Part shown: positions 1 through 64,000 of the stretch, piece after piece
How positions within the stretch are numbered: the stretch's first letter is position 1
How the letters are laid out: the number at the start of each line of letters is the position of its first letter
Source: Cymbomonas tetramitiformis
Lineage: Eukaryota > Chlorophyta > Pyramimonadophyceae > Pyramimonadales > Pyramimonadaceae
Reading direction: 5' to 3'
DNA length: 64,000 nucleotides
Assembly (NCBI GenBank): GCA_001247695.2
Contig: LGRX02027204.1
Span: 1-64,000 of the forward strand
Program-made: the position numbers and the translations under genes
Notes under the pieces: generated by a model
What the model was told of the DNA's origin: nothing
Database searches by the model: none
What the model saw: the letters and a program-made list of their open reading frames with translations, nothing else

Positions 1-2
1 GG

Positions 3-2054
3 AGGTGGCGGTGGCCCACTGGGCATTGGGAGTGGCACCGCGGGTGGCAAGGGAGCAGCTGTCGGAGGTCCAGGTGGTGCACATCCCCCATCGCCACCTC
101 CAAGTGCTGGTACAGCAGGGTCATGTGCAGGGGGAGGCAGCTCCGCTGAGGGCCCGCCAGGCGTCACTCCACCAGGACCATCAGGGGTCCCGTTCGCCTC
201 ACGGAAGTTCACATGTCGAACGGCAGCTGCCGAGTCAGTGCCTGGGGTGTGGTCAGCAGGGGTTCCTTCACCAGACCCGAGAACCACCACCGTCTCCAGG
301 GACTGCCTTCGTAGCCGGGCCAGTTGGCGGGAGCCAACGGTCTCGCGCTCTCGTGTGGCGCTGCCCTTGCCCGCCGTCTGCTGCAGGGTCACGTCCCCGT
401 TGCTGACTCCAGCTCCTCCTCTGCCGCCGGGCTGCCCAGTTTGCACCCCCACATCGGGGGCCACCACCGCGGTCAGGGGGGCAACACCAGCTCGCTGCGG
501 TTGAATCTCCCCCCCGCCCTCCGCCAGCTGCGGATCAACCGAAGCGATCCCCGCTGGGGGGTCTGCGCCGGGGTGCTCTGCGTGCACCCCTCCAGCGTCT
601 GAAATGACCCCCGTTGGAGGATCCGCGCCGGAGGGCTCCGCGGGCACCCCTCCAGCGACTGAATTAACCCCGGCCTGGGGGTCTGCACTGGCGGTCTCAG
701 CTGTGGGGTCTGCAGGAGCGGACCGTGTGCCCCCCCCTTGGCTGTGGAACTCCTTCAGGCATTCCCTGAAGGTGGCCGCTAGGGCTGCAGGGGTAAGGGT
801 CCGCCCTTCGTCACGCTCTCGACGCCGCAGCCTCCGCTTCCTCTCCTTGGCGTCGCGATGCTTGCGGGCACGGTCACTAAGTCCGTCACTCTGCCCGCTC
901 CTGCCCGACTTAGACGACCTCGAGGATTTTGATGACCTCGACGAGGACGTCTGCGAGGCGGACGAAGAGCCCCCGCCAGAATTGGAGTCGGACTCCTCGC
1001 GGAAAGGTAGGTTGCGCTCGTCCCAGCACCCCGGTCCCGACGAACGACGAGACCGCCGACGCCCTGCGTTGTTCGAGACGAACACTTCAGGCGGTTGTGG
1101 CGGTGCTGCGGACGTCTCGTCCACGCCAACAGTGACAACGCGCTGCGCTGAGGCTGACGCAGTGATGGAGACGACCAGCTCCTCCTCCTCCTCCTCGTCG
1201 TCATCTACCTCGTCCCAGCGCTGCCCTTCCCCGTACGGATCGTTGGGGTCCACGTCACTGTGGCCCCCCGCCCGCAGATACTCGTCGTAGTCATTGGGGT
1301 CCGCCTCGTACTCATACGCAGACTCCTCACCAGCACTACGGCCAAATGGGTTGTCGGGGTCTACGTCACTGTAGCCCCCTGCTCTCAGGTACTCATCGTG
1401 AGGGCAGGGATTGTCTGCGACAGGCTCTTCTTCCGGCTCATCCTCCTGTACCCCTCCAGCGTTCGTCGCATGGGCCCCTGCAGGGAAGCCCTCACCGGGG
1501 TGCTCTGCGTGCACCCCTCCAGTGGTACGAAAGGCCCCTGCTGGGTAGCCCGTGCCGGGGCGCTCTGCGAGCACCCCTCCAGCACCATAGGTGGCCTGAG
1601 CTCCCACCTGCAAGCCTGACGCAGCCAGCACTGCCGCCTCTTCCTGCCGACGATACGCCAGCCAGCGTGCCGCCTCCTCAGCACTCCTAGCAGTCCCTGG
1701 CAGCGTCTGAGCCGGGGAGTGAAGTGCAGGGGCGTAAGGGGAGGGAACCCCCCCGAAGGGGAAACCCCCAGACCAGGTCCATGGTATAGCGGGGACCGGT
1801 CCAGGAACTGCTGCTGGGGTGTGGTACACCGGGACGGTTCCTGAGGGATGTGGCTGTGGGTAAGGGCTGAGTGGAGTAAGGCGAAGGTCTGCGAGGGGGA
1901 CCTGAGGTGGTTGATATGGCAGGGGACTGGGCTGTCCTGGGGCCATGAGTGCTGCAGGTCCGGTGGTGGAGGGTGGAAAGGAGCCAGCAGCAAGTGAGGG
2001 TGGAAAGGTGAATGGAGACGGGGGTACGGCGTATGGGTCGGAGGGCGGCTGCAT
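3..2054 (-). CDS. Long acidic Pro/Ser-rich protein, 3' end beyond window
   Basis: One minus-strand frame is open for 684 codons from an ATG at 2054 to the window edge without a stop. The N-terminal ~100 residues are Pro-rich. A middle part holds degenerate repeats of the form GGVHAEHPG...PAG (around 1590-1450 and again near 650-540) and two copies of DEYLRAGG(Y/H)SDVDP (near 1400 and 1280). Then come an Asp/Glu run (about 1215-1180), a Ser/Arg/Lys-rich stretch and a basic segment (about 850-800). I recognise no enzyme domain. Composition resembles disordered gag-like or scaffold proteins. The frame is closed upstream by a stop near 2119, so a 5' exon may exist; the short open frame at 2072-2302 is a candidate. 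Opposite-strand frames here are less convincing. Confidence 0.5.
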   Translation of the reverse strand, partial: MQPPSDPYAVPPSPFTFPPSLAAGSFPPSTTGPAALMAPGQPSPLPYQPPQVPLADLRLTPLSPYPQPHPSGTVPVYHTPAAVPGPVPAIPWTWSGGFPFGGVPSPYAPALHSPAQTLPGTARSAEEAARWLAYRRQEEAAVLAASGLQVGAQATYGAGGVLAERPGTGYPAGAFRTTGGVHAEHPGEGFPAGAHATNAGGVQEDEPEEEPVADNPCPHDEYLRAGGYSDVDPDNPFGRSAGEESAYEYEADPNDYDEYLRAGGHSDVDPNDPYGEGQRWDEVDDDEEEEEELVVSITASASAQRVVTVGVDETSAAPPQPPEVFVSNNAGRRRSRRSSGPGCWDERNLPFREESDSNSGGGSSSASQTSSSRSSKSSRSSKSGRSGQSDGLSDRARKHRDAKERKRRLRRRERDEGRTLTPAALAATFRECLKEFHSQGGGTRSAPADPTAETASADPQAGVNSVAGGVPAEPSGADPPTGVISDAGGVHAEHPGADPPAGIASVDPQLAEGGGEIQPQRAGVAPLTAVVAPDVGVQTGQPGGRGGAGVSNGDVTLQQTAGKGSATRERETVGSRQLARLRRQSLETVVVLGSGEGTPADHTPGTDSAAAVRHVNFREANGTPDGPGGVTPGGPSAELPPPAHDPAVPALGGGDGGCAPPGPPTAAPLPPAVPLPMPSGPPPP

Positions 2055-2071
2055 ATCTGGAAATAGGCAGG

Positions 2072-2302
2072 CTAGTTCTGTTGTGGAGGTTGAGGTAACA
2101 GTAGGGGCTGGAAACCTTCAGGAAGTGTGAACGGGTCCTCTTCGTCGTCCGACGTAGTGGGGGACACTGAAGGTGAAGGAGGGAAGCCGCCAAATGGAAT
2201 ACCAGGTTGCTGAAGGGGTCCAGGAGGGTAGACCCACTTGTCAAAGCCCTGCTTCCACCACTGTCGTCTGTACGTGTCACCAATACCAAAGGGTATGGCC
2301 AT
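2072..2302 (-). CDS. Possible upstream exon or separate 76-aa ORF
   Basis: A 76-residue Pro-rich frame starting MAIPFGIGDTYRRQWWKQGF, followed by SDDEEDPFTLPEGFQP and a PPQQN end. Its composition matches the N-terminal part of the open frame that begins at 2054, but the two are in different frames. An intron or a frameshift would be needed to join them, and I could not identify splice sites with confidence. Confidence 0.3.
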   Translation of the reverse strand: MAIPFGIGDTYRRQWWKQGFDKWVYPPGPLQQPGIPFGGFPPSPSVSPTTSDDEEDPFTLPEGFQPLLLPQPPQQN

Positions 2303-4407
2303 ATGCTGGTAGGTTACTAAAAATAGCCCACAGTGTTAAGGGGGCTGGAAGTGGATGTATGTTCAGCAGTCGAAAGCACACTTGCTGCCAGCTGCTGAGG
2401 TTGCTTGTAACACTATTGGAAGTGAAAACAAAGTTGAAGAAGTACTTTTTATGTTGTCAACGTAGTCCTTACTTCACTTCTGTCCATTTCTAGAAAATTC
2501 GCCAGGGCTCCGCGACACAGTTTTCAAGTGCTAGGTGTGGATGGAGAGTGCATGCTGCAGCCAAAAGTGTCCAGATAGGTCCCAGAAGGTTGCATAAGTT
2601 CATATACTCCAGAAATATTCCAGCAGAGTTCATATATGGAGAACAAACCAGCAGTACTGTCCAGAAACCACCATTTGCCAGTCTGTTAAGAGCCAAAAAG
2701 GGCTATTTTGGGGCTGAAAAGGGTACATGCACCAGCCAAAAGAAGCACCAAAGGGCTGTAGAACGGTGGGAACTGTTTAAGACCAATAAACAATATCCAT
2801 ACTTGTTGCAATAAAGTAAGAACACTGTATAAAGCCCAATATTGAAGTCTAGGGAGTCGATCCACTCTCAAAACTCCTTGTTGATGGACCAAAAAGGAGT
2901 GAATGCACACATATCTTTTGAAGAAATAAGCTGTTTGAGGCTGTTCTATGGGTTGGTGAGGGCTAGAAAAGTTGTAGATAACCCATAAAAGTCGTGCAAA
3001 AGTTGTTGGAAGCCAGGATATAAGCTAAGAAGGTCCATGCACTTTCCTTGCTTAAGTATGGTGGCTGCTTAAGTATGGTGGGAGTGGATTCACAGCAAGT
3101 ATTTCAGAAAAAAAGGCTATTCCGAACCGAATCCCAGTGTGTTTGAGGTCAGAATTTATGTAAAACTGCCATAAAAAATTCACTAAAAAGGTCGGAAAGC
3201 TTCTCTCCCCCCCGAAATACTTCACCACCGAGTTTGCGCTTGCTGATGCACCCAAAATACGCCAAAAACGCTGTAGATGCACGTCCAAAAGGTCGAAATA
3301 CCGCAGCTTGGGCAAGAAAACGGCCCGCAATTAATATTCTGCCGTATTAAAAATAACACCCAAACGTACCCAGAACCGTCCACAAGGCTCCCCTGCACCG
3401 GTACATAGAGTTCACTTTGTCGATGCACAGCATAAAAGGCCAAAATAACCGGTCGATGCACGCACAAAACAGCCAAATACAACCGTCGTAGCTGAGAAAG
3501 TACACGCAAGTGCGCTTGTGACTTTGAAACAATTATTTGAGCACCACCAAAGGATATCTCACGAATATCGGCTGTGCATGCACCGGCGAACGAGTCCAAA
3601 TATCAGAATAGCGAGCGCGAGCGAGCCAAAAAATAGGCCAAAAACGTGTGCATGCGCAGCCAAATACGGTCCCGCCTCAAGGACGCTAACCCGTAAAAGC
3701 TGCAAACAGCACCGTAATTCGCCCACAGAACATACCCGAAGTGTCAACGAAGTAAGAAGGTAGTTATCCACAGGTCCGTACAGTGCATGCACGAGCTAGA
3801 GCGAGCTAAAAAGACGCTCACACGCCAAAGATACCAAATTGTCCCAGGGGAATTCCCAGGAGTAAACTATTATCCTCTATTATCTTGAGGAATCATATCA
3901 TATATTCAGATATACTATTTAACATAAACCCAGACAGCAAGAGTTATATCATTTGCTGTCCAAGTCTAAGAGACCAACTCTGTTACCTCTCTTTATTCTC
4001 TCCTCTGAGCTCACATATTATTTTCCCCAACTGTTCGCTCAGGCAATGTCACATCCACTCACTAATTTCCCTAATAGTTCGATACTCTTATTCTCATCGA
4101 AATCAGACCCCCCTACTATGGGTGTCTCAGCAGGTACGTCGTGCCTCCTGGCACACTAACTCCGTCAAAGCCTGGACACGTACAGCACGTACTCGTTGTG
4201 TGGGTCGTGGGGCGGATGAAGCTTTTGATCGAGGTAGTTGTGGGGCGGAGTCAGCGGAATGAACGTCTTCCTCATCGATCGTGGAGTCATCTTCAGACGA
4301 CAAGACGCCATAGGGGTTGCGGCTAGGTACAGATTGTACGCCATGTTGTTGAACACTTGCTCCCAAAGTGGTTGTACGCCTTAGAGTCTTTATCACCTCC
4401 TCGACGC
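2303..4407. other. Gene-poor stretch with recurring TGCATGCAC/CCAAA motifs
   Basis: No convincing coding frame on either strand. About ten times between 2546 and 3790 a (G)TGCATGCAC-like word is followed within ~5-20 bases by a CCAAA(A) word (for example near 2546, 2724, 3240, 3272, 3420, 3453, 3575, 3648 and 3784). The spacing is irregular. Function unknown. Confidence 0.35.
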
Positions 4408-5805
4408 TCACTCCCAACCGCACCAGCCTTGCAGGCCGGTTGGCTGGGATGGTCGTGACGAGTGGTCGTGCAGAGTGGAGGTGATGATAATGGTGCGGTG
4501 GCTTGCTGAGGTAACATGCGACAGAAGGAGTCCACGAGATGGGATCACGCGTTGCTCTCCACTCTTCATTCTCAGCTGCACCTCCCATGTGATTGCAGCA
4601 ATGGAGTCTTCTTGGCCACACAGGCGGCGAAGATGTCTACGCAAGGTCGCCCATTGCTTCGGGGTCACGTCAGGCGTGTCCGTCAGAGCTGACCACTCGT
4701 GGAGGACTTCGCGCTTCACATGTTGTTCACGCTGGACCGCAAAGGTGGTGCACTTGGAAGCGAAGTCCACGGTAGCCTTCCACGCTTTCATACACTTCCT
4801 CACGTAGAACTCGGACCGGGCGATGTTGCACACCGTGATTTCGAGCAGGGTGATCTCTTTTACACGACGTTGTTCTTCTCGCCATGCACTCAAGAGCCGG
4901 GACGCCAATCGTGAACTTGCGTGTCCAGCAAAATCTTGCTTTTTGCGTTGGACTTGATTCTTGCGGTGAGCTCGCTCGTGCCATGCTGTAAGGGAAACAC
5001 GCATGCGTGCGAGACGGGCACGTAGGCGCCATGTCGTAAGCGCAGATGAGACACGCCCGCTGAGCACTCGTGCTGTCCAAGTACTCCACCAATTACGCAA
5101 TGCACATACCGCTAGAATATCCACTGCTACAGCTTGGCGTGCCAGCCTGACGCTCCACTCGTTCACGCTTGACAAACCGCGCTTGCCACTTGGAGGTGCA
5201 CTTTCACGCCTAGGCGTAAACATGTTGCTCTCATGGGTTAGGTTTCCAACGTGATGCTCTGGTGCCAAAGGCAAATGGTCAAATACAGCTTCGCTATGAG
5301 GAGATGATCTCAAATTATGAGCGGTGGCTATAGCGACCGTGTTGAGCTCCTCGAGAGCTGGTTGGCTACGTTGTAGACCCGAGGCACCTGCACCCCCTGC
5401 ACGCTGCTGGGGTGTAGAGTAGCACTCAAACGTACGTACAATGGAAGATACCAGCCCAGGAGAGTCACGCGAGCCGTCGGGGAAATTCGTGGGCGTGGCA
5501 GGCAGCGATGCTTGGGTGCGACTTTCCTCTTGAGGTAGAGGCGCGCTCGCCAAAAGCGCGTATTCGCCCTCCAGAGAACGTTGTACTGCTCCCCCCCCCC
5601 TGCTGCCCCGCCGCGCCCCGGCTGGCGCCTCCCATTCCGGGACAAAGTACGGGGTGGGCTCCAAAGCCCCAAGCTCCCCCAATCCCCGGTGCTCAAACAC
5701 CCGGGCCGAGCTGGAGAGCCCGGAGGGCCCAGAAGCAGCACCCGCTACCCCCGAGCGCCGCTGAGGCGGAATATACAGCGAAGAAGCCCGCCGTGAAGAG
5801 GACAT
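4408..5805 (-). CDS. Sfi1-like centrin-binding repeat protein
   Basis: 465-aa frame. The first ~220 residues are low-complexity and Ser/Pro/Gly-rich. Residues ~225-400 carry degenerate Sfi1-type repeats, a hydrophobic residue followed by an invariant Trp and basic residues: ALRNWWSTW, ALTTWRLRAR, SLTAWHERAH, LLSAWREEQR, CMKAWKATVD, VLHEWSAL. In the Sfi1 family such helical repeats each bind one centrin at basal bodies or spindle poles, which would fit a flagellate. The start MSSSRRASS is the first ATG of the frame. The C-terminal ~60 residues lose the repeat pattern and may be read-through of an unrecognised intron; a second frame at 4127-4621 could be the real 3' exon. The repeat pattern is visible; the centrin role is inferred. 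Confidence 0.6.
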   Translation of the reverse strand: MSSSRRASSLYIPPQRRSGVAGAASGPSGLSSSARVFEHRGLGELGALEPTPYFVPEWEAPAGARRGSRGGGAVQRSLEGEYALLASAPLPQEESRTQASLPATPTNFPDGSRDSPGLVSSIVRTFECYSTPQQRAGGAGASGLQRSQPALEELNTVAIATAHNLRSSPHSEAVFDHLPLAPEHHVGNLTHESNMFTPRRESAPPSGKRGLSSVNEWSVRLARQAVAVDILAVCALRNWWSTWTARVLSGRVSSALTTWRLRARLARMRVSLTAWHERAHRKNQVQRKKQDFAGHASSRLASRLLSAWREEQRRVKEITLLEITVCNIARSEFYVRKCMKAWKATVDFASKCTTFAVQREQHVKREVLHEWSALTDTPDVTPKQWATLRRHLRRLCGQEDSIAAITWEVQLRMKSGEQRVIPSRGLLLSHVTSASHRTIIITSTLHDHSSRPSQPTGLQGWCGWE

Positions 5806-8228
5806 TGAAAAAGTTGCTTAAGCTGGTGGAGAAACGCAGCAATCTGATTCTGAAAAATCTGCCAGCGCTTCCGCCGTACAGGCGTATAGTGTTAAGAGCG
5901 AAGACGCAGAAGTCCAACAGCAAACAAACAACTGCCGTTACCAAATCCCAACCGAAGTTTCCCAGCGAACTCGAAGAGGTAAGACGAAAACAAATTGAGC
6001 AAAATTGGTCAACGATCGGCCCACGGAAGTCAAAGTAACGCTGCCGCGCGATACCACTCAGGGTCAGCCACTGTTAAGAACGCTAGAGCGCTGCAGAGCT
6101 CAAGGGCAAAGAAAGCAAGTCGCATCTGCCCATTCAAAGAACATTTTCGAACTCCACAGCATAAATTCGTGTAATCCCACTCAGTCGCAAAGACACCCGA
6201 CGAAGAACACGCACGCCAGCGGAACAGCGCTATTTCGAAGCTGCATCACGCCAATTCCGAGCCAAAGAAGAACGTTGCGCACACATTCCAATCGCACAGT
6301 AGAGAGCAGACGAAGATCTCTCGGAAAACGCTGACCAATCGGCACAATTTCCGAGAGGAATTAACGGCGCAAAACTGCTAGCGAGTAAGAAAAGCGCTGA
6401 GCCGTCGACCGGCGCGTCAGAGTGCGAACACAAGGGCCAGCAACCAGAAGCAGAATTTCGACCATCCTCAAACCCGAATTTAAGCAGCACCCGCAAAAAT
6501 TGCCATGATTTGTAAAGGTAATTTGCGAGTCCCAGGCGCAGAGCGAACGCCAGACGAAAGATAGCTCTGGGCTACTTTATTTGTGGCACACTGTGCCACA
6601 GTAGGACCCCTCCCATGGCGAGCCGAAATTTTCCATCACAGATCACGGCGCGAAGAGAGTATACGTTGCAATTGACAATTTTAAGAATCTTTGTTGCTGA
6701 GGAACAAACGCCACAGCGAACATTCGAGTGAAGAACTGCGTGCGCACTAGGCACTCACAACAGCCAAGACCGCAAAGCACGCGCAGTCGCACGAAGAAAC
6801 CATCATGAAGTAACTCGCGAAGAAAGAATACGTCTTTACAAGTAATCCGAAGAAGAATCCTCGACAGTGCCACAAGTCATCTCGCTGAAGGAAGTCGCAA
6901 ACGACGTTACCGGCCAGTGCTGACTCAAAGTTATGTAACGCGCCAGTAACTCGAGAGCCCAAATTCCATCCGAAAAACTGAGGCACACGTAAATTCGGCG
7001 GAAAAGTCACAATCTCAAAGCAGAAAACTTTTGTGGAAGCGGTGGTGGTGGTGGTGCGTAGCACACTGATACCATTTTGTAGGAGGCAGTACTAAACCTT
7101 CTACTTGACAGTGACTGTGAAACTACTGATGGATCATATATAGTGCAAGGTTCTATATTATGCACTATATAAGACTAATCAAGCTATGTCGATTCTTAGG
7201 AACTATGTCCAGACTCATTGCATATATTTGCAGTAAGAATTGGGTATTATATTGACTTTTGCCATGCGGCTGTTTTTACTCTAGAAATCTCCACTGTTTC
7301 TTTGGCCTTGGCCATTACTTATTCACTCAGCTCTCTGAGGTAATCCTAGTCAGCATGGCCAAGTCTCATCAACCTATCATATGCTTGTACTACATTATCA
7401 TGCAGTATGATGTGCCAGTATTCTACATGTCACATTATTACACAGTACAGTGGTACTGTGTACTCCCATATAAGGGGGAACTCTTCCTCAACAGGGGTCT
7501 CGGGCGCTAATGCTGTAAGGCGCGTATGACACTTCTGGCATGTATGACATTGCTGAGTCATCCGCGCATGACACCGTGTGTTGTCCTAGCACAGTATCCT
7601 ATTCGGCATCCTCTGTTAATTTCTTCACACTTGTGATCTTCTAGCTACAACACTTTAACATTCTGATTAGATGTAAACTCTAGTAGCTAGGAACACGCTA
7701 TTCGATGAAAACGACATTATGGAATGTCATTTTTCAATTTAATTATAGATAGCTAAATAATTCCAAGGCGTACGAAAATAACGTATTTTTCGACGAGACG
7801 CGAGACGCACGTATCAACGCGGGTGCCGGTGAGGCTAATAGATACGTACGTATGAGTGCTTATAATAAATTCACAAGCACATGCAAGCATTCAATGTGGT
7901 AAACACGATACAAAATATGATGCGGTGACTAATTTCATTTTGTACATGTGTTTTATTAATGTTCAGGACTAGTAGTGTTAGCACTGCGACCACAATCTAC
8001 GCGGTATCTGCTCGGATACGTACGTATGAGTGCTTATAATAAATTCACAAGCACATGCAAGCATTCAATGTGGTAAACACGATACAAAATATGATGCGGT
8101 GACTAATTTCATTTTGTACATGTGTTTTATTAATGTTCAGGACTAGCTGTTAGCTCTGCGACCACAATCTACGCGGTATCTGCGTTCATTCCAGGTTCAA
8201 GACAGGCATTTGGCACGGCGTGCACTAT
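5806..8228. other. No gene seen; A-rich then AT-rich spacer
   Basis: Frames are short, and none has a recognisable domain or matching codon pattern. 5.8-7.0 kb is rich in cgaa/gaag words and may be 5' flank of the Sfi1-like gene. 7.1-8.2 kb is AT-rich, ends in a tandem duplication and lies downstream of the methyltransferase gene stop. Confidence 0.4.
7841..8183. repeat. Tandem duplication, about 174-bp period
   Basis: Two near-identical copies (7841-8012 and 8015-8183), each from GATACGTACGTATGAGTGC to GCGGTATCTGC, separated by a few bases and differing by a 3-bp deletion and a few substitutions. They lie just past the stop of the methyltransferase gene, so probably in its 3' region. Confidence 0.85.
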
Positions 8229-9377
8229 TTACTCGGCTGGTGTGTCTCCGGCAGGTGCGGGGGTATCGCTGTCTCCTGGTGCGCCTTCTCCTGCCTCTTC
8301 TTCTTCCTCTTCATCTCCACCTTCTCCTTCCTCTCCTTCTCCTGCCTCGGATTGCTCAGAATCCGTGCCGGCTTCAGCGGGTCGATCTTTAGCGGGTTCT
8401 TCACCGTCCTCATCATCCAACTCGTTCATGTCCTTAGCGCAGTCGGCGATTTCTTTCGCCCTTTTGAGGTTTTCCTCCTCTATGCGTGCTTCCTCTTTGA
8501 GCTTCGCCGTTTCCTCGAGTGACATGCATTCCGTATCGCCGTTAGGCTCGTCGTTAATGTTCCCAATCCGCTGACTGGCTGCATTCACCATGTCTTGGTC
8601 GGAGTCGAACGCGACAGCGTTCAAGCCGCACCGGAGAGCTGCCATTGTGGCCGTCGCGACCCCACACCCCGCATCCAAGATCCAGTTGGGTGACGAATCG
8701 TTGTTTAACCGGGCGAAAGGTGCGGGTCCCATCATGTGGCAGTTGATGAGCTCGATTAGCAGGTGCTGGGGCTTCTGGTGAGCGCATACCACTTTCCCAT
8801 CGTCTCGGAAGGGTTGCTTGACGACAGAATACCCCTCCAACACATTCGCCCTCGAGCCCGCCTCCGCATCCTTCGTCGAGAAGTCGAAGTCGCACATCCA
8901 TGCTTTGCGAGTGGATTTTTCCCCGGACTCCTGGTCCGCCATTTGGAACCCGATGACAGCCGCTTCGAGGACATTGTACCGGATGGCTTTGTTGGCACCT
9001 ACATCCTGGTTCTCCTTGCGCCACCATATGCGCTGGGCCCCACCGTTGCATTTGCTCTCCAGGATCTTCAGGAACCCAGTCTGCTGAGCAAACCCACAAA
9101 ATATCAATATTGTCCAGTCCGGCGAGGTGGTGAGCGCCGCAAAGGCATCTATGGACTTGATCAGGTCGGGCTCGGATAACGCGTGCTCTGACAGCTCCGT
9201 ATCGAAGTCGTAAATAACGTCCAGTATTGTCCCCACGTAATTCATCTTCGGGACATTCTCGAGTTTCGTCAACTCGTCTTTGTAGATCATGTAGCCGGTT
9301 TGAACCGTCTTCCACTCGAACTCTTTCTCAAACTGTGCCTCCTTACCATCCTCCACAAGGGGGGAGGGAAGTGCCAC
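8229..9377 (-). CDS. Exon 3 of ParB-like/DNA methyltransferase gene: beta-class MTase domain
   Basis: 383 codons opening right after an acceptor (ATAATAG at 9378-9384) in phase with the donor at 9500 (AAG/GTGTGC). The order of motifs is that of beta-class amino-methyltransferases: a region where motif IV (DPPY) should be, then a motif-X-like HQKPQHLLIELI, then motif I, ILDAGCGVATATMAALRCG, followed by FDSDQDM. At the motif IV position I read ILDVIYDF, so the canonical DPPY is absent and catalysis is doubtful. The last ~80 residues are Glu/Asp-rich, with a run of consecutive Glu. Stop TAA at 8229-8231. Family known as N6-adenine/N4-cytosine DNA methyltransferase; activity here is inferred and uncertain. 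Confidence 0.65.
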   Translation of the reverse strand: MALPSPLVEDGKEAQFEKEFEWKTVQTGYMIYKDELTKLENVPKMNYVGTILDVIYDFDTELSEHALSEPDLIKSIDAFAALTTSPDWTILIFCGFAQQTGFLKILESKCNGGAQRIWWRKENQDVGANKAIRYNVLEAAVIGFQMADQESGEKSTRKAWMCDFDFSTKDAEAGSRANVLEGYSVVKQPFRDDGKVVCAHQKPQHLLIELINCHMMGPAPFARLNNDSSPNWILDAGCGVATATMAALRCGLNAVAFDSDQDMVNAASQRIGNINDEPNGDTECMSLEETAKLKEEARIEEENLKRAKEIADCAKDMNELDDEDGEEPAKDRPAEAGTDSEQSEAGEGEEGEGGDEEEEEEAGEGAPGDSDTPAPAGDTPAE

Positions 9378-9499
9378 CTATTATTATACCACAAACCGCT
9401 TGTTAATATTTGAATGACCCAAAATTGCTAGCGCAATAAAACATGCAACTACATGAGGAGCACGACTATTACAACAAAGAATGTTGAAAGAACGCACAC

Positions 9500-10611
9500 C
9501 TTAACTGTATTGGGGACGTAGTTGACGGGCAGCCGCCCGAGGTCTCCCTCTCCGGCCTGACACCGGGAAAGCCACGTGTTGCAGTCTGCGACGAATTGGA
9601 CGATGGCCTTGGGAACCGTGAGCTGACTCCCCCCTCGCCCAGTTTTACCTTGTTTCACCGCCTTGATGCATCGCTCGATGGCCTCCTGGCAAGCCCAAGT
9701 CTCACCGTATTTCCTCTCAAAAGCAGTCCAATTCTCCACCCCAGATTGCGACACGATCCAGGCCTGAACGTTGCGTTGGGCCTTGAACCTCTTCAGGGTG
9801 TCAATCGCCTCTGCGATGGTGATCTCAGTGGTCAGGATTTTCTTCAGAACGCCGTTCAAGTAATCAACCTCCACGTCCGAGTGAAACCCGAGCATCGTCT
9901 GGAAAAAGGACATGTTCAACTCCTTCTTCTCGCTCTCCTTCACGATCGCCTGCTGCAAAGGCTGTGCCGGCTGACCGACACTCAACGTGTTACCGGCGCT
10001 TCGAGGAACACGCCTAGACCTGGCCTTGCCACCCGACTTCTTCTTCTTGAGGTCGACACCTACATCCTTCAACGCCTCCTCCGCCCCAGACGTCTCGGTA
10101 GTCATGTCAACGATCTCACTCTCCGGAGTCCAGGTCTTGCGTTTCTTACCCGACCCCTTGGTGGGGGTCTTAGTCTGCCCCTTCAGAATACGCAATTCGT
10201 ACGCATGCATGATTCTAACAATCTGGTCCCAAGTCTCCTGACGCACTGTAGCCATCGACCAATTCGTTGCGTATTCGTTGGCGTAGGAGATGTGATTCAT
10301 TTGCAACACCTCCGCCTTAATCTGCAACTGCTGAGCCGATGTCAAAAAGTACCAGACCGGGAACCATTTGCCATTGTCAACGCCTCCCCCGAAAAGCTCC
10401 CAATCGTTCACATTGGCCCAGTCCCCCTTCGACAGCTTCTCGTAGACATGCTTCCTATTCTTCTTTGCAGGAAGCTTGGAAGCTTGAAAGTCTTGGGATC
10501 GTGCTTTTCCAACTGCTTCACCAGGCCGTCCTCCGTCCAGTCTTGGGCCTGAACGTCCCATTCCGTGATGCCACAATGCCAATAGAGTTTGTGGAGAGGG
10601 CCCTTCGATGC
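9500..10611 (-). CDS. Exon 2 of ParB-like/MTase gene, frameshifted by an 8-bp duplication
   Basis: Bounded by acceptor ATGCAG/GCATCG (10611) and donor AAG/GTGTGC (9500), both phase 0 with neighbours. The length is 1112 nt, two more than a multiple of three. The frame breaks near 10478, where AAGCTTCC is present twice in tandem on the minus strand; dropping one copy would give 1104 nt and one open frame. Residues include a Trp-rich start (LYWHCGITEWDVQAQDW), a basic KKRKTW segment and a Lys/Arg-rich stretch (KKKKSGGKARSRR). No known domain recognised; probably a linker between the ParB-like and methyltransferase parts. Either a damaged allele or an assembly error. Confidence 0.6.
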
Positions 10612-10719
10612 CTGCATGGTTTGCCGAGAAATTACGGTTAGTAACATTCTTTTACTTTAAGTAAGTAAGAGCTTTAAGTGACAAAGATGGATAAGTTACA
10701 TTGTTTTCTCAGAAATCAC

Positions 10720-11418
10720 CTGCATGCCCGTTCGCATGGATTTTATGAGTTGCTGGTGCGACTTGCCCTTCACGTTCTGGTCGACGGTGTTCTGCTCGTC
10801 AGCCAAAAATCGGACCATGTCAGACTGTAGATTAAAATACAATTTGCACTCGATCTGCTGAAAAGCTTCGTTATCTGGTTGTTCTTGGTGAAGCTCCCGC
10901 CGAGCGGTGAGGCTATGTTGGTGCCCGAAGCACACGAAACGATATACGCCTTCGTACACCTTACTGGGGTCAAAGTCCTCCGCGCTTGTGAGGTGCTCCC
11001 CAGACTCCGCCCATATAACGTACACTAGGGACGTGTTCTGAAAACCGTGTGGGTTCCAAGCCATGCTCTCTTTCAAGTTCATGACTTGCGCACGGTCCTC
11101 ATCCCTGATGCGCTCGTAGTCCTCAGCCTGTATAATGTACTGGATAGGTATGTTGAAGGTACACCCCTTGACGTCTTTGGCGTCAACGACTCTGGGGTAC
11201 CGGTGGTTATACTCAATCTGATACCGAATCGTATTAGAATGAGCTACTGAACGCCGCTGTTTCGGCAAAGAGAGCAAGGACTGCCAGTTCTGCGCTGCTT
11301 GCTCGGCATTCTGTTCTTTGGCCGCCTTCGCTGTCTCTCCAGGCCCGTAAGCTAACAATGAGCCGCCCGGACCACGACTAGCAGCCAGATCGCTTTCTGC
11401 TGCAGGTGTCAACGGTAC
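10720..11418 (-). CDS. Exon 1 (visible) of the gene: ParB/Srx-like nuclease-fold domain
   Basis: 233 codons between acceptor ATATAG/GTACCG (11418) and donor ATGCAG/GTGATT (10720). The central part reads like a ParB N-terminal domain: a positioning segment (EDRAQVMNLKESMAWNPHGF), then YRFVCFGHQHSLTARRELHQ, equivalent to the G-H-R/H-R box, then the IECKLYF strand and a following Leu/Asp helix. ParB-like domains fused to DNA methyltransferases are known in phages and bacteria, and the downstream exon carries a beta-class methyltransferase, so the fusion is coherent. No ATG lies in this exon upstream of the domain, so at least one 5' exon is missing or unrecognised. Confidence 0.55.
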
Positions 11419-11659
11419 CTATATTGTAATATAAAAGTACAAAGTTAGTCACTAACAGATAACACCTCATTAGGTTAATGAGCAATTCGAAACAACACTC
11501 ATATTCATTATAAAACTGTTAAGGGGAAATCACAAAGGTTAGAAACTTTGCACAACTGCTCATTAAGCTAATGAGACATATTTTACATTACAAGCTAATG
11601 GTACATATTTTATTTAACATCGGTCTTGATCAATTACGGTTGTCAATGTAATTGTATGC

Positions 11660-11932
11660 CTACTTCTTTAGTTTTGATTTACTACATTCCTGTCGATGGC
11701 TCGACTTCCAGTGCTGCTTCGCACAATCATGGGAACAGTATACTGCTTGGTGACAGCCGCCACACCGCTTTTCTCCTTGTTTACCACAATTTATACAGAG
11801 ACACTGGTGTGCTGACACCGAGGACTTCCCGAAACGATCTTTGTTTGCCTTCCGAACAGCAGATTGTGTGAAGCATGCGGTCCAGCCATTGGAAAGCTTT
11901 ACTGGTGAATTAAAGTCGGTTGTGCCAGAATC
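11660..11932 (-). CDS. MYND zinc-finger protein, terminal exon
   Basis: 90 codons plus TAG, opening directly after a strong acceptor (long T-rich tract then TACTGCAG, 11933-11940). Residues ~44-81 form a MYND finger: CINCGKQGEKRCGGCHQ, then VYCSHDCAKQHW and HRQEC, with all Cys/His ligands present. MYND fingers mediate protein-protein contacts and often sit at C-termini, as here. The upstream exons should lie at higher coordinates, but there the 145-bp array and the 26.5-kb viral insertion follow at once, so the 5' part of the gene is displaced or lost. Confidence 0.7.
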   Translation of the reverse strand, partial: DSGTTDFNSPVKLSNGWTACFTQSAVRKANKDRFGKSSVSAHQCLCINCGKQGEKRCGGCHQAVYCSHDCAKQHWKSSHRQECSKSKLKK

Positions 11933-11957
11933 CTGCAGTAAAGGAAAAAAAAGAAAA

Positions 11958-12819
11958 ACTGCTCATTAAGCTAATGAGACCTTTTGGTCAGTCATCGAAT
12001 TTATCGGGTAAAACAGTCACACATGTCATATGATGACAGTAGGTATCATACTAACTGTAAAAAAATCGTAAAGGCCAGAAAGTTTGCAAAACTGCTCATT
12101 AGGCTAATGAGGCTTTTTGTTCAAGTTTGGGTCAGTCATCGAATTTATCGGGTAAAACAGTCACACATGTCATATGATGACAGTAGGTATCATACTAACT
12201 GTAAAAAAAATCGTAAAGGCCAGAAAGTTTGCAAAACTGCTCATTAGGCTAATGAGGCTTTTTGTTCAAGTTTGGGTCAGTCATCGAATTTCTCGGGTAA
12301 AACAGTCACACATGTCATATGATGACAGTAGGTATCATACTAACTGTAAAAAAAATCGTAAAGGCCAGAAAGTTTGCAAAACTGCTCATTAGGCTAATGA
12401 GGCTTTTTGTTCAAGTTTGGGTCAGTCATCGAATTTCTCGGGTAAAACAGTCACACATGTCATATGATGACAGTAGGTATCATACTAACTGTAAAAAAAA
12501 TCGTAAAGGCCAGAAAGTTGCAAAACTGCTCATTAGGCTAATGAGGCTTTTTGTTCAAGTTTGGGTCAGTCATCGAATTTCTCGGGTAAAACAGTCACAC
12601 ATGTCATATGATGACAGTAGGTATCATACTAACTGTAAAAAAAATCGTAAAGGCCAGAAAGTTTGCAAAACTGCTCATTAGGCTAATGAGGCTTTTTGTT
12701 CAAGTTTGGGTCAGTCATCGAATTTCTCGGGTAAAACAGTCACACATGTCATATAATGACAGTAGGTATCATACTAACTGTAAAAGAAATCCTAAAGGCC
12801 AGAAAGTTTGCAAAACTGC
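11958..12819. repeat. 145-bp tandem array, left part
   Basis: About six units with GCTCATT starting at 11961, 12094, 12239, 12384, 12528 and 12673 (periods 133, 145, 145, 144, 145). Each contains the palindrome CTCATTAGGCTAATGAG and a CATGTCATATGATGACA segment. Related palindromes also occur nearby at 11466 and 11550, outside the array. The last unit stops at 12819, where the viral element begins. Confidence 0.95.
12814..12819. repeat. Target-site duplication, left copy
   Basis: aactgc precedes the left TIR and is repeated at 39321-39326 after the right TIR. Removing the element and one copy restores an intact array unit (gcaaaactgctcattagg). Confidence 0.95.
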
Positions 12820-12934
12820 ACTACATGGGAAGCGTGTAGAGGGGGACCATCCTTATTAAATACAATTGTATTCCTTAAGTACCTTCTGTATTTTGCCAGG
12901 ATTTACCAGTATTTCGTAACGCTTCCCATGTAGT
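12820..12934. repeat. Hairpin-bounded 115-bp tip of the TIR
   Basis: ACTACATGGGAAGCG at 12820-12834 is repeated inverted as CGCTTCCCATGTAGT at 12920-12934. The mirror segment is at 39206-39320. The very end of the element can therefore fold back on itself. Confidence 0.85.
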
Positions 12935-13077
12935 GAGTATCTACGGTTATCTATGGCAGATCTGCATAAGTCGACTCCGTGATCTTCGTACAATACCGCC
13001 TGCTTACCTACCCCTGCCCGCCTGCATTGCTCGCTTCCCAGCTCGCAAGTTAGTTATCTATTAGTGATCATCGGAAC

Positions 13078-13311
13078 GTTAATTGTTTCCAATATTGAAT
13101 TATATTATATATATTACTGTTTTGGAAACATTTCGCGTAATTTATAAGTCCATACGTTAATTGTTGCCCGAATCATATATTATATAACATATTACTGTTT
13201 TGGAAACATTTCGCGTAATTTATAAGTCCATACGTTAATTGTTGCCCGAATCATATATTATATAACATATTACTGTTTTGGATACATTTACCGTGATTTA
13301 TAAGTCTATCC
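13078..13311. repeat. Three tandem 78-bp AT-rich units in the left TIR
   Basis: Units start GTTAATTGTT at 13078, 13156 and 13234. Each contains an AT-rich core (ATATTATATAACATATTA), TTTTGGAAACATTTCGCG and TTTATAAGTC. The same unit, in whole or part, occurs singly at five gene junctions inside the element. Mirror units lie at 38829-39062. Confidence 0.9.
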
Positions 13312-13338
13312 ATATTAGAATATATCTAATATATTATA

Positions 13339-13359
13339 GCAACATTCAGAGAATGTTGC
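13339..13359. repeat. 21-bp perfect palindrome (9-bp stems, 3-nt loop)
   Basis: GCAACATTC-AGA-GAATGTTGC in the TIR; mirror copy at 38781-38801. A sister palindrome with the same geometry, GAAACAAAT-GAA-ATTTGTTTC, lies at 13388-13408. Confidence 0.85.
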
Positions 13360-13501
13360 CGGTGTTCTGGCAATACAAGGAACAATTGAAACAAATGAAA
13401 TTTGTTTCCGGTCGGAGATTGTTCCCGTTACCGTTTCTCACTTTTCTTTTCTATTATCTTATGGGAATTGATTCCCCTCCCTGAAAAACCGAAGAAATTT
13501 A

Positions 13502-14497
13502 TCAAGAAAAATCAATAGGAATTAGTTCCATTAAAAATCTCAATTGTAAACCATTTGTTAATACTTTAGTGGACGTAATTTGCAATTCTAAATCATTTGG
13601 TGCAAGAACATTAATAGTGGAAACAATATCATAATCAATTCCCGTTACATTGAAACTTGAAAGTCTTACAATATAATTGGTACCTATAACATTGTTAATA
13701 TTTGTATCATTATGTTGAATTTTAAATTTTGTCAAAAGAGCATTCCCATCACTTACATTAGGGTCAGCCGGACTTAATGTAAAATTAAAATAATTAATAA
13801 ACGATGTATCAAATGTCAATATTCTCATTCCTGTTTCCCTATTTTGAATTAATCCTTTTTTACATTTGGAATAATCTATTTTGTTTTCAATTTGAACAGA
13901 ATTACATGCTATATTATTACAACCTATATCATTACAATCCATAATATCATTGCAACCTATTATGTCACCCGACATGTTAATTCTAAAATATTCAGTTGTA
14001 CTACCATCAGGTTTCTTTTCAAAATTTATGAAATATATAGTTTTAGCATTTGATATGTCAACGTCTGCGGTATTCAAATTTATGAAACTGTTACCTGTTT
14101 TTTTAATTCCAAATAAATCAATATTTGTTGTATCATTTGGTGCGGTGTTGTTTATTTCACCATTTACCCGTAAATTATTATTAACAGTGACATTTGTTGC
14201 AGATTTTGCCGAAACATTGTCGACTTGCAAATTAATACAATTCACACCCGTGAAATTACCCGCAGCAGCATCTATACCACCAGATTGAATACTAATATCG
14301 TTCCCAACAGTCAATGTGTCATTAATTTTAATAGTATCTGCTTCTAATTCATTCTTTACAATGACGTTACCATTTGTTCTTTCAATATTGTCATTTCCAA
14401 TATCTGTCCATTTAGTTGACCCACCCGATGGTGAATTGCCATTAATTGTTGTACATGTCAAGTTTTTACAAACTAAACTTTGTCCAAAACTACTCAT
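13502..14497 (-). CDS. Fibre-like virion protein 1
   Basis: 331 aa. It starts MSSFGQSLVCKN, an N-terminus shared with the next two genes (MSAFGSNL and MSSFGNEL), which suggests a common anchoring segment. The middle is Asn/Thr/Ile-rich with short periodic strands (IGCNDIMDCNDIGCNNIACN), as expected for a beta-helical or trimeric fibre; the C-terminal ~110 residues look globular and could be a receptor-binding head. No catalytic motif. TATACTATA lies at 14503-14511, five bases before the ATG. The role in host attachment is inferred from composition and position beside capsid genes. Confidence 0.6.
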   Translation of the reverse strand: MSSFGQSLVCKNLTCTTINGNSPSGGSTKWTDIGNDNIERTNGNVIVKNELEADTIKINDTLTVGNDISIQSGGIDAAAGNFTGVNCINLQVDNVSAKSATNVTVNNNLRVNGEINNTAPNDTTNIDLFGIKKTGNSFINLNTADVDISNAKTIYFINFEKKPDGSTTEYFRINMSGDIIGCNDIMDCNDIGCNNIACNSVQIENKIDYSKCKKGLIQNRETGMRILTFDTSFINYFNFTLSPADPNVSDGNALLTKFKIQHNDTNINNVIGTNYIVRLSSFNVTGIDYDIVSTINVLAPNDLELQITSTKVLTNGLQLRFLMELIPIDFS

Positions 14498-14502
14498 CTG
14501 TC

Positions 14503-14511
14503 TATACTATA
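14503..14511 (-). promoter_or_regulatory. TATAGTATA-type promoter box of fibre gene 1
   Basis: TATACTATA (reads TATAGTATA on plus), 5 bases upstream of the ATG at 14497 and 1 base from the stop of the upstream gene at 14513. Confidence 0.5.
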
Positions 14512-14512
14512 C

Positions 14513-16462
14513 TCATGTAAAATAATTGATTCCTGGGCTTACCCAAATTAATACACCACCACCAACACCAGCCACTTTTGATTCCATAACTGTTCCGATA
14601 TATGAATCGCTCGTTGTGATCTGAGCACTAGTGATTTCACCACCTACTATGCATTTCACACGTTGGCCCTTTACATACGTATTATCTGTAGCAGCGGCAT
14701 TCCTACATGTCGTGAAACCACGTCCAATCAATACGAAACAACTCTGAGTTGCAGCACTGTCTTGAATACAAACACCGATGGGAGTGCAGTTTTGATTACT
14801 TTGAGTGTATGAGTTATTGAACGGTTGAACTCCATTTACGTTGTTTATTCCATCATCATCTAACATGACAATTGTTGAAGCAGTAATCGTATTGGCGGTG
14901 TTATTCACAAATGTAAATACATCCCCGGTAAATCGTAGCGGGTTTGCTGGAAGGGTGGTATGAGCGTACGCCTTCGTAATGAGTGTCAATGGAACACCGG
15001 TTAATGTCAGTGAGTTGGTTGAACTTGGATAAGCGTAATTTAATGAATTGGATAGAATGATACCCGATGCATCGAGGTCTCCACTCAAATTTATATTAGT
15101 GGTCGTATTGGCAACCGCACACACTTGTGCTAAGCTTGGGATACCGCCACCACTGGAAACAGGGCCATAACGCACCTCGTTGGATGATGCATCATAGTGG
15201 AGCATATTAGACTCGCTTGCTGGATCGGGAGACAATCTGATAGGTCTAATATAGCAACTACCTGCGACACCGGCATTCAGTTCAACACCGCTTGCGTTTA
15301 AAACGATTGTGTTATCGGTGTTAATCGCACTCTGAGCAGAGTTCTGTCCTGCCAGAGCACCTATGTTTATGGAACTTTCACCGGCTGTAGATTCACCTGC
15401 ATATTTTCCGATATTCACTGCTGCATCTTTGCAATTGTTCTGCCCACAGTCGTCCCCAATAGACACGACATAATCACCGCAGTTATTATTACATGCACCA
15501 GAACCAATAGCAATCGTATCATTACTGGTTGTATTATTAATAGATAGTGCATTGCGACCTATAGCGATGGAACGTTCACCCATATGATCGGCATTGGTGA
15601 ATCCTTGAGTTTGCTCCCCGATGGATACTTTACCAAAACCAGCAGAACCTGATTCAATTCTAAGATTATTGCCACTGAGTTTCTCTTGATTGACAACCAT
15701 GGTACCTGTACCAGTGTATGAAACATCGGCAATCGTAGTTGTAGACCCTCTAGCGGTCACATCTTGAAGGGTAGATGTATCAGGTTGAACTGGTAAACCT
15801 GTCAATTGTGAACCGTCACCGACAAATGCAGAAGCACTAATACTATTTGTGGTCGTTGAACCTTGATCAGTGACCGATTGTAGATTCTGATTTGCACCAG
15901 AAGGTAAGTTTGTCAAAAGGCTACCATCTCCACGGTACTTGCCTGCAGTCAATGTTAGATCGCCGGTATTGAGTACAAGTGGACCGTCGTTGATCAAAAC
16001 GCCACTACCTAAAGTTTCAATATTGATGGTTGTTTGCATGCATGTAATTTCATTGATTCCTGTTTCTCCGATCGAGACTCGTGTTTGTTCCGCAGGGTCC
16101 AAGCTTTTAATTTCAAAAGAAGCATCGAGGTCATCGAGGCCTGCTGAGAATCGTGATTTCGACACTGGATTGTTCAATACGAAGTCGTTGAATTTGATGC
16201 TTGTGTGTACTTTCAGCGACCCATCTGTCAACAAGGACATCTGTTCTCGTTCATTTAATGGGTCTTGAGTATCTATGAATTTGATATCGTTTTGATAGCG
16301 TATGTCTGACCCGATATGCATGGTCTCAAGCGGCGATTCAACGCTGCCTATAGTTTGACAAACAACCGTGTCGCAAGTGAGTGTATCAGTTGGACCTGGG
16401 GTTGGCACGTATGCTTTGCCGTTAATTTCTTTAACAATTAGATTTGAACCAAAAGCTGACAT
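14513..16462 (-). CDS. Fibre-like virion protein 2 with trimeric-adhesin type repeats
   Basis: 649 aa. N-terminus MSAFGSNLIVKEINGKAYVP is like the neighbouring fibre genes. Two copies of GDGS(L/Q)LT(N/G)LP in the first third recall phage tail fibres. The centre carries YadA-head-like repeats (SIAIGRNALSI, TIAIGSGACN, VSIGDDCGQN, VNIGKYAGES, INIGALAGQN) with paired Cys. These repeat types form trimeric beta-rolls in adhesins and tail fibres. The C-terminal part has a possible head domain. The start is abutted by TATATATAATATA (16463-16475). A role as the main attachment fibre is inferred. Confidence 0.65.
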   Translation of the reverse strand: MSAFGSNLIVKEINGKAYVPTPGPTDTLTCDTVVCQTIGSVESPLETMHIGSDIRYQNDIKFIDTQDPLNEREQMSLLTDGSLKVHTSIKFNDFVLNNPVSKSRFSAGLDDLDASFEIKSLDPAEQTRVSIGETGINEITCMQTTINIETLGSGVLINDGPLVLNTGDLTLTAGKYRGDGSLLTNLPSGANQNLQSVTDQGSTTTNSISASAFVGDGSQLTGLPVQPDTSTLQDVTARGSTTTIADVSYTGTGTMVVNQEKLSGNNLRIESGSAGFGKVSIGEQTQGFTNADHMGERSIAIGRNALSINNTTSNDTIAIGSGACNNNCGDYVVSIGDDCGQNNCKDAAVNIGKYAGESTAGESSINIGALAGQNSAQSAINTDNTIVLNASGVELNAGVAGSCYIRPIRLSPDPASESNMLHYDASSNEVRYGPVSSGGGIPSLAQVCAVANTTTNINLSGDLDASGIILSNSLNYAYPSSTNSLTLTGVPLTLITKAYAHTTLPANPLRFTGDVFTFVNNTANTITASTIVMLDDDGINNVNGVQPFNNSYTQSNQNCTPIGVCIQDSAATQSCFVLIGRGFTTCRNAAATDNTYVKGQRVKCIVGGEITSAQITTSDSYIGTVMESKVAGVGGGVLIWVSPGINYFT

Positions 16463-16487
16463 TATATATAATATAGCATTTAATAAT

Positions 16488-16856
16488 TTACGGTGGAGGT
16501 ATTGACCCCGTCTTCATAAAAATCTGAGCAGGTGCATCACCACCTGCAGTCCGAAACCCATACAGGCCATTAACCGGAACTTCATCGTCATTTGGTGGTG
16601 TGTTAGTTGGACCGGTAACGATTGGCAACCCTGCTATTCTAAATTGGCTTAGCTTTCCCGCCATGTTGAAATCTGCAACACCGGGGTCTCCCGATTGACT
16701 CGCGTCGAAATTGAAAATAGCTTTAGTCCCTAACAAACTAATTTCAGATTGTGCTTGAGGGGTATCCTTACCGCCACGACCGATTGTCATTCCTTTACCA
16801 TCGAAAACGGTTGCCGTAACTCTTGTTGCATTTAGTTCATTACCAAAAGAGCTCAT
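16488..16856 (-). CDS. Small fibre-family protein
   Basis: 122 aa, starting MSSFGNELNATRVTATVFDG, clearly related at its N-terminus to the two larger fibre genes. Its C-terminal half (GLYGFRTAGGDAPAQIFMKTG) shows no repeats. It lies between fibre 2 and a 106-aa gene, same strand, spacing about 20-25 bases, with an ATATATATA run immediately upstream (16859-16870). Possibly a short fibre or a base protein using the same anchor. Confidence 0.55.
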   Translation of the reverse strand: MSSFGNELNATRVTATVFDGKGMTIGRGGKDTPQAQSEISLLGTKAIFNFDASQSGDPGVADFNMAGKLSQFRIAGLPIVTGPTNTPPNDDEVPVNGLYGFRTAGGDAPAQIFMKTGSIPPP

Positions 16857-16875
16857 TATGTATATATATATTACA

Positions 16876-17196
16876 TTATGAAAAAAACAAAGGTATAGGT
16901 TGCAACAATCGACTATTCAATGGATGCTCCATCGGGAAATGGAACATTTCCATGTCTTTGCTAACCTTTTCGCCATGTCCTAAGGTATAACTTTTATATC
17001 CCGCCAAAGGATTAACATTGCTTATCCTGAATGGTGGATATGTGATATCATTGATTGTTTTACACGGAAGTTGTTGCATCATTACAGGTCTATAACCTGA
17101 CATTTGAAACATCGTCGCGGTGTGAATCTGTTTGTCTACGCTCGGTCCTACGTCTTTGATCATATTGTAACTGCTTAATCCTGGTTGTTGTGCCAT
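16876..17196 (-). CDS. Uncharacterised 106-aa virion-cluster protein
   Basis: 106 aa, soluble, Met- and Pro-rich, with an NPLAGYKSYTLGHGEKVSKD segment. No domain recognised. It sits between the capsid gene and the fibre cluster, same strand, short spacers, with TATACTATT upstream of the ATG, so it is probably a co-expressed structural or assembly component. Confidence 0.5.
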   Translation of the reverse strand: MAQQPGLSSYNMIKDVGPSVDKQIHTATMFQMSGYRPVMMQQLPCKTINDITYPPFRISNVNPLAGYKSYTLGHGEKVSKDMEMFHFPMEHPLNSRLLQPIPLFFS

Positions 17197-17219
17197 ATTT
17201 GTATACTATTAACCGCGTT

Positions 17220-18557
17220 TTAAAATACAGTTTCAATAACACGGTTTTGACCAATACGAAGCACTGCCGTAGTTTCGCAAATGATCATGGTTTCGTTTGT
17301 TGTTAGTACCACTTTTTGTAGATCGTCTACTGGTGACGCAGCCGAAGTCTGATAGTAGAAGGAACTGTTTAAACCCCGAGAATCCAATCCTGTCATACTT
17401 CTGACCCCCATTTCGGAAGGTAAATTTAAACGTACCATAGGAATAAATTGATTATTGAGCCAATCTTCGTAACTGTTAATCTTACATCCCGACAGTGTTC
17501 CATAGTTATCGGCCTTTCCGATCGTCAGGAGGTTGAACGCTGCCAACGGGTCTACCCTATAGTTGGGTACAAATAAGTTGTTGATATTGAATTGTAGAGC
17601 ACCCAGGCCACCTGCTGAAAACTGAAAGTATGATGGTAGGTAGGCTGTTCCACATGTATTTTCCAATTTAATAAGTCCTTTGTTTTTTTCTCTATAGTCA
17701 GAAGGCCTTTGCACAGCATATATGTTATTAATGCATTGAGAACTCAAAGAGAACCTTGTTGATTTGTCCATACTACCAGCTCCTTCAAAGAAACTAAAAT
17801 AATTGTAATACGGAATCTCCAAGAATCCATCACGCAATTTTGATTCCACCGCTGCGTCGTAGACCCCTGAACTAAACGTGATCGTCTCAACGGTAAAGTA
17901 AAGTTTGTCCAATTTAAAATTGCCTTTCGATACTAATTCTTCTTGAGCTTTTGTGTCAATTGCTACACCAGGTGTTTTTGTTTTTTGATAACACCCTAGG
18001 ACTTCTGGACCTGCAAGGTACAATCTGATTTGGATCGGAGGAAGTAGACTCGTATCAATGTAGGATGGTTCAGCCTCGCCTAGAAAAGATAGCCATTGAT
18101 TCAAAATGTATGGACGAGGTGTGCTGTAAAAGCCCTCGGCTACAGAGATTTCTTGATTCTTAAGAACCCTTTGATAAGTCATTTCTTTGCTAAGAGTGGT
18201 TTTGATAGTATCAAGGACACAACTGACGGTATTGTAGCCTTGAAAACCAGTGGTGAGTTGCTGGCCTCCTGCGAAGATTTCCATTCTTTGAATAAGTTTT
18301 TCTATACCGTTTGGTAGCGTCGTGATTAATTCATCAGCAAGATCTGCGTCGTTTTGAAATGCTAAAGGCGTTGTACAGGAACCTAAACAATGCATGGCTA
18401 AACTCTTCATATTTACTATAGAATTCACAGGCAGATTCAAAGTAATGGTGCTATACCTTGATGCTTCAGTGAGATTAGTCGTTTCTAATCTGAAGTAATT
18501 AGTTGAATACGAGTTCATTTTTGAAAGCCCGTAGGCCAAGCTCATCGGCAAACTCAT
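17220..18557 (-). CDS. Major capsid protein (PLV type)
   Basis: 445 aa, no signal peptide. It has the beta-rich pattern expected of PLV double-jelly-roll capsids: an N-terminal NYFRLETTN segment with alternating strands, QRMEIFAGGQQLTTGFQGYN, a long loop region, then ALQFNINNLFVPNYRVDPL. The length is slightly under the usual ~500-600. Position between penton and small virion genes, and the absence of any other large beta-rich ORF except fibres, support the call. TATATAGTATAG lies at 18563-18574, about 5 bases before the ATG. The fold assignment is by pattern recognition; a structure prediction would settle it. Confidence 0.75.
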   Translation of the reverse strand: MSLPMSLAYGLSKMNSYSTNYFRLETTNLTEASRYSTITLNLPVNSIVNMKSLAMHCLGSCTTPLAFQNDADLADELITTLPNGIEKLIQRMEIFAGGQQLTTGFQGYNTVSCVLDTIKTTLSKEMTYQRVLKNQEISVAEGFYSTPRPYILNQWLSFLGEAEPSYIDTSLLPPIQIRLYLAGPEVLGCYQKTKTPGVAIDTKAQEELVSKGNFKLDKLYFTVETITFSSGVYDAAVESKLRDGFLEIPYYNYFSFFEGAGSMDKSTRFSLSSQCINNIYAVQRPSDYREKNKGLIKLENTCGTAYLPSYFQFSAGGLGALQFNINNLFVPNYRVDPLAAFNLLTIGKADNYGTLSGCKINSYEDWLNNQFIPMVRLNLPSEMGVRSMTGLDSRGLNSSFYYQTSAASPVDDLQKVVLTTNETMIICETTAVLRIGQNRVIETVF

Positions 18558-18562
18558 CTTTG

Positions 18563-18574
18563 TATATAGTATAG
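18563..18574 (-). promoter_or_regulatory. TATATAGTATAG box at the capsid gene start
   Basis: AT-rich box with the shared TATAGTATA core, 5 bases upstream of the ATG at 18557; the same arrangement precedes most PLV genes. Confidence 0.5.
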
Positions 18575-18575
18575 A

Positions 18576-19583
18576 TTATAAAATATCGGAAAGACCAACA
18601 GGTGCCAATTCTTCGACTTTGATGCTCAATGAATAGTTAATACTGCCATCGCTTGCTTGGGTCGGAGATGCTAATGTGATCAATCTCGCTTTAGAATCTG
18701 TGAGTGTTATTCTAAATGAAGTAAATTGGGACCCAGAAACTTCAATAACAAAGTTATCATTTGGATCTATATATCTTATGAAGTCTGTCGTTGTATCACT
18801 CGGCAATAGTATTTTCGCCCATATATCAGAACTAATCATTTCATTACTATTGGTAAAGGTAGAAAGATTGGTTGATTCTATATTGTGGGTAGGTAATGAT
18901 GTAATACGGAGATACAGTGCATCATTGGTTTGAATGTTACATGGATATATTGACGTGCATACTGTGTTAGCTACTAAATATTTACATTCAAATAAGTCTA
19001 TAAGTTGAGATATCTCAGCCAAACCAGCTGTGCTTCTATTGACACGACCACCCAGTACTTGATCAGAGTCGTTGTATTTTCCAGCAGTGGAAACTGAATT
19101 TAAGGCATTTTGTAAATTGCTTCCCGGTAACGCAAAAAATTCTCCACTCACGCTAAATGCTACAAACTTGACATCGGGTTGTGCAGGATCTAATACTATA
19201 CGAAATTTATTTTGGTAATCAATAACCTCATTCTGATCTTTATTGTAAGTGATAGTAACTGTTTGTATAGTACCACCGATGGCAGTTTTTATTGCGATGG
19301 CCAATTCAGATGTGAATTGATCCAACTGCGTATAATTTGCATAAGGTATTTTCACTTCCGTTAAAGTATGGTTTACTGTATCACCCACATAGAAGATACC
19401 ATTGGTCTCGTTAATACTATACCATGTCTTTGCACATGAGAAAGTATTCAAAGTCAATCTTAATTTTGTTTGTGCTCGATAATTTATCAGCTGAGTGGGT
19501 ATGTTCATTTGTAGAACTCGTGCATCTCCATTGCTATTGTCTTCGGACGACAAGAAGAGTGTTCTTGTACTAATTACGCTCAT
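18576..19583 (-). CDS. Minor capsid (penton-like) protein
   Basis: 335 aa. The N-terminus MSVISTRTLFLSSEDNSNGD fits the typical start of PLV/virophage minor capsid proteins, which form single-jelly-roll pentons. It is followed by alternating beta segments (KLRLTLNTFSCAKTWYSIN, TVTITYNKDQNE, FRIVLDP) and a C-terminal SLSIKVEEL strand. It lies directly upstream of the capsid gene on the same strand (18-base spacer) and overlaps the upstream 70-aa gene by 14 bases. TATATTAATATA precedes the ATG. Assignment rests on the opening motif, size and synteny. Confidence 0.7.
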   Translation of the reverse strand: MSVISTRTLFLSSEDNSNGDARVLQMNIPTQLINYRAQTKLRLTLNTFSCAKTWYSINETNGIFYVGDTVNHTLTEVKIPYANYTQLDQFTSELAIAIKTAIGGTIQTVTITYNKDQNEVIDYQNKFRIVLDPAQPDVKFVAFSVSGEFFALPGSNLQNALNSVSTAGKYNDSDQVLGGRVNRSTAGLAEISQLIDLFECKYLVANTVCTSIYPCNIQTNDALYLRITSLPTHNIESTNLSTFTNSNEMISSDIWAKILLPSDTTTDFIRYIDPNDNFVIEVSGSQFTSFRITLTDSKARLITLASPTQASDGSINYSLSIKVEELAPVGLSDIL

Positions 19584-19782
19584 CTATATTAATATAACAA
19601 TTATCTTTTATGGAAATAACAGTATCCCGATCTAAAGGAATTGGTTCTTCAATGTTTCCAGTACAAAGATCGTCGTAAAATTCTGGACGTTTGATATAAT
19701 CATCTACAAGCAATTCTACATGAGCTTCTTTAATATCGGGGTATTGAAGTTTCGCCAATCGTATCAATTCTTCACGATCCAT
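19570..19782 (-). CDS. Small acidic 70-aa protein
   Basis: 70 aa, starting MDREELIRLAKLQYPDIKEA. Acidic and helical at the N-terminus with no membrane segment. Its end overlaps the penton start by 14 bases, implying translational coupling or at least co-transcription. A TAATATATAGA box is next to the ATG. Function unknown; the same-strand context suggests a virion or assembly role. Confidence 0.5.
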   Translation of the reverse strand: MDREELIRLAKLQYPDIKEAHVELLVDDYIKRPEFYDDLCTGNIEEPIPLDRDTVISIKDNCYINIDERN

Positions 19783-19810
19783 TGTAATATATAGAGAATA
19801 AATTTGAAAG

Positions 19811-19871
19811 CGTTAAATGTTTCCCAAACAGTAATATATATAATATAATTCAATATTGGCAACATTTAACG
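19811..19871. repeat. Junction repeat copy A
   Basis: CGTTAAATGTTTCCCAAACA ... GGCAACATTTAACG around an ATATATAATATAATT core. It lies upstream of the 70-aa gene and overlaps the stop codon of the lipase gene. Confidence 0.85.
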
Positions 19872-21221
19872 TCTTTCCGATTGTCGTTCAAACAATTCCC
19901 TATCTTGATCAGCACGACCCGTGGCTTGACGTATCATCTCTGTGATTGGATCATAGATCGGCACTTCACTTAACGGTTTTTGTTCTATAGGACTCAATCC
20001 TAATTTTTCACGTATATAATTCTTCTCGCCTAAGCTTTCTTTAACACCCATTACATTCATGAAATCTGTGAAGTTTATATTTGGAGTTTCTGATAATAAG
20101 ATTGGTTCTAATAGACCTTGAGTGGTCCTAAATATACGTTCGTCGTTGGTGTCAGTCGGTGTGTAATATCCAAGGTATCCTCCCAAAGCCGAACCCGTCA
20201 TAGCGTTGGCGAAGCCGTAACGAGACCTTGCTGTACTAACTCGCGTAGACTCCGGTGCATCTGAGTACATTTGTTCCACGCTATGCAATTTTGTCAGATT
20301 GTTTTCCGTACCTACCTTTGGATTGACATGTACGATATCGTAATTGCTCTTTGGATGTGGTTTCAATCGTGCCGGCAAGGATACTAGATCACCTTCAGTC
20401 GAGTATAATACTTGCTTCTCAGTGGGAGTGTTCATCGGTTCTTGTAAAGGATTTATTGCTGGGTTGAAATGATGCCCTTCCACATTGTTTATTTCTGCTA
20501 CATAATTGCTTTGACCTCCACCGTTAGAGTGTCCGGTTACCGATAGCTTATAGCCACCGTATTTCATTTTGACATCGTCAAATCGTTGTTGTGCTTCTTG
20601 ATATCTTGATGTACTACGTTGTTGTTTCATCAATGTCAAAAGATTTACATACCAATCTTCTACGTTTTGTCCACGTGAGATGTCCTGGGCAAGAGTGTTG
20701 AGACTGGCAAACTCTGCATCGCTACCTCGATATGCAATAATGACGTCTTGACTTTTAGGATTTACCAACGTTGTAGAATTTCTGCCCGACAAACTTTGAT
20801 CTACGTAATAACCAGAAAGTCCTTTCATGATACCCTTTAAACGTGCTCTATCACCATAGCTATATGCATACGAAACATCTGATGCTCGTGCATATTTCGT
20901 TTGTGTAGAATCGTCCTTAGATGTAATGTTAGGACCAAATACTTTGTTTAAAGCGGTACTCGGAAATTTCACTGCATCTTGACTGAGAGCATTTAGCAAT
21001 TTTGAGGTGTCTCTTTGTGTATACTTGTCATCAACATCGTCAGGTTTCATGATTGGTTCACTCTTGACTGTGATAATAGATTTGAAAGGTGCATTGCTAT
21101 TGCCAAAGGCACTACGATTTGATGGTTGTGTATCATCAATTTCATTACTAAACAATGATGAAGTGCTCGACGGCCTACAATAAACGTTCGATTGATAGCT
21201 TTGATTACAAGGTACTTGCAT
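19866..21221 (-). CDS. Class-3-type lipase/esterase
   Basis: 451 aa. Nucleophile elbow GHSNGG at residues 230-235 (Ser232); candidate acid Asp278 (EGDLVS) and His313 (LHSVEQ) complete a triad in the order S-D-H used by lipase class 3. A preceding strand, VIIAYRGSD (~160-168), is the usual oxyanion-side motif. The N-terminal ~110 residues and C-terminal ~90 are polar, and no signal peptide is seen. Lipases are known in some PLVs and virophages and may act on host membranes during entry or exit; that role is inferred. The stop codon TAA lies inside a junction repeat. Only a weak TACTATTA precedes the ATG. Confidence 0.75.
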   Translation of the reverse strand: MQVPCNQSYQSNVYCRPSSTSSLFSNEIDDTQPSNRSAFGNSNAPFKSIITVKSEPIMKPDDVDDKYTQRDTSKLLNALSQDAVKFPSTALNKVFGPNITSKDDSTQTKYARASDVSYAYSYGDRARLKGIMKGLSGYYVDQSLSGRNSTTLVNPKSQDVIIAYRGSDAEFASLNTLAQDISRGQNVEDWYVNLLTLMKQQRSTSRYQEAQQRFDDVKMKYGGYKLSVTGHSNGGGQSNYVAEINNVEGHHFNPAINPLQEPMNTPTEKQVLYSTEGDLVSLPARLKPHPKSNYDIVHVNPKVGTENNLTKLHSVEQMYSDAPESTRVSTARSRYGFANAMTGSALGGYLGYYTPTDTNDERIFRTTQGLLEPILLSETPNINFTDFMNVMGVKESLGEKNYIREKLGLSPIEQKPLSEVPIYDPITEMIRQATGRADQDRELFERQSERR

Positions 21222-21226
21222 TACTA

Positions 21227-21844
21227 TTAAGGAGTTTTTGATTTGGGTGTTAAATCGTCTCCGGCGACATAACTTCTTAATTTTTGGAAAGGACTCGATG
21301 GTGCGGGTGGTGGTACTTGACTCCGTGTTGTTACTCTTGTGGATGCTTGTGTACCAAATATTCTCGGCGATGACAATTCTCTTACCTGCATCGTGTCTCT
21401 TAGTTCAGCCTTTAAATTACGACCAGCACCAACATTTCGTGACGTTCCAGCTACAGGAGTGCTTGGTAATAATTCTTTGGATGCATCTGCGACCATGGCG
21501 TCTCGATCTTCAGCGTCTTTTTTGAGTTTCTCTAACGTTGTGTTGTTTATTTGTTGTTGTATGTCTACCATCGGGTTCATTGTCATCGTAGGATTAGGCA
21601 TGGTTATATTAATACCACTGCTATAGTCCTGGATATCTCTCACTAATGCATTGGTATTTATCCCTGAATCTCTTAGAGTGTTGTAGAATACCGCACTGTT
21701 TTGTGAAGGCATCGTTATTACGTAGTTGCTTTTAGCAAGTTTACCATATCCTTTGAATAGATCGATACCACTCGATGCATTAGCCATGCCCATCATTTTT
21801 AAACAGTTTTGTCTCCCAACTTCATCGGTTAGAATTGTTCTCAT
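21227..21844 (-). CDS. Uncharacterised 205-aa protein
   Basis: I start it at the ATG at 21844 (MRTILTDEVGRQNCLKMMG) rather than 21916, because a TATATTA box lies just upstream and the extra 24 residues are a hydrophobic Phe/Cys-rich string overlapping a palindrome. The N-terminal ~70 residues look folded. The middle has Met/Pro-rich TMPNPTMTMNPM followed by a short coiled coil, and the C-terminus is Ser/Pro/Arg-rich with PPPAPSSPFQKL. No enzyme motif. The gap to the lipase gene is 5 bases, so the two are probably co-transcribed. Confidence 0.55.
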   Translation of the reverse strand: MRTILTDEVGRQNCLKMMGMANASSGIDLFKGYGKLAKSNYVITMPSQNSAVFYNTLRDSGINTNALVRDIQDYSSGINITMPNPTMTMNPMVDIQQQINNTTLEKLKKDAEDRDAMVADASKELLPSTPVAGTSRNVGAGRNLKAELRDTMQVRELSSPRIFGTQASTRVTTRSQVPPPAPSSPFQKLRSYVAGDDLTPKSKTP

Positions 21845-21878
21845 ATTAAAGTAATATAGAAAAAAACAGCAACAAAAG

Positions 21879-21899
21879 GAACAATCGGAGATTGTTCCC
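21879..21899. repeat. 21-bp palindrome GGAACAATC-GGA-GATTGTTCC
   Basis: Perfect 9-bp stems with a 3-nt loop, in a spacer; the next palindrome follows 10 bases later. Confidence 0.85.
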
Positions 21900-21909
21900 G
21901 GAAAGAAAA

Positions 21910-21930
21910 GCAACAATCGAAGATTGTTGC
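21910..21930. repeat. 21-bp palindrome GCAACAATC-GAA-GATTGTTGC
   Basis: Perfect 9-bp stems. The stem sequence is identical to the two copies inside the DNA polymerase gene. Confidence 0.85.
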
Positions 21931-21942
21931 CCGTGTTGCCCG

Positions 21943-22116
21943 TTATCTACTATTGCTAGTTCCGGAGTGATGATTGCCTGACGTGTGGTTATTTGGGGCG
22001 ACAATGGCTATACGGCCAAATCGACGAAGTTGTCCCGTTCTTTTACAAGCTTTACGATTACCAAACGCTCTTCCTTTCGGTGGTCGTTCTTTAAAACCAC
22101 AGTATGATTTGGTCAT
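21943..22116 (-). CDS. Small basic Cys protein, 57 aa
   Basis: 57 aa: MTKSYCGFKERPPKGRAFGN, then KACKRTGQLRRFGRIA and a His/Asn-rich tail. The CGF..RPPKGR..GN..AC....QLRR(F/Y)G pattern resembles a small basic protein I recall from other large and polinton-like algal viruses (CGFG..PPKGR, then C....Q.R.YG). A TGTATACAA box directly precedes the ATG, as for neighbouring genes. The stop is followed by the 21-bp palindrome pair. Function unknown; the conserved Cys pair and basic charge suggest nucleic-acid or virion binding. Confidence 0.6.
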   Translation of the reverse strand: MTKSYCGFKERPPKGRAFGNRKACKRTGQLRRFGRIAIVAPNNHTSGNHHSGTSNSR

Positions 22117-22125
22117 TTGTATACA

Positions 22126-23439
22126 TTACGATTTTCTTTTTTTTAACAGTTTAATCTCTGGGTCTGGGATATCGACAAACTCATTCTCTTCCGACTTATC
22201 ATAGAATATCAATTGATACTTACGCTTACTTTTCCTAGACCGATTGAGCTTAAGGTATCCTTTCAAAGTCTTTTGATAGTTTGGTGATTTCTTATCGCTA
22301 ATGAATACATTAACTTCATACTCATCATAGTTCCTAGATGTCTTGGAATCGGTATTACCTTCTATACCCTCCTTCTTCAACGCACGCTGAACCTTTGCAG
22401 TTTGCTTGCTATCACTATCAGTCTTAGTCCCACGAGTTTCTTTGGATGGTTTAGAAACGGGTCCTTGAACCTCTTTCAGTTCTCTTGGTTTGTATTGTCG
22501 ACTTAAGGTATCACCGTCAGCGTCCTCTATCACGAAAGACAAGCCCTTTCTACTTCGGACTTTATACACCTGTGTAGACCATGTTTGACTCTCTTTATCA
22601 AATGTCTTCTTAGTCACACGCAATCGAACTCGATCGCCGGGCTTTATATCTAATTTTTGTAATAGTTTGGCCGTCTCATTGCGTTTCAACAAGACACTTG
22701 TGATAACACGATTCTTATTCATGTCATCGGGAGGAGTATCATTAATATTCCCTTGATTAGTTGTTTCATTGTAATTATCAACAATATTATCGAGATAATC
22801 CACCCAATTAGACTTACCTGTGGATGCAAATACTCTTTCGAGTTTACTCTTCAATGTCCTATTGAATCTTTCAATCTTTCCTTGACGAGAGTGGTCCTCA
22901 GCTTGAGATGTGTAATGTTTGATACCCTTTTGTTTCAATAATTCTTGAACTGGTTTGTTTGTAAATTCAGATCCTAAATCGGTTGTAAGGGTTTTCATTT
23001 TGGTTTCGGTTACCAATCGTCTCATAGCATTTACGATTCCTTCAACATCTTCCTTGCGTTTATCGTTCTTATCTTTGACAGTTTTAGATTTGAGAGGAAT
23101 TGCATATGCTTTGTTTGTGTTAATGTTCACCGCAGTCAGAATCACAGCAAATCCTTTGTTGACTGACTTTTGGCGAGGCAGAAAGGCCAAATCGGCTTGG
23201 ATGCTATTCTTACCGACAGGTCCATAGATGGGATAATAATCTTTACGGGATACTCGTTTTGGTTGAGACAATATTTGAGATGTTTCAGTCTTTGATATGG
23301 CAGCCTTGACCTGAGACTCGGTGACCTTGTAGCCTTGAGCCTTGAGCTTTTTTGTGAATGCATTGGCACCGCTCATTCCAATCTTCGGGTCCAGGTATAA
23401 TTCTTGAAGTCTACTCTCAGATATCGGTTTACTTGTCAT
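22126..23439 (-). CDS. Retroviral-type (rve) DDE integrase
   Basis: 437 aa. Catalytic triad Asp83 (QADLAFLP), Asp154 (TTDLGSEF) and Glu190 (GKIERFNRTLK), with the D-x35-E spacing of retroviral and Polinton integrases. The N-terminal ~60 residues form a helical specificity region. Residues ~255-320 look like an SH3-like C-terminal domain (GDRVRLRV ... WSTQVYKV). The final ~70 residues (VNVFISDKKSPNYQK ... KYQLIFYDKSEENEFVDIP) could be a chromo-like module. It is expected to insert the element with a 6-bp duplication, matching the observed TSD. ACTATATAATAG lies upstream of the ATG. Confidence 0.9.
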   Translation of the reverse strand: MTSKPISESRLQELYLDPKIGMSGANAFTKKLKAQGYKVTESQVKAAISKTETSQILSQPKRVSRKDYYPIYGPVGKNSIQADLAFLPRQKSVNKGFAVILTAVNINTNKAYAIPLKSKTVKDKNDKRKEDVEGIVNAMRRLVTETKMKTLTTDLGSEFTNKPVQELLKQKGIKHYTSQAEDHSRQGKIERFNRTLKSKLERVFASTGKSNWVDYLDNIVDNYNETTNQGNINDTPPDDMNKNRVITSVLLKRNETAKLLQKLDIKPGDRVRLRVTKKTFDKESQTWSTQVYKVRSRKGLSFVIEDADGDTLSRQYKPRELKEVQGPVSKPSKETRGTKTDSDSKQTAKVQRALKKEGIEGNTDSKTSRNYDEYEVNVFISDKKSPNYQKTLKGYLKLNRSRKSKRKYQLIFYDKSEENEFVDIPDPEIKLLKKRKS

Positions 23440-23473
23440 ACTATATAATAGTGTTACATATAGTATACACGGG

Positions 23474-23550
23474 GAATGTTTCCAAAACAGTAATATGTTA
23501 TATAATATATGATATTGGCAACATTTAACGTATAGACTTATAAATCACGC
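23474..23550. repeat. Junction repeat copy B
   Basis: Full unit including TTTCCAAAACAGTAATATG, GGCAACATTTAACG and GACTTATAAATCACGC. It overlaps the polymerase 3' end: the polymerase stop TAA is formed by the repeat's TTATAA. Confidence 0.85.
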
Positions 23551-26500
23551 AATGGTAAAATCTCCCATGTCTTCCAATCAATGTTTCCTTTGTCGTAACT
23601 GAAATTGAATGTTTTCGATTCCGATCTTGTTTCCAACCCTAATGGCAACAATCTTTGATTGTTGCTTTTTGGTGCATGTCTGATAACAAGGTTATTCATT
23701 TTAACTGGGTCGTTCCTTTGATTTAGAATCATATCCTTCATTACATCATGATTGATATGTTGTAAATTATCAACACTCAAAGAGAAACCTTTTATCTTGG
23801 TCATACAATATTCATCGGCGAACTTCAGGCTGTATGACTTTGGTCCAGTGCTCAGGAATTCAATACACTTACCATGTTCTTTTTCCAATCCTTGAAGCTC
23901 ACACTTAAGATAACCTAACCATGGCTGTCTATAACCAGTCCCATGATATACATGATAATTCTCTTTTGTTTCTATATATATAATAGAATCAGTATCAAAG
24001 TATAATACGTTTGAGAACCCGGTGGCTTCTATCAGCTCGTACAATTTCAATCGTCCATAGCTGGTTATGAACGCGGCCAACACTTCGTTCGTTGAAAACC
24101 GTGTGTCGGCATACACATCAGAATTCTCGGTAAAATTCATTAAGACCATCTCATTGTCTTCTGATCCAATAAACTCGTATTTACAATCATATCTCTTATT
24201 ACTGATTGTATTGTAGAACTCACCTGGGTTCTGAATGACCTTACTTTTAGATTTGTTTGATCGTTCACCGAGTTTTCCATATAATATATTTTGCATGTCT
24301 TTAGCAACTTGTCTCATACCTGGATTGTATTTGATGTTTCGTTTGTCTAACTTGATACCTTCATGAAATTCAAAGTCTTTTATGAATGTATCGATGTCAC
24401 CCTCAGGTGGTCCCGACGATTCAGTCTTAAGTTTCAAAAACTTATCAATGTATGCACCGAACAAATCAGTTGTAGTCTCCTTCCAATGTTTAATTTCATA
24501 GATGTCAAGAATCTCATATCCCTTTTCAATAGCCTTCTCCAATTCCACCGTGGTCCATGTTCCGACCATTTCATACAACGGAAAGATCAATTTGTTCGTA
24601 ACGTGCGGTAACACACCAAACTTCAAATGTTTATTTGGTAGTATCTTACATTTAATCAATCCAAAGTATCCATGAATATCAAGGGATTTAACATCTCTAA
24701 TGATCTCCGGGTGCCCTTTCGGGAACCGTTTGGTCTTCATTACCGAAGGATACATAGAATTGAAATCTTGATATCTGATATACGGGCTACAATGTGTACA
24801 TTGTTGCTTGTCATTGTCTTTGCATTTATAAAACAACTTACCTAAATCAACTCTTGCACCATGATACGAGTCTCTATCGATAATGGGCGAAGCAAGTCTT
24901 TGCCTTTCAAGGAATGCATTTCCAACATGTGAAGTTTTCAATTGAGCGACTTGTATATCCCAGTCCGATTCCCATGTATATACAAGATTGTAGCCAGCTT
25001 CCTTGATGTCCTCTAATCGTTTCATTGTTTGACGATTAACTTCGCCAAATGTCATACCCGATCGCCGACCTTGTTGATACTGAATATCATCTTTGTGATA
25101 CTTCTTCAAATCTGCATGAAACCAACTTCCAAGGAACTCATAAACGGTGTTTGTGTTCTTATCAAATCCATCTACATATATGTGTAACCCCGTACGGGCA
25201 ACAATCTTTGATTGTTGCTTTTCTTTGAGTTTATAATTCCTCTTCCCATCTGAATCTATAACAAGCTTCGCCGACGTTGTATGAACTATATAATCCAACC
25301 ATTGATTCTCTTTGATCGATGCATTTTGAGATTTCGTCAATGATTGAAGTATGCCTACCGAGTCTTTTGGCATACATTCATGTCGCCATATGTTCACCGC
25401 CAATTGAGCCAAAGTTAGATAGCTGAATGGATCGAACTTATTATCGGTGATTTTAAGAAAACAATCTCTGAAATCGAAGACAGCTCGTCGAAGAATCGTA
25501 ACATCATCGTGACAATATCTCGCAAGCTCTTTTGGATGTTCAAAAATACAACATTTACTCTTTCTCTCAAACCACCAATGATATAACTTTGTATAAGCTT
25601 CAGGTTGTAAGATTTCTGGATTGTAATATTTGATATCGGGATAAAGACCCATGTAGTGTTCGTTCTCTTTAGTATTGAAAAGATGGGGGTAGTATCCTTT
25701 TGATATTTCATGATCGAAACCGAACATTTCTGGAAGACTATGCAATGGTCTTGCCATGAACATATAAGAATCGATAAATCGTACATTTCCAACTTTCATA
25801 CATAGAATGTCTGCACCTGTATATAATATATCTTGTGGAGGTTTTCGTTGTACATTGATGATATGTTCAACTATTAATCTGAAATCGAATTTTGAACCGC
25901 AATGAGCCACAAAGGTATGATCGGCATGCTTCTTCAAATACACCCATTCCAAAAAGTCATCTATTGTTTTGTGAATCACAAATGAACCATCGTAATATTG
26001 GCTCTCACAATGATTGACAATCAATTTGCCGTTGTCATTCATTGTTTCAAAATCAAAACAAACAATGGTTTTATAGTCCAATACAGGTTTTGGATCAACC
26101 TTGGTCATGTAACACTTGTGCTCGTGTAGGTTACAAACGATTTTACAATTAGGACATGCCTTATATCCACATATATGTTTTTCTTTAGAATTAAAGATAA
26201 CATTACACAATTTACATTTGTGTACATTAGCACAGGTCACTAATTCCTTATGGAGATTATAACACTCTTCATTCATGAACTTACGATTGCATATCTCACA
26301 ATGGTGCCATTGTTTATTGCCTGATGACAATCGTGTATCCTTGTTTGCAAAGATGCATTTTTGAGACTTGCACTGAGGACACGATGGTCTATAGGTTTTG
26401 CCTCTGAAGCAATCGATCCTTGTGATCGGTTCATAGTGATTGTCATGTAAGAGTATGTGATAACTATCATTATAACTTGAATAGTCATTGTGTTCGTTGA

Positions 26501-27476
26501 AGTACGGCGGGTAATACATGATTGGCTCACCGCCAAGTCGTTCGGTAATACCCCAAACAAATATATTAGTTTCATAATGTTTTTCTAAAATAGAAAAGTC
26601 TTCTATATTGATTCCATTTTGATCCATTTTCGGAAACAATTTGAAACGCAGCTGATTAGATATCGTTGTAATATTGCCTTTATGATTACTGGCATCTCTC
26701 TTGAGTTGTTTCCATTTATTTTCATATTGATTCTTTTGAATGAGATTATCACTTAACATTTTATCTAATTTTCGTTTACGATGTAACAGTTCCAAAGATT
26801 TGATACCACAATTGTTACGAGATTCAATCTTAATCACACATTGCTTCAATCGTAATTCTACACCATTCTTCGGAGCTGCCGTACATTTGCTACCTTTACC
26901 TTCTGGTGGTTTTGATGAATAATACTCAACTTCGATGTCTTTAGCAACTTCTACAGACTTTTTCGAACTGTCTCCGCCTTTTGGACTTTGTAACATCTCT
27001 TCAAATTTCATCATCACATCTTGGCGATCTGAACCTTTGACCCATTTTGATGTAGTCCCATCCTCGAAGATAGCTCTCATCGAAATTTGTTCGGTTCCCT
27101 TTGTCTTTTCGGGTAACCAATAGTTGAGAGAACTACCATCAGGTCCTGCTCTTTGAAGAAACGTTGAAAAGGGAACCTTGAGTTTTTCAACATCAGTACT
27201 GAATTTCTTGATATGTCTTTTAGAATCTCCGACGGTATACTTTTCGATCTCATCAAGTTTGCTTTGTTCTTTGACAGGTTTTTTACCTATTTTGGTCCAC
27301 TGTCGTCTTGTAACTTTCTCTACCTTCTCTTTCGATTTCCGATACTTCTTCTTGTAATTACGTATAGCTTTCGTCCGATCGTCACCGGTTAGGTTTTTAC
27401 TTTGTAAATCTTCCCAATCTGCAGCAGTGAGCTTATGGCGTGCCTCAGGATTTTGCTTTCTCAATTTGGGGGGCAT
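23538..27476 (-). CDS. Protein-primed type DNA polymerase B
   Basis: 1312 aa. The N-terminal ~200 residues are basic. Residues ~290-375 match the polinton pre-exonuclease segment ending in ILLHDNHYEPIT...CPQC. Cys/His zinc-binding pairs span 366-455. Exonuclease motifs: FDFETMND (Exo I, D474/E476), AHCGSKFDFR (Exo II, ~524-533), ARYCHDDVT (Exo III, ~652-660). A VSR-like insert, EFLGSWFHAD ... YTWESDW, lies at ~780-840. Palm motifs: DFNSMYPSVM (A, ~904), KDMQNILYGK (B, ~1059), DTDS (C, 1161-1164). It copies the linear element. Two 21-bp palindromes are carried inside the ORF (23645 and 25198) without breaking it. TATATTATATA precedes the ATG. All catalytic residues are present. Confidence 0.95.
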   Translation of the reverse strand: MPPKLRKQNPEARHKLTAADWEDLQSKNLTGDDRTKAIRNYKKKYRKSKEKVEKVTRRQWTKIGKKPVKEQSKLDEIEKYTVGDSKRHIKKFSTDVEKLKVPFSTFLQRAGPDGSSLNYWLPEKTKGTEQISMRAIFEDGTTSKWVKGSDRQDVMMKFEEMLQSPKGGDSSKKSVEVAKDIEVEYYSSKPPEGKGSKCTAAPKNGVELRLKQCVIKIESRNNCGIKSLELLHRKRKLDKMLSDNLIQKNQYENKWKQLKRDASNHKGNITTISNQLRFKLFPKMDQNGINIEDFSILEKHYETNIFVWGITERLGGEPIMYYPPYFNEHNDYSSYNDSYHILLHDNHYEPITRIDCFRGKTYRPSCPQCKSQKCIFANKDTRLSSGNKQWHHCEICNRKFMNEECYNLHKELVTCANVHKCKLCNVIFNSKEKHICGYKACPNCKIVCNLHEHKCYMTKVDPKPVLDYKTIVCFDFETMNDNGKLIVNHCESQYYDGSFVIHKTIDDFLEWVYLKKHADHTFVAHCGSKFDFRLIVEHIINVQRKPPQDILYTGADILCMKVGNVRFIDSYMFMARPLHSLPEMFGFDHEISKGYYPHLFNTKENEHYMGLYPDIKYYNPEILQPEAYTKLYHWWFERKSKCCIFEHPKELARYCHDDVTILRRAVFDFRDCFLKITDNKFDPFSYLTLAQLAVNIWRHECMPKDSVGILQSLTKSQNASIKENQWLDYIVHTTSAKLVIDSDGKRNYKLKEKQQSKIVARTGLHIYVDGFDKNTNTVYEFLGSWFHADLKKYHKDDIQYQQGRRSGMTFGEVNRQTMKRLEDIKEAGYNLVYTWESDWDIQVAQLKTSHVGNAFLERQRLASPIIDRDSYHGARVDLGKLFYKCKDNDKQQCTHCSPYIRYQDFNSMYPSVMKTKRFPKGHPEIIRDVKSLDIHGYFGLIKCKILPNKHLKFGVLPHVTNKLIFPLYEMVGTWTTVELEKAIEKGYEILDIYEIKHWKETTTDLFGAYIDKFLKLKTESSGPPEGDIDTFIKDFEFHEGIKLDKRNIKYNPGMRQVAKDMQNILYGKLGERSNKSKSKVIQNPGEFYNTISNKRYDCKYEFIGSEDNEMVLMNFTENSDVYADTRFSTNEVLAAFITSYGRLKLYELIEATGFSNVLYFDTDSIIYIETKENYHVYHGTGYRQPWLGYLKCELQGLEKEHGKCIEFLSTGPKSYSLKFADEYCMTKIKGFSLSVDNLQHINHDVMKDMILNQRNDPVKMNNLVIRHAPKSNNQRLLPLGLETRSESKTFNFSYDKGNIDWKTWEILPLRDL
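23645..23665. repeat. 21-bp palindrome inside the polymerase gene (3' copy)
   Basis: GCAACAATC-TTT-GATTGTTGC, contributing residues SNNQRLLP in the polymerase frame. Confidence 0.85.
25198..25218. repeat. 21-bp palindrome inside the polymerase gene (middle copy)
   Basis: Identical 21-mer to the 3' copy but read in another phase (KQQSKIVA), in a poorly conserved loop between the exonuclease and palm domains. Confidence 0.85.
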
Positions 27477-27494
27477 CGTCCTATATTATATAAA

Positions 27495-27944
27495 TTATAT
27501 TTTTGTGGCATCACCACGACCGGTCTTTGTTCGTTTCCTCATTTGTTTTTTCATTCTTTCTCTTTTCTCAATAGTATCTATAGCTTTATGAAATGTTCTA
27601 ACACCCGTAAATTCTTCCGTTGGTCTTTGAAAAACTGGGTTACCTGTTATTGTACCAATGCTTGTCTTGTCTAAGGGGGCGACCATAATCGGTGCTATCC
27701 TACGAGGTACTTTGGAGGGTAGAGCGGTATCCTTGATCGGCGGTTGGTAAACTGATTGACCGCTGAGAGTTCCATGGTCTAAGGCTGTTCTACTTTTTAT
27801 TGTTGTCTTTTTGACAACCGGACGACCACGTAAGCTTTTGAGTTTCTCGCCTTGTGTCATCTTACCCTTCTTTTTAATCCCGTGTTTGGCTCTATGTTCG
27901 GCTCCGCAAGATTTTAACTTTGTTATCCAAGTTTCTCTCGACAT
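27495..27944 (-). CDS. Basic 149-aa protein upstream of the polymerase
   Basis: 149 aa, strongly basic at both ends (GIKKKGKMTQGEKLKSLRGR and KRERMKKQMRKRTKTGRG). The middle contains loosely repeated TGNPVFQRPT / SGQSVYQPPI segments. No known fold recognised. It is immediately upstream of the polymerase gene on the same strand, with an 18-base spacer and its own TATATATATACTATA box. Possibilities are a DNA-condensing core protein or a terminal-protein-like factor; the sequence does not decide. Confidence 0.5.
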   Translation of the reverse strand: MSRETWITKLKSCGAEHRAKHGIKKKGKMTQGEKLKSLRGRPVVKKTTIKSRTALDHGTLSGQSVYQPPIKDTALPSKVPRRIAPIMVAPLDKTSIGTITGNPVFQRPTEEFTGVRTFHKAIDTIEKRERMKKQMRKRTKTGRGDATKI

Positions 27945-27970
27945 GTATATATATACTATACTAATATAAA

Positions 27971-28036
27971 ATCACGCAAAATGTTTCCCAAACACTAATA
28001 TATATAATATAATTTAATATTGACAACATTTAACGT
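27971..28036. repeat. Junction repeat copy C (divergent promoter region)
   Basis: ATGTTTCCCAAACACTAATA ... GACAACATTTAACG, between the divergent 149-aa (minus) and 157-aa (plus) genes. Confidence 0.8.
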
Positions 28037-28099
28037 CTTTGCGATTGTCTTGGGTCAGATCAAGAAATTTTATTTCTTAGGGTATCTTATAATTACTCA

Positions 28100-28573
28100 A
28101 TGCCAGTTAAAGGGGAGAAGATTACCGATTCTGCAACACTCGAGCGTCTCGCCAAAATGAGGGAGAAAGCTCTTGCAACTCGCCAAGCCAAAGCCAAACA
28201 AAAACAAGATCTCAAGATGGCCGAACAACTTAAGGAAACTCAAAAAATTGTCGAAGCCCAAGAGACTATTAAGAAAGCTACAACTAAGATTCCCGAACCC
28301 GAACCCGAACCCGAAAAAATGGAAGTAGAATCGGAAATAGAACATATTGTTGTCAAGAAACCTAAGGCCCCTAAGAAGAAACCAAAAAAGCAGGTTGTCA
28401 TTGTTGAATCTGATAGCTCAGAATCAGAACCAGAACCGGAAGTGATCGTTAGGAAGTCTACTAGACAGAAACAAAGCCGAGTTGCATCGGAATCACCACC
28501 ACCTCGAAAACGAGACGCTGAGATGGAACCGGGATATGATAAAGCTTACTCATCTCTATTTTTAAATCTATAG
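28100..28573 (+). CDS. Charged coiled-coil/disordered 157-aa protein
   Basis: 157 aa. Residues ~10-60 are a Lys/Ala/Gln-rich helix (LAKMREKALATRQAKAKQKQ), followed by a PEPEPEPEKMEVE acidic repeat, a Lys/Pro block (KKPKAPKKKPKKQ), a Ser/Asp/Glu acidic patch and RKSTRQKQSR. No domain recognised. It ends 3 bases before the packaging ATPase start, so the two are likely co-transcribed. Candidate DNA-packaging accessory or histone-like protein; inference only. Confidence 0.5.
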   Translation: MPVKGEKITDSATLERLAKMREKALATRQAKAKQKQDLKMAEQLKETQKIVEAQETIKKATTKIPEPEPEPEKMEVESEIEHIVVKKPKAPKKKPKKQVVIVESDSSESEPEPEVIVRKSTRQKQSRVASESPPPRKRDAEMEPGYDKAYSSLFLNL

Positions 28574-28577
28574 TATA
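28569..28577 (+). promoter_or_regulatory. TATAGTATA box overlapping the ATPase start codon
   Basis: TATAGTATATG: the last A of the box is the A of the ATG at 28577, so a transcript from here would have almost no 5' leader. Confidence 0.5.
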
Positions 28578-29500
28578 TGCAGTTCCAAAGACTGAAAGAT
28601 AGATCATATGATATTCAAGTACCGAAGAATGGGGCCTTTAGCATACCGACACCCGATGATTTTATTCAATTGCACGGGGTTATCTTGGCGTGTGCGAAAC
28701 GTGGGACCGGGAAATCTTGTAGTCTTACACACCTATTACGATTAATGAAACAAAACAATGCTTTAGACAGACTTATTCTTGTAAGTCCAACTTATCATAA
28801 CAATATGCATTATTACAAAGACTTACCGCTTGATGAAGGCGATGTATTAGAGCCTACCGTCAATGTCCCGCAACAGATTGAAGGTATCCTCGATACCGAA
28901 GCTCAAGAGTTTGATGAATATCAAGAAAAGATGGAACGTTATAAGAAGTTGACGAAGATGCTAAACAATAATAACATCAGTGTTTACGAGATTCCAGGTG
29001 AATTGCTATTGGAATTTGGAGACGAGAACGGAAACATTCTACCTCCTCAACACAAATATGGTGGCAAGCGGCCAGTGATTGCTGCTTTCTTTGATGACAC
29101 CCAAGACACTGACATGATGAGACCATCAAGCAAGATCAGTAACATGGTTATTAAACATAGACATCTTGGGAAATTAAAGGACGGTGCCCTTGGAGTGACA
29201 TTGCTATTTGCAACTCAAAACTACACTTCAAGCTCAGGCGGTCTTCTGAAATCTATAAGAGGTAATCTTACACATATGTTAGTTTTTAAAAATAAGAATC
29301 AAAAAGAGATCGATCAAATTGGATCAGAAGTTAGTGGCGAGATTCCCATCGAGGAATTCAACTCGGTGTACAATCAAGCCATTCAAGGGCCTCATGATTT
29401 CCTGTTTATTGACCTGCATCGGAAACCGAGTCATTTAAGTATGTTCAGAAGGAATTTCAACGAGTGGATCATTCCAGGTCAACCTTTATTGACCCAATAG
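28577..29500 (+). CDS. FtsK/HerA-type genome-packaging ATPase
   Basis: 307 aa. Walker A ACAKRGTGKSCSLTH (GTGKS at 43-47) after strand GVILAC; Walker B VIAAFFDDTQD (~167-177); further motifs VTLLFATQNYTSSS (~205) with a sensor-like Gln and an Arg-rich C-terminal part. This is the A32-like packaging ATPase shared by PLVs, virophages and giant viruses; it pumps the genome into the capsid. It is one of only two core genes on the plus strand. Its 3' end overlaps the convergent SET gene by 22 bases. Confidence 0.9.
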   Translation: MQFQRLKDRSYDIQVPKNGAFSIPTPDDFIQLHGVILACAKRGTGKSCSLTHLLRLMKQNNALDRLILVSPTYHNNMHYYKDLPLDEGDVLEPTVNVPQQIEGILDTEAQEFDEYQEKMERYKKLTKMLNNNNISVYEIPGELLLEFGDENGNILPPQHKYGGKRPVIAAFFDDTQDTDMMRPSSKISNMVIKHRHLGKLKDGALGVTLLFATQNYTSSSGGLLKSIRGNLTHMLVFKNKNQKEIDQIGSEVSGEIPIEEFNSVYNQAIQGPHDFLFIDLHRKPSHLSMFRRNFNEWIIPGQPLLTQ

Positions 29501-29952
29501 TCTTTTCCATATGGAACGAAAATCTCCTGACCTTTTTTAACATTCTTCGTGAGCTTCACATTTCCAACAGAATTTATTTTGGCATTGTTTTTACAACCGG
29601 TTCGTTTTGCATCTTTTGAAGTACAAGAGTTAAATTTTCCACTGATTGAGTTGGTTTTTTCAGCATCAAAGAATGTATTGATATTCTTTTGCCAAATGTG
29701 AGTTCTATCATTCATCGGTGGCAACTGGTCAGCATCAAGTTTGATCGTGCCCACGGTATATCGTCCTACCATGGTATCTTTTTTTAAATCAACTCTTGCA
29801 AATCCACCTTGACCTGAGTCGGCTAAAGTACTGTCTTGTACATTGACTTGTCTATGAGCGTAACACATTGGTGACCATTTGCATGTCATGTTCTTACATC
29901 GTTGTCCATCCTTTTTGATAGCGATACATCGTTGACACGGTGTGCGTTTCAT
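29479..29952 (-). CDS. SET-domain protein
   Basis: 157 aa from the ATG at 29952, chosen over 29982 because TATAGTATA (29955-29963) abuts it. The N-terminal ~30 residues form a Cys-rich knuckle (CQRCIAIKKDGQRCKNMTC). Then SET features: GQGGFARVDLKKDTMVGRY (SET-N strand), KFNSCTSKDAKRTGCKNNAKI at the position of the NH.C.PN motif, and KKGQEIFVPYGKDYW at the position of ELT.DYG. SET enzymes methylate protein lysines. The NHS/PN box is degenerate (FNSCTSK, CKNNAK), so activity is uncertain. Possible target: host chromatin or viral core protein. Confidence 0.65.
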   Translation of the reverse strand: MKRTPCQRCIAIKKDGQRCKNMTCKWSPMCYAHRQVNVQDSTLADSGQGGFARVDLKKDTMVGRYTVGTIKLDADQLPPMNDRTHIWQKNINTFFDAEKTNSISGKFNSCTSKDAKRTGCKNNAKINSVGNVKLTKNVKKGQEIFVPYGKDYWVNKG

Positions 29953-29954
29953 CT

Positions 29955-29963
29955 TATAGTATA
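29955..29963 (-). promoter_or_regulatory. TATAGTATA box at the SET gene
   Basis: Perfect nonamer core two bases upstream of the ATG at 29952; this decides the start codon. Confidence 0.5.
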
Positions 29964-29966
29964 GAA

Positions 29967-30028
29967 CGTTAAATGTTTCCAATATTGAATTATATTATAC
30001 ATATTAGTGTTTTGGATACATTTAACGC
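29967..30028. repeat. Junction repeat copy D
   Basis: CGTTAAATGTTTCCAATATTG ... TTTTGGATACATTTAACG, between the SET start and the helicase stop; its last base is the final base of the helicase gene. Confidence 0.85.
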
Positions 30029-32886
30029 TATTTTAGAAATTGTCTTATTGCTGGTACAAAATGATTCCACTTTCTTGTATGTACATATTTATCAACAATG
30101 TTGTTACTTCCGGGGAGACGAATTCGAACACGCTTACCTTTTGTATCTCTCTCGATCGAGTACATATCTGTTCCAAAATATGCATTCAACGCTTTACAAA
30201 TAACACTTGGGTATATCTTTGAGCCCGTAAATCCTATCATAAAGAATTCTTTGAATTTCTCAATATCGATGTTCCAACATGGATTGTTTGGTAATTCTAA
30301 GGTATCAATCGCTCCATTTTGATAAAACAAACTCCATAGTATATGATCTTCGTTTTGATAGAACATTTTGAATTTTCGAACAAAGTTGATCAATTTCCTA
30401 TTCCACAAATCCTTGACAAAATGCTCAGGTATATCTTCTTTGAATTGATTTTGAAAATGATACTTGGCTATTTGAAGCTTATCGGTCATTGATGATTGAT
30501 TCTTATATACTAAAGGGTTTAGTTTTTCATGTATATCTACAATATCGGTATTTTCGATGTTTCCATATGCAAAGTACGCCGTGGCATTGAACTCGTCCAA
30601 TTTATTCCAAACGATTTCCTTTGATCCATTGTACATCTCAAAATCGATGTATCCACACTTTTCGAAAAAATGGCTGTATACCGAGTCATTCCTTGCTAAG
30701 AATTCTTCTTGATATATCAATGCTAATTTTCGATAGATTGGACAATCGGGTGCATTGTATGGCATCGTAAACCCTTTGGTTACGGAGGACTTTTCATATT
30801 TCTTATAGAATAGATGTAATTCATTGGTATGATATTGTCTTACTCTCCCCAGGTTTTGGAAGAAGTTTCTCGGTTCTACGGTATTTGGGTCGAGAAAGGC
30901 GAACTTTTTGTGGAAATGCAATCGTTCATAATTGACACCGACAGTTATTGATACATTGCTAATGATTAATCGTTTTGTCGACCAAACGGTATCCACATCA
31001 CAAGTCGTTTGTTTATCGTTGTCATCGGACATTGCATGATAGCACATGATATCATCTTTTTCCAAGTTGGTCTCTTGTAAAATGATATCTTTGAATGCAT
31101 CCATTCCATAACAATAGATGCCTTTTCCTTTTTTGAAGTCAGTTTTGTATGGATAGAAGAGAGTGATGTTGTATCCTTTGTTCAATTCATCGATGAGAGA
31201 TTGCCTCCATACATCTTTGTTATCGTACTTGATGACCCTTTGTGGTGGTGGAATGAACTCATTACCAAGTGTTAGCACTCTTTCAGGTCGCAATAAGCCA
31301 AGCCATTCTATCATAGCTTTATGAGGAAAGGCATCCATTATGATTATCTTTTTGGCATTCCTCATCAATTGGAGAAACACTCGCCAGTTTTCCGGAAGAT
31401 GTTTATGGTGTGTTGTGTCATTTATCAATACCTGTTTGAAAGTTTCTAATTCATCCAAAACGATGATATCAAATGATTTTTCTTGTTCAGCAAATGGATC
31501 AATGACTTTGTATTGACTTTCCATAGACATGGTTAATCGTTTCTCTTTGGTAATCTTCGGGTCTTTCGGTTTGAATGACTTGTAGTTTTTGAATTTCAAA
31601 TGATTTAACCGAAATGTAACGTTGTTGGCATAGGATATTCTTGGACTATACCACATGATACTCGATTGTTTTTCATATTTATCAAGATAGTTGATAGTCG
31701 CTTTCGTTTTTCCGACACCCATGTACGATGTAAGGTATATGATCGGTGATTGTTCCAATGCTTGATGAATGTCTTCACTTGATAGATATCTTTCATCATT
31801 CATATATATGTTTGTTTCTACATCACAATTATTGATAAAGTTTACACAATTCCGATCATATTCAAACAACTTTGGATAGAATCGTATAAGTAAATTCTTG
31901 ATAAAGTTATCGCCGGGATTAAAGGAATCCTTCGATCGATTCCAATAATCTTCGTACCTTTCAAGTCTCTTTTTATCGTCATCCTTTTGCGATACCCATT
32001 TCAAAAATTGTTCCATTGATATATTACTATGATATGACCAAATCATTATAATCCATGTGATTGTATGATGCAATGATTGTTCGTGACCTCTCGGCTTATT
32101 GGGTATCATCGATAGGATTTGTGGATACGATGTCGTATACCAATTGAAATCTTTTGGAATATCTAATTGAAAACCCACTATCTTGCTCAAATCAATAGTA
32201 GAATGTTGTTTCTCCAAATGTTCATTATCTTGAAATTCCCAATGCAATATACTTGCATCGATGCTATCTTCATCGAAATCTACCAATACACAATGCTTTG
32301 TCAAGATCGGACTACCTTCAATATACTCTTGAATTCTTATTTCATTAGGTTTCGATTGATTGATACATTTGAAGTTTCTATTTGATGTGTAAATACCATT
32401 ATCTACATATTTGATATCAGATGTCCATGTTCGAAAGGGTGCCATATCATTCAAATTTTTGAAGTAGTAATTTGATAAGACGATATGGTATGACCAATTT
32501 GGTATTCCTTTTTTCGGAAGAATCGAACCACTAATTTGTATATTGGCATTTGGGAATTTATCAAGAATGATTGTTTTCAATACGTTTAGATCTATTTCTT
32601 CTTTTCCATCAATATCGAAGAATACCTTTCTTTTCACATGAGATTGTATAACTTCATTGATACCATAATTACTTTCTAACAATTTCGATAATTCTTGATC
32701 ATTTACTTTTGTCCAAAGAGATGATTGATGATTTGGATTTTCGGCTTTAATTGAAATTTGTTGATCTTTTATGGTAGATAAAACATAATCTTGAGCACCA
32801 TACATTTTGGAAATATTCTTGATCCATTTGATACCGAGATAATTAACAATAGCATGCTTACTCTTATCAATGTTTGCGAAATCCAT
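30028..32886 (-). CDS. AEP primase - SF2 helicase fusion
   Basis: 952 aa. N-terminal archaeo-eukaryotic primase motifs: KVFFDIDGKE (DxD, 89-94), NWSYHIVL (sxH, ~130-137), YVDNGIYTSNRNFK (~160-173). Then a superfamily-2 helicase of the herpes origin-binding type: Walker A LTSYMGVGKTKAT (GVGKT 390-394), DELE (478-481), IIIMDAF (~514-520), and motif VI NLGRVRQYH (~678-686). Such fusions prime and unwind DNA in many large DNA viruses. Having it beside a protein-primed type polymerase is notable. The start ATG at 32886 is followed upstream by ATATATACTTATATATAA. The gene sits between junction repeats D and E. Confidence 0.85.
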   Translation of the reverse strand: MDFANIDKSKHAIVNYLGIKWIKNISKMYGAQDYVLSTIKDQQISIKAENPNHQSSLWTKVNDQELSKLLESNYGINEVIQSHVKRKVFFDIDGKEEIDLNVLKTIILDKFPNANIQISGSILPKKGIPNWSYHIVLSNYYFKNLNDMAPFRTWTSDIKYVDNGIYTSNRNFKCINQSKPNEIRIQEYIEGSPILTKHCVLVDFDEDSIDASILHWEFQDNEHLEKQHSTIDLSKIVGFQLDIPKDFNWYTTSYPQILSMIPNKPRGHEQSLHHTITWIIMIWSYHSNISMEQFLKWVSQKDDDKKRLERYEDYWNRSKDSFNPGDNFIKNLLIRFYPKLFEYDRNCVNFINNCDVETNIYMNDERYLSSEDIHQALEQSPIIYLTSYMGVGKTKATINYLDKYEKQSSIMWYSPRISYANNVTFRLNHLKFKNYKSFKPKDPKITKEKRLTMSMESQYKVIDPFAEQEKSFDIIVLDELETFKQVLINDTTHHKHLPENWRVFLQLMRNAKKIIIMDAFPHKAMIEWLGLLRPERVLTLGNEFIPPPQRVIKYDNKDVWRQSLIDELNKGYNITLFYPYKTDFKKGKGIYCYGMDAFKDIILQETNLEKDDIMCYHAMSDDNDKQTTCDVDTVWSTKRLIISNVSITVGVNYERLHFHKKFAFLDPNTVEPRNFFQNLGRVRQYHTNELHLFYKKYEKSSVTKGFTMPYNAPDCPIYRKLALIYQEEFLARNDSVYSHFFEKCGYIDFEMYNGSKEIVWNKLDEFNATAYFAYGNIENTDIVDIHEKLNPLVYKNQSSMTDKLQIAKYHFQNQFKEDIPEHFVKDLWNRKLINFVRKFKMFYQNEDHILWSLFYQNGAIDTLELPNNPCWNIDIEKFKEFFMIGFTGSKIYPSVICKALNAYFGTDMYSIERDTKGKRVRIRLPGSNNIVDKYVHTRKWNHFVPAIRQFLK

Positions 32887-32932
32887 ATATACTTATATAT
32901 AAATAATATTCTTTAAATATGTTTATAAGAAT

Positions 32933-32997
32933 AAGCGTGAAATGTTGCCATATCACTAATATATATAATATAATTCAATTCTGGCAACATTTATCGC
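32933..32997. repeat. Junction repeat copy E
   Basis: GCGTGAAATGTTGCC ... TAATATATATAATATAATTC ... GGCAACATTTATCGC between the helicase start and the 64-aa gene stop. Confidence 0.8.
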
Positions 32998-33169
32998 TTT
33001 TTAACATCGCTCGACGACGTCGTTGATATTCCCTCATTTTTTCTCGATGTAATTCTTTGTGATTTTCGTACCAAGTTTTTTGATGTTTTCGGTTTAAAGC
33101 CCTCGTTTCTTCAATGTGAGCCTCTCTATACTTCCTTTGAGCTTTAAGTTGTGCCTCGGTCAGAGCCAT
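32975..33169 (-). CDS. Small Lys/Arg/Glu helical protein, 64 aa
   Basis: 64 aa: MALTEAQLKAQRKYREAHIE followed by RKHQKTWYENHKELHREKMR and REYQRRRR. The Y-x3-(H/N)-x2-E periodicity resembles basic helical repeats found next to HNH endonucleases in algal viruses, but no HNH motif is present. Likely a DNA-binding helix protein. ATATATATACTTA lies upstream of the ATG. Overlaps junction repeat E at its 3' end. Confidence 0.5.
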   Translation of the reverse strand: MALTEAQLKAQRKYREAHIEETRALNRKHQKTWYENHKELHREKMREYQRRRRAMLKSDKCCQN

Positions 33170-33539
33170 CTTAATATATATACTTATATTTATTTCTTAA
33201 ATCAAAACAAAGAAAGAACGGTAAAAAGTCTTTCCAATTTTCTCTATCTCTTCGTATCGGAAAATACTTAGCGAAAATTATCGAAAGATCGGCGAGTACA
33301 GTACATACGGAGTACATTCTACATTAATTCAGTCGGTAACGTGGCGGTCGCCAGATCAAGTGACAAAAAGCGTCGGTCAAAGCGTCGGTCAAACCGGGGT
33401 CGAAGTGGCGGTCGCTGTGATGACGTTTGCTTTAACAATGTCGGCGAAGGAGCTATCTTCCTTTTTTTGATAAAAAGTGCCGCCGCCACAGTACAGCCGA
33501 ATTTTTTAAAGCTTCTTTAACCTTCTTTAAGGTAACAAT
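33170..33539. promoter_or_regulatory. Non-coding region upstream of the cargo block
   Basis: No gene. GC content rises sharply at about 33300. Short direct repeats AGCGTCGGTCAA (twice) and GTGGCGGTCGC (twice) and a TGATGACGT word lie 110-220 bases before the first ATG. The TATAGTATA box of the viral genes is absent. Probably the promoter region of the cargo genes. Confidence 0.35.
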
Positions 33540-34988
33540 ATGGACGAATCTCCTCCCCTTGTCGTTACTTCTCGCAAGCCTAACAGTGCAGGTGCTATCT
33601 GGGACCCGCTGTGTCAGTTACCGACGTTTGCGACGCGGTCTAAAAAAGCCAGAGTCGGATCTGCTCGCTGTGTTTCGTTAAAGTTCGAGAACAATATGTA
33701 TGTACGTTGCGACAATAAGTGTGCGTACGGTGGAGTTTTTTGTTTCGTGGATTCGCACCGTCTCGATACCTGCGAGAAAGTATTAGCGATAGAAGGAGCT
33801 CCAGTGCTTTTTGTCAAGCAGTGTGACAGGCTGCAGGATTCGGAAGAACCAGTTGTTTATGCTTCTATTGTAGATACCTTACACAGCAAAGTAGTAGCTC
33901 CGTGTTTTGCCGCTATTAAGGCCGCGGATCAAGAAGAAGCGTTCGAAAACTGTGCTGACGATAGCGAATTTTTAGCTTTGCGTGAAACGTGCAGTTCTTT
34001 TTTAGACAGTAGAGAGTTAACCAGTTCTTCTTTCTTTTCTAAACAAACAGAAAATACAGCACAGTTATCTCTTACTATGGCCAGACTGACAGTTGATTCG
34101 CCAGTGTCTTCTGTAAAGATTCGCCAGCCAGGCAGTAAACGCATCGCGAAAACACCGCCACCAGCCAGTTCCAGTTCGGTTCCGATAGTTTCAGTGCCAG
34201 AAACACCAGTTTCACAGTCTCCTTCAGTTTCAGTTCAGTGCAGTCCTCGCAGAGTTGAAAACACTGACCGGATCTTTGAGCTGGAAGCCCGGATCGCGGA
34301 ACTGACGGCTGAAAACGCTGAGCTGAAAAGTAACGTTATTGATACTGAAGCTGAACTTGAGAGTGCTGAAAGTGACGTTCTTAAAAAACAGGAAAATATT
34401 GACCAACTTACCGAATCGAACCTCAGAAGTTGTGAACAGATAAACGAACTGAACGCTGAAGTGACTGCTTTGAAAAAAGCACCGGCCACCAAGATCCGGG
34501 TTTTGAAGTCCCCTGACAGAACACCGAATGTTCAAGACCAGCGGATCAAGGAACTTGAAACTGAAGTAAAAACTTTGCAGGAAAAATATGACGACAGTCA
34601 GGACGCTTTGGTAAACAGTGAGCATATATATGTGGAAGAAATAAACAGCCAGAGAAAACAGTTAAACGAGTTAGAGGACCAGATCCGAGTCTTGAAAAAA
34701 CAGTTAGCAGCAGTAACAACTGAACAGACCCCTCAAGAAAAAACTATAGCTATGGGTAACAAGAGAAAAGAACAGTTGGCAGCAGAAGAAAAGAAACTAA
34801 AAAAAGCAGTAGCAGCAGCAGAGAAGGTTAAAAAGAAAGCAGATCCGGAACCACAGTTGACAGAAGAAGAGAAAACAGCAAGGCTCTCTGACTATCACTT
34901 TAGAGAGTCCCCAGAGGAAAAGCCTGATAACTGGGTGTTTACAACTGACGCTGGTATCCACTTCGAAAAAAAGAAAACATTCGGGTGA
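33540..34988 (+). CDS. Coiled-coil protein, 482 aa (cargo block)
   Basis: Residues ~1-170 are globular with several Cys (RCDNKCAYGGVFCFVDSHR), residues ~180-230 are Ser/Pro-rich with TPPPASSSS, and residues ~240-420 are a long coiled coil (ELEARIAELTAENAELKSN, then similar heptads). A Lys/Ala-rich helix and a conserved-looking tail (DNWVFTTDAGIHFEKK) follow. The frame ends ...TFG-TGA, where GGGTGAGT forms a strong donor-like site, so the stop may lie in an intron. Codon use and GC content differ from viral core genes, and no TATAGTATA box is seen. Function unknown; scaffold-like. Confidence 0.55.
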   Translation: MDESPPLVVTSRKPNSAGAIWDPLCQLPTFATRSKKARVGSARCVSLKFENNMYVRCDNKCAYGGVFCFVDSHRLDTCEKVLAIEGAPVLFVKQCDRLQDSEEPVVYASIVDTLHSKVVAPCFAAIKAADQEEAFENCADDSEFLALRETCSSFLDSRELTSSSFFSKQTENTAQLSLTMARLTVDSPVSSVKIRQPGSKRIAKTPPPASSSSVPIVSVPETPVSQSPSVSVQCSPRRVENTDRIFELEARIAELTAENAELKSNVIDTEAELESAESDVLKKQENIDQLTESNLRSCEQINELNAEVTALKKAPATKIRVLKSPDRTPNVQDQRIKELETEVKTLQEKYDDSQDALVNSEHIYVEEINSQRKQLNELEDQIRVLKKQLAAVTTEQTPQEKTIAMGNKRKEQLAAEEKKLKKAVAAAEKVKKKADPEPQLTEEEKTARLSDYHFRESPEEKPDNWVFTTDAGIHFEKKKTFG

Positions 34989-35072
34989 GTAACGGTGGTT
35001 TGGTTTGTTGTTTGTTTGCAGGTTTAAAACACTTCGTAACTCACTTCAAGTTATCCTTTTTTTCAGGTAAAT

Positions 35073-35348
35073 ATGCCTGTTACTACTCGGTCTATGACTG
35101 CAGCAGCCGATACTGTACCTCAGCACGAATCCAAAACTTTGGTGTTTAAATATAGTTATAGATATGACTTGGGATACCACATACCGGATCTTTATAGGGG
35201 CAGCATAGAACGAGTAACAGGGAGACCCCCACCGACTGCAGAGGAATATAGGCTGAGAGACGAAGTGGACCACTGGAGAACTTGTTTTCTTAGAGCTGCG
35301 TCCGAACTGTATGACAAAGAGCAGGAGCTCAAAAAGTATCAGAGTTAG
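35073..35348 (+). CDS. Cargo module 2, 91 aa
   Basis: Starts six bases after an acceptor-like site (TTTTTTTCAG at 35057-35066). Begins MPVTTRSMTAAADT, similar to the opening VTRSVAKKQKR of module 7. The rest (YSYRYDLGYHIPDLY ... ELYDKEQELKKYQS) has a short C-terminal coiled coil. No recognised domain. May be an independent gene or a first exon. Confidence 0.45.
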   Translation: MPVTTRSMTAAADTVPQHESKTLVFKYSYRYDLGYHIPDLYRGSIERVTGRPPPTAEEYRLRDEVDHWRTCFLRAASELYDKEQELKKYQS

Positions 35349-35423
35349 AGTAAACAATAATAGTATGTATTCTTTTTATAGAAATAATAGTATTGTTGTA
35401 TTATGTTGTTGTTTTGTGCAGAT

Positions 35424-35993
35424 ATGGCTCCCAAACAATCTACTCTTGCTGGTGCTGGTGCAAGTGGCACTGCTGCAGCTGCCGAAGGCCTGGTCAGTCC
35501 CCGTGCCACCGATGGGGGGAAGCTTCTTTATGCTGTCCGTGGTGGTCCCCATCAAGGTGTATATGACCGTTGGTTCATGGCTATTGATGCTGGCTTTAAG
35601 TACAAACAGGGAGTCGGTAATGGTGCATCTTTTTCCAAATCTGAAAGGGATATTGCTGAGAAATGGGCTTCGGACCTTTCCAAGATGCAACCTGAGGCCA
35701 AGGCTGCCCAGTTGCAGAAGATCATCAAGGATCAGCATATCCTTATTAGGTTGCTGGTTGTTGTAATCATCTTCACGGTGGTTTTCTTCATTGTCCATTT
35801 CTTTGTGGAGTGCATTGGCCATTGGTATGGCTGTTCTGAGAAAATCATGAAGACCCACCCTGTGTGCCTTGGAAATATGAAGGTGGACTTGTTCATGTCT
35901 GAAAATGCTGCATTACTGCAGACCCTTGTTTTCACCGAGATGCTTGCCGTTATGGCAGCATTCTTTGTTTGGCTTGTAGGTTGCATTGCTTAG
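35424..35993 (+). CDS. Two-helix membrane protein with viroplasmin/RNase H1-N-like segment
   Basis: 189 aa from the ATG at 35424, two bases after an acceptor-like TTTTGTGCAG. Residues ~33-80 (LLYAVRGGPHQGVYDRWFMA ... GASFSKSERDIAEKWA) match the pattern of the caulimovirus viroplasmin / RNase H1 N-terminal fold (YAVR.G...G.Y..W..A). A membrane helix at ~107-127 (LLVVVIIFTVVFFIVHFF) and a second at the C-terminus (TEMLAVMAAFFVWLVGCIA) flank a Cys-containing loop. A membrane-tethered nucleic-acid-binding domain is unusual. Function unknown. Confidence 0.5.
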   Translation: MAPKQSTLAGAGASGTAAAAEGLVSPRATDGGKLLYAVRGGPHQGVYDRWFMAIDAGFKYKQGVGNGASFSKSERDIAEKWASDLSKMQPEAKAAQLQKIIKDQHILIRLLVVVIIFTVVFFIVHFFVECIGHWYGCSEKIMKTHPVCLGNMKVDLFMSENAALLQTLVFTEMLAVMAAFFVWLVGCIA

Positions 35994-36042
35994 ACAATAC
36001 AATGTACTTATTATTTTTGGTAATTATGTTGTATAATACCAG

Positions 36043-36210
36043 GACAAAGGCAAACGGCCTGCAGAATCTGAACCTGATCCTGTCGAACAAGATTTTGATG
36101 AGGTACCATTAATAGAATTACTTCTCGGTTTACTGATCATGTTACTTATCCATTTAGTTTTATGGTTTATATATGCTCATGGTTATTGGTGGATCTTTGA
36201 GTTACCTTAA
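36043..36210 (+). CDS. Cargo module 4: KGKRP mini-exon with alternative membrane tail
   Basis: Opens in phase 0 after ATACCAG. The first 60 nt encode DKGKRPAESEPDPVEQDFDE and end at a GAG/GTACCA donor-like site. Without splicing the frame continues into a hydrophobic tail (PLIELLLGLLIMLLIHLVLW) and stops after 55 codons. Spliced, it would join module 5 in phase. No ATG, so an upstream exon is required. Confidence 0.4.
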   Translation, partial: DKGKRPAESEPDPVEQDFDEVPLIELLLGLLIMLLIHLVLWFIYAHGYWWIFELP

Positions 36211-36272
36211 AAGGAGTTGTCCATTAAAACATACTGATTAATTATTGTATTCTTTGTAATTATTTGTTTCAG

Positions 36273-36392
36273 GGTAAAGGCAAGAGGCCAATGTCTGAAC
36301 TTGAAAGTCAACCTGAGGAGCCTGCTGCTAAGGTAATAACATATCTATTCTTTGCTGTCTGTTTATTGTATAAACGTATCTTATATACATAG
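36273..36392 (+). CDS. Cargo module 5: second KGKRP mini-exon
   Basis: Opens in phase 0 after TTTGTTTCAG. 60 nt encode GKGKRPMSELESQPEEPAAK, a paralogue of module 4 of equal length, ending AAG/GTAATA. Read through, it gives another hydrophobic tail (VITYLFFAVCLLYKRILYT) and a stop. Spliced, it joins module 6 in phase 0. Confidence 0.4.
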   Translation, partial: GKGKRPMSELESQPEEPAAKVITYLFFAVCLLYKRILYT

Positions 36393-36413
36393 GGTGTGTT
36401 TGTTTGTTTTCAG

Positions 36414-36821
36414 GGATGTATTTATTGTAAAAAAACAACTGCAATCATGTACAGTTGTCCCGAGAATTATTGCAGCAATGTTAGATGTGAAGATTGTATT
36501 GAAGATGATTATGTAGATGAATTTCGACATGGTGATGGGGAACATTGTTGTCAAAGATGCATAGAGGAGTATTGTGAAGACTGTAATGGTTATCACATTA
36601 AACCTTTGTGTGATTTAGGTCCTTTATCATGCTCTATTTTGTTCCCATGGGCTACCAGAAAGAGACTTTATTCTGAAGCCTATTGGAAAGAATTAGAGCT
36701 GTTAGGTAGAGGTATTAACGTTAGGTATCAGGACAACAATGACTTTCAGGACAATAATGACTCTGATTCAGACTATGATCCTATGTGTAATGTGTGTGAT
36801 GAATATTATTGGACTGATTAA
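36414..36821 (+). CDS. Cargo module 6: Cys-rich zinc-binding protein/exon
   Basis: 135 codons in phase 0 after TTGTTTTCAG. The first ~70 residues have paired Cys (CIYCKKTTAIMYSCPENYCS, RCEDCIEDD, CCQRCIEEYCEDCNGYH) typical of a treble-clef or RING/PHD-like zinc module. A more ordinary segment and an acidic tail with CNVCDEYYWTD follow. Preceded in phase by modules 4 and 5. Confidence 0.5.
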   Translation, partial: GCIYCKKTTAIMYSCPENYCSNVRCEDCIEDDYVDEFRHGDGEHCCQRCIEEYCEDCNGYHIKPLCDLGPLSCSILFPWATRKRLYSEAYWKELELLGRGINVRYQDNNDFQDNNDSDSDYDPMCNVCDEYYWTD

Positions 36822-36828
36822 TGTACAG

Positions 36829-37233
36829 GTGACTCGTTCTGTTGCCAAGAAGCAGAAGAGGCTTCAAGAGAAGGCCGACACAGAGTCTGATAATGATGAT
36901 TCCGACGATGATTCCGATAACAACGATGCCTTTGACAAGTTATTTGAATCGGTAAAATCTCAAAGCCCCATCAATAAGGATGAGTATGATGAACACGTCA
37001 TTGACATTATGATGCATACCGCCCGGTATAGGATTTGGAAACACATTATCCCAAAGGGTATTCAAAACAAAACTTCATTAGTTCCTGATGTAGTTTTCCA
37101 AGACTTTCGGGAAGATCCTGCTATCAAAGAGCTTTTGAAGACTCATTTGAAGAATCTTAGAAATGAGATGAATGCATATCTTCGGAAAGTTTTTAGGGGT
37201 GGAATCGATCCCAAAACCCTTCGTGAATGGTAA
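36829..37233 (+). CDS. Cargo module 7: acidic/helical 134-codon exon
   Basis: Opens in phase 0 after ATGTACAG, seven bases after the previous stop. Starts VTRSVAKKQKRLQEKADTES, then a Ser/Asp acidic run (DNDDSDDDSDNNDAFDKLF), then a helical C-terminal domain (DIMMHTARYRIWKHIIPKG ... YLRKVFRGGIDPKTLREW). No ATG before residue ~60. The stop TGGTAA overlaps a donor-like GGTAAAT. Confidence 0.45.
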   Translation: MTRSVAKKQKRLQEKADTESDNDDSDDDSDNNDAFDKLFESVKSQSPINKDEYDEHVIDIMMHTARYRIWKHIIPKGIQNKTSLVPDVVFQDFREDPAIKELLKTHLKNLRNEMNAYLRKVFRGGIDPKTLREW

Positions 37234-37262
37234 ATTTGTTTTGAATTATTCATTTGTTACAG

Positions 37263-37469
37263 GATGATGATGAAGATTCTCCATTTCTTTGTCGGAGTTG
37301 TAAAGTATTTATGTTTGACCAGTTAGCATACGGGTGCTGGATTTGTGAAGACGAACCATACTGTCCACAATGTGCCGATGCCATGTTTTGTAATAAGTGT
37401 GGAGTCTTCTTGTGCAAAGATTGTCAGGAAAAGGAAAATGGTGTTGTTTTGTGTAAAGAATGTAAGTGA
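37263..37469 (+). CDS. Cargo module 8: Cys-rich zinc module
   Basis: 68 codons in phase 0 after TTTGTTACAG. DDDEDSPFLCRSCKVFMFDQ, then CWICEDEPYCPQCADAMFCN, KCGVFLCKDC and LCKECK: six C-x2-C pairs or near-pairs, a RING/B-box-like double zinc site. The stop AAGTGA overlaps GTAAGT, a consensus donor. Confidence 0.5.
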   Translation, partial: DDDEDSPFLCRSCKVFMFDQLAYGCWICEDEPYCPQCADAMFCNKCGVFLCKDCQEKENGVVLCKECK

Positions 37470-37564
37470 GGTAGAATCTTTTATTGATTAGTTAGACATA
37501 CCTACATATATACCTACATATACATAGTTAGACTAAATATTTTTGTTTTGGTTTGTATTTGCAG

Positions 37565-37717
37565 GAGTGTTATCGGTGTTATACTGAATTTGGTAATCTG
37601 AGAATGTGTCGTCAGTGTAAACAATTAATTTGTACGGAGTGTGTCGGCCGATACAATGCCGATACAACACCAACATGTATTTCCTGTTTTGAAAAAATCT
37701 GGAATGCCACCTGGTAA
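37565..37717 (+). CDS. Cargo module 9: Cys-rich zinc module
   Basis: 50 codons in phase 0 after TTTGTATTTGCAG. ECYRCYTEFGNLRMCRQCKQ, LICTECVGRYN, TCISCFEKIWNATW. Four C-x2-C pairs. The stop TGGTAA has the same form as in module 7. Confidence 0.5.
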   Translation, partial: ECYRCYTEFGNLRMCRQCKQLICTECVGRYNADTTPTCISCFEKIWNATW

Positions 37718-37798
37718 TTACAATAAGTTCTCACATAGAGTAAATAGTTGTTAAGTAATATTTAGTAATATTGAGTGATTTCAGGTTTGTGTTTGCAG

Positions 37799-37999
37799 GA
37801 TTCAGAATGGGAAGAATGTGAGGGTGAATTTGGCTGTCACCGGTGTTTTGCTGCTTGGAAGGAAAGATGTGTTTATTGTACTAAGAGTGTGTGTCGGAAG
37901 CATCGATTCTATTTAGAAAATATAGATGTATCTCCGCGTCATCAAGAGCCTAAATGTATTACCTGTCTTGAAGTGTATTGCAGTCATAAACATAAATAA
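37799..37999 (+). CDS. Cargo module 10: Cys-rich zinc module
   Basis: 66 codons in phase 0 after GTGTTTGCAG. EECEGEFGCHRCFAAWKERC, VYCTKSVCRKHRFYLEN, KCITCLEVYCSHKHK. Its end overlaps the convergent methyltransferase 3' end by 16 bases. Confidence 0.5.
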   Translation, partial: DSEWEECEGEFGCHRCFAAWKERCVYCTKSVCRKHRFYLENIDVSPRHQEPKCITCLEVYCSHKHK

Positions 38000-38679
38000 T
38001 ATTTTTGATCAATTTCAATTCCAATAAAGTTTCGATTATTATCTTTGCATACCTTGCCAGTTGTTCCGATGCCCATAAATGGGTCAAGTACATTATCATT
38101 CTCATTTGAATAAGTTTTAACAATCCATTCTAATATATCATAAGGTTTGGCAGTTGGGTGTTTACTTTTGTAATTACCATTAGCAATACTTATTACAGAT
38201 TTCGGAAACCGTTTCCCATTAGATATAGTATCGATTCTTGGACTGTTACCAGTATACAATTCAGTACGTCGACCAGGCTGTCTTGTGTAAGGAATTCCGT
38301 CAATCATTTGTGGATTATATATTGGTAACTTATCATAGAATATATATAACATTTCGTGCGATCGAAGTGGTTGGTGATTACAATGATAGAATCCCGAACT
38401 CATTGATTTCTGCCATACAATATCATATTTGAACATTCTTTCATTACTAGATATTAATTTATGTCCGAACCGAGTTGTACAAAAAAATACATATGCAGTT
38501 CGAGGTTTACCGATACGTTTCAGTTCTTTCCATAATCGATCTAAATCAATAATTTGATTGTCAAATTTACATGCAGTTTGATTGTATGGTAAATCTAAAA
38601 TAACTAAGTCAATAGAATTAGAATCGATGTTCGGTAATATATCAAAACAATCTGAGTTGTATATGTTTTGGGTTCCCAT
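37984..38679 (-). CDS. Beta-class adenine DNA methyltransferase
   Basis: 231 aa from the ATG at 38679 (MGTQNIYNSDCFDILPNIDS). Motif IV is DLPYNQTA (29-36, DLPY in place of DPPY). The target-recognition region (~80-150) is followed by a motif-X-like KHPTAKPYDILEW and motif I, DPFMGIGTTGK (199-209), with FIGIEIDQKYY. The order IV-X-I marks the beta class; DxPY with an FxGxG-type site indicates N6-adenine (or N4-cytosine) methylation of DNA. Translation could be extended upstream through the TIR to 38862, but that extension is duplicated TIR sequence, so I prefer 38679. Possible role: protecting or marking viral DNA. Confidence 0.88.
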   Translation of the reverse strand: MGTQNIYNSDCFDILPNIDSNSIDLVILDLPYNQTACKFDNQIIDLDRLWKELKRIGKPRTAYVFFCTTRFGHKLISSNERMFKYDIVWQKSMSSGFYHCNHQPLRSHEMLYIFYDKLPIYNPQMIDGIPYTRQPGRRTELYTGNSPRIDTISNGKRFPKSVISIANGNYKSKHPTAKPYDILEWIVKTYSNENDNVLDPFMGIGTTGKVCKDNNRNFIGIEIDQKYYLCL

Positions 38680-39320
38680 AAGATAATAGAAAAGAAAAGT
38701 GAGAAACGGTAACGGGAACAATCTCCGACCGGAAACAAATTTCATTTGTTTCAATTGTTCCTTGTATTGCCAGAACACCGGCAACATTCTCTGAATGTTG
38801 CTATAATATATTAGATATATTCTAATATGGGTAGACTTATAAATCACGGTAAATGTATCCAAAACAGTAATATGTTATATAATATATGATTCGGGCAACA
38901 ATTAACGTATGGACTTATAAATTACGCGAAATGTTTCCAAAACAGTAATATGTTATATAATATATGATTCGGGCAACAATTAACGTATGGACTTATAAAT
39001 TACGCGAAATGTTTCCAAAACAGTAATATATATAATATAATTCAATATTGGAAACAATTAACGTTCCGATGATCACTAATAGATAACTAACTTGCGAGCT
39101 GGGAAGCGAGCAATGCAGGCGGGCAGGGGTAGGTAAGCAGGCGGTATTGTACGAAGATCACGGAGTCGACTTATGCAGATCTGCCATAGATAACCGTAGA
39201 TACTCACTACATGGGAAGCGTTACGAAATACTGGTAAATCCTGGCAAAATACAGAAGGTACTTAAGGAATACAATTGTATTTAATAAGGATGGTCCCCCT
39301 CTACACGCTTCCCATGTAGT
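38673..39320. repeat. Right terminal inverted repeat of the PLV
   Basis: Inverted copy of 12820-13467, ending CCCATGTAGT. The start codon of the adjacent methyltransferase gene (38679) lies just inside it. Confidence 0.95.
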
Positions 39321-39326
39321 AACTGC
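39321..39326. repeat. Target-site duplication, right copy
   Basis: aactgc directly after the right TIR. A 6-bp duplication is the hallmark of Polinton/Maverick-type integration. Confidence 0.95.
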
Positions 39327-39676
39327 TCATTAGGCTAATGAGGCTTTTTGTTCAAGTTTGGGTCAGTCATCGAATTTCTCGGGTAAAACAGTCACACATG
39401 TCATATAATGACAGTAGGTATCATACTAACTGTAAAAGAAATCCTAAAGGCCAGAAAGTTTGCAAAACTGCTCATTACGCTAATGAGGCTTTTTGTTCAA
39501 GTTTTGGTCAGTCATCGAATTTCTCGGGTAAAACAGTCACACATGTCATATAATGACAGTAGGTATCATACTAACTGTAAAAAAAATCCTAAAGGCCAGA
39601 AAGTTTGCAAAACTGCTCATTAGGCTAATGAGGCTTTTTGTTCAAGTTTGGGTCAGTCATCGAATTTCTCGGGTAG
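39321..39676. repeat. 145-bp tandem array, right part
   Basis: The array resumes immediately after the right TIR with units at 39325, 39470 and 39615, and breaks off mid-unit near 39676. Together with the left part it makes roughly nine units interrupted once, by the viral insertion. Confidence 0.95.
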
Positions 39677-39680
39677 AATG

Positions 39681-40134
39681 GTCGGACCCCCTGATGCTTG
39701 TCCGAGTGCATGCACGGATTGTCTACACGAAGGAGTTGAAGTACAAGTACCTGAAAGTGAAGACATACACGGACACTAAGGAGCGAAGACTCGGAAAGGT
39801 GTTGGCAGGGAAAGCGGGAGCCTTCTGGGAGAACGCATCCGATACGCCGTCAACTGAGCCCTTCAAAAGTGCAGAGATATTGCTAGCGTGGAACATCGCA
39901 GCTAACGAAGCAAAAGGTTGTATCCCAGAAGAACAGTATGGGCAACTTATAGTGGCACTGCTTGCGCAAAGAGCCAAGAAAAGACGAATTGATAACGGGC
40001 AAATGGAAGAAACCGAAGGCGATGAAGACAATAGCGAAAACGAGGGAAATGAGGAAGTGCCGACCTGTCCCGACCGGTCCAGACCTGACCAGAGGTGTAA
40101 AGACCTAGACGACGGTAGCGATGTTGAAATGTGA
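39681..40134 (+). CDS. Host terminal exon, unknown product
   Basis: The frame becomes gene-like just where the tandem array ends: SDPLMLVRVHARIVYTKELK, then KERRLGKVLAGKAGAFWENA and EILLAWNIAANEAKG, with an acidic/basic tail (KKRRIDNGQMEETEGDEDNS) and stop at 40134. No recognised domain. The in-frame extension into the 145-bp repeats (39553 onward) is repeat read-through, not a real start. The 5' exons would lie on the far side of the viral insertion. Confidence 0.4.
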
Positions 40135-40505
40135 ATAGAATCAGTTGACTAAGACGCAAGAAATAGATGTACATAATGTAAATACGATTATTAGAGAAAT
40201 CTGATATGGCAATTGCTCATTTCTTTTGTATGTCATGCTCGCTACCATTTACAGCACAGAAAATAAATTGCATGCTTCACCGTGTCTTGGAAACATTTTC
40301 GTACGTGTCTTGTAATTTTACCGTTGCGGAGGCCTGCGAGCAAAATTATTTTCAACATTAACATTTTCAGCACATATACTTTCTAAATATCGCCAAAAAA
40401 CAGCTAATGTCAATTATCTACCCTAATGTCAATTTCATCGAATAGCGTGTTTAGGGTGGTGACTTGCACATCAAGCTGTAGATTCACCTCAGATGAGGTG
40501 GTGTG

Positions 40506-41170
40506 CTGGAATTGGCACTGTGACATGTTCGTACTGTCAAGTGTCACTTAATAATAATAATCGAATAATAATAAAACATTTACGCTAGCAAAGGGGACAA
40601 AGTCCTGAGAGTGCGGTAACCCTGCAAAGCAGGCTAGTGAAAACACCAGGGGCTACTCCCTCTGCTATAGCGCGCCCACAAAGGGGCTCAACCCACTTTT
40701 CAGCAGGGTGACATCTAGAGAAAAAGCTAGGTGCTAAGCAAAAAACTCTAGAGGATGGAGAAGCACTTCCGGTGTGTCATCTTCGGTGACTCTGCTTGTG
40801 TCAGTCTAAGTATTTATTCCCGTATGTTATCGATTCTTGAGTTCGTTCTATCTCGCCGGGAGCGTTCTCCCCGTGGCTGCTGTGTTGTTTCCAACAGGGG
40901 CTGGTCATGGGGAGACAGACTTTCGCCCCCCCATAAAATGGGGGTGATTGTCTCTTCCTGTGTCACCCATCGCCGTGTAGTGTCACTTGCATCTTGCCTG
41001 CCGTCAGTTCCGACCGATAATAAAACACCTAAGTTATTTTATTATCTCATCTTAGTCTCCGTATGTCTCTGCGAGTGCCCGACTGTTCTTGGAGTGCAAC
41101 CGGCGTATATATATATATATATATATGATATATATATTTCAGGTTCTCCATCAGGTTATGGTGCCCTTAC
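40506..41170. mobile_element. Solo-LTR-like relic
   Basis: Begins TGCTGGAATTGGCACTGTGAC after GAGGTGGTG, the same boundary word as the LTRs at 55086 and 58186, and ends around an (AT)n run followed by CAGGTT.TC.ATCAGGTTAT, as in 58430-58515. No coding frame. Confidence 0.4.
40585..40760. ncRNA. Candidate structured RNA segment
   Basis: A run of short complementary words: CCTGC-AAA-GCAGG hairpin (near 40632-40644), CATCTAGAG paired with CTCTAGAGGATG, GCTAGC/GGCTAG, and GGGGCT...AGCCCC-type combinations. No known RNA family matched by eye. It lies inside the LTR-like relic. Confidence 0.2.
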
Positions 41171-41979
41171 ACGCTTATTTTTACGTGCCTCGTTGACTCG
41201 TTGACAAGATCGCTTCACGCCCTGTGATTCTAACCGACATCTTTTTAGTACCGACATCAGCCGTAACGCGCTTTCGGCGCTAACCCACCGACATCTTCCG
41301 ACGTCTGATTCCGACATCTGCTTCCGACTTGATTTTCCGACGGTTGCTTCCGACATCTACGCCTTCGCTTTTAGCACAATTATCAGCTTTCAGCAACACA
41401 GGCATTCCGACATCAGCCGTTTTTTGCACTACGCACAACAGCGGCAGCACAGACGTCCCGACATCTTTTGTTTCTGTTAGGGCTAGATAAGCGAGCCCTC
41501 AATATATCATATAAAATACAAGTATACGCTGCGTTGTAGAACGGCAACACAAACGTAAGATAATAGCGGGATGAGTGCAGAACTTCTGTGTGAAGATACT
41601 GCTGAAGCACAACGCTTCGCTCATCTATACCATACGTCTCCCATCGCATAGATGGCACCGCCATTGGGTTGTGAACCCGAGACGTTGGTTGAACGACCAG
41701 TATCGTCAGAACGAATAATTCGTTCGCTCCATAATACTGCGCATGCGTGTTCCGCACATGCTTAAAGCAAAGATGGTTCTTGTTTGTTACTTCAAGATGT
41801 ATCTTGCTTTGCCATCTTCGAGTTCGACGTACGAACTCTCGATGACAAGTGTCATTCAAGTCTTTCCTTGAATAATGACAGATGATGTGACTTATCATCT
41901 GACGACATGTACAGTCATAGTCGACCGTACTGACGACTGTCATTATAATATATGACATGACTCGACATGACATGACATG
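41171..41979. other. No gene seen; TCCGACATCT-rich stretch
   Basis: CCGACATC or CCGACTT words recur at least nine times between 41237 and 41470. The minus-strand frame at 41413-42033 has no recognisable features. Probably transposon remnants. Confidence 0.3.
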
Positions 41980-42118
41980 GTATGACATGTCTGACAGGTA
42001 TGACACGTATGACATGTATGACACATATGTCATCGGTCATGACCCTGTATGGTATGACATGTCTGACAGGTATGACACGTATGACATGTATGACACATAT
42101 GTCATCGGTCATGACCCT
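41980..42118. repeat. 72-bp tandem duplication of TATGACA words
   Basis: Two copies of TATGACATGTCTGACAGGTA...CATCGGTCATGACCCT, starting at 41981 and 42053, made of smaller TATGACAYRT units. Confidence 0.85.
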
Positions 42119-42119
42119 G

Positions 42120-45100
42120 ACAGATCTCCCCTCTTAAAAGAGTTGTGACCTCACAACGGGCATACCTTTGTATATGTCTATGATGTCTTTGTTGTTGTTG
42201 CTTCTTGCTGGTACCAGTCTTCTTACACCGATTTGAGGCGTCCCTCATGGTGTTTTTAGGTTATTGGGGGGAACTGAGTCCACTTTAGTCCCTCACCTTA
42301 CAGTTCTTAGGATGTAGCCCCCTTTGAAGTTCGTATCGTATTTCAGAGTGACGTTTCAAGGTTCAATGAATTGCGTTTCGTGATACAGATTGACGCTGGA
42401 TTACTGATTAATCCACACGTATCGTGCGTCAGAGTGACGATTCAAAGCATCCGAGGTATACGTTACGGAATATTTGCGCTAGCCGTCGTCGCTTTGCGAA
42501 CGATGATCCCACGATTTAACGATTTATAATCGAACGATTCTCGGCCTGATATAGTGCACCCAACCCTTCCTCCCCTCCTTAAGCTACTTTGGAGGATCAT
42601 AGGCGGCAACGGGGAGCCCGTGTTTGTTTCCGGAGTTATTTCGCCGGGGGCTTGTTTTATTGCAAACAGAGTGGCCCTGCTTAACGGGTTTGGACTTATA
42701 ATCCTTACCCGGTCTGCTCACTCTTGATATGGTCCAGTACGCACGCTTTGACGAACATCTATCGCGATGAGTGAGAATGGATTCGCCACGTACTGATGTG
42801 AAATTTATTTAGTTATGTTTGTCAAGCACAACTTAGGATCACAACTCCGTCTACCTCAGTCGATATCTCCGGTAGCTTCGGATGACTGGCCACAGAATCC
42901 GATGACAAACCACGGTCTTGGCAAAGGTAGCATTAGCAGTTTTTCACGGATATTGGTACCCGCATATGCGTATCTGTGTAAGGGTATGATTTATACAAGG
43001 CTCACTACACCTTAGCAAGGAAGGATCAATTCCTGCTCCTGTCATATCAATTTGATGCAGGGTAAAAATGTTAGGGATATAACCCTGCAGTTCTCGGGTT
43101 GCAGCCCATTGCACCGAAGGCGCATCGCAGTTCTTGGGATGCAGCCCTGATATATATATATGACCGATGGACGAAAACCTCTTGGGTATATGTTTCCACG
43201 GCCTGATTATTATTTGGTCGGCAATTATTGGCAAAAGTCATTGGCTATCAGTTTTTGACTCAGAAGCCACAATGTTATAGAAGCTGCGACCTATTGTGAT
43301 CATATGCGGCAGTTATGCCTTCAGCATACGTAGACAATATGATTATGTGGAACTTATAATCCCACTTAAGTTGCATCATGATAAATTTATCCAGGTGTTA
43401 ACAAGTGTTCAGGATTTGATAAGGGGTTGACGCCCCACAAGCCAAAGGTCACTGTCTCATAAGGCTCGCCTCAAGTGTGCGGCTTTGAGGATTAGCGTCC
43501 TGGCGAGGCACAGTCATGATGCTTCCTAGTCCATAATGGAGCTGGAAATGAGAATGCTCAAGATATCCGAAGACAGGAAGGCTTTTGGTTGGCCAGAGTT
43601 ACTGTCAAGATGCTTAACCTTGATGGAATGGCATTCGGATACAAACTGTGCAACCATGCATGTGACTTATGCATTGGTGTATGACTTTGATGAATTGTCT
43701 CTTGTCATGAACCTGGAAGGAATGACGGGCAAATAGCTAGAGTGGCGGATTTACTCACTCGGCTTTGCTGTTTATAGAATTCGATGCCTGATGGCACAAC
43801 TGGTCCTTTGCTCAGATGCTTTCCTTAAGACATTGGCAACAACTTGTGTGCCAGCTTCTCTAGATTTGGGGAGAACCCATGGATCAACAATTTATCAATC
43901 AAAACACATGTATCAAGGTTGATTCATCGAATCCTTCAACTCTTGAATTTCGACAATCAGCATCTCAGGCTGTTGACGTCAAAGTGATGGTCGTAAGCTT
44001 ACAATATAGCTTATTCACATTTGAAAAACCATCGTTCTCCTATGTCAGTGCCCTTCATATAATATGATAGAGCCGGAGAAATGTGTATCTATGATTTCTT
44101 CACAATGAACTTTATGTGTCAGTAAGTCAAATAAGACTTCATTTGATGTTTCAATCGGCATGATGTACCGTGTCATCAACTTTATGGCTGCTATACACAG
44201 ATGCTGGAACTTTTGATAAGATTTTTAATCTTCCAAGCAAAATCACAATGATGTAAATCAATTTGTGGCAGCTGTATGAAAAATGAATGAATCTATACTC
44301 TTCCTCCCCCTCGCAAAAAGAGATGTATCAAACCAATCAGATGGTGATGGAGGATGTTATTCAATCATTATGTTATGTGAAAAATGGTTTGATAGAGAAT
44401 CAGACTGAGATTACTCATCGAATGCTTTAGAGGTAACAATGTCAATCTGAACATTGATTTTCTCTACGTCATATTGGCAATATGCCTGACGGTTTTGAAT
44501 GTGGCAAATGCCAGATGATGTCAAATGCAGTCGTTGGGTTGCAGCCCACATACTTTGTCAGTTCAGGGTCACTATAGTGTACCCAAGTTAGACAATGGTT
44601 CTGGATAATGATTGTCATGATGAACAAAGAAATCAGTGATGGTACCGAAGTTAACTTTGGTATCGAAGCTAATGGAGAGTCAATCAATAAGTGTCCGTAA
44701 TAACAACAACTTACTACGAGTTGTATTTTCGTAGTTGATGGATGGCTGACATGTCATTTCATTATGAATAGAACATGGCATTGCATAGTGATATGTGTAT
44801 ATTCTTCAGCACATGATCACTTATCTCAATGGTGCCCATTTTATTTTTGGACAAACACTATTCAGAGACTTGTTATGATAAAGAAGTATGAATGATGAAT
44901 GTGTCATTTCAATCCGATAGAATTGTGACTTGTTTTATGACTATAAAATTTCTGTCACTTTTCAGAATGAGGATGAACTGCGCTTAGAAACCAGCTGCAG
45001 ATTGCGGGTTCAAGTCCCGACATGGCTTTTCCAAGACTTCGTGGCCTAATGGACGAGGCAACAAATTTCTAAACATTCCAGAATGAGCTTTCAAAGAGTC

Positions 45101-48100
45101 TTTATTCCTCAATGAAGCATGCTTGTCTTATGCCAAAATGATATGAAATTACAAATATGGTGTCAATCTATATGTGGATGGTTTATACCATTGTATGCTA
45201 TTCCACAAGTAAGTAGTGATGTCAGAATAAAAACTTTGGACAATTGCAACTCAGTACAAACCCGAGTGCATTCAAGTCCATTTGTATGCTCAGAATCTGA
45301 ATCTAATGTACTTTCTATATGCACAGGATAGAACATATTTTTTATGCGATTCTGAATTCAGGAACTAGAGTCAATGTAAAACTCTTTTTCTATTTCAGAC
45401 GATGAACCTTTATTCCCTTAGGTGCAATACCTTATTGTAAGGAATTTATTTCAATACAAGTTTCAATCGATTTTCTCAAATCTGTTACTTTTGTGATGAT
45501 CAGATTGGTCAACTTTACAGCATAACTACTTCCCCTCGTTGAAGGAGATGACTCCCATCATAGGGCGGTATATTGGTTGTTTTGATATGACACATGGAAA
45601 ACATGAATAACTCTTGGAGAATTTCGGGATAAACATCCTGGATTGGCTGTGCTTGATTGCTCTATGCCCAAGAATGACCGAAGAGATTGCTTGCCATCTT
45701 TCAGCCATACATCGTGGAGGCTGCTTAACAACGGTTGGGTCATAAGCTAAATAGCTATGTCAGCTATGTCGGAGGCTGAATAGCCATGATTGCACAGGCT
45801 CTGTCTTTCATGATGAATAGACCTCTGAGAAATGGTGTCTGAAAAATCAATTGACAACAACTCAACCTTTTGGTATGATGAAGAGCTGATGATCTTTGTT
45901 GCACTACAATTGTTTAATGTGCACTAATGAAATGCCTCGTGATATATAATCTCACAGAATAGGCATTGCTCAATGGCGATATGATCAGATATGTAATGAT
46001 CAATGAAGACAAGATGGTTGGTATGGCTCATTCAGTAGGCATAATTACCTCAAAGAGATGCCAATACACGGATACATATCAAGACATAAGGGCAATAGGC
46101 TTATTGTATAGCCTTCAAGGCAGCTAGCATTTATGCTGCATTGGTTAGCTCAGTGGCTTTGACCTTTCTAGGTGTTGTACTAAGGCCGTAGCCTGCATAT
46201 TGCATTGAGTACTCTTTACACCTTTAATGATACAATCAGATGATATGTATGAAATATCAAGAATGGTTGCCCTTTTCAATGATCATCGGTGGCAGAGGCC
46301 ATAGTGCTTGCACCGTGTCAATATACAATTCTTGTTTGGATACATGTCAAACTGGATGTATACAATGTCTAGGTCTTCAAAATCAAGCTTATATGTATGT
46401 CATGGCTGATGACCTTAGAAATGTTTGATACATATATGTGTCAACTTCATGGAGTTCTGCATGGTTTGACTATATATAGTCAGGCTTACCAAAACAAAAA
46501 CAATGATGCAACTTATATTTGTTTTATTATTTGTCTTTATTATTTATTTGGTTTTTAGTTGTATTTCTAGCTTATCATCTTCCCCCCTCAAGGAAGTGTA
46601 TTGCTAGGCGGTTGTCAAGCGCCGTTCAAATACAACAGAGGTCCGACCTCTTTGTGATGACGTGGAAGCTTTCTATGAAGCTGGATATCAGTTCTCGGGT
46701 TGCAGCCCATTGCACCGAAGGTGCATTGCAGTTATTGGGATGCAGCCCGAATCCACGTCATTCGTGGGACATATAGTGCCCAAGCATGTGCTGTATATAT
46801 ACAACACTACCCTCCAGCGGCGAAGTGGTTTGCTATTACCATCATCGTATGCTGTGGGATATCAATATATAATCAGAGAGCATGGTAATATATGTACCAT
46901 GTTTGTCAATATCGGAGAGACTGTGTCTTCTTTAAAATCCTCATGACTATATGTATAATGGTGCTATACTGATGTCAACACCTTCTCTCTGAGTGATTTA
47001 TTGATTTCAGATGTGATGTCGTGGCATAAAATATGTCCACGTCATTGGCACGAATCATGTTGTGTCCATGCATACACGATCTTAGCGCAGGTCACAATAC
47101 AGTGCCCGAGCATACGCGATTTTAGCGCGCGTAGGTCACATTGTGCCTCTATTTATTACATCTGAGAATATATGTTACTCATCTTTGTGAGTCTAGACAG
47201 CATTGTGCTGATTGCAATGCTTTCTCTGGTGACTTATATATCACAGATTATACCAAATGTGGTGATCAGTCCAGTGCAATATTTTGTCACCGGAATGTAC
47301 AGGGATTGTGAATGATTGCAATCCAGCCGGAGGAATAATCTCAACAGCTTATTCTGTACTAATGAATTCATTGGAGTTATACTCATTTCGACGATTCAAA
47401 ACCCATGTCATTGTAGTGATGACAGCTCATATGAATATATAGGGTTTTTATCAGAATGCTTTTATGTGATGTCAACATATTATGAACAATTCACTTGCAT
47501 CTCAGGACAAAGGAGTTACGCTTGGAAGGTCTTGCATGGTGGTCACCAACAGTTATCAGCTGTTATTCGGGTGCCAAATTCTGCCTTCAGCACTGGGACT
47601 ATATCAACCAGTCTTACAGCGATGCACTTGTCCTTCCCACTCTTATGTACGGCTATAGTGCCAAAGTGTATCAGGTGGGATATATATATATATACATTAT
47701 ATAACTATCATCTTCTGATCCAGGAAATGCAATTAAGCATGGTATCAGGTTATATGTTATGTATATAGTTCAGCATTCCAAACTTACTCGAGAATGTAAA
47801 TGCTGAGCAAGAGTCAACTTATAGTCATTGGGATATAGTTTCCCATCCGAGTTTACACTTTATTAGTGATGGTGGATTTAACGTTGTACAGATTTCAACG
47901 TTATTTGTGGATGCAGTGATTTTATCAAAAGCAATCCATCAGAAATCACCAGATCGGAATATGAAATGGATATGTGTGAATCCTATCCACCTTCTTCCCC
48001 CCTTGAGGAAGTGTGAACACATAGGCAGTCAGTTGCTTATATACCTTATAGCTTATAACTTATAGCTTGCAGTCCTTATAGGAAGCAGCTCATACAGTTT

Positions 48101-48770
48101 TAGGGTTGTTGCCCAACAGTTCTTGGGTTGTTGCCCGACAGTTCTTGGGTTGTTGCCCGAAATATTATCATATCTGTGTCGATTACAGCATGATATGTTA
48201 ATGCCAAACACGAAGTTTATCGAATATTTAGTGGCATTTTAGGGCATGTAAGGTTACAGTGGCCCATATTCCCAATAATGTGATTAGGGTGTTACATGGT
48301 ATCAGTAACCCTAAAATAGGTAAAAATAAAGCAGTATAAATATTTTGCAACCATTTTAAAGCAAAACTGCATTTAATACCACACTGAATGTTATGTGGTT
48401 TTCAGTAGGTATGTTACACCCCTGATACACACATTCAATATTCAGGGTGTTACAGGGTGTTACACATGCTGCATAAATCAGGGATTGTTTATTGATAGCT
48501 AAATATTCACATTAGCAAAAAAAATCAATCCGAAATTTTCAAAAAATTACACGTACAACATTTTGACGTATTTAGTTACAGCCAATATGTATACCCCTAC
48601 ATATTCCACACCTGCTATCTAGGGTGTTACATGAGATATGGCTATTGTCATTACGATTTTCTCATACCTCAATAGGTATAAAATCATATTATCAAATAAA
48701 ATAGGGTCCGATTTTCAATTTTCAAATCTATCGCAAACGGATTTTACCCATTTTGGCCGTTTTTGGCTAC
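42120..48770. other. Gene-free retroelement-derived region with two recurrent motifs
   Basis: No coding frame above ~150 codons and no domain. Motif 1, CAGTTCTTGGGTTGCAGCCC and variants, occurs at 42301, 43088, 43128, 44528, 46689, 46729, 48095, 48117 and 48139. Motif 2, a pyrimidine tract CTTCCCCCCTC followed by AAGGAAGTG-like bases, occurs near 42125, 42567, 44302, 45530, 46581 and 47990; it resembles an LTR-element polypurine tract on the opposite strand. Probably a pile of decayed non-autonomous LTR elements. The last ~500 bp are AT-rich with GGTGTTACA words. Confidence 0.4.
44990..45075 (+). other. tRNA-like fragments in permuted order
   Basis: GCAGATTGCGGGTTCAAGTCC (B-box and variable loop, 44996-45018) precedes GTGGCCTAATGGACGAGGCA (A-box with a perfect GCCT/AGGC D stem, 45041-45060) and a canonical TTTCTAA anticodon loop (UCU). 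Acceptor and anticodon stems do not pair well, so this is probably debris rather than a working gene. Confidence 0.2.
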
Positions 48771-48969
48771 TGTGACACTCAAAACTGTCACATGTCACTT
48801 CCTATGGTAGGCTGGGTGACCGTCACCAGTAGACGGGAAACACCCGTTAGGTATTTATGTATGCCTCTCTTTTATCTATCACACTTTTACCGTTCTGATT
48901 CCGTAACCCTTAACTCAGGGTTTATCTCACCAGTTAGATATATATTACCGCCGAACTATATATCTGCCA
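48771..48969. repeat. 5' LTR of element A
   Basis: 199 bp, TG...CA ends, near-identical to 58204-58402. Confidence 0.8.
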
Positions 48970-49352
48970 GGTTTGGCCCCACTTGCGCTTTATTTAGCCA
49001 CTGCGAGATTGCCACCATGAGTGGCTAAGCTTGAAGGCCTGGGATGGAGTGAGGCGCTCCGCGCGTGAGAGTGCCGGCAGTCACGGGCATGGCCTAAATT
49101 TTATGGGTTGATTTACGGCACGCCACACCGGTTGGAGAACGATTTTCTTACGGGACTTAACGTTGGACTGGTTTACGTTTTCTGGTTGGATCCCACACCA
49201 TTGAGTATTGGCCGCCGCTACCACACGACTTCCCGGAATTATTTGATCTCTCACGGCTGCCGTATCGGCGACCCACGCGTTTCTTGGCCGCCCGAAGCTG
49301 CCGCACATCTCACGTTCCATTGCCTCACTCCGCCCCTTCAGTCCTTCTCACA

Positions 49353-50237
49353 ATGGTTGCTTCTACTCGAGCCACCGCTAGCATGGCGAATCGCCGACGC
49401 GCACTAGCCACGATTTCTGATTCAGCAGCTGCGAGACATGCCGACACTCCAGCCACACCGCCGGCGCGGCAGCTCAGCCAGCTGCCAATTCAGCAGGTGC
49501 TGCGTTCCTAGCCTCGGTACGTACACTTCAACGGGAACACTTCGACATGAAGGTCTCCAAGTCCGTTCGTCAAAAGTTATTCGAGGACAAGAACGGGCGA
49601 TTTTCAGGGACTGAGTGCCACGCGTCCGCACTCTTCGCCAGGATGGTCTCTGCGCTGCAGACGGCATTTGTCACGGAGGACATTGGTTTTGCACCCCTTT
49701 TCCTGCTGGACAATGCTACCCTTCCCGTCCGCGTGGAGGCCAACGCCTTGTTGTTCTCCGCGCTTGAGCTCATGGTTGATCCCACGTCACCCGCAGCTGG
49801 CTGGATGGACTCCTCACACTCCACCTTTCCGAGCGACGGTAAGCGGGTACTGCTTGAGTTTGCCCGCCGCATGATCCCGGCGGGTGACCCCTTTCAGGGT
49901 CAAGCGGACATGTTGAGCATCCGCGTCTCTGCGGGCGTGGACCCGCATGACAAAATCGGCGACTTCAACGCCGCTCTGAAGGCTGCGAGGACGCGGGCAA
50001 CACTCCAAGATGAGGACGTGAAGGCGCTGTTCATCAAGTCCCTCGACACCGTCTTCTACCAGCCGGTCGGTGGTGTCACTGCGGTTGCTTCTCCACGATC
50101 AACGAGCCGCTCACGACCTCCTCACGATTCAACAATGGGTGCGCGAATGCTACTCCGAGCACGTGTGGGCGGGCACCGCCACGGCGTCCGCACACCGCTA
50201 CTCTCACGGCACGCATTTCATGGAGGGGGCCGCCGAT
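49353..50237 (+). pseudogene. Gag-like gene of element A, 5' part (broken)
   Basis: Starts MVASTRATASMANRRRALAT and stops after ~52 codons. The frame resumes at ~49520 (NGRFSGTECHASALF ... RRMIPAGDPFQGQAD ... DVKALFIKSLDTVFYQPV), a gag-like helical region comparable to the element C gag, then shifts again near 50090 (LTIQQWVRECYSEHVWAG). Element B inserts at 50238. At least two frameshifts plus the insertion, so not functional. Confidence 0.55.
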
Positions 50238-50259
50238 TGGCTATTACCCGGCGGGAAAG

Positions 50260-51270
50260 TACTATTACAAGTACTTTGCTAAAACTATGTGATATCCGGT
50301 ATACTTGGTGATATGGGTCGTTTAACATTTTTGAAAATTCATTTACGACCCTTTTTAATTTCCCAAATGACTCACACGTGCCGTTATCAAGTTTAGGTTG
50401 GTATATTTATAGCACACTTTTAGGGTGTGAAAAACCAGAAAATAATTAATTTCTGAAAGTACTGTCACAAGTACTTTCGACTAGATGTGTTGTTAGGTGT
50501 TGTTAATGGGCCTAGGATGTCGAGTAAAGCGGTGCCCAACATTATTGGGACCTTGTTCGAACGTGTGCTACGTTGCATGCTATTATGATAAAGGTTGGGG
50601 CTCAAAACACGTGGTGATGTGGGCCGCGCTCATCAAATACAGAAAAATTCGTGATTTCCATAGTCACCGTCCATATGGTGCACGTCATATGTGGGTGCAT
50701 GGTGACCGCATATGTGAATGTATAGAGCTCGTTAACATTTCTAAAATTCGATATACTGCCATAGATGAGTGTCCTTTGAGTTGAGGGGTTTGATCCATGT
50801 TTAGCTTGCACAATTTATGGCATTCCTCCCAAGCGGAATGCTGGTCACATACTCCACAATAATGCCATTTTGGCCACATTCAAACCCAAACCCAAATTGC
50901 CATAACTGCCTCGATATTGCGATCCATGCGAGTTATAAAGTGATGTATATATCAAATATATCGATCTTAACATTAATGCATGACCGTACTAGTATTACAC
51001 CGCTTGCCGAACCGATTTGAATCAACCCTACTATTAAACAATAGATTTCCAGACACACTGCCACATTTAATTTCAGGAAAATTAATTTTGGAGCCTAATT
51101 ACTCCAACTGCACGATTTTTTTAATTTTGACTTTCTTAAACTCTAATGTGAACACGTAGAGGCCACTATATTCCCACTCAGAATGATAGCAGCGCACATT
51201 CCTAACATATTACACACTCAGTGGTTACTCTGGTAAGATAACATAAAAGTAGGGTCTTGCTATGGTGTTT
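50260..51270. other. Left interior of element B, no gene
   Basis: AT-rich. The open frames at 50497-50784 and 50685-50879 have no recognisable domain. Nothing else seen. Confidence 0.35.
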
Positions 51271-51582
51271 CGATCAAGGTCCAAAAATGGGTCTCGTAGT
51301 CCACAACATCGTTACAAATCATCTCCGAGCGATACTCGGTACAAGGGTGCCCGTTGGGAGAATCCACGGCATGCTACTTGTGTATGCGTACTGGTACGCT
51401 GTCTGTAGGCTCTGAACTCTCTTCAAAACTCAAATATGCACCTTAGACATCGATCGGGGTCCCAAAAATGGGTCTCGTAGTCCACAACATCGTTACAAAT
51501 CATCTCCGAGCGATACTCGGTACAAGGGTGCCCGTTGGGAGAATCCACGGCATGCTACTTGTGTATGCGTACTGGTACGCTG
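51270..51582. repeat. 181-bp satellite, left part
   Basis: About two units containing AAAATGGGTCTC, CGAGCGATACTCGGTACAAG and GCGTACTGGTACGCTG; interrupted at CGCTG (51578-51582) by element C. Confidence 0.85.
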
Positions 51583-51837
51583 TGCTGGAATCTGTATAGG
51601 CAGCCCTGACTGGGAGTCCCGGTGCAGGCCCCTATGACAGACCCCTAGGACCAACACTGGACCGCTGACTGATCTATAGGTTCGTGCTGTGACACACGCT
51701 GTGTCACAGGTAGGCTAGTATCCGAGACCGTTGCGAGACCGTTCCGGGTATATCTAGCTTAGGGTTTATTATCTTATGACAGTTTATCCACACAGTTCGG
51801 GACCCTCTGATATCTAGTGAACTAGGATATTCCGGTA
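51583..51837. repeat. 5' LTR of element C
   Basis: 255 bp, TGCTGGAATCTG ... TATTCCGGTA. Confidence 0.9.
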
Positions 51838-52237
51838 GGTCGTGGCCCCATCCACGCTTTATTCCACTTGCTAGTTTGGCCATGATTGGCTAAACGGCCG
51901 CTCGGAGAGGTGGTGCGCGTTTGCGCGTTTGGGCATTAGTGGAGATTTTGAGATGAGCGGCTTGCGGTGAGCGACTTGGGCCGCAGCTATGGGGTGCCGG
52001 CTTGGATTGGGTTTCGTCGTCGCAATGTTCACTATTCGCGGTTCTCTGCTCGCTCTGATCCCGCCTGCTGCCGTGTTTTGGGCTGGTGACTTAAGCACCT
52101 TTGACTTCGACGACATCTTCCTTCGCCCCTCGCTAGCATGGCCCGACCGTTCGTTCCGTGTCCGTGACGTCGCATTTTCTCCGCGGCCCTACCCAAACGT
52201 GCTGCAGCGTACCGCCTCCCCTCAGGCTTTTCTAGAG

Positions 52238-53317
52238 ATGGGTATGACGACGAGATCCAAGAAGTCCCTCACGAGGGACAGTGACATCGATGCCTCTTTG
52301 AGGTTGATCGACGAGGTGCGGAACACTCCGACGGCTGCTACGCCGGTGGTTCCCGCTCCTAACCCTGCATCGAACGTGGACGCGGACGTTGCCGTCAGAC
52401 GTTATTTGCAGGAGCAGTCCAAATTGGTGGACGAGATTTACAAGGCACGGCTGCATCGGGCTTGGGCCAAGAGTATCCGTGAGGATATTCTTGGTGACAA
52501 GAAGCATCATTTTCGCGGTACGGACGACTCTGGCCTCCTGTCCGACCTGGTGGTGCAGCTACGCACGGAGTTTCAGTCTGCTGGTCTGGAGCTGCGTTCC
52601 TTTGACCTCGACGACCCTCTGGTGCCCGTGGTCAGCAGAGTGAATGGGCTGCTGTACGACGTTCTGGCTCTCGTGGTGGAGAAGCACAGCAACGCGTATG
52701 TCTGGCTGACTGGCACCGACTCCTCGACTGACCGAGATGGACGACGTGCTCTTGTCGACGTCATCAAGGGCTCTGTGCCGGTGGCGCTGCGGGAGTCGCA
52801 ACAGGAGGAGCATGCGGCTTTACGTTATCCCGCAAACGTTGACCCGCAGCCGATTTTGGCTAAGGAGCAGCGTTTGGTGCGGGATAACAGGACTTCAGAC
52901 TGGACTCCGACCGAGGCGACACGGAAATTATCTCTCTACACCCGCCTCGACCCCGTGTTTTACGCGGCGGTAAAGGTCCGCTATCCCATGGCTGCCGACC
53001 TGTCCCACGTGTCCCTTGCTTCTCTTCGCTCCTTGGTGGTCGAGATTTATCAGTCTTGGGCGCAGACGGACGGGGGGAAGGCAGCTTCTGGTGCGGGCGG
53101 GGTCTCCGCACACCTCTCCAGCAGTGAGTACGATGCGCTGCTCCAGAAGATCACGGAGCTGACGGAGCTCGTACAGCGGCAGCGGGGTGAGGCCGCTCCC
53201 GGTTGTGCGTCAACAACGGGAGCGGGTGCAGCAGCGGCAGCAGCAGCAGCGGGGGCAGCAGCCGCGAGGATTCCGTGTGGGGACCCACAAGGCCCCACCG
53301 GTGGGATTCGACCGTGA
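52238..53317 (+). CDS. Gag-like protein of element C, first frame
   Basis: I start at the ATG at 52238 (MGMTTRSKKSLTRDSDIDAS); the frame is open further upstream without good composition. 359 aa: helical capsid-like region (RLHRAWAKSIREDILGDK ... RLDPVFYAAVKVRYPM ... SLVVEIYQSWAQ), then a Gly/Ala-rich end over a GCAGCA repeat. It overlaps the next frame by 131 bases in a +1 relation, so a frameshift within the GCAGCAG tract (53225-53275) would give one long Gag. Confidence 0.55.
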   Translation: MGMTTRSKKSLTRDSDIDASLRLIDEVRNTPTAATPVVPAPNPASNVDADVAVRRYLQEQSKLVDEIYKARLHRAWAKSIREDILGDKKHHFRGTDDSGLLSDLVVQLRTEFQSAGLELRSFDLDDPLVPVVSRVNGLLYDVLALVVEKHSNAYVWLTGTDSSTDRDGRRALVDVIKGSVPVALRESQQEEHAALRYPANVDPQPILAKEQRLVRDNRTSDWTPTEATRKLSLYTRLDPVFYAAVKVRYPMAADLSHVSLASLRSLVVEIYQSWAQTDGGKAASGAGGVSAHLSSSEYDALLQKITELTELVQRQRGEAAPGCASTTGAGAAAAAAAAGAAAARIPCGDPQGPTGGIRP

Positions 53318-54755
53318 CGATCAACGGGCAAGGCCGTTCTGCGGTAGGTGCAAGAAGGCGGGGAAAGGTGAGGCGTATCACTTCTACCGCGACTGCCCGT
53401 TGGGCGGGCGCCAACACCCGCCCACCTCTGCCGCGGCATTTTGCGTTCCCATCGACGAGGAGGACGCAGAGGGGGTGCACGCACTCGCCATGTGTGCGTT
53501 GTTCCAGCAGGCGGCGGATGACGGAGCGGAGTCCTTCGCGCGTGCGGCGGCCGCGTACGGGCCGCCCGCGGTGCTTTGTGCGGGAGCGGTGGGCGGCATT
53601 GACGTGTCCGCCTACGGCTTCACCGTGGAGCAGCAGCCGGATTCCGAGGGGGACGACATTCTCCGCAGGCTCGACGATCTTGCCGCGGAGGTTCACTCCG
53701 CGGCCAACCCGCAGGTGCATTACACTCACGCATCTTTCCCGCCTCCTGCCGGTGACGGGCAGGGGGCTTCGGCTCTGGTGTGCGTGCCCGCCGCAGCGGT
53801 GGCCACACCGGAGGGGCAGGTTCCGGCAGGTGGTGCGGCGGCATCGGCATCCGCCGTGCCGGCCCCTGCTATGCCTGTCTCGCAGGGAGAAGATGTGAAG
53901 CCCGCGCCACTTCAATCGGCGCGGGTGACCACCACAGCGGACGCGGACGGTGAGTTCGCTGGGCTCGTTCAGACCGTGAACCACGCCGCCATCGGACAGG
54001 TTGATCTCACGGGGTACGACACGGACGATTACGAGGACCTCGCTGACGGCAGCTTCGTCGTGAGGCCGCGGGCCTCGGCCATCTCAGCAAATCACTCGTC
54101 AACGCCCGCGGCCCAAGCACCTCACTCTGGTGGTGCTCTGGAGGATTGGCGTGAGGGTGCTCCCCGCAGCTATGGCTGTGGAAAGCCTCCGTGGGGCTTC
54201 CCCGCCCACGCGGGCTTGTGGGGGATGCCCTTCCTTCTCTCTTTCATTCTCTTGATCTCTGTCATGGGGGTAGGAGCAGCCACCTACACGGTGGCCAACG
54301 ACGTCGACCCTGTGCAGGTATCGGGTCGGGCTGCGCTGCGGCCTGTGCTGTGCAGGAGCGAGGGGTCGCCGCTTGACACGGTGCCATGTGCCATCCCGCC
54401 TCGTCGCCACCGGCGGGTGCAGCGGCAGCAGGGCCTCTATATGGCTCCGGTGCCGTGGCATCCCGGGCCGCCGCCGCCTGGCATCTTATTTGAGGGCGGT
54501 CCTCCGTTGTCGCCGGCGTCGTCTTCGGATGACGAGGCGCCACCATCAGGTAGCACTTGGCAGCACCCTGGTGCGGTGCAGCCTCCCGTGATCGGCGAGT
54601 CAACAACACCGACTCCGTCAAATTCTCTGGCGAATGATTTCTCGGTGACCGACACCTTGCACTTTGGCAGCCCTGTGTTACTCCGCCGTGCTACTGCGGG
54701 CTACTACGGTGCTCATTGTGGTGACGGTGCTCCTCTGGCCATTGACCCCGAGTAG
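53187..54755 (+). CDS. Gag-like protein of element C, zinc-knuckle and membrane part
   Basis: Frame +1 to the preceding gag. After a Gln/Arg-rich stretch it has a CCHC-like knuckle, CGRCKKAGKGEAYHFYRDC (C-x2-C-x9-H-x4-C), a long Ala/Pro-rich region, one membrane helix (FLLSFILLISVMGVGAATY, near 54230-54290), and a C-terminal module (PCAIPPRRHRR ... GLYMAPVPWHPGPPPP ... SSDDEAPPSGS). The same module occurs in element A. Role unknown; a transmembrane segment after a Gag knuckle hints at an envelope-like or membrane-tethered product. Confidence 0.45.
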   Translation: MRPLPVVRQQRERVQQRQQQQRGQQPRGFRVGTHKAPPVGFDRDDQRARPFCGRCKKAGKGEAYHFYRDCPLGGRQHPPTSAAAFCVPIDEEDAEGVHALAMCALFQQAADDGAESFARAAAAYGPPAVLCAGAVGGIDVSAYGFTVEQQPDSEGDDILRRLDDLAAEVHSAANPQVHYTHASFPPPAGDGQGASALVCVPAAAVATPEGQVPAGGAAASASAVPAPAMPVSQGEDVKPAPLQSARVTTTADADGEFAGLVQTVNHAAIGQVDLTGYDTDDYEDLADGSFVVRPRASAISANHSSTPAAQAPHSGGALEDWREGAPRSYGCGKPPWGFPAHAGLWGMPFLLSFILLISVMGVGAATYTVANDVDPVQVSGRAALRPVLCRSEGSPLDTVPCAIPPRRHRRVQRQQGLYMAPVPWHPGPPPPGILFEGGPPLSPASSSDDEAPPSGSTWQHPGAVQPPVIGESTTPTPSNSLANDFSVTDTLHFGSPVLLRRATAGYYGAHCGDGAPLAIDPE

Positions 54756-55085
54756 TTATGTTTCTGGTTCTGGCAGTGCACCACTTTCATGGTGGTGTGC
54801 TGAGATGTACTTTGGCCTCAACACGGTCTTCATTCTGGTTTATGCTTTTACTTTGACAACTTTGAACTCTTCAATCTGACTTGCTGACACAGAGCTTTTC
54901 AGTAGTTTCGCAGGACTTGCATTGCCTGTATGTTTCTGCTCTTGTGCCGGCTAGAGGGTTTCAATTTGTGTATCAGAATTGCACAGTTGAATTAGCAGTT
55001 AGGTTTGTCACCCTAGCTCCTACCCTAACTTATCTTAACATTCTGACTCTCCTAGACAGTCACCACCCACAGTGCTGGGGTGGTG

Positions 55086-55340
55086 TGCTGGAATCTGTAT
55101 AGGCAGCCCTGACTGGGAGTCCCGGGGCAGGCCCCTATGACAGACCCCTAGGACCAACACTGGACCGCTGACTGATCTATAGGTGCGTGCTGTGACACAC
55201 GCTGTGTCACAGGTAGGCTAGTATCCGAGACCGTTGCGAGACCGTTCCGGGTATATCTAGCTTAGGGTTTATTATCTTATGACAGTTTATCCACACAGTT
55301 CGGGACCCTCTGATATCTAGTGAACTAGGATATTCCGGTA
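55086..55340. repeat. 3' LTR of element C
   Basis: 255 bp, differs from the 5' LTR at only a few positions. Confidence 0.9.
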
Positions 55341-56055
55341 CGCTGTCTGTAGGCTCTGAACTCTCTTCAAAACTCAAATATGCACCTTAGACATCGATCG
55401 GGGTCCCGAAAATGGGTCTCATAGTCCACAACATCGTTACAAATCATCTCCGAGCGATACTCGGTACAAGGGTGCCCGTTGGGAGAATCCACGGCATGCT
55501 ACTTGTGTATGCGTACTGGTACGCTGTCTGTAGGTTCTGAACTCTCTTCGAAACTCAAATATGCACCTTAGACATCGATCGGGGTCCCAAAAATGGGTCT
55601 CATAGTCCACAACATCGTTACAAATCATCTCCGAGCGATACTCGGTACAAGGGTGCCCGTTGGGAGAATCCACGGCATGCTACTTGTGTATGCGTAATGG
55701 TACGTTGTCTGCTAGGCTCTGAACTCTCTTCGAAACTCAAATATGCACCTTAGACATCGATCGGGGTCCCAAAAATGGGTCTCATAGTCCACAACATCGT
55801 TACAAATCATCTCCGAGCGATACTCGGTACAAGGGTTCCCGTTGGGAGAATCCACGGCATGCTACTTGTGTATGCGTACTGGTACGCTGTCTGTAGGCTC
55901 TGAACTCTCTTCAAAACTCAAATATGCACCTTAGACATCGATCGGGGTCCCAAAAATGGGTCTCATAGTCCACAACATCGTTACAAATCATCTCCGAGCG
56001 ATACTCGGTACAAGGGTGCCCGTTGGGAGAATCCACGGCATGCTACTTGTGTACC
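55341..56055. repeat. 181-bp satellite, right part
   Basis: About four units, with AATGGGTCTC near 55409, 55590, 55771 and 55955, resuming at CGCTG right after element C. Confidence 0.9.
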
Positions 56056-56518
56056 CTATCCTACCATAAGATCCCTTAGTTTAAACACACTTGTAGGGCT
56101 GGGTTTGACCCGCAACTTATCATACATGCCATCATGTCATCAGATTTATTGTCACATACATGATTAGATGCGATATATAGTTATGATTTGAGTGATCGCC
56201 GGCTTGTTCATCGGCCAATGCGTGCTTTCAAAAAATTCAAAAGGAGAGGGCACTATCTTTGCAACTACAAAACAATGGAATGTAACAAAAAATGCTACCC
56301 CCTTGGCTTCTAGCATCCATTGAGAAGGCTACAAGTGGAAAGCCGACCAATGGGGCATAAGACAACTCAGTTTAGGTCCTTAGGGGACTGGGATATGATT
56401 GGCAGCCCCCCCCCAATAATGGGAAGACCCCGAAAAAAATTATGCCGTGAAAGTACTTGTGACAGTACTTTCGGCGTCGAAAGTACTATTACCAGTACTT
56501 CCGGGTAATAGCCACGAT

Positions 56519-57949
56519 GACTCCGGTGGACCCGGCGAGCTCGCGGACTTGAGGACGATGGTCCTCGACTTGAAGCGTCAATTGGCCGCGTTCCTCGACA
56601 CCGCCGGGTCCGAGCCGTCACCACGGGGATTTACCCCTCGCGCGGACAAGCCGGACCGCCGCGTCAAGACCCGCTTCGCGGCCTCACCCCTCCCCAAAGG
56701 GGGGAATTGGTCTCAATCCATCTCAAGGAAGGTGGCCTTCCACCGCGACAGCGGTGCGACCATCCCGTACTGCCAAAATCAGGTGTGTGCTAAGGAGAAG
56801 GCGAGGCATTGGCACCGGGACTGCCCGAACGGGGGCAGGACCGGACTCTCGGCCTTCGCCTTCGCCGAGGAGGCCGAGAACTCCGTGCTGGCCGCGAAGT
56901 TCCAACACGCCATCGACAACGGCGACCCCGTGGAATTCGACGCCCTCTGCATGCTTGCGGGCGGGAAGCCGGAGGTCTTCACCGATCTTTCCGCGTGCTC
57001 GTTCTGCGAGGAGGACGGTGAGGTCCTCGTGTCCGCTGTCACCGAGTTCTCTGAGATGGCACACGCGACTGGGGCTTCAACAATCAACATCAACACCTTC
57101 ACTGCCGACTTGCCGGTGGTGTCGGAGCCGACCGCGCACTCCCCGCCCGCGTCGGTTGAATCCGAGGAGGAATGGACCGGTCCGCCGAACCCCTTCTGCC
57201 CCCCCGTCACCCGCACGTTTGCCGACTTCATTGAGAGCACAGGGGTTGCATTGGGGGCGCCCGACGAGCCGGCCGCGAGCATGAACTTGCTCTCCGCGGT
57301 TGAGACACCGGAGCGCGTGAAGGACTACAAGCCCGCGACCTACGCCGCGAGCGACGATGACGACGAGGATGCCTCGGTGGCGCCGCCGCGGCCACGGTAC
57401 GGCTGTGGGAACGCCATTCCGGGCTTCGGGAGGTCTCTTCTCACTTCATCCTTGGTGTGTGCACTGTTTGTGATTTGTGCCACCGCCGCGCCGCACACCG
57501 TTGCCGATGTCGGTGGTGCCAGTGAGCGCACATGCACGGCTCCGCCGGTCGGTGGTGCTACGTGGACTGCCTCAGCAGTCCCGGCTACGGAGGCTTCGCC
57601 GACTGAAGTGGTTCGTGGTGTGCCGTGTGCTATTCCGCCTCGTCTCCACCGGCGGGAGCAGAGGCGGCAGGGCCTCTATATGGCTCCGGTGCCGTGGCAT
57701 CCCGGGCCGCCGCCGCCTGCCGTGTTGTTTGAGGACGGTCCTCCGCTGTCGCCGGCATCGTCTTCAGATGACGAGGCCCCACCGTCGGGCAGCATTTGGC
57801 AGCACCCCGGTGCGGTGCAGCCTCCTGTGATCGAGGATTCAACAATTTCTTCTACGAATGTTTTACCACCGGCCCCGGAGGCCGGCAACTACTTCACCCT
57901 CACGCTGCTCCGAGCCGGACCGCCAGCTCTGGAGACCTCTAGTGGCTGA
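56519..57949 (+). pseudogene. Gag-like gene of element A, 3' part
   Basis: Open frame after element B: coiled segment ELADLRTMVLDLKRQLAAFL, CCHC-like knuckle CQNQVCAKEKARHWHRDC (C-x4-C-x6-H-x4-C), membrane helix SLLTSSLVCALFVICATAA, then the shared module (PCAIPPRLHRR ... GLYMAPVPWHPGPPPP ... SSDDEAPPSGS). The 3' part is intact, but its 5' part is separated by a 6.3-kb insertion and frameshifts. Confidence 0.55.
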
Positions 57950-58203
57950 GATTGATCACACCGTGCCTGCCTAGAGATTAGCTATAGAGTAGCTTCCTAG
58001 ATGTGCAGAAGAGCTCTCTGAATTTGAGCTGTGTTTAGGGTTTCGGCATCTGACAATCTTTGCTGTGAACTGGGACCGCCCTGACCAAGAGTACAGGCCC
58101 CCAGTTGTGCTACAGTTTCCTCCTGAAGTTGAGTAGGGAGTTTGTTGCTTCGTTTCACTACTAGCTCCGGTCACCACCCTAGGTGGTGTGCTGGATTTGA
58201 CAC

Positions 58204-58402
58204 TGTGACACTCAAAACTGTCACATGTCACTTCCTATGGTAGGCTGGGTGACCGTCACCAGTAGACGGGAAACACCCGTTAGGTATTTATGTATGCCTC
58301 TCTTTTATCTATCACACTTTTACCGTTCTGATTCCGTAACCCTTAACTCAGGGTTTATCTCACCAGTTAGATATATATTACCGCCGAACTATATATCTGC
58401 CA
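58204..58402. repeat. 3' LTR of element A
   Basis: 199 bp copy of 48771-48969, preceded by GGTGGTGTGCTGGATTTGACAC. Homology to the 40.5-kb relic continues to about 58510, so the true LTR may be longer. Confidence 0.75.
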
Positions 58403-59520
58403 TATTCCGTTTCCGAGCACCCGGCACTGTGTTTTCTGTGACATATCGTGCATATATATATATATCTTATATATATACCCTCAGATCACCCTTTCTGTCA
58501 GGTTATCGACCCACTTCACGCTAAGTGGTGTTTCGGTAAGCATCAGCTCGCTTTGGCAATTTGCCGATTCTAAAGTTCCCTCTAAAGTACCTTACGGTTA
58601 AAGCGCATTCGCCGCAACCGATTTCCTTGAGACAACACGTGGGCTGCCTACCGTCAACGAGAAAGGTTTTCCACGGTTTCCTTCGGCCAAAATTCCCTCT
58701 TTCCCTCTTATTCCTTCACCCTGACCGGCTATTTCCTTCCGATGTCTCAACACCGCCAATCAACCCTCGCAGAGGCGCTTCGATCGGCACGACGGGCTAG
58801 TGCTACTCCTTCTCCGCCCCCCTGGAAATTCTGGCACTACGACGCCGGGTCCGACACGACCGAGACGCATTGTGTCCACCGCCTCTCTACGTTCGCGTCC
58901 TTTCTCATTGCGTCCTTCGCCCACGCCTTTCATGTTCTTCAACGATCCGTCGGTCCTTGTACCAGCGCATATCTGATAACTTTATTCTTTCTTTTTCTTT
59001 TATTTTCTTATTCTTTTCTTTTATCTTTCTTCTTTTCTTTTTATCTTATTTACTGTTTTTGGTGCTTCATATAGGCTTCTAGCCTTACATTCCACTGTTT
59101 TACTTCATGACAAACACTGGCTATTCAGCCTAGTATTACAATCACTTTTCCGGTATATGTATGGTCTCGAACCTCCTACATCATACCCTTATGTATAGTC
59201 TTGGCGCCATGCCTAATCCTAACATGTGAAACTTGCTTATTCCTTAATTCATTTGATCAACACTAACTGAGGTCCACTTTCCAAGCTTCCCTTTCAACAT
59301 GTTGCTCTCTAACAATCACTAGCAGGATTCCTGTATTGACATCTGCCATCGACCAATCATGTGCACATATATGCCTGATTCTGGTACTCCTCCACCAATC
59401 ATCAGGCAGATCACGATATTGCCATTGCAGATCTTTCTGGAATCCACCAGATCCTCAATATAATTATTGTCATTGCAGATCTTCTCCTGAAATCTGCCTT
59501 GCCATCAATTATTTCTTCAT
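58403..59520. other. Retroelement leader, truncated gag start and unassigned sequence
   Basis: After the LTR-like repeat comes an (AT)n run, then an ATG at 58741 (MSQHRQSTLAEALRSARRAS), resembling other gag starts here but decaying into a T-rich tract after ~50 codons. Beyond 59100 nothing is recognised except a repeated CATTGCAGATCTT word (59425, 59472). Confidence 0.35.
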
Positions 59521-59539
59521 ACAGCTGTGACCGGCATGT

Positions 59540-60205
59540 AACAAGGCCCTTGCAGCATGCAACCACCCGTCACCAGCATGCAACCTGGCAGGTGTAGCAT
59601 GCAACCTGGCCTCTGTCGCATGCAACCTGGCCTCTGTGGCATGCAACCAGACATCTGTAGCATGCAACCTGGCCTCCGTGGCATGCAGCCTGGCGTATGT
59701 AGCATGCAACCTGACATTTGTAGCATGCAACCTGGCCTCTGTCGCATGCAACCTGGCCCCTGTGGCATGCAACCCGACATCTGTCGCATGCAACCTGGCC
59801 TCTGTCGCATGCAACCTGGCCTCTGTGGCATGCAACCCGACATCTGTAGCATGCAACCTGGCCTCTGTCGCATGCAACCTGGCCTCTGTGGCATGCATGC
59901 AACCCGACATCTGTAGCATGCAACCTGGCCTCCGTGGCATGCAACCTGGCCTCTGTAGCATGCAACCTGACATCTGTAGCATGCAACCTGGCCTCCGTGA
60001 CATGCAACCGGGCCTCTGTAGCATGCAACCTGACATCTGTAGCATGCAACCTGGCCTCCGTGGCATGCAACCGGGCATCTGTAGCATGCAACCAGGCATC
60101 TGTGGCATGCAACCAGGCATACGCAGCATGCAACCAGGCATCTGTATCATGCAACCACTCGTCGGCAGCATGCAACCAGATCTCTGTAGCATGCAACCCC
60201 GCTGC
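59540..60205. repeat. 21-bp minisatellite, GCATGCAACC core (LTR side)
   Basis: About 30 units of GCATGCAACCTGGCCTCTGT(A/C/G) with C/T/A variants. On the minus strand it follows GAGGGGGGAGGAG and TTGTACCGGGAGG (60195-60240), so it probably lies in the 3' LTR of the gypsy element. Because 21 is divisible by 3, several frames stay open; these are not genes. Confidence 0.85.
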
Positions 60206-60224
60206 TCGTACCTCCCGGTACAAC

Positions 60225-60240
60225 TCCTCCCCCCTCAAGA
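60225..60240 (-). other. Polypurine-tract-like site of the gypsy element
   Basis: CTCCTCCCCCCTCAAGAG on plus (GAGGGGGGAGGAG on minus), just downstream of the pol stop; expected primer site for plus-strand DNA synthesis and LTR boundary. Confidence 0.45.
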
Positions 60241-60273
60241 GCGGCCTATCTCCCGATGCCGCTCCCGGTGTCT

Positions 60274-63200
60274 TCAGGTATCAAGCTCCCCGAATTGAAG
60301 ATGGTGGAAGAGATGACGCAGTAACGGAGCTGGTACGGGGTACACGGCGTGAGCATCTCGCGCCCCTGGTTGCTGTGAAGACGATGGTCCAAGCTGAGCA
60401 GTCTCAGGGTGCCCTCCGGTGGCCCATTTACATGCGCAAGGTGTCCGCGAGGTACACTCCAGTAATGGCGTTGGTGGAGGTGAGCTAGTCCAGATACATG
60501 TCGGCTTACGATATCGCTCTCCATACTTACAGTAGGTGCAAAAAAGAGGCTGTGGCAGTTTGCGAACCACTGACCGCAACCGCAGTGCATTCGGGTATCT
60601 TCCCTCAGGGTTTTCAAGAAACCAGTGCTTGGGCTTCAAGTACTCGATAGCATCCAGGGTGCATTTCACACTCTTGTCTGCTCCTTCCAGATCAGGAGGG
60701 CCTCCCGTAGTGCGCGCCTGACTGTACTGGGTGCATGGAGGGCTGGCCCAGATGACATCAAAGAATCCCGGTGGATACTGAGTGGGGTCCCAGTCAGACT
60801 CCATTGATGCGAGATGGTTAGGTTGCCAACGTGGGTCGTTGTCGAGCGTAACCACCGAGGCAGACGGGAAGCACTTGGCAAACTCCCTTTCCACCGATCC
60901 AGTCCCGCTGAACAACACCAAGATTCTCACTGGCCGGGTCTTCCGCTCTTCAAGGTCGGTGATCACCACTAGCTCTCCATTCCCCAAGGTTTCCACCCGC
61001 TCCCACGGCAGACAGAAGTCTTCTGGTGGAGAATCCACTTCCGGAACGTCACATGGGTGTTCCGTTAGCTGGGATAAGGTGACGCCAAGGTGGACGGGCT
61101 GTCGCTGTTGACGTCGCCGTCGGTCATGCTCAGTGGATTTCAGCATGTCCGCCTGCATGCCTAATCGTCGTGCCTCGAACTCCTTGAGCTGCTGATTTTC
61201 CCCGCCTCTGTCCATCTTGTCTCTGGAGCGCCACTGGTCGGGAGCTGCCGAGTAGCCCGTCCAGCGTACCTTCCATTCCTCCACAGATTTACCCTTGACC
61301 ATGCGTACACGATACGCCAGGATTTTGTCCACGTGAGCTTCCGCTTGCTTATCTACCATTACCGGGTCAGGTACGGGCAGTTGTGCTCGAGATGCAAACT
61401 CATCCTTGCCGGAGATGTACGGCTTCAGGCGGTGCTGCGCAAACACGTCGTGAATGCGCCAGTGCGGCGGTAGGGCCAACCGATATGCCACCGGTGCCCC
61501 GCGGTCCGCCTCTGCCAGCTCCGCCTGCAAATCGCTGTAGAAGCACTCCACCACGGTCACAGGTCCATGCCAGCGCTTACCGAGCTTTCGGCACAGCGCA
61601 CGGTCCATCACCTTTTCCGTCAGATGACGAGCTTCGATCCACACCAGATCCCCCACTGCGTACTTATGCTGCTTGTGGCGCCGGTCGAACTGCTCCCGCT
61701 GGCGCTGCTGAGCCAACTCAAGGCGGCCACGCGCGTCTCGCAACTGCGACGAAAACTTCGCAGCCATTTCATGGGCGGTACCCACCCCCCCTTTCCGTCG
61801 CGCAGAGCCAGGGAGAGTTGCAGCTTCCAGGAAAAGGTCTAATTGAGACATCGGGGACACCCCGTAGCATAGCTCAAAGGGCGTGAACCCGGTGACATCA
61901 CTGCGCGAGTCGTTGATAGCGAACTCCACGTTCGTCATGTAGAGGTCCCAGTCATCAGGATTGGCACCCACGAACGAGCGCAACATGTCCTCCACCACCC
62001 GGTTGGTGTGCTCCGCCTGTCCGTCTGAACGAGGGTTGTACGGAGTGGTAGAAGCCACCCGTACCCCCATAAGCCTCATTAGCTCGCGCCAGAACGAGTC
62101 CTGGAATCTGGGGTCACGGTCGCATACAATCTTCATGGGGGCTCCATGCTGCCTCCAGACAACGTCGAAGTAGATGCGGGCCACCGTTTGCGCAGAGCTG
62201 TCCCCAAAGTTCATGGGCATAAGGCGCACCATTTTGCTCAGCTTGCACGTGAAGGTGACAAAGGCGTCGTTTCCTTGGGCGGTGAGCGGCAGCCCTGTAA
62301 CGAAGTCCACGCTCACATCCTGCCAATTGCGTTGGGGAATAGCGTGCGGATTCAATAATCCATCGGGGTAGGATGCCCGGGGACGAACCGCCTGACATGT
62401 AGGGCATGAGGCCACCCATCCTGCCACATCCTCGGAGGCATTCTTCCACCAGAACCTGCGGAGAACTCTCTCCAGTGTCTTCTCCCGGCCAGTGTGGCCT
62501 GCAGCGGTGGAGTCGTGGGCATCCTTGAAGACTACTTCTCGCAAAGGGGAGTCCTCGCCGAGAACCAGCTGGTACCGTCCTGCGGCTACACGCCATAGCA
62601 CGTCCCCGCAACGATACGGAAATCCCTCGTGGCATGCATGGTGCGGGGCCGCAAGGATCTCATCCCGCAGCTGCCGAAGAGGGCCGGCACATGCATACTC
62701 ATCGTGCAGGGACTCCAGGAATGTAACGTCTGTGGGGAGGCTCGTAGCATCGCGGGTCTCAGCAGCCTTACCCCGTCGCACTATAGGAGGCGCCACTCGG
62801 GGATGCCGCACTCTCGGCAACAGCTGTCGGGTAGGGGGAGCATGTACCACCAGCACGGGCCACGGAAGGTCGTGAAGTACACCGTCAGGAGTCTCGAACA
62901 GCTGTGTGGGTACTCCTCGTTCGTCATGGGTAGGTATCACCTCCACCAGCCTCATACCAGCCATTCTGAAGAGCCGCCTCCATTGAGGCATGCGGGCCTG
63001 GATGTCCGGTAGAAGGAACACTGCCGAGGTATGTGCGGGGTCTTGCCGCCATTCGTCCACATACTTACGCAACACCGCCTCGATGGAGATATGACTGCTG
63101 GAGTATGGGGGGTTGCACCAGACGTGCTTTCCCCGCCACTGTTGTTGCAGACAATCAGTCCAGTAGGCGTCCACTTGGCGGTTCCGTCCACCCAGGTCAC

Positions 63201-63933
63201 AACACGCGTCGACGTCGAAGCTGCCGGACTGTCGTTGGAGGCGCTCAAAGACCTCCTTGCGCACCTTCCAGTCTTGCCGATCGGCTGGGGGCTTGGCGGT
63301 TCGACTAGACGGCCGAGCTGGCTGCTTAGGCCTTCGAGAATCCATAGCAGGCCGTGTCGAGGTTTTCGGCGTGACGGAAGGAGCCGTCGTAGCAATGGGT
63401 TGTTGCAGCCGAGCACTACGACGCAATACCGGGGTGGTTCCCGGGGTGCTCGTTTCCTGCCGGTGCTTTCCAGATTCGGACATATCAGCGAAGTAGTCGG
63501 TGGGAGCTCGCAGCATCAGTTGTGCTTCAGGCTGCATGCTGCATGTTGCATGCTCAGCTGGGCGTGTTGCATGCTCAGCTGGGCAGGTTGCATGCGAAGC
63601 TGAGCTGGCTGTATGCGAAGCTGAGCTGGTTGCATGCGAAGCTGAGCTGGTTGCATGCTCAGCAAGGCATGCTGCATGCTCAGGCGAGCTGATTGCGTGC
63701 TCAGACAAGCGTGTTGCATGCTCAGCGGGGCAGGTTGCATGCGAAGCTGAGCTGGTTGCATGCGGAGCTGAGCTGGTTGCATGCGAAGCTGAGCTGGTTG
63801 CATGCGAAGCTGAGCTGGTTGCATGCGAAGCTGAGCTGGTTGCATGCTCAGCAAGGCGTGCTGCATGCTCAGGCGAGCTGGTTGCATGCTCAGGCAAGCG
63901 TGTTGCATGCTCAGCTGGGCAGGTTGCATGCAA
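60274..63933 (-). CDS. Ty3/gypsy pol fragment: MTase-like domain, integrase, chromodomain, C5-MTase-like domain
   Basis: 1219 codons. Residues 1-135 are minisatellite read-through, so the real N-terminus (or RT/RNase H) lies beyond the window. Residues ~220-345: DVDACCDLGG ... VWCNPPYSSSH (NPPY 274-277) ... AVFLLPDIQARMPQWRRLF, like phage/DIRS N6-adenine methyltransferase domains. H473/H480-C510/C513: HHCC zinc finger. Integrase triad D543, D605, E641 (SDGQAEHTNR). Chromodomain ~865-920 (VDKILAYRVRM ... WKVRWTGYSAAPDQW). Residues ~1003-1200: ILVLFSGTGSVEREF, SPPCTQYS (PC motif) and FLENPEGR (ENP in place of ENV), a cytosine-5 methyltransferase-like domain. Reading frame intact. Confidence 0.8.
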   Translation of the reverse strand: MHATCPAEHATRLPEHATSSPEHAARLAEHATSSASHATSSASHATSSASHATSSAPHATSSASHATCPAEHATRLSEHAISSPEHAACLAEHATSSASHATSSASHTASSASHATCPAEHATRPAEHATCSMQPEAQLMLRAPTDYFADMSESGKHRQETSTPGTTPVLRRSARLQQPIATTAPSVTPKTSTRPAMDSRRPKQPARPSSRTAKPPADRQDWKVRKEVFERLQRQSGSFDVDACCDLGGRNRQVDAYWTDCLQQQWRGKHVWCNPPYSSSHISIEAVLRKYVDEWRQDPAHTSAVFLLPDIQARMPQWRRLFRMAGMRLVEVIPTHDERGVPTQLFETPDGVLHDLPWPVLVVHAPPTRQLLPRVRHPRVAPPIVRRGKAAETRDATSLPTDVTFLESLHDEYACAGPLRQLRDEILAAPHHACHEGFPYRCGDVLWRVAAGRYQLVLGEDSPLREVVFKDAHDSTAAGHTGREKTLERVLRRFWWKNASEDVAGWVASCPTCQAVRPRASYPDGLLNPHAIPQRNWQDVSVDFVTGLPLTAQGNDAFVTFTCKLSKMVRLMPMNFGDSSAQTVARIYFDVVWRQHGAPMKIVCDRDPRFQDSFWRELMRLMGVRVASTTPYNPRSDGQAEHTNRVVEDMLRSFVGANPDDWDLYMTNVEFAINDSRSDVTGFTPFELCYGVSPMSQLDLFLEAATLPGSARRKGGVGTAHEMAAKFSSQLRDARGRLELAQQRQREQFDRRHKQHKYAVGDLVWIEARHLTEKVMDRALCRKLGKRWHGPVTVVECFYSDLQAELAEADRGAPVAYRLALPPHWRIHDVFAQHRLKPYISGKDEFASRAQLPVPDPVMVDKQAEAHVDKILAYRVRMVKGKSVEEWKVRWTGYSAAPDQWRSRDKMDRGGENQQLKEFEARRLGMQADMLKSTEHDRRRRQQRQPVHLGVTLSQLTEHPCDVPEVDSPPEDFCLPWERVETLGNGELVVITDLEERKTRPVRILVLFSGTGSVEREFAKCFPSASVVTLDNDPRWQPNHLASMESDWDPTQYPPGFFDVIWASPPCTQYSQARTTGGPPDLEGADKSVKCTLDAIEYLKPKHWFLENPEGRYPNALRLRSVVRKLPQPLFCTYCKYGERYRKPTCIWTSSPPPTPLLECTSRTPCACKWATGGHPETAQLGPSSSQQPGARDAHAVYPVPAPLLRHLFHHLQFGELDT

Positions 63934-64000
63934 AGCTGAGCTGGTTGCATGCTCAGCAAGGCATGCTGCATGCTCAGGCGAGCTGGTTGCATGCTCAGGC
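63530..64000. repeat. 21-bp minisatellite, GGTTGCATGC core (pol side)
   Basis: About 22 units of GGTTGCATGCGAAGCTGAGCT with GAAG/TCAG variants, reaching the window edge. It shares the 10-mer GCATGCAACC (inverted) with the 59.5-kb array. It keeps the pol frame open as HATSSAS-type repeats. Confidence 0.85.

What the first reader, a model, noticed from the sequence alone, without database searches (positions are those of the whole stretch)
12820..39320. Near-intact polinton-like virus inserted exactly within a tandem-repeat unit
TIRs of equal length (648 bp) with one mismatch noticed, a perfect 6-bp target duplication (aactgc), and removal of the element regenerates a standard 145-bp array unit. 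All morphogenesis and replication genes look intact, so this may be a recent and possibly still active provirus.
Basis: partly seen in the sequence, partly recalled or inferred. Interest (0 to 1): 0.8.

Follow-up and report, generated by a model that had tools for sequence, protein, structure and literature searches.

The report
Integrated polinton-like virus in Cymbomonas alga
This is a well-preserved small DNA virus sitting in the genome of a marine green alga that is already known to carry many such viruses; the new details are its exact insertion site and unusual short palindromes in its DNA, even inside its polymerase gene.

Summary
Observation confirmed. The element is window 12820-39320 (26,501 bp), with 648-bp inverted repeats (647/648 identical) and the 6-bp duplication AACTGC; taking it out restores 145-bp array spacing. 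The host is Cymbomonas tetramitiformis or a close relative. That alga is published with 1,616 polinton-like capsid gene copies, so this is a new member of a known kind.

The capsid protein models as a double jelly roll. Integrase, polymerase, primase-helicase and ATPase motifs are present; core genes show purifying selection. The penton is unverified; no protease was found in 21 of 23 ORFs scanned.

'Recent' needs qualifying: a second contig, 0.47% divergent in the flank, carries the same left junction. The array belongs to a dispersed repeat (39 other contigs among 40 scored). None of 17 other element ends lies in the array.

Possibly new: imperfect 61-bp palindromes upstream of five genes, with related copies in each terminal repeat; other elements keep self-pairing at one such site with changed sequence. 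Three 21-33-nt palindromes lie in frame in the polymerase gene and are absent from the one relative compared. Activity is untested; most such elements are reported silent.

The parts
12814..12819 (.). left copy of 6-bp target-site duplication AACTGC
   Evidence: also in C18162
39321..39326 (.). right copy of target-site duplication AACTGC
12820..13467 (+). left TIR, 648 bp
38673..39320 (-). right TIR, 648 bp
12820..12934 (.). terminal stem: 16-bp arms 12820-12835 / 12919-12934; mirrored at the right end
13076..13309 (+). three 78-bp repeats (77-100% alike) holding the AT-rich palindrome; mirrored at 38834-39067
13502..14497 (-). fibre-like protein, N-terminus MSSFGQSL
   Evidence: role inferred
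14513..16462 (-). fibre-like protein, 649 aa, N-terminus MSAFGSNL; weak Chlorovi_GP_rpt match below cut-off
   Evidence: role inferred
16488..16856 (-). short protein (p3), N-terminus MSSFGNEL
16876..17196 (-). 106-aa protein (p4), unknown
17220..18557 (-). major capsid protein, double jelly roll, 445 aa
18576..19583 (-). putative minor capsid (penton) protein, by position only
   Evidence: structure model failed
19570..19782 (-). 70-aa ORF (p6)
19811..19871 (.). 61-bp imperfect palindrome, lipase/p6 gap
19866..21221 (-). class 3 lipase-like protein, GHSNG motif
21227..21844 (-). 205-aa ORF (p8), unknown
21878..21930 (.). two 21-bp hairpins
22126..23439 (-). retroviral-type integrase, D83/D154/E190, 35 residues between the last two
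23470..23530 (.). 61-bp imperfect palindrome, PolB/integrase gap
23538..27476 (-). family B DNA polymerase, 1312 aa; exonuclease and palm motifs present; OTU-type Cys and His candidates; TP domain inferred only
23647..23667 (.). 21-nt in-frame palindromic stretch in PolB, absent from C17790
24784..24810 (.). 27-nt in-frame imperfect palindromic stretch in PolB, absent from C17790
25192..25224 (.). 33-nt in-frame palindromic stretch in PolB, absent from C17790
27495..27944 (-). 149-aa ORF (p11)
27975..28035 (.). 61-bp imperfect palindrome between divergent p11 and p12
28100..28573 (+). 157-aa ORF (p12)
28577..29500 (+). packaging-type ATPase (Walker A GTGKS, Walker B FFDD); A32-like by inference
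29479..29952 (-). SET-domain-like protein (Pfam match just below cut-off)
29967..30027 (.). 61-bp imperfect palindrome, helicase/SET gap
30028..32886 (-). primase-like N-terminus (inferred) plus SF2 helicase related to herpes origin-binding protein
32936..32996 (.). 61-bp imperfect palindrome, p64/helicase gap
32975..33169 (-). 64-aa ORF (p64)
33540..37233 (+). cargo region: coiled-coil ORF (cc) and small ORFs p91, p196, p124, p164; splice-site-like sequences
37984..38679 (-). N6/N4 DNA methyltransferase (start chosen by inspection)
11982..12819 (+). host 145-bp array, left part
39321..39675 (+). host 145-bp array, right part

Best explanation
It is an integrated genome of a polinton-like virus in Cymbomonas tetramitiformis, probably of the published Gezel-like PLVA/PLVB clades. 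Shown: the integration signature, the gene set, core motifs in open frames, purifying selection between copies, and a left junction shared by two contigs. Inferred: the integrase joined linear viral DNA to a 6-bp staggered cut in a host repeat; protein-primed polymerase plus primase-helicase copies it from the terminal repeats; capsid protein and ATPase package it; the lipase helps entry; transcription is switched on by a co-infecting giant virus, as for the cultured relatives Gezel-14T and Moe. The intergenic palindromes are transcription signals, either upstream promoters or hairpin 3'-end signals of mimivirus type.
Against: No expression, particle or read evidence here; most such elements in this alga are reported silent. 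The penton is unverified. No protease was found in 21 of 23 ORFs. The PLVA/PLVB assignment was not tested against reference MCPs, and the DUF2190 marker gave no Pfam hit. IMG/VR scans with the MCP, an MCP alignment and the ATPase gave no confirmed relative, nor did the phage collection. TIR identity may be kept by conversion or replication, so it is not a clean clock.
Confidence: 0.85

Rival explanations
1. A self-synthesising transposon that moves only within the genome and makes no virions.
For: Many related capsid genes in one genome (1,758 candidates, 95 scored). Integrase present.
Against: MCP under strong constraint, dN/dS 0.05-0.08 against 9 copies; fibre-like, ATPase and lipase genes kept. 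Among the 95 MCPs scored none but its own is above 96% identical, so no recent burst of this element is seen. An MCP 89% identical lies on a 3.4-kb JGI contig of unstated origin.
Confidence: 0.12
2. A retained antiviral element: the alga keeps it because it is expressed when a giant virus infects and limits that virus.
For: Proposed for PLVs in general (PMC12220804 abstract); Moe suppresses its mesomimivirus helper (PMC12945077 passages).
Against: Nothing examined in this locus shows host regulation; constraint between copies is explained equally by virus replication; most elements silent; [quoted passage not shown]
Confidence: 0.2
3. An assembly chimera placed an episomal virus genome into the array.
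For: Hybrid assembly of a repeat-rich, probably tetraploid genome; right junction on one contig only; C18162 ends 1,407 bp inside the element.
Against: Exact 6-bp duplication and exact 145-bp restoration; left junction on two contigs with diverged flanks; the same terminal sequence with a different 6-bp duplication at C17790.
Confidence: 0.04
4. The element is old and intact by chance or by repeated conversion among copies.
For: Left junction shared by contigs 0.47% apart; cargo and methyltransferase genes have dS 0.006-0.022 against C17790 while the other genes have 0.077-1.08, so exchange between elements occurs. Had insertion preceded the haplotype split, about 3 TIR mismatches were expected; one or none has P about 0.19, so this is not excluded.
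Against: One TIR mismatch in 648; no internal stop in the ORFs listed.
Confidence: 0.25

Closest known systems
PLVA/PLVB Gezel-like PLVs of Cymbomonas tetramitiformis (PMC10675990; abstract and sections 5-6 read)
   Same: Same host, size range (19.5-29.5 kb), pPolB and DDE-type integrase among the reported gene sets, many MCP copies, TIRs.
   Different: This locus was not matched to a named example; palindromes and in-frame PolB stretches are not mentioned in the sections read.
Gezel-14T / PgVV and CpV-PLV Moe (passages of PMC12945077; rest recalled)
   Same: Polinton-like viruses; helper-dependent lifestyle proposed here by analogy.
   Different: Those were isolated as viruses of haptophytes (a passage says Gezel-14T has also been observed in a provirophage state); this one is seen only integrated, in a green alga.
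Polintons (class Polintoviricetes; passages of PMC11071308)
   Same: PolB of the Pfam organellar/viral type, rve integrase, 6-bp TSD.
   Different: No Ulp1-type protease found; carries an added primase-SF2 helicase and a lipase.
Prim-S2H cryptophyte PLVs, cluster C2 (PMC12220804, Results parts 1-3 of 5)
   Same: Primase fused to SF2 helicase; rve integrase and TSDs common in that cluster.
   Different: Here the fusion sits beside a PolB gene; whether those elements also carry PolB was not seen. The paper gives 20 R. lacustris cases and one MELD virus.
Rickettsia palindromic elements (recalled; search listing only)
   Same: Short palindromes inserted in frame in protein genes.
   Different: Much shorter here (21-33 nt), in a virus polymerase gene.
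Mimivirus/virophage hairpin 3'-end signals and medusavirus palindromic early promoter (passages of PMC4402537, PMC11814242, PMC8557863)
   Same: Palindrome kept while sequence varies (hairpin rule, also reported for virophages); palindrome close upstream of start codons and absent from convergent gaps (medusavirus).
   Different: Function not tested here; each model fits only part of the data.

Membership tests
Polinton-like virus | double jelly-roll MCP | tested here: met
Polinton-like virus | packaging ATPase | tested here: met
   Walker motifs GTGKS and FFDD; Pfam matches weak; family by inference
Polinton-like virus | minor capsid (penton) | tested here: inconclusive
   position only; model pLDDT 34
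Polinton-like virus | TIRs | tested here: met
Cymbomonas PLVA/PLVB (Gezel-like) | MCP in the PLVA/PLVB clade | tested here: inconclusive
   95 MCPs at 93% or more in the same genome, own one included; no reference MCPs for a tree
Cymbomonas PLVA/PLVB (Gezel-like) | pgvv05 gene | not tested
   no reference sequence used
Cymbomonas PLVA/PLVB (Gezel-like) | long ORF with DUF2190 affinity | tested here: inconclusive
   no Pfam DUF2190 match at E 0.1 in the ORFs; the paper's method may be more sensitive
Cymbomonas PLVA/PLVB (Gezel-like) | pPolB or TVpol with Yrec or DDE integrase, 19.5-29.5 kb | tested here: met
   26,501 bp
Polinton (Polintoviricetes) | PolB and rve integrase | tested here: met
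Polinton (Polintoviricetes) | TP domain on PolB | not tested
   inferred from the length upstream of the OTU-type Cys only
Polinton (Polintoviricetes) | Ulp1-type capsid protease | tested here: not met
   no Pfam protease match in 21 of 23 ORFs, at Pfam sensitivity; p6 (70 aa) and p91 (91 aa) not scanned
Virophage | virophage-type MCP | tested here: inconclusive
Mimivirus-type hairpin 3' signal | hairpins at 3' ends, sequence not conserved | tested here: inconclusive
   lipase/p6 site fits; divergent p11/p12 site does not; convergent p164/MT gap lacks the 61-bp family

The most novel reading that the evidence does not exclude
These viruses carry a family of mobile palindromes, typically 21 bp (9-bp arms, 3-nt loop), that spread through terminal repeats, intergenic gaps and, in frame, the coding sequence of their own replicative polymerase. 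Beside them, longer intergenic palindromes act as a transcription code in which the fold and not the sequence is kept, which would tie the virus to a giant-virus helper with mimivirus-type transcript processing.
Probability: 0.3. Interest if true: 0.65.

Novelty: new member of a known kind. Interest (0 to 1): 0.42.

Why it matters
An insertion that can be dated, with open core genes, helps ask whether the many integrated viruses of this alga come from outside infection or from copying inside the genome. If the palindromes are confirmed, they offer a sequence-level clue to which giant virus serves as helper, and a case of in-frame mobile palindromes in a viral polymerase.

Tried and rejected
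Free relatives: MCP alone, MCP alignment and ATPase against IMG/VR gave no confirmed relative (19 and 1 pattern hits in the last two failed confirmation); the phage collection gave none. The protein database gave 25 MCP homologues, 25-89% identical, without context. PDB sequence search with the MCP gave nothing; PolB gave four weak matches to unrelated proteins, E 0.14-0.98. Rfam and tRNA scans of the window were empty. PHROGs gave strong matches only to the methyltransferase among 10 proteins. The penton model failed.

Preference for the 145-bp array: not supported at this sample. None of the 17 other loci L017-L033 (16 contigs; L017 and L018 are the two ends of C17790; L032 has only 5 bp outside the element) had an array match. 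Rows L014-L016 are this locus and C18162 and were set aside. Only 40 of 1,191 TIR candidates had been scored.

A UL9-like origin reading of the TIR repeats was considered because the element encodes an origin-binding-type helicase. It was put aside because the same box stands upstream of genes; it is not excluded.

The mismatch-free 1,590 bp across the junction on C18162 first looked like a sign of misassembly (0 mismatches in the 1,407 bp of element where 6.6 were expected, P 0.0014); the left flank itself has a 1,745-bp clean run, so it is not exceptional.

Results that weaken the palindrome reading. A first hairpin count with 11-bp arms found 1 in the element against 1-5 in five shuffles: no excess. 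The count with 9-bp arms and 3-5-nt loops was chosen after the PolB stretches were seen; it gave 8 against a Markov mean of 0.6 (maximum 2 of 20), and as the TIRs repeat each other these are 6 independent places. The right host flank had 6 in 24.3 kb by that count (Markov mean 0.3); those are TA repeats and sequences of other kinds. The GNAACAATC type was seen in 6 of the 17 TIR loci L017-L033 and in none of the 12 capsid loci L045-L056, 9 of which have a different 21-bp palindrome. RNA-fold z-scores of three of the five long-palindrome gaps (-1.5, -2.1, -2.1) do not reach the lowest tenth of 40 coding controls (-2.2); two do (-3.8, -7.0), the lowest control being -4.5. The core-motif count was 7 against a mean of 1.1 and a maximum of 5 in 100 Markov sequences; two of the 7 are the two arms of one palindrome and one, at 37681 in the convergent gap, is a weak stray.

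Left open because the genome search did not complete: PolB stretches in other copies, genome-wide palindrome count, right-flank alleles, giant-virus genes.

Literature: 'palindromic' + 'in-frame' + 'polinton' found 0 papers. The listings (20 of 49; 5 of 5; 15 of 4,668; 12 of 25) showed no title on such palindromes in PLVs. Listings and passages only, so this is no proof of absence. (polinton with Herpes_ori_bp or origin binding protein) found 0 papers.
Full report
Check of the observation. The two TIRs are 648 bp each, 12820-13467 and 38673-39320, with one mismatch and no gaps. The target duplication AACTGC stands at 12814-12819 and 39321-39326. With the element left out and one duplication kept, the array spacings read 145,145,144,145,145,145,145.

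Host. A Ty3-type retroelement ORF in the right flank is 96% identical to two proteins named from Cymbomonas tetramitiformis, over 79% and 67% of the query. The window is part of contig C18163 (89,183 bp) of an 851.7-Mb assembly of 25,745 contigs. The published hybrid assembly of this alga is 914.3 Mb in 35,945 scaffolds. It reports 178 PLVA, 1,340 PLVB and 98 PLV2 capsid gene copies, putatively complete PLVA/PLVB genomes of 19.5-29.5 kb with pPolB or TVpol and Yrec or DDE integrase, and transcripts from only 66 loci (PMC10675990, sections 5 and 6 read). This element therefore fits a described population; I could not place it in a named clade because no reference capsid sequences were at hand.

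Population and age. The TIR search scored 40 of 1,191 candidates: this locus, its partner contig C18162, then C17790 at 84%; most of the rest share only the outer 230-250 bp, at 89-96%. The MCP search scored 95 of 1,758 candidates; all 95, own one included, are at least 93% identical, and 89 of 95 have no stop. An open capsid frame is thus ordinary among the best-scoring copies. C17790 is colinear; matched genes are 60-100% identical, p3 was not matched, the capsid gene is interrupted after residue 206 and the first fibre gene matches in two pieces; it has its own 6-bp duplication GCCAAC. dN/dS against C17790 is 0.05-0.25 for 12 of 13 genes; the exception, the coiled-coil cargo ORF (0.84), has only about 8 changes. 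The MCP against nine copies gives 0.05-0.08. The lineages therefore diverged while their proteins were in use. dS is 0.31-1.08 for ten genes but 0.077 for the lipase, 0.022 for the methyltransferase and 0.006 for the cargo ORF, so elements exchange pieces.

C18162 matches window 1-14226 at 99.4% and runs through the same left junction 1,407 bp into the element before it ends. The flank differs at 56 of 11,946 sites (0.47%), the array at 14 of 864, and the element part at 0 of 1,407. If the insertion is older than the split of the two haplotypes, about 3 TIR mismatches would be expected; one was seen (P of one or none 0.19). So the insertion is young compared with its divergence from the other elements scored, but may be as old as the haplotypes. 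C18164 matches the right flank from 43150 on at 93-97% and does not reach the junction in the 10 kb fetched, so the right allele remains unknown.

Target. The 145-bp unit had 293 matches (lower bound). The 772 bp just right of the array are present at 99-100% in 39 other contigs, 40 of 9,334 candidates having been scored. In three of four array-bearing loci examined, sequence left of the array also matches the window, at 98.6-99.2% (L005, L007, L008; not L006). The array is thus part of a dispersed repeat and not a stand-alone satellite. In C11666 array and 772-bp segment are about 5.4 kb apart, whereas here they adjoin. None of the 17 other loci with an element end has an array match, so the site looks like chance.

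Terminal stem. The outermost 16 bp recur inverted 99 bp further in, giving a predicted stem (DNA fold -19.7 kcal/mol, z -5.0). Of loci L017-L033, 16 of 17 keep both arms within two mismatches. This may serve replication or integrase binding; not tested.

Long palindromes. A 61-bp imperfect palindrome (arms 73-76% complementary where measured) occurs at five gaps: lipase/p6, PolB/integrase, p11/p12, helicase/SET, p64/helicase, the copies being 70-100% alike; related copies stand three times in each TIR. By coordinates it ends 14-49 nt before a start codon in all five, and in the four tandem gaps it also touches or nearly touches the stop of the preceding gene. One gap is divergent. The one convergent gap with space (p164/MT) has no member of the family, only a weak 20-nt stray. 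Of 12 capsid loci plus C17790, p6 was found in 12 of 13: three, one being this window, have this palindrome, and nine have other sequences. Six different ones folded as RNA gave z of -2.9, -10.3, -3.8, -2.2, -9.6 and -3.1, with 0, 0, 1, 8, 0 and 1 of 200 shuffles as good; L052 was not folded. Kept fold with changed sequence is what the mimivirus 3'-end hairpin rule predicts (PMC4402537 passages; said to hold for virophages too, PMC11814242 passages). Place near starts, presence at a divergent gap and absence at the convergent one is what the medusavirus early promoter shows (PMC8557863 passages: 40-70 bp upstream, 0 of 88 convergent). I cannot decide between them. Repair of one arm from the other could also keep palindromes without selection.

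Short palindromes. Against C17790 the PolB gene here has three in-frame extra stretches of 33, 27 and 21 nt, each a palindrome built on GCAACAAT, the 27-nt one imperfect. In the parts that aligned, all five extra stretches of 20 nt or more are palindromic by eye (three in PolB, two in the right TIR); four shorter ones (6-18 nt) are not. C17790 in turn has such a palindrome upstream of SET that the window lacks. Perfect 21-bp hairpins number 8 in the element, 6 if the TIRs are counted once, all of the form G(C/G/A)AACAnnn-nnn-complement with matching changes in both arms. The counts against this reading are in Tried and rejected. With one relative the direction of change is not proven; the same sequence at several places favours insertion. 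Strand-displacement replication would expose single strands in which such hairpins form (inference).

How it probably works. Shown: integration signature, core motifs in open frames, constraint, population. Inferred: protein-primed replication from the TIRs aided by the primase-helicase; packaging by the ATPase into a double jelly-roll capsid; entry with fibre-like proteins and lipase; expression triggered by a giant virus. For a relative this is known: Moe grows with the mesomimivirus BQ3 and not with the phycodnavirus BQ1 (PMC12945077 passages). No activity of this copy was tested.

Verdict. A real integrated polinton-like virus with open core genes and an exact insertion site, of a kind already reported in this alga. 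The palindromes are the part that may be new.

Noticed in passing
window 23647-23667, 24784-24810, 25192-25224: Three in-frame palindromic stretches in PolB absent from the one relative compared.
   Followed up: partly
L044 (C17790:51718-53029): Relative's capsid gene is interrupted after residue 206 by about 1.3 kb; nature of the insert not examined.
   Followed up: no
window 34980-35075 and 36380-36420: Splice-site-like GTGAGT...TTTGCAG and TTTTCAG sequences in the cargo region; suggests intron-bearing captured genes.
   Followed up: no
window 35403-35993: 196-aa ORF with a weak RNase H1 N-terminal-like match (E 0.034) followed by hydrophobic stretches.
   Followed up: no
window 10879-12819 and 39675-40452: Parts of a dispersed high-copy host repeat to which the array belongs; in another contig the two parts are about 5.4 kb apart.
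   Followed up: partly
window 60274-63999: Retroelement ORF carrying Dam-type and C5-type DNA methylase matches beside integrase and chromodomain.
   Followed up: partly
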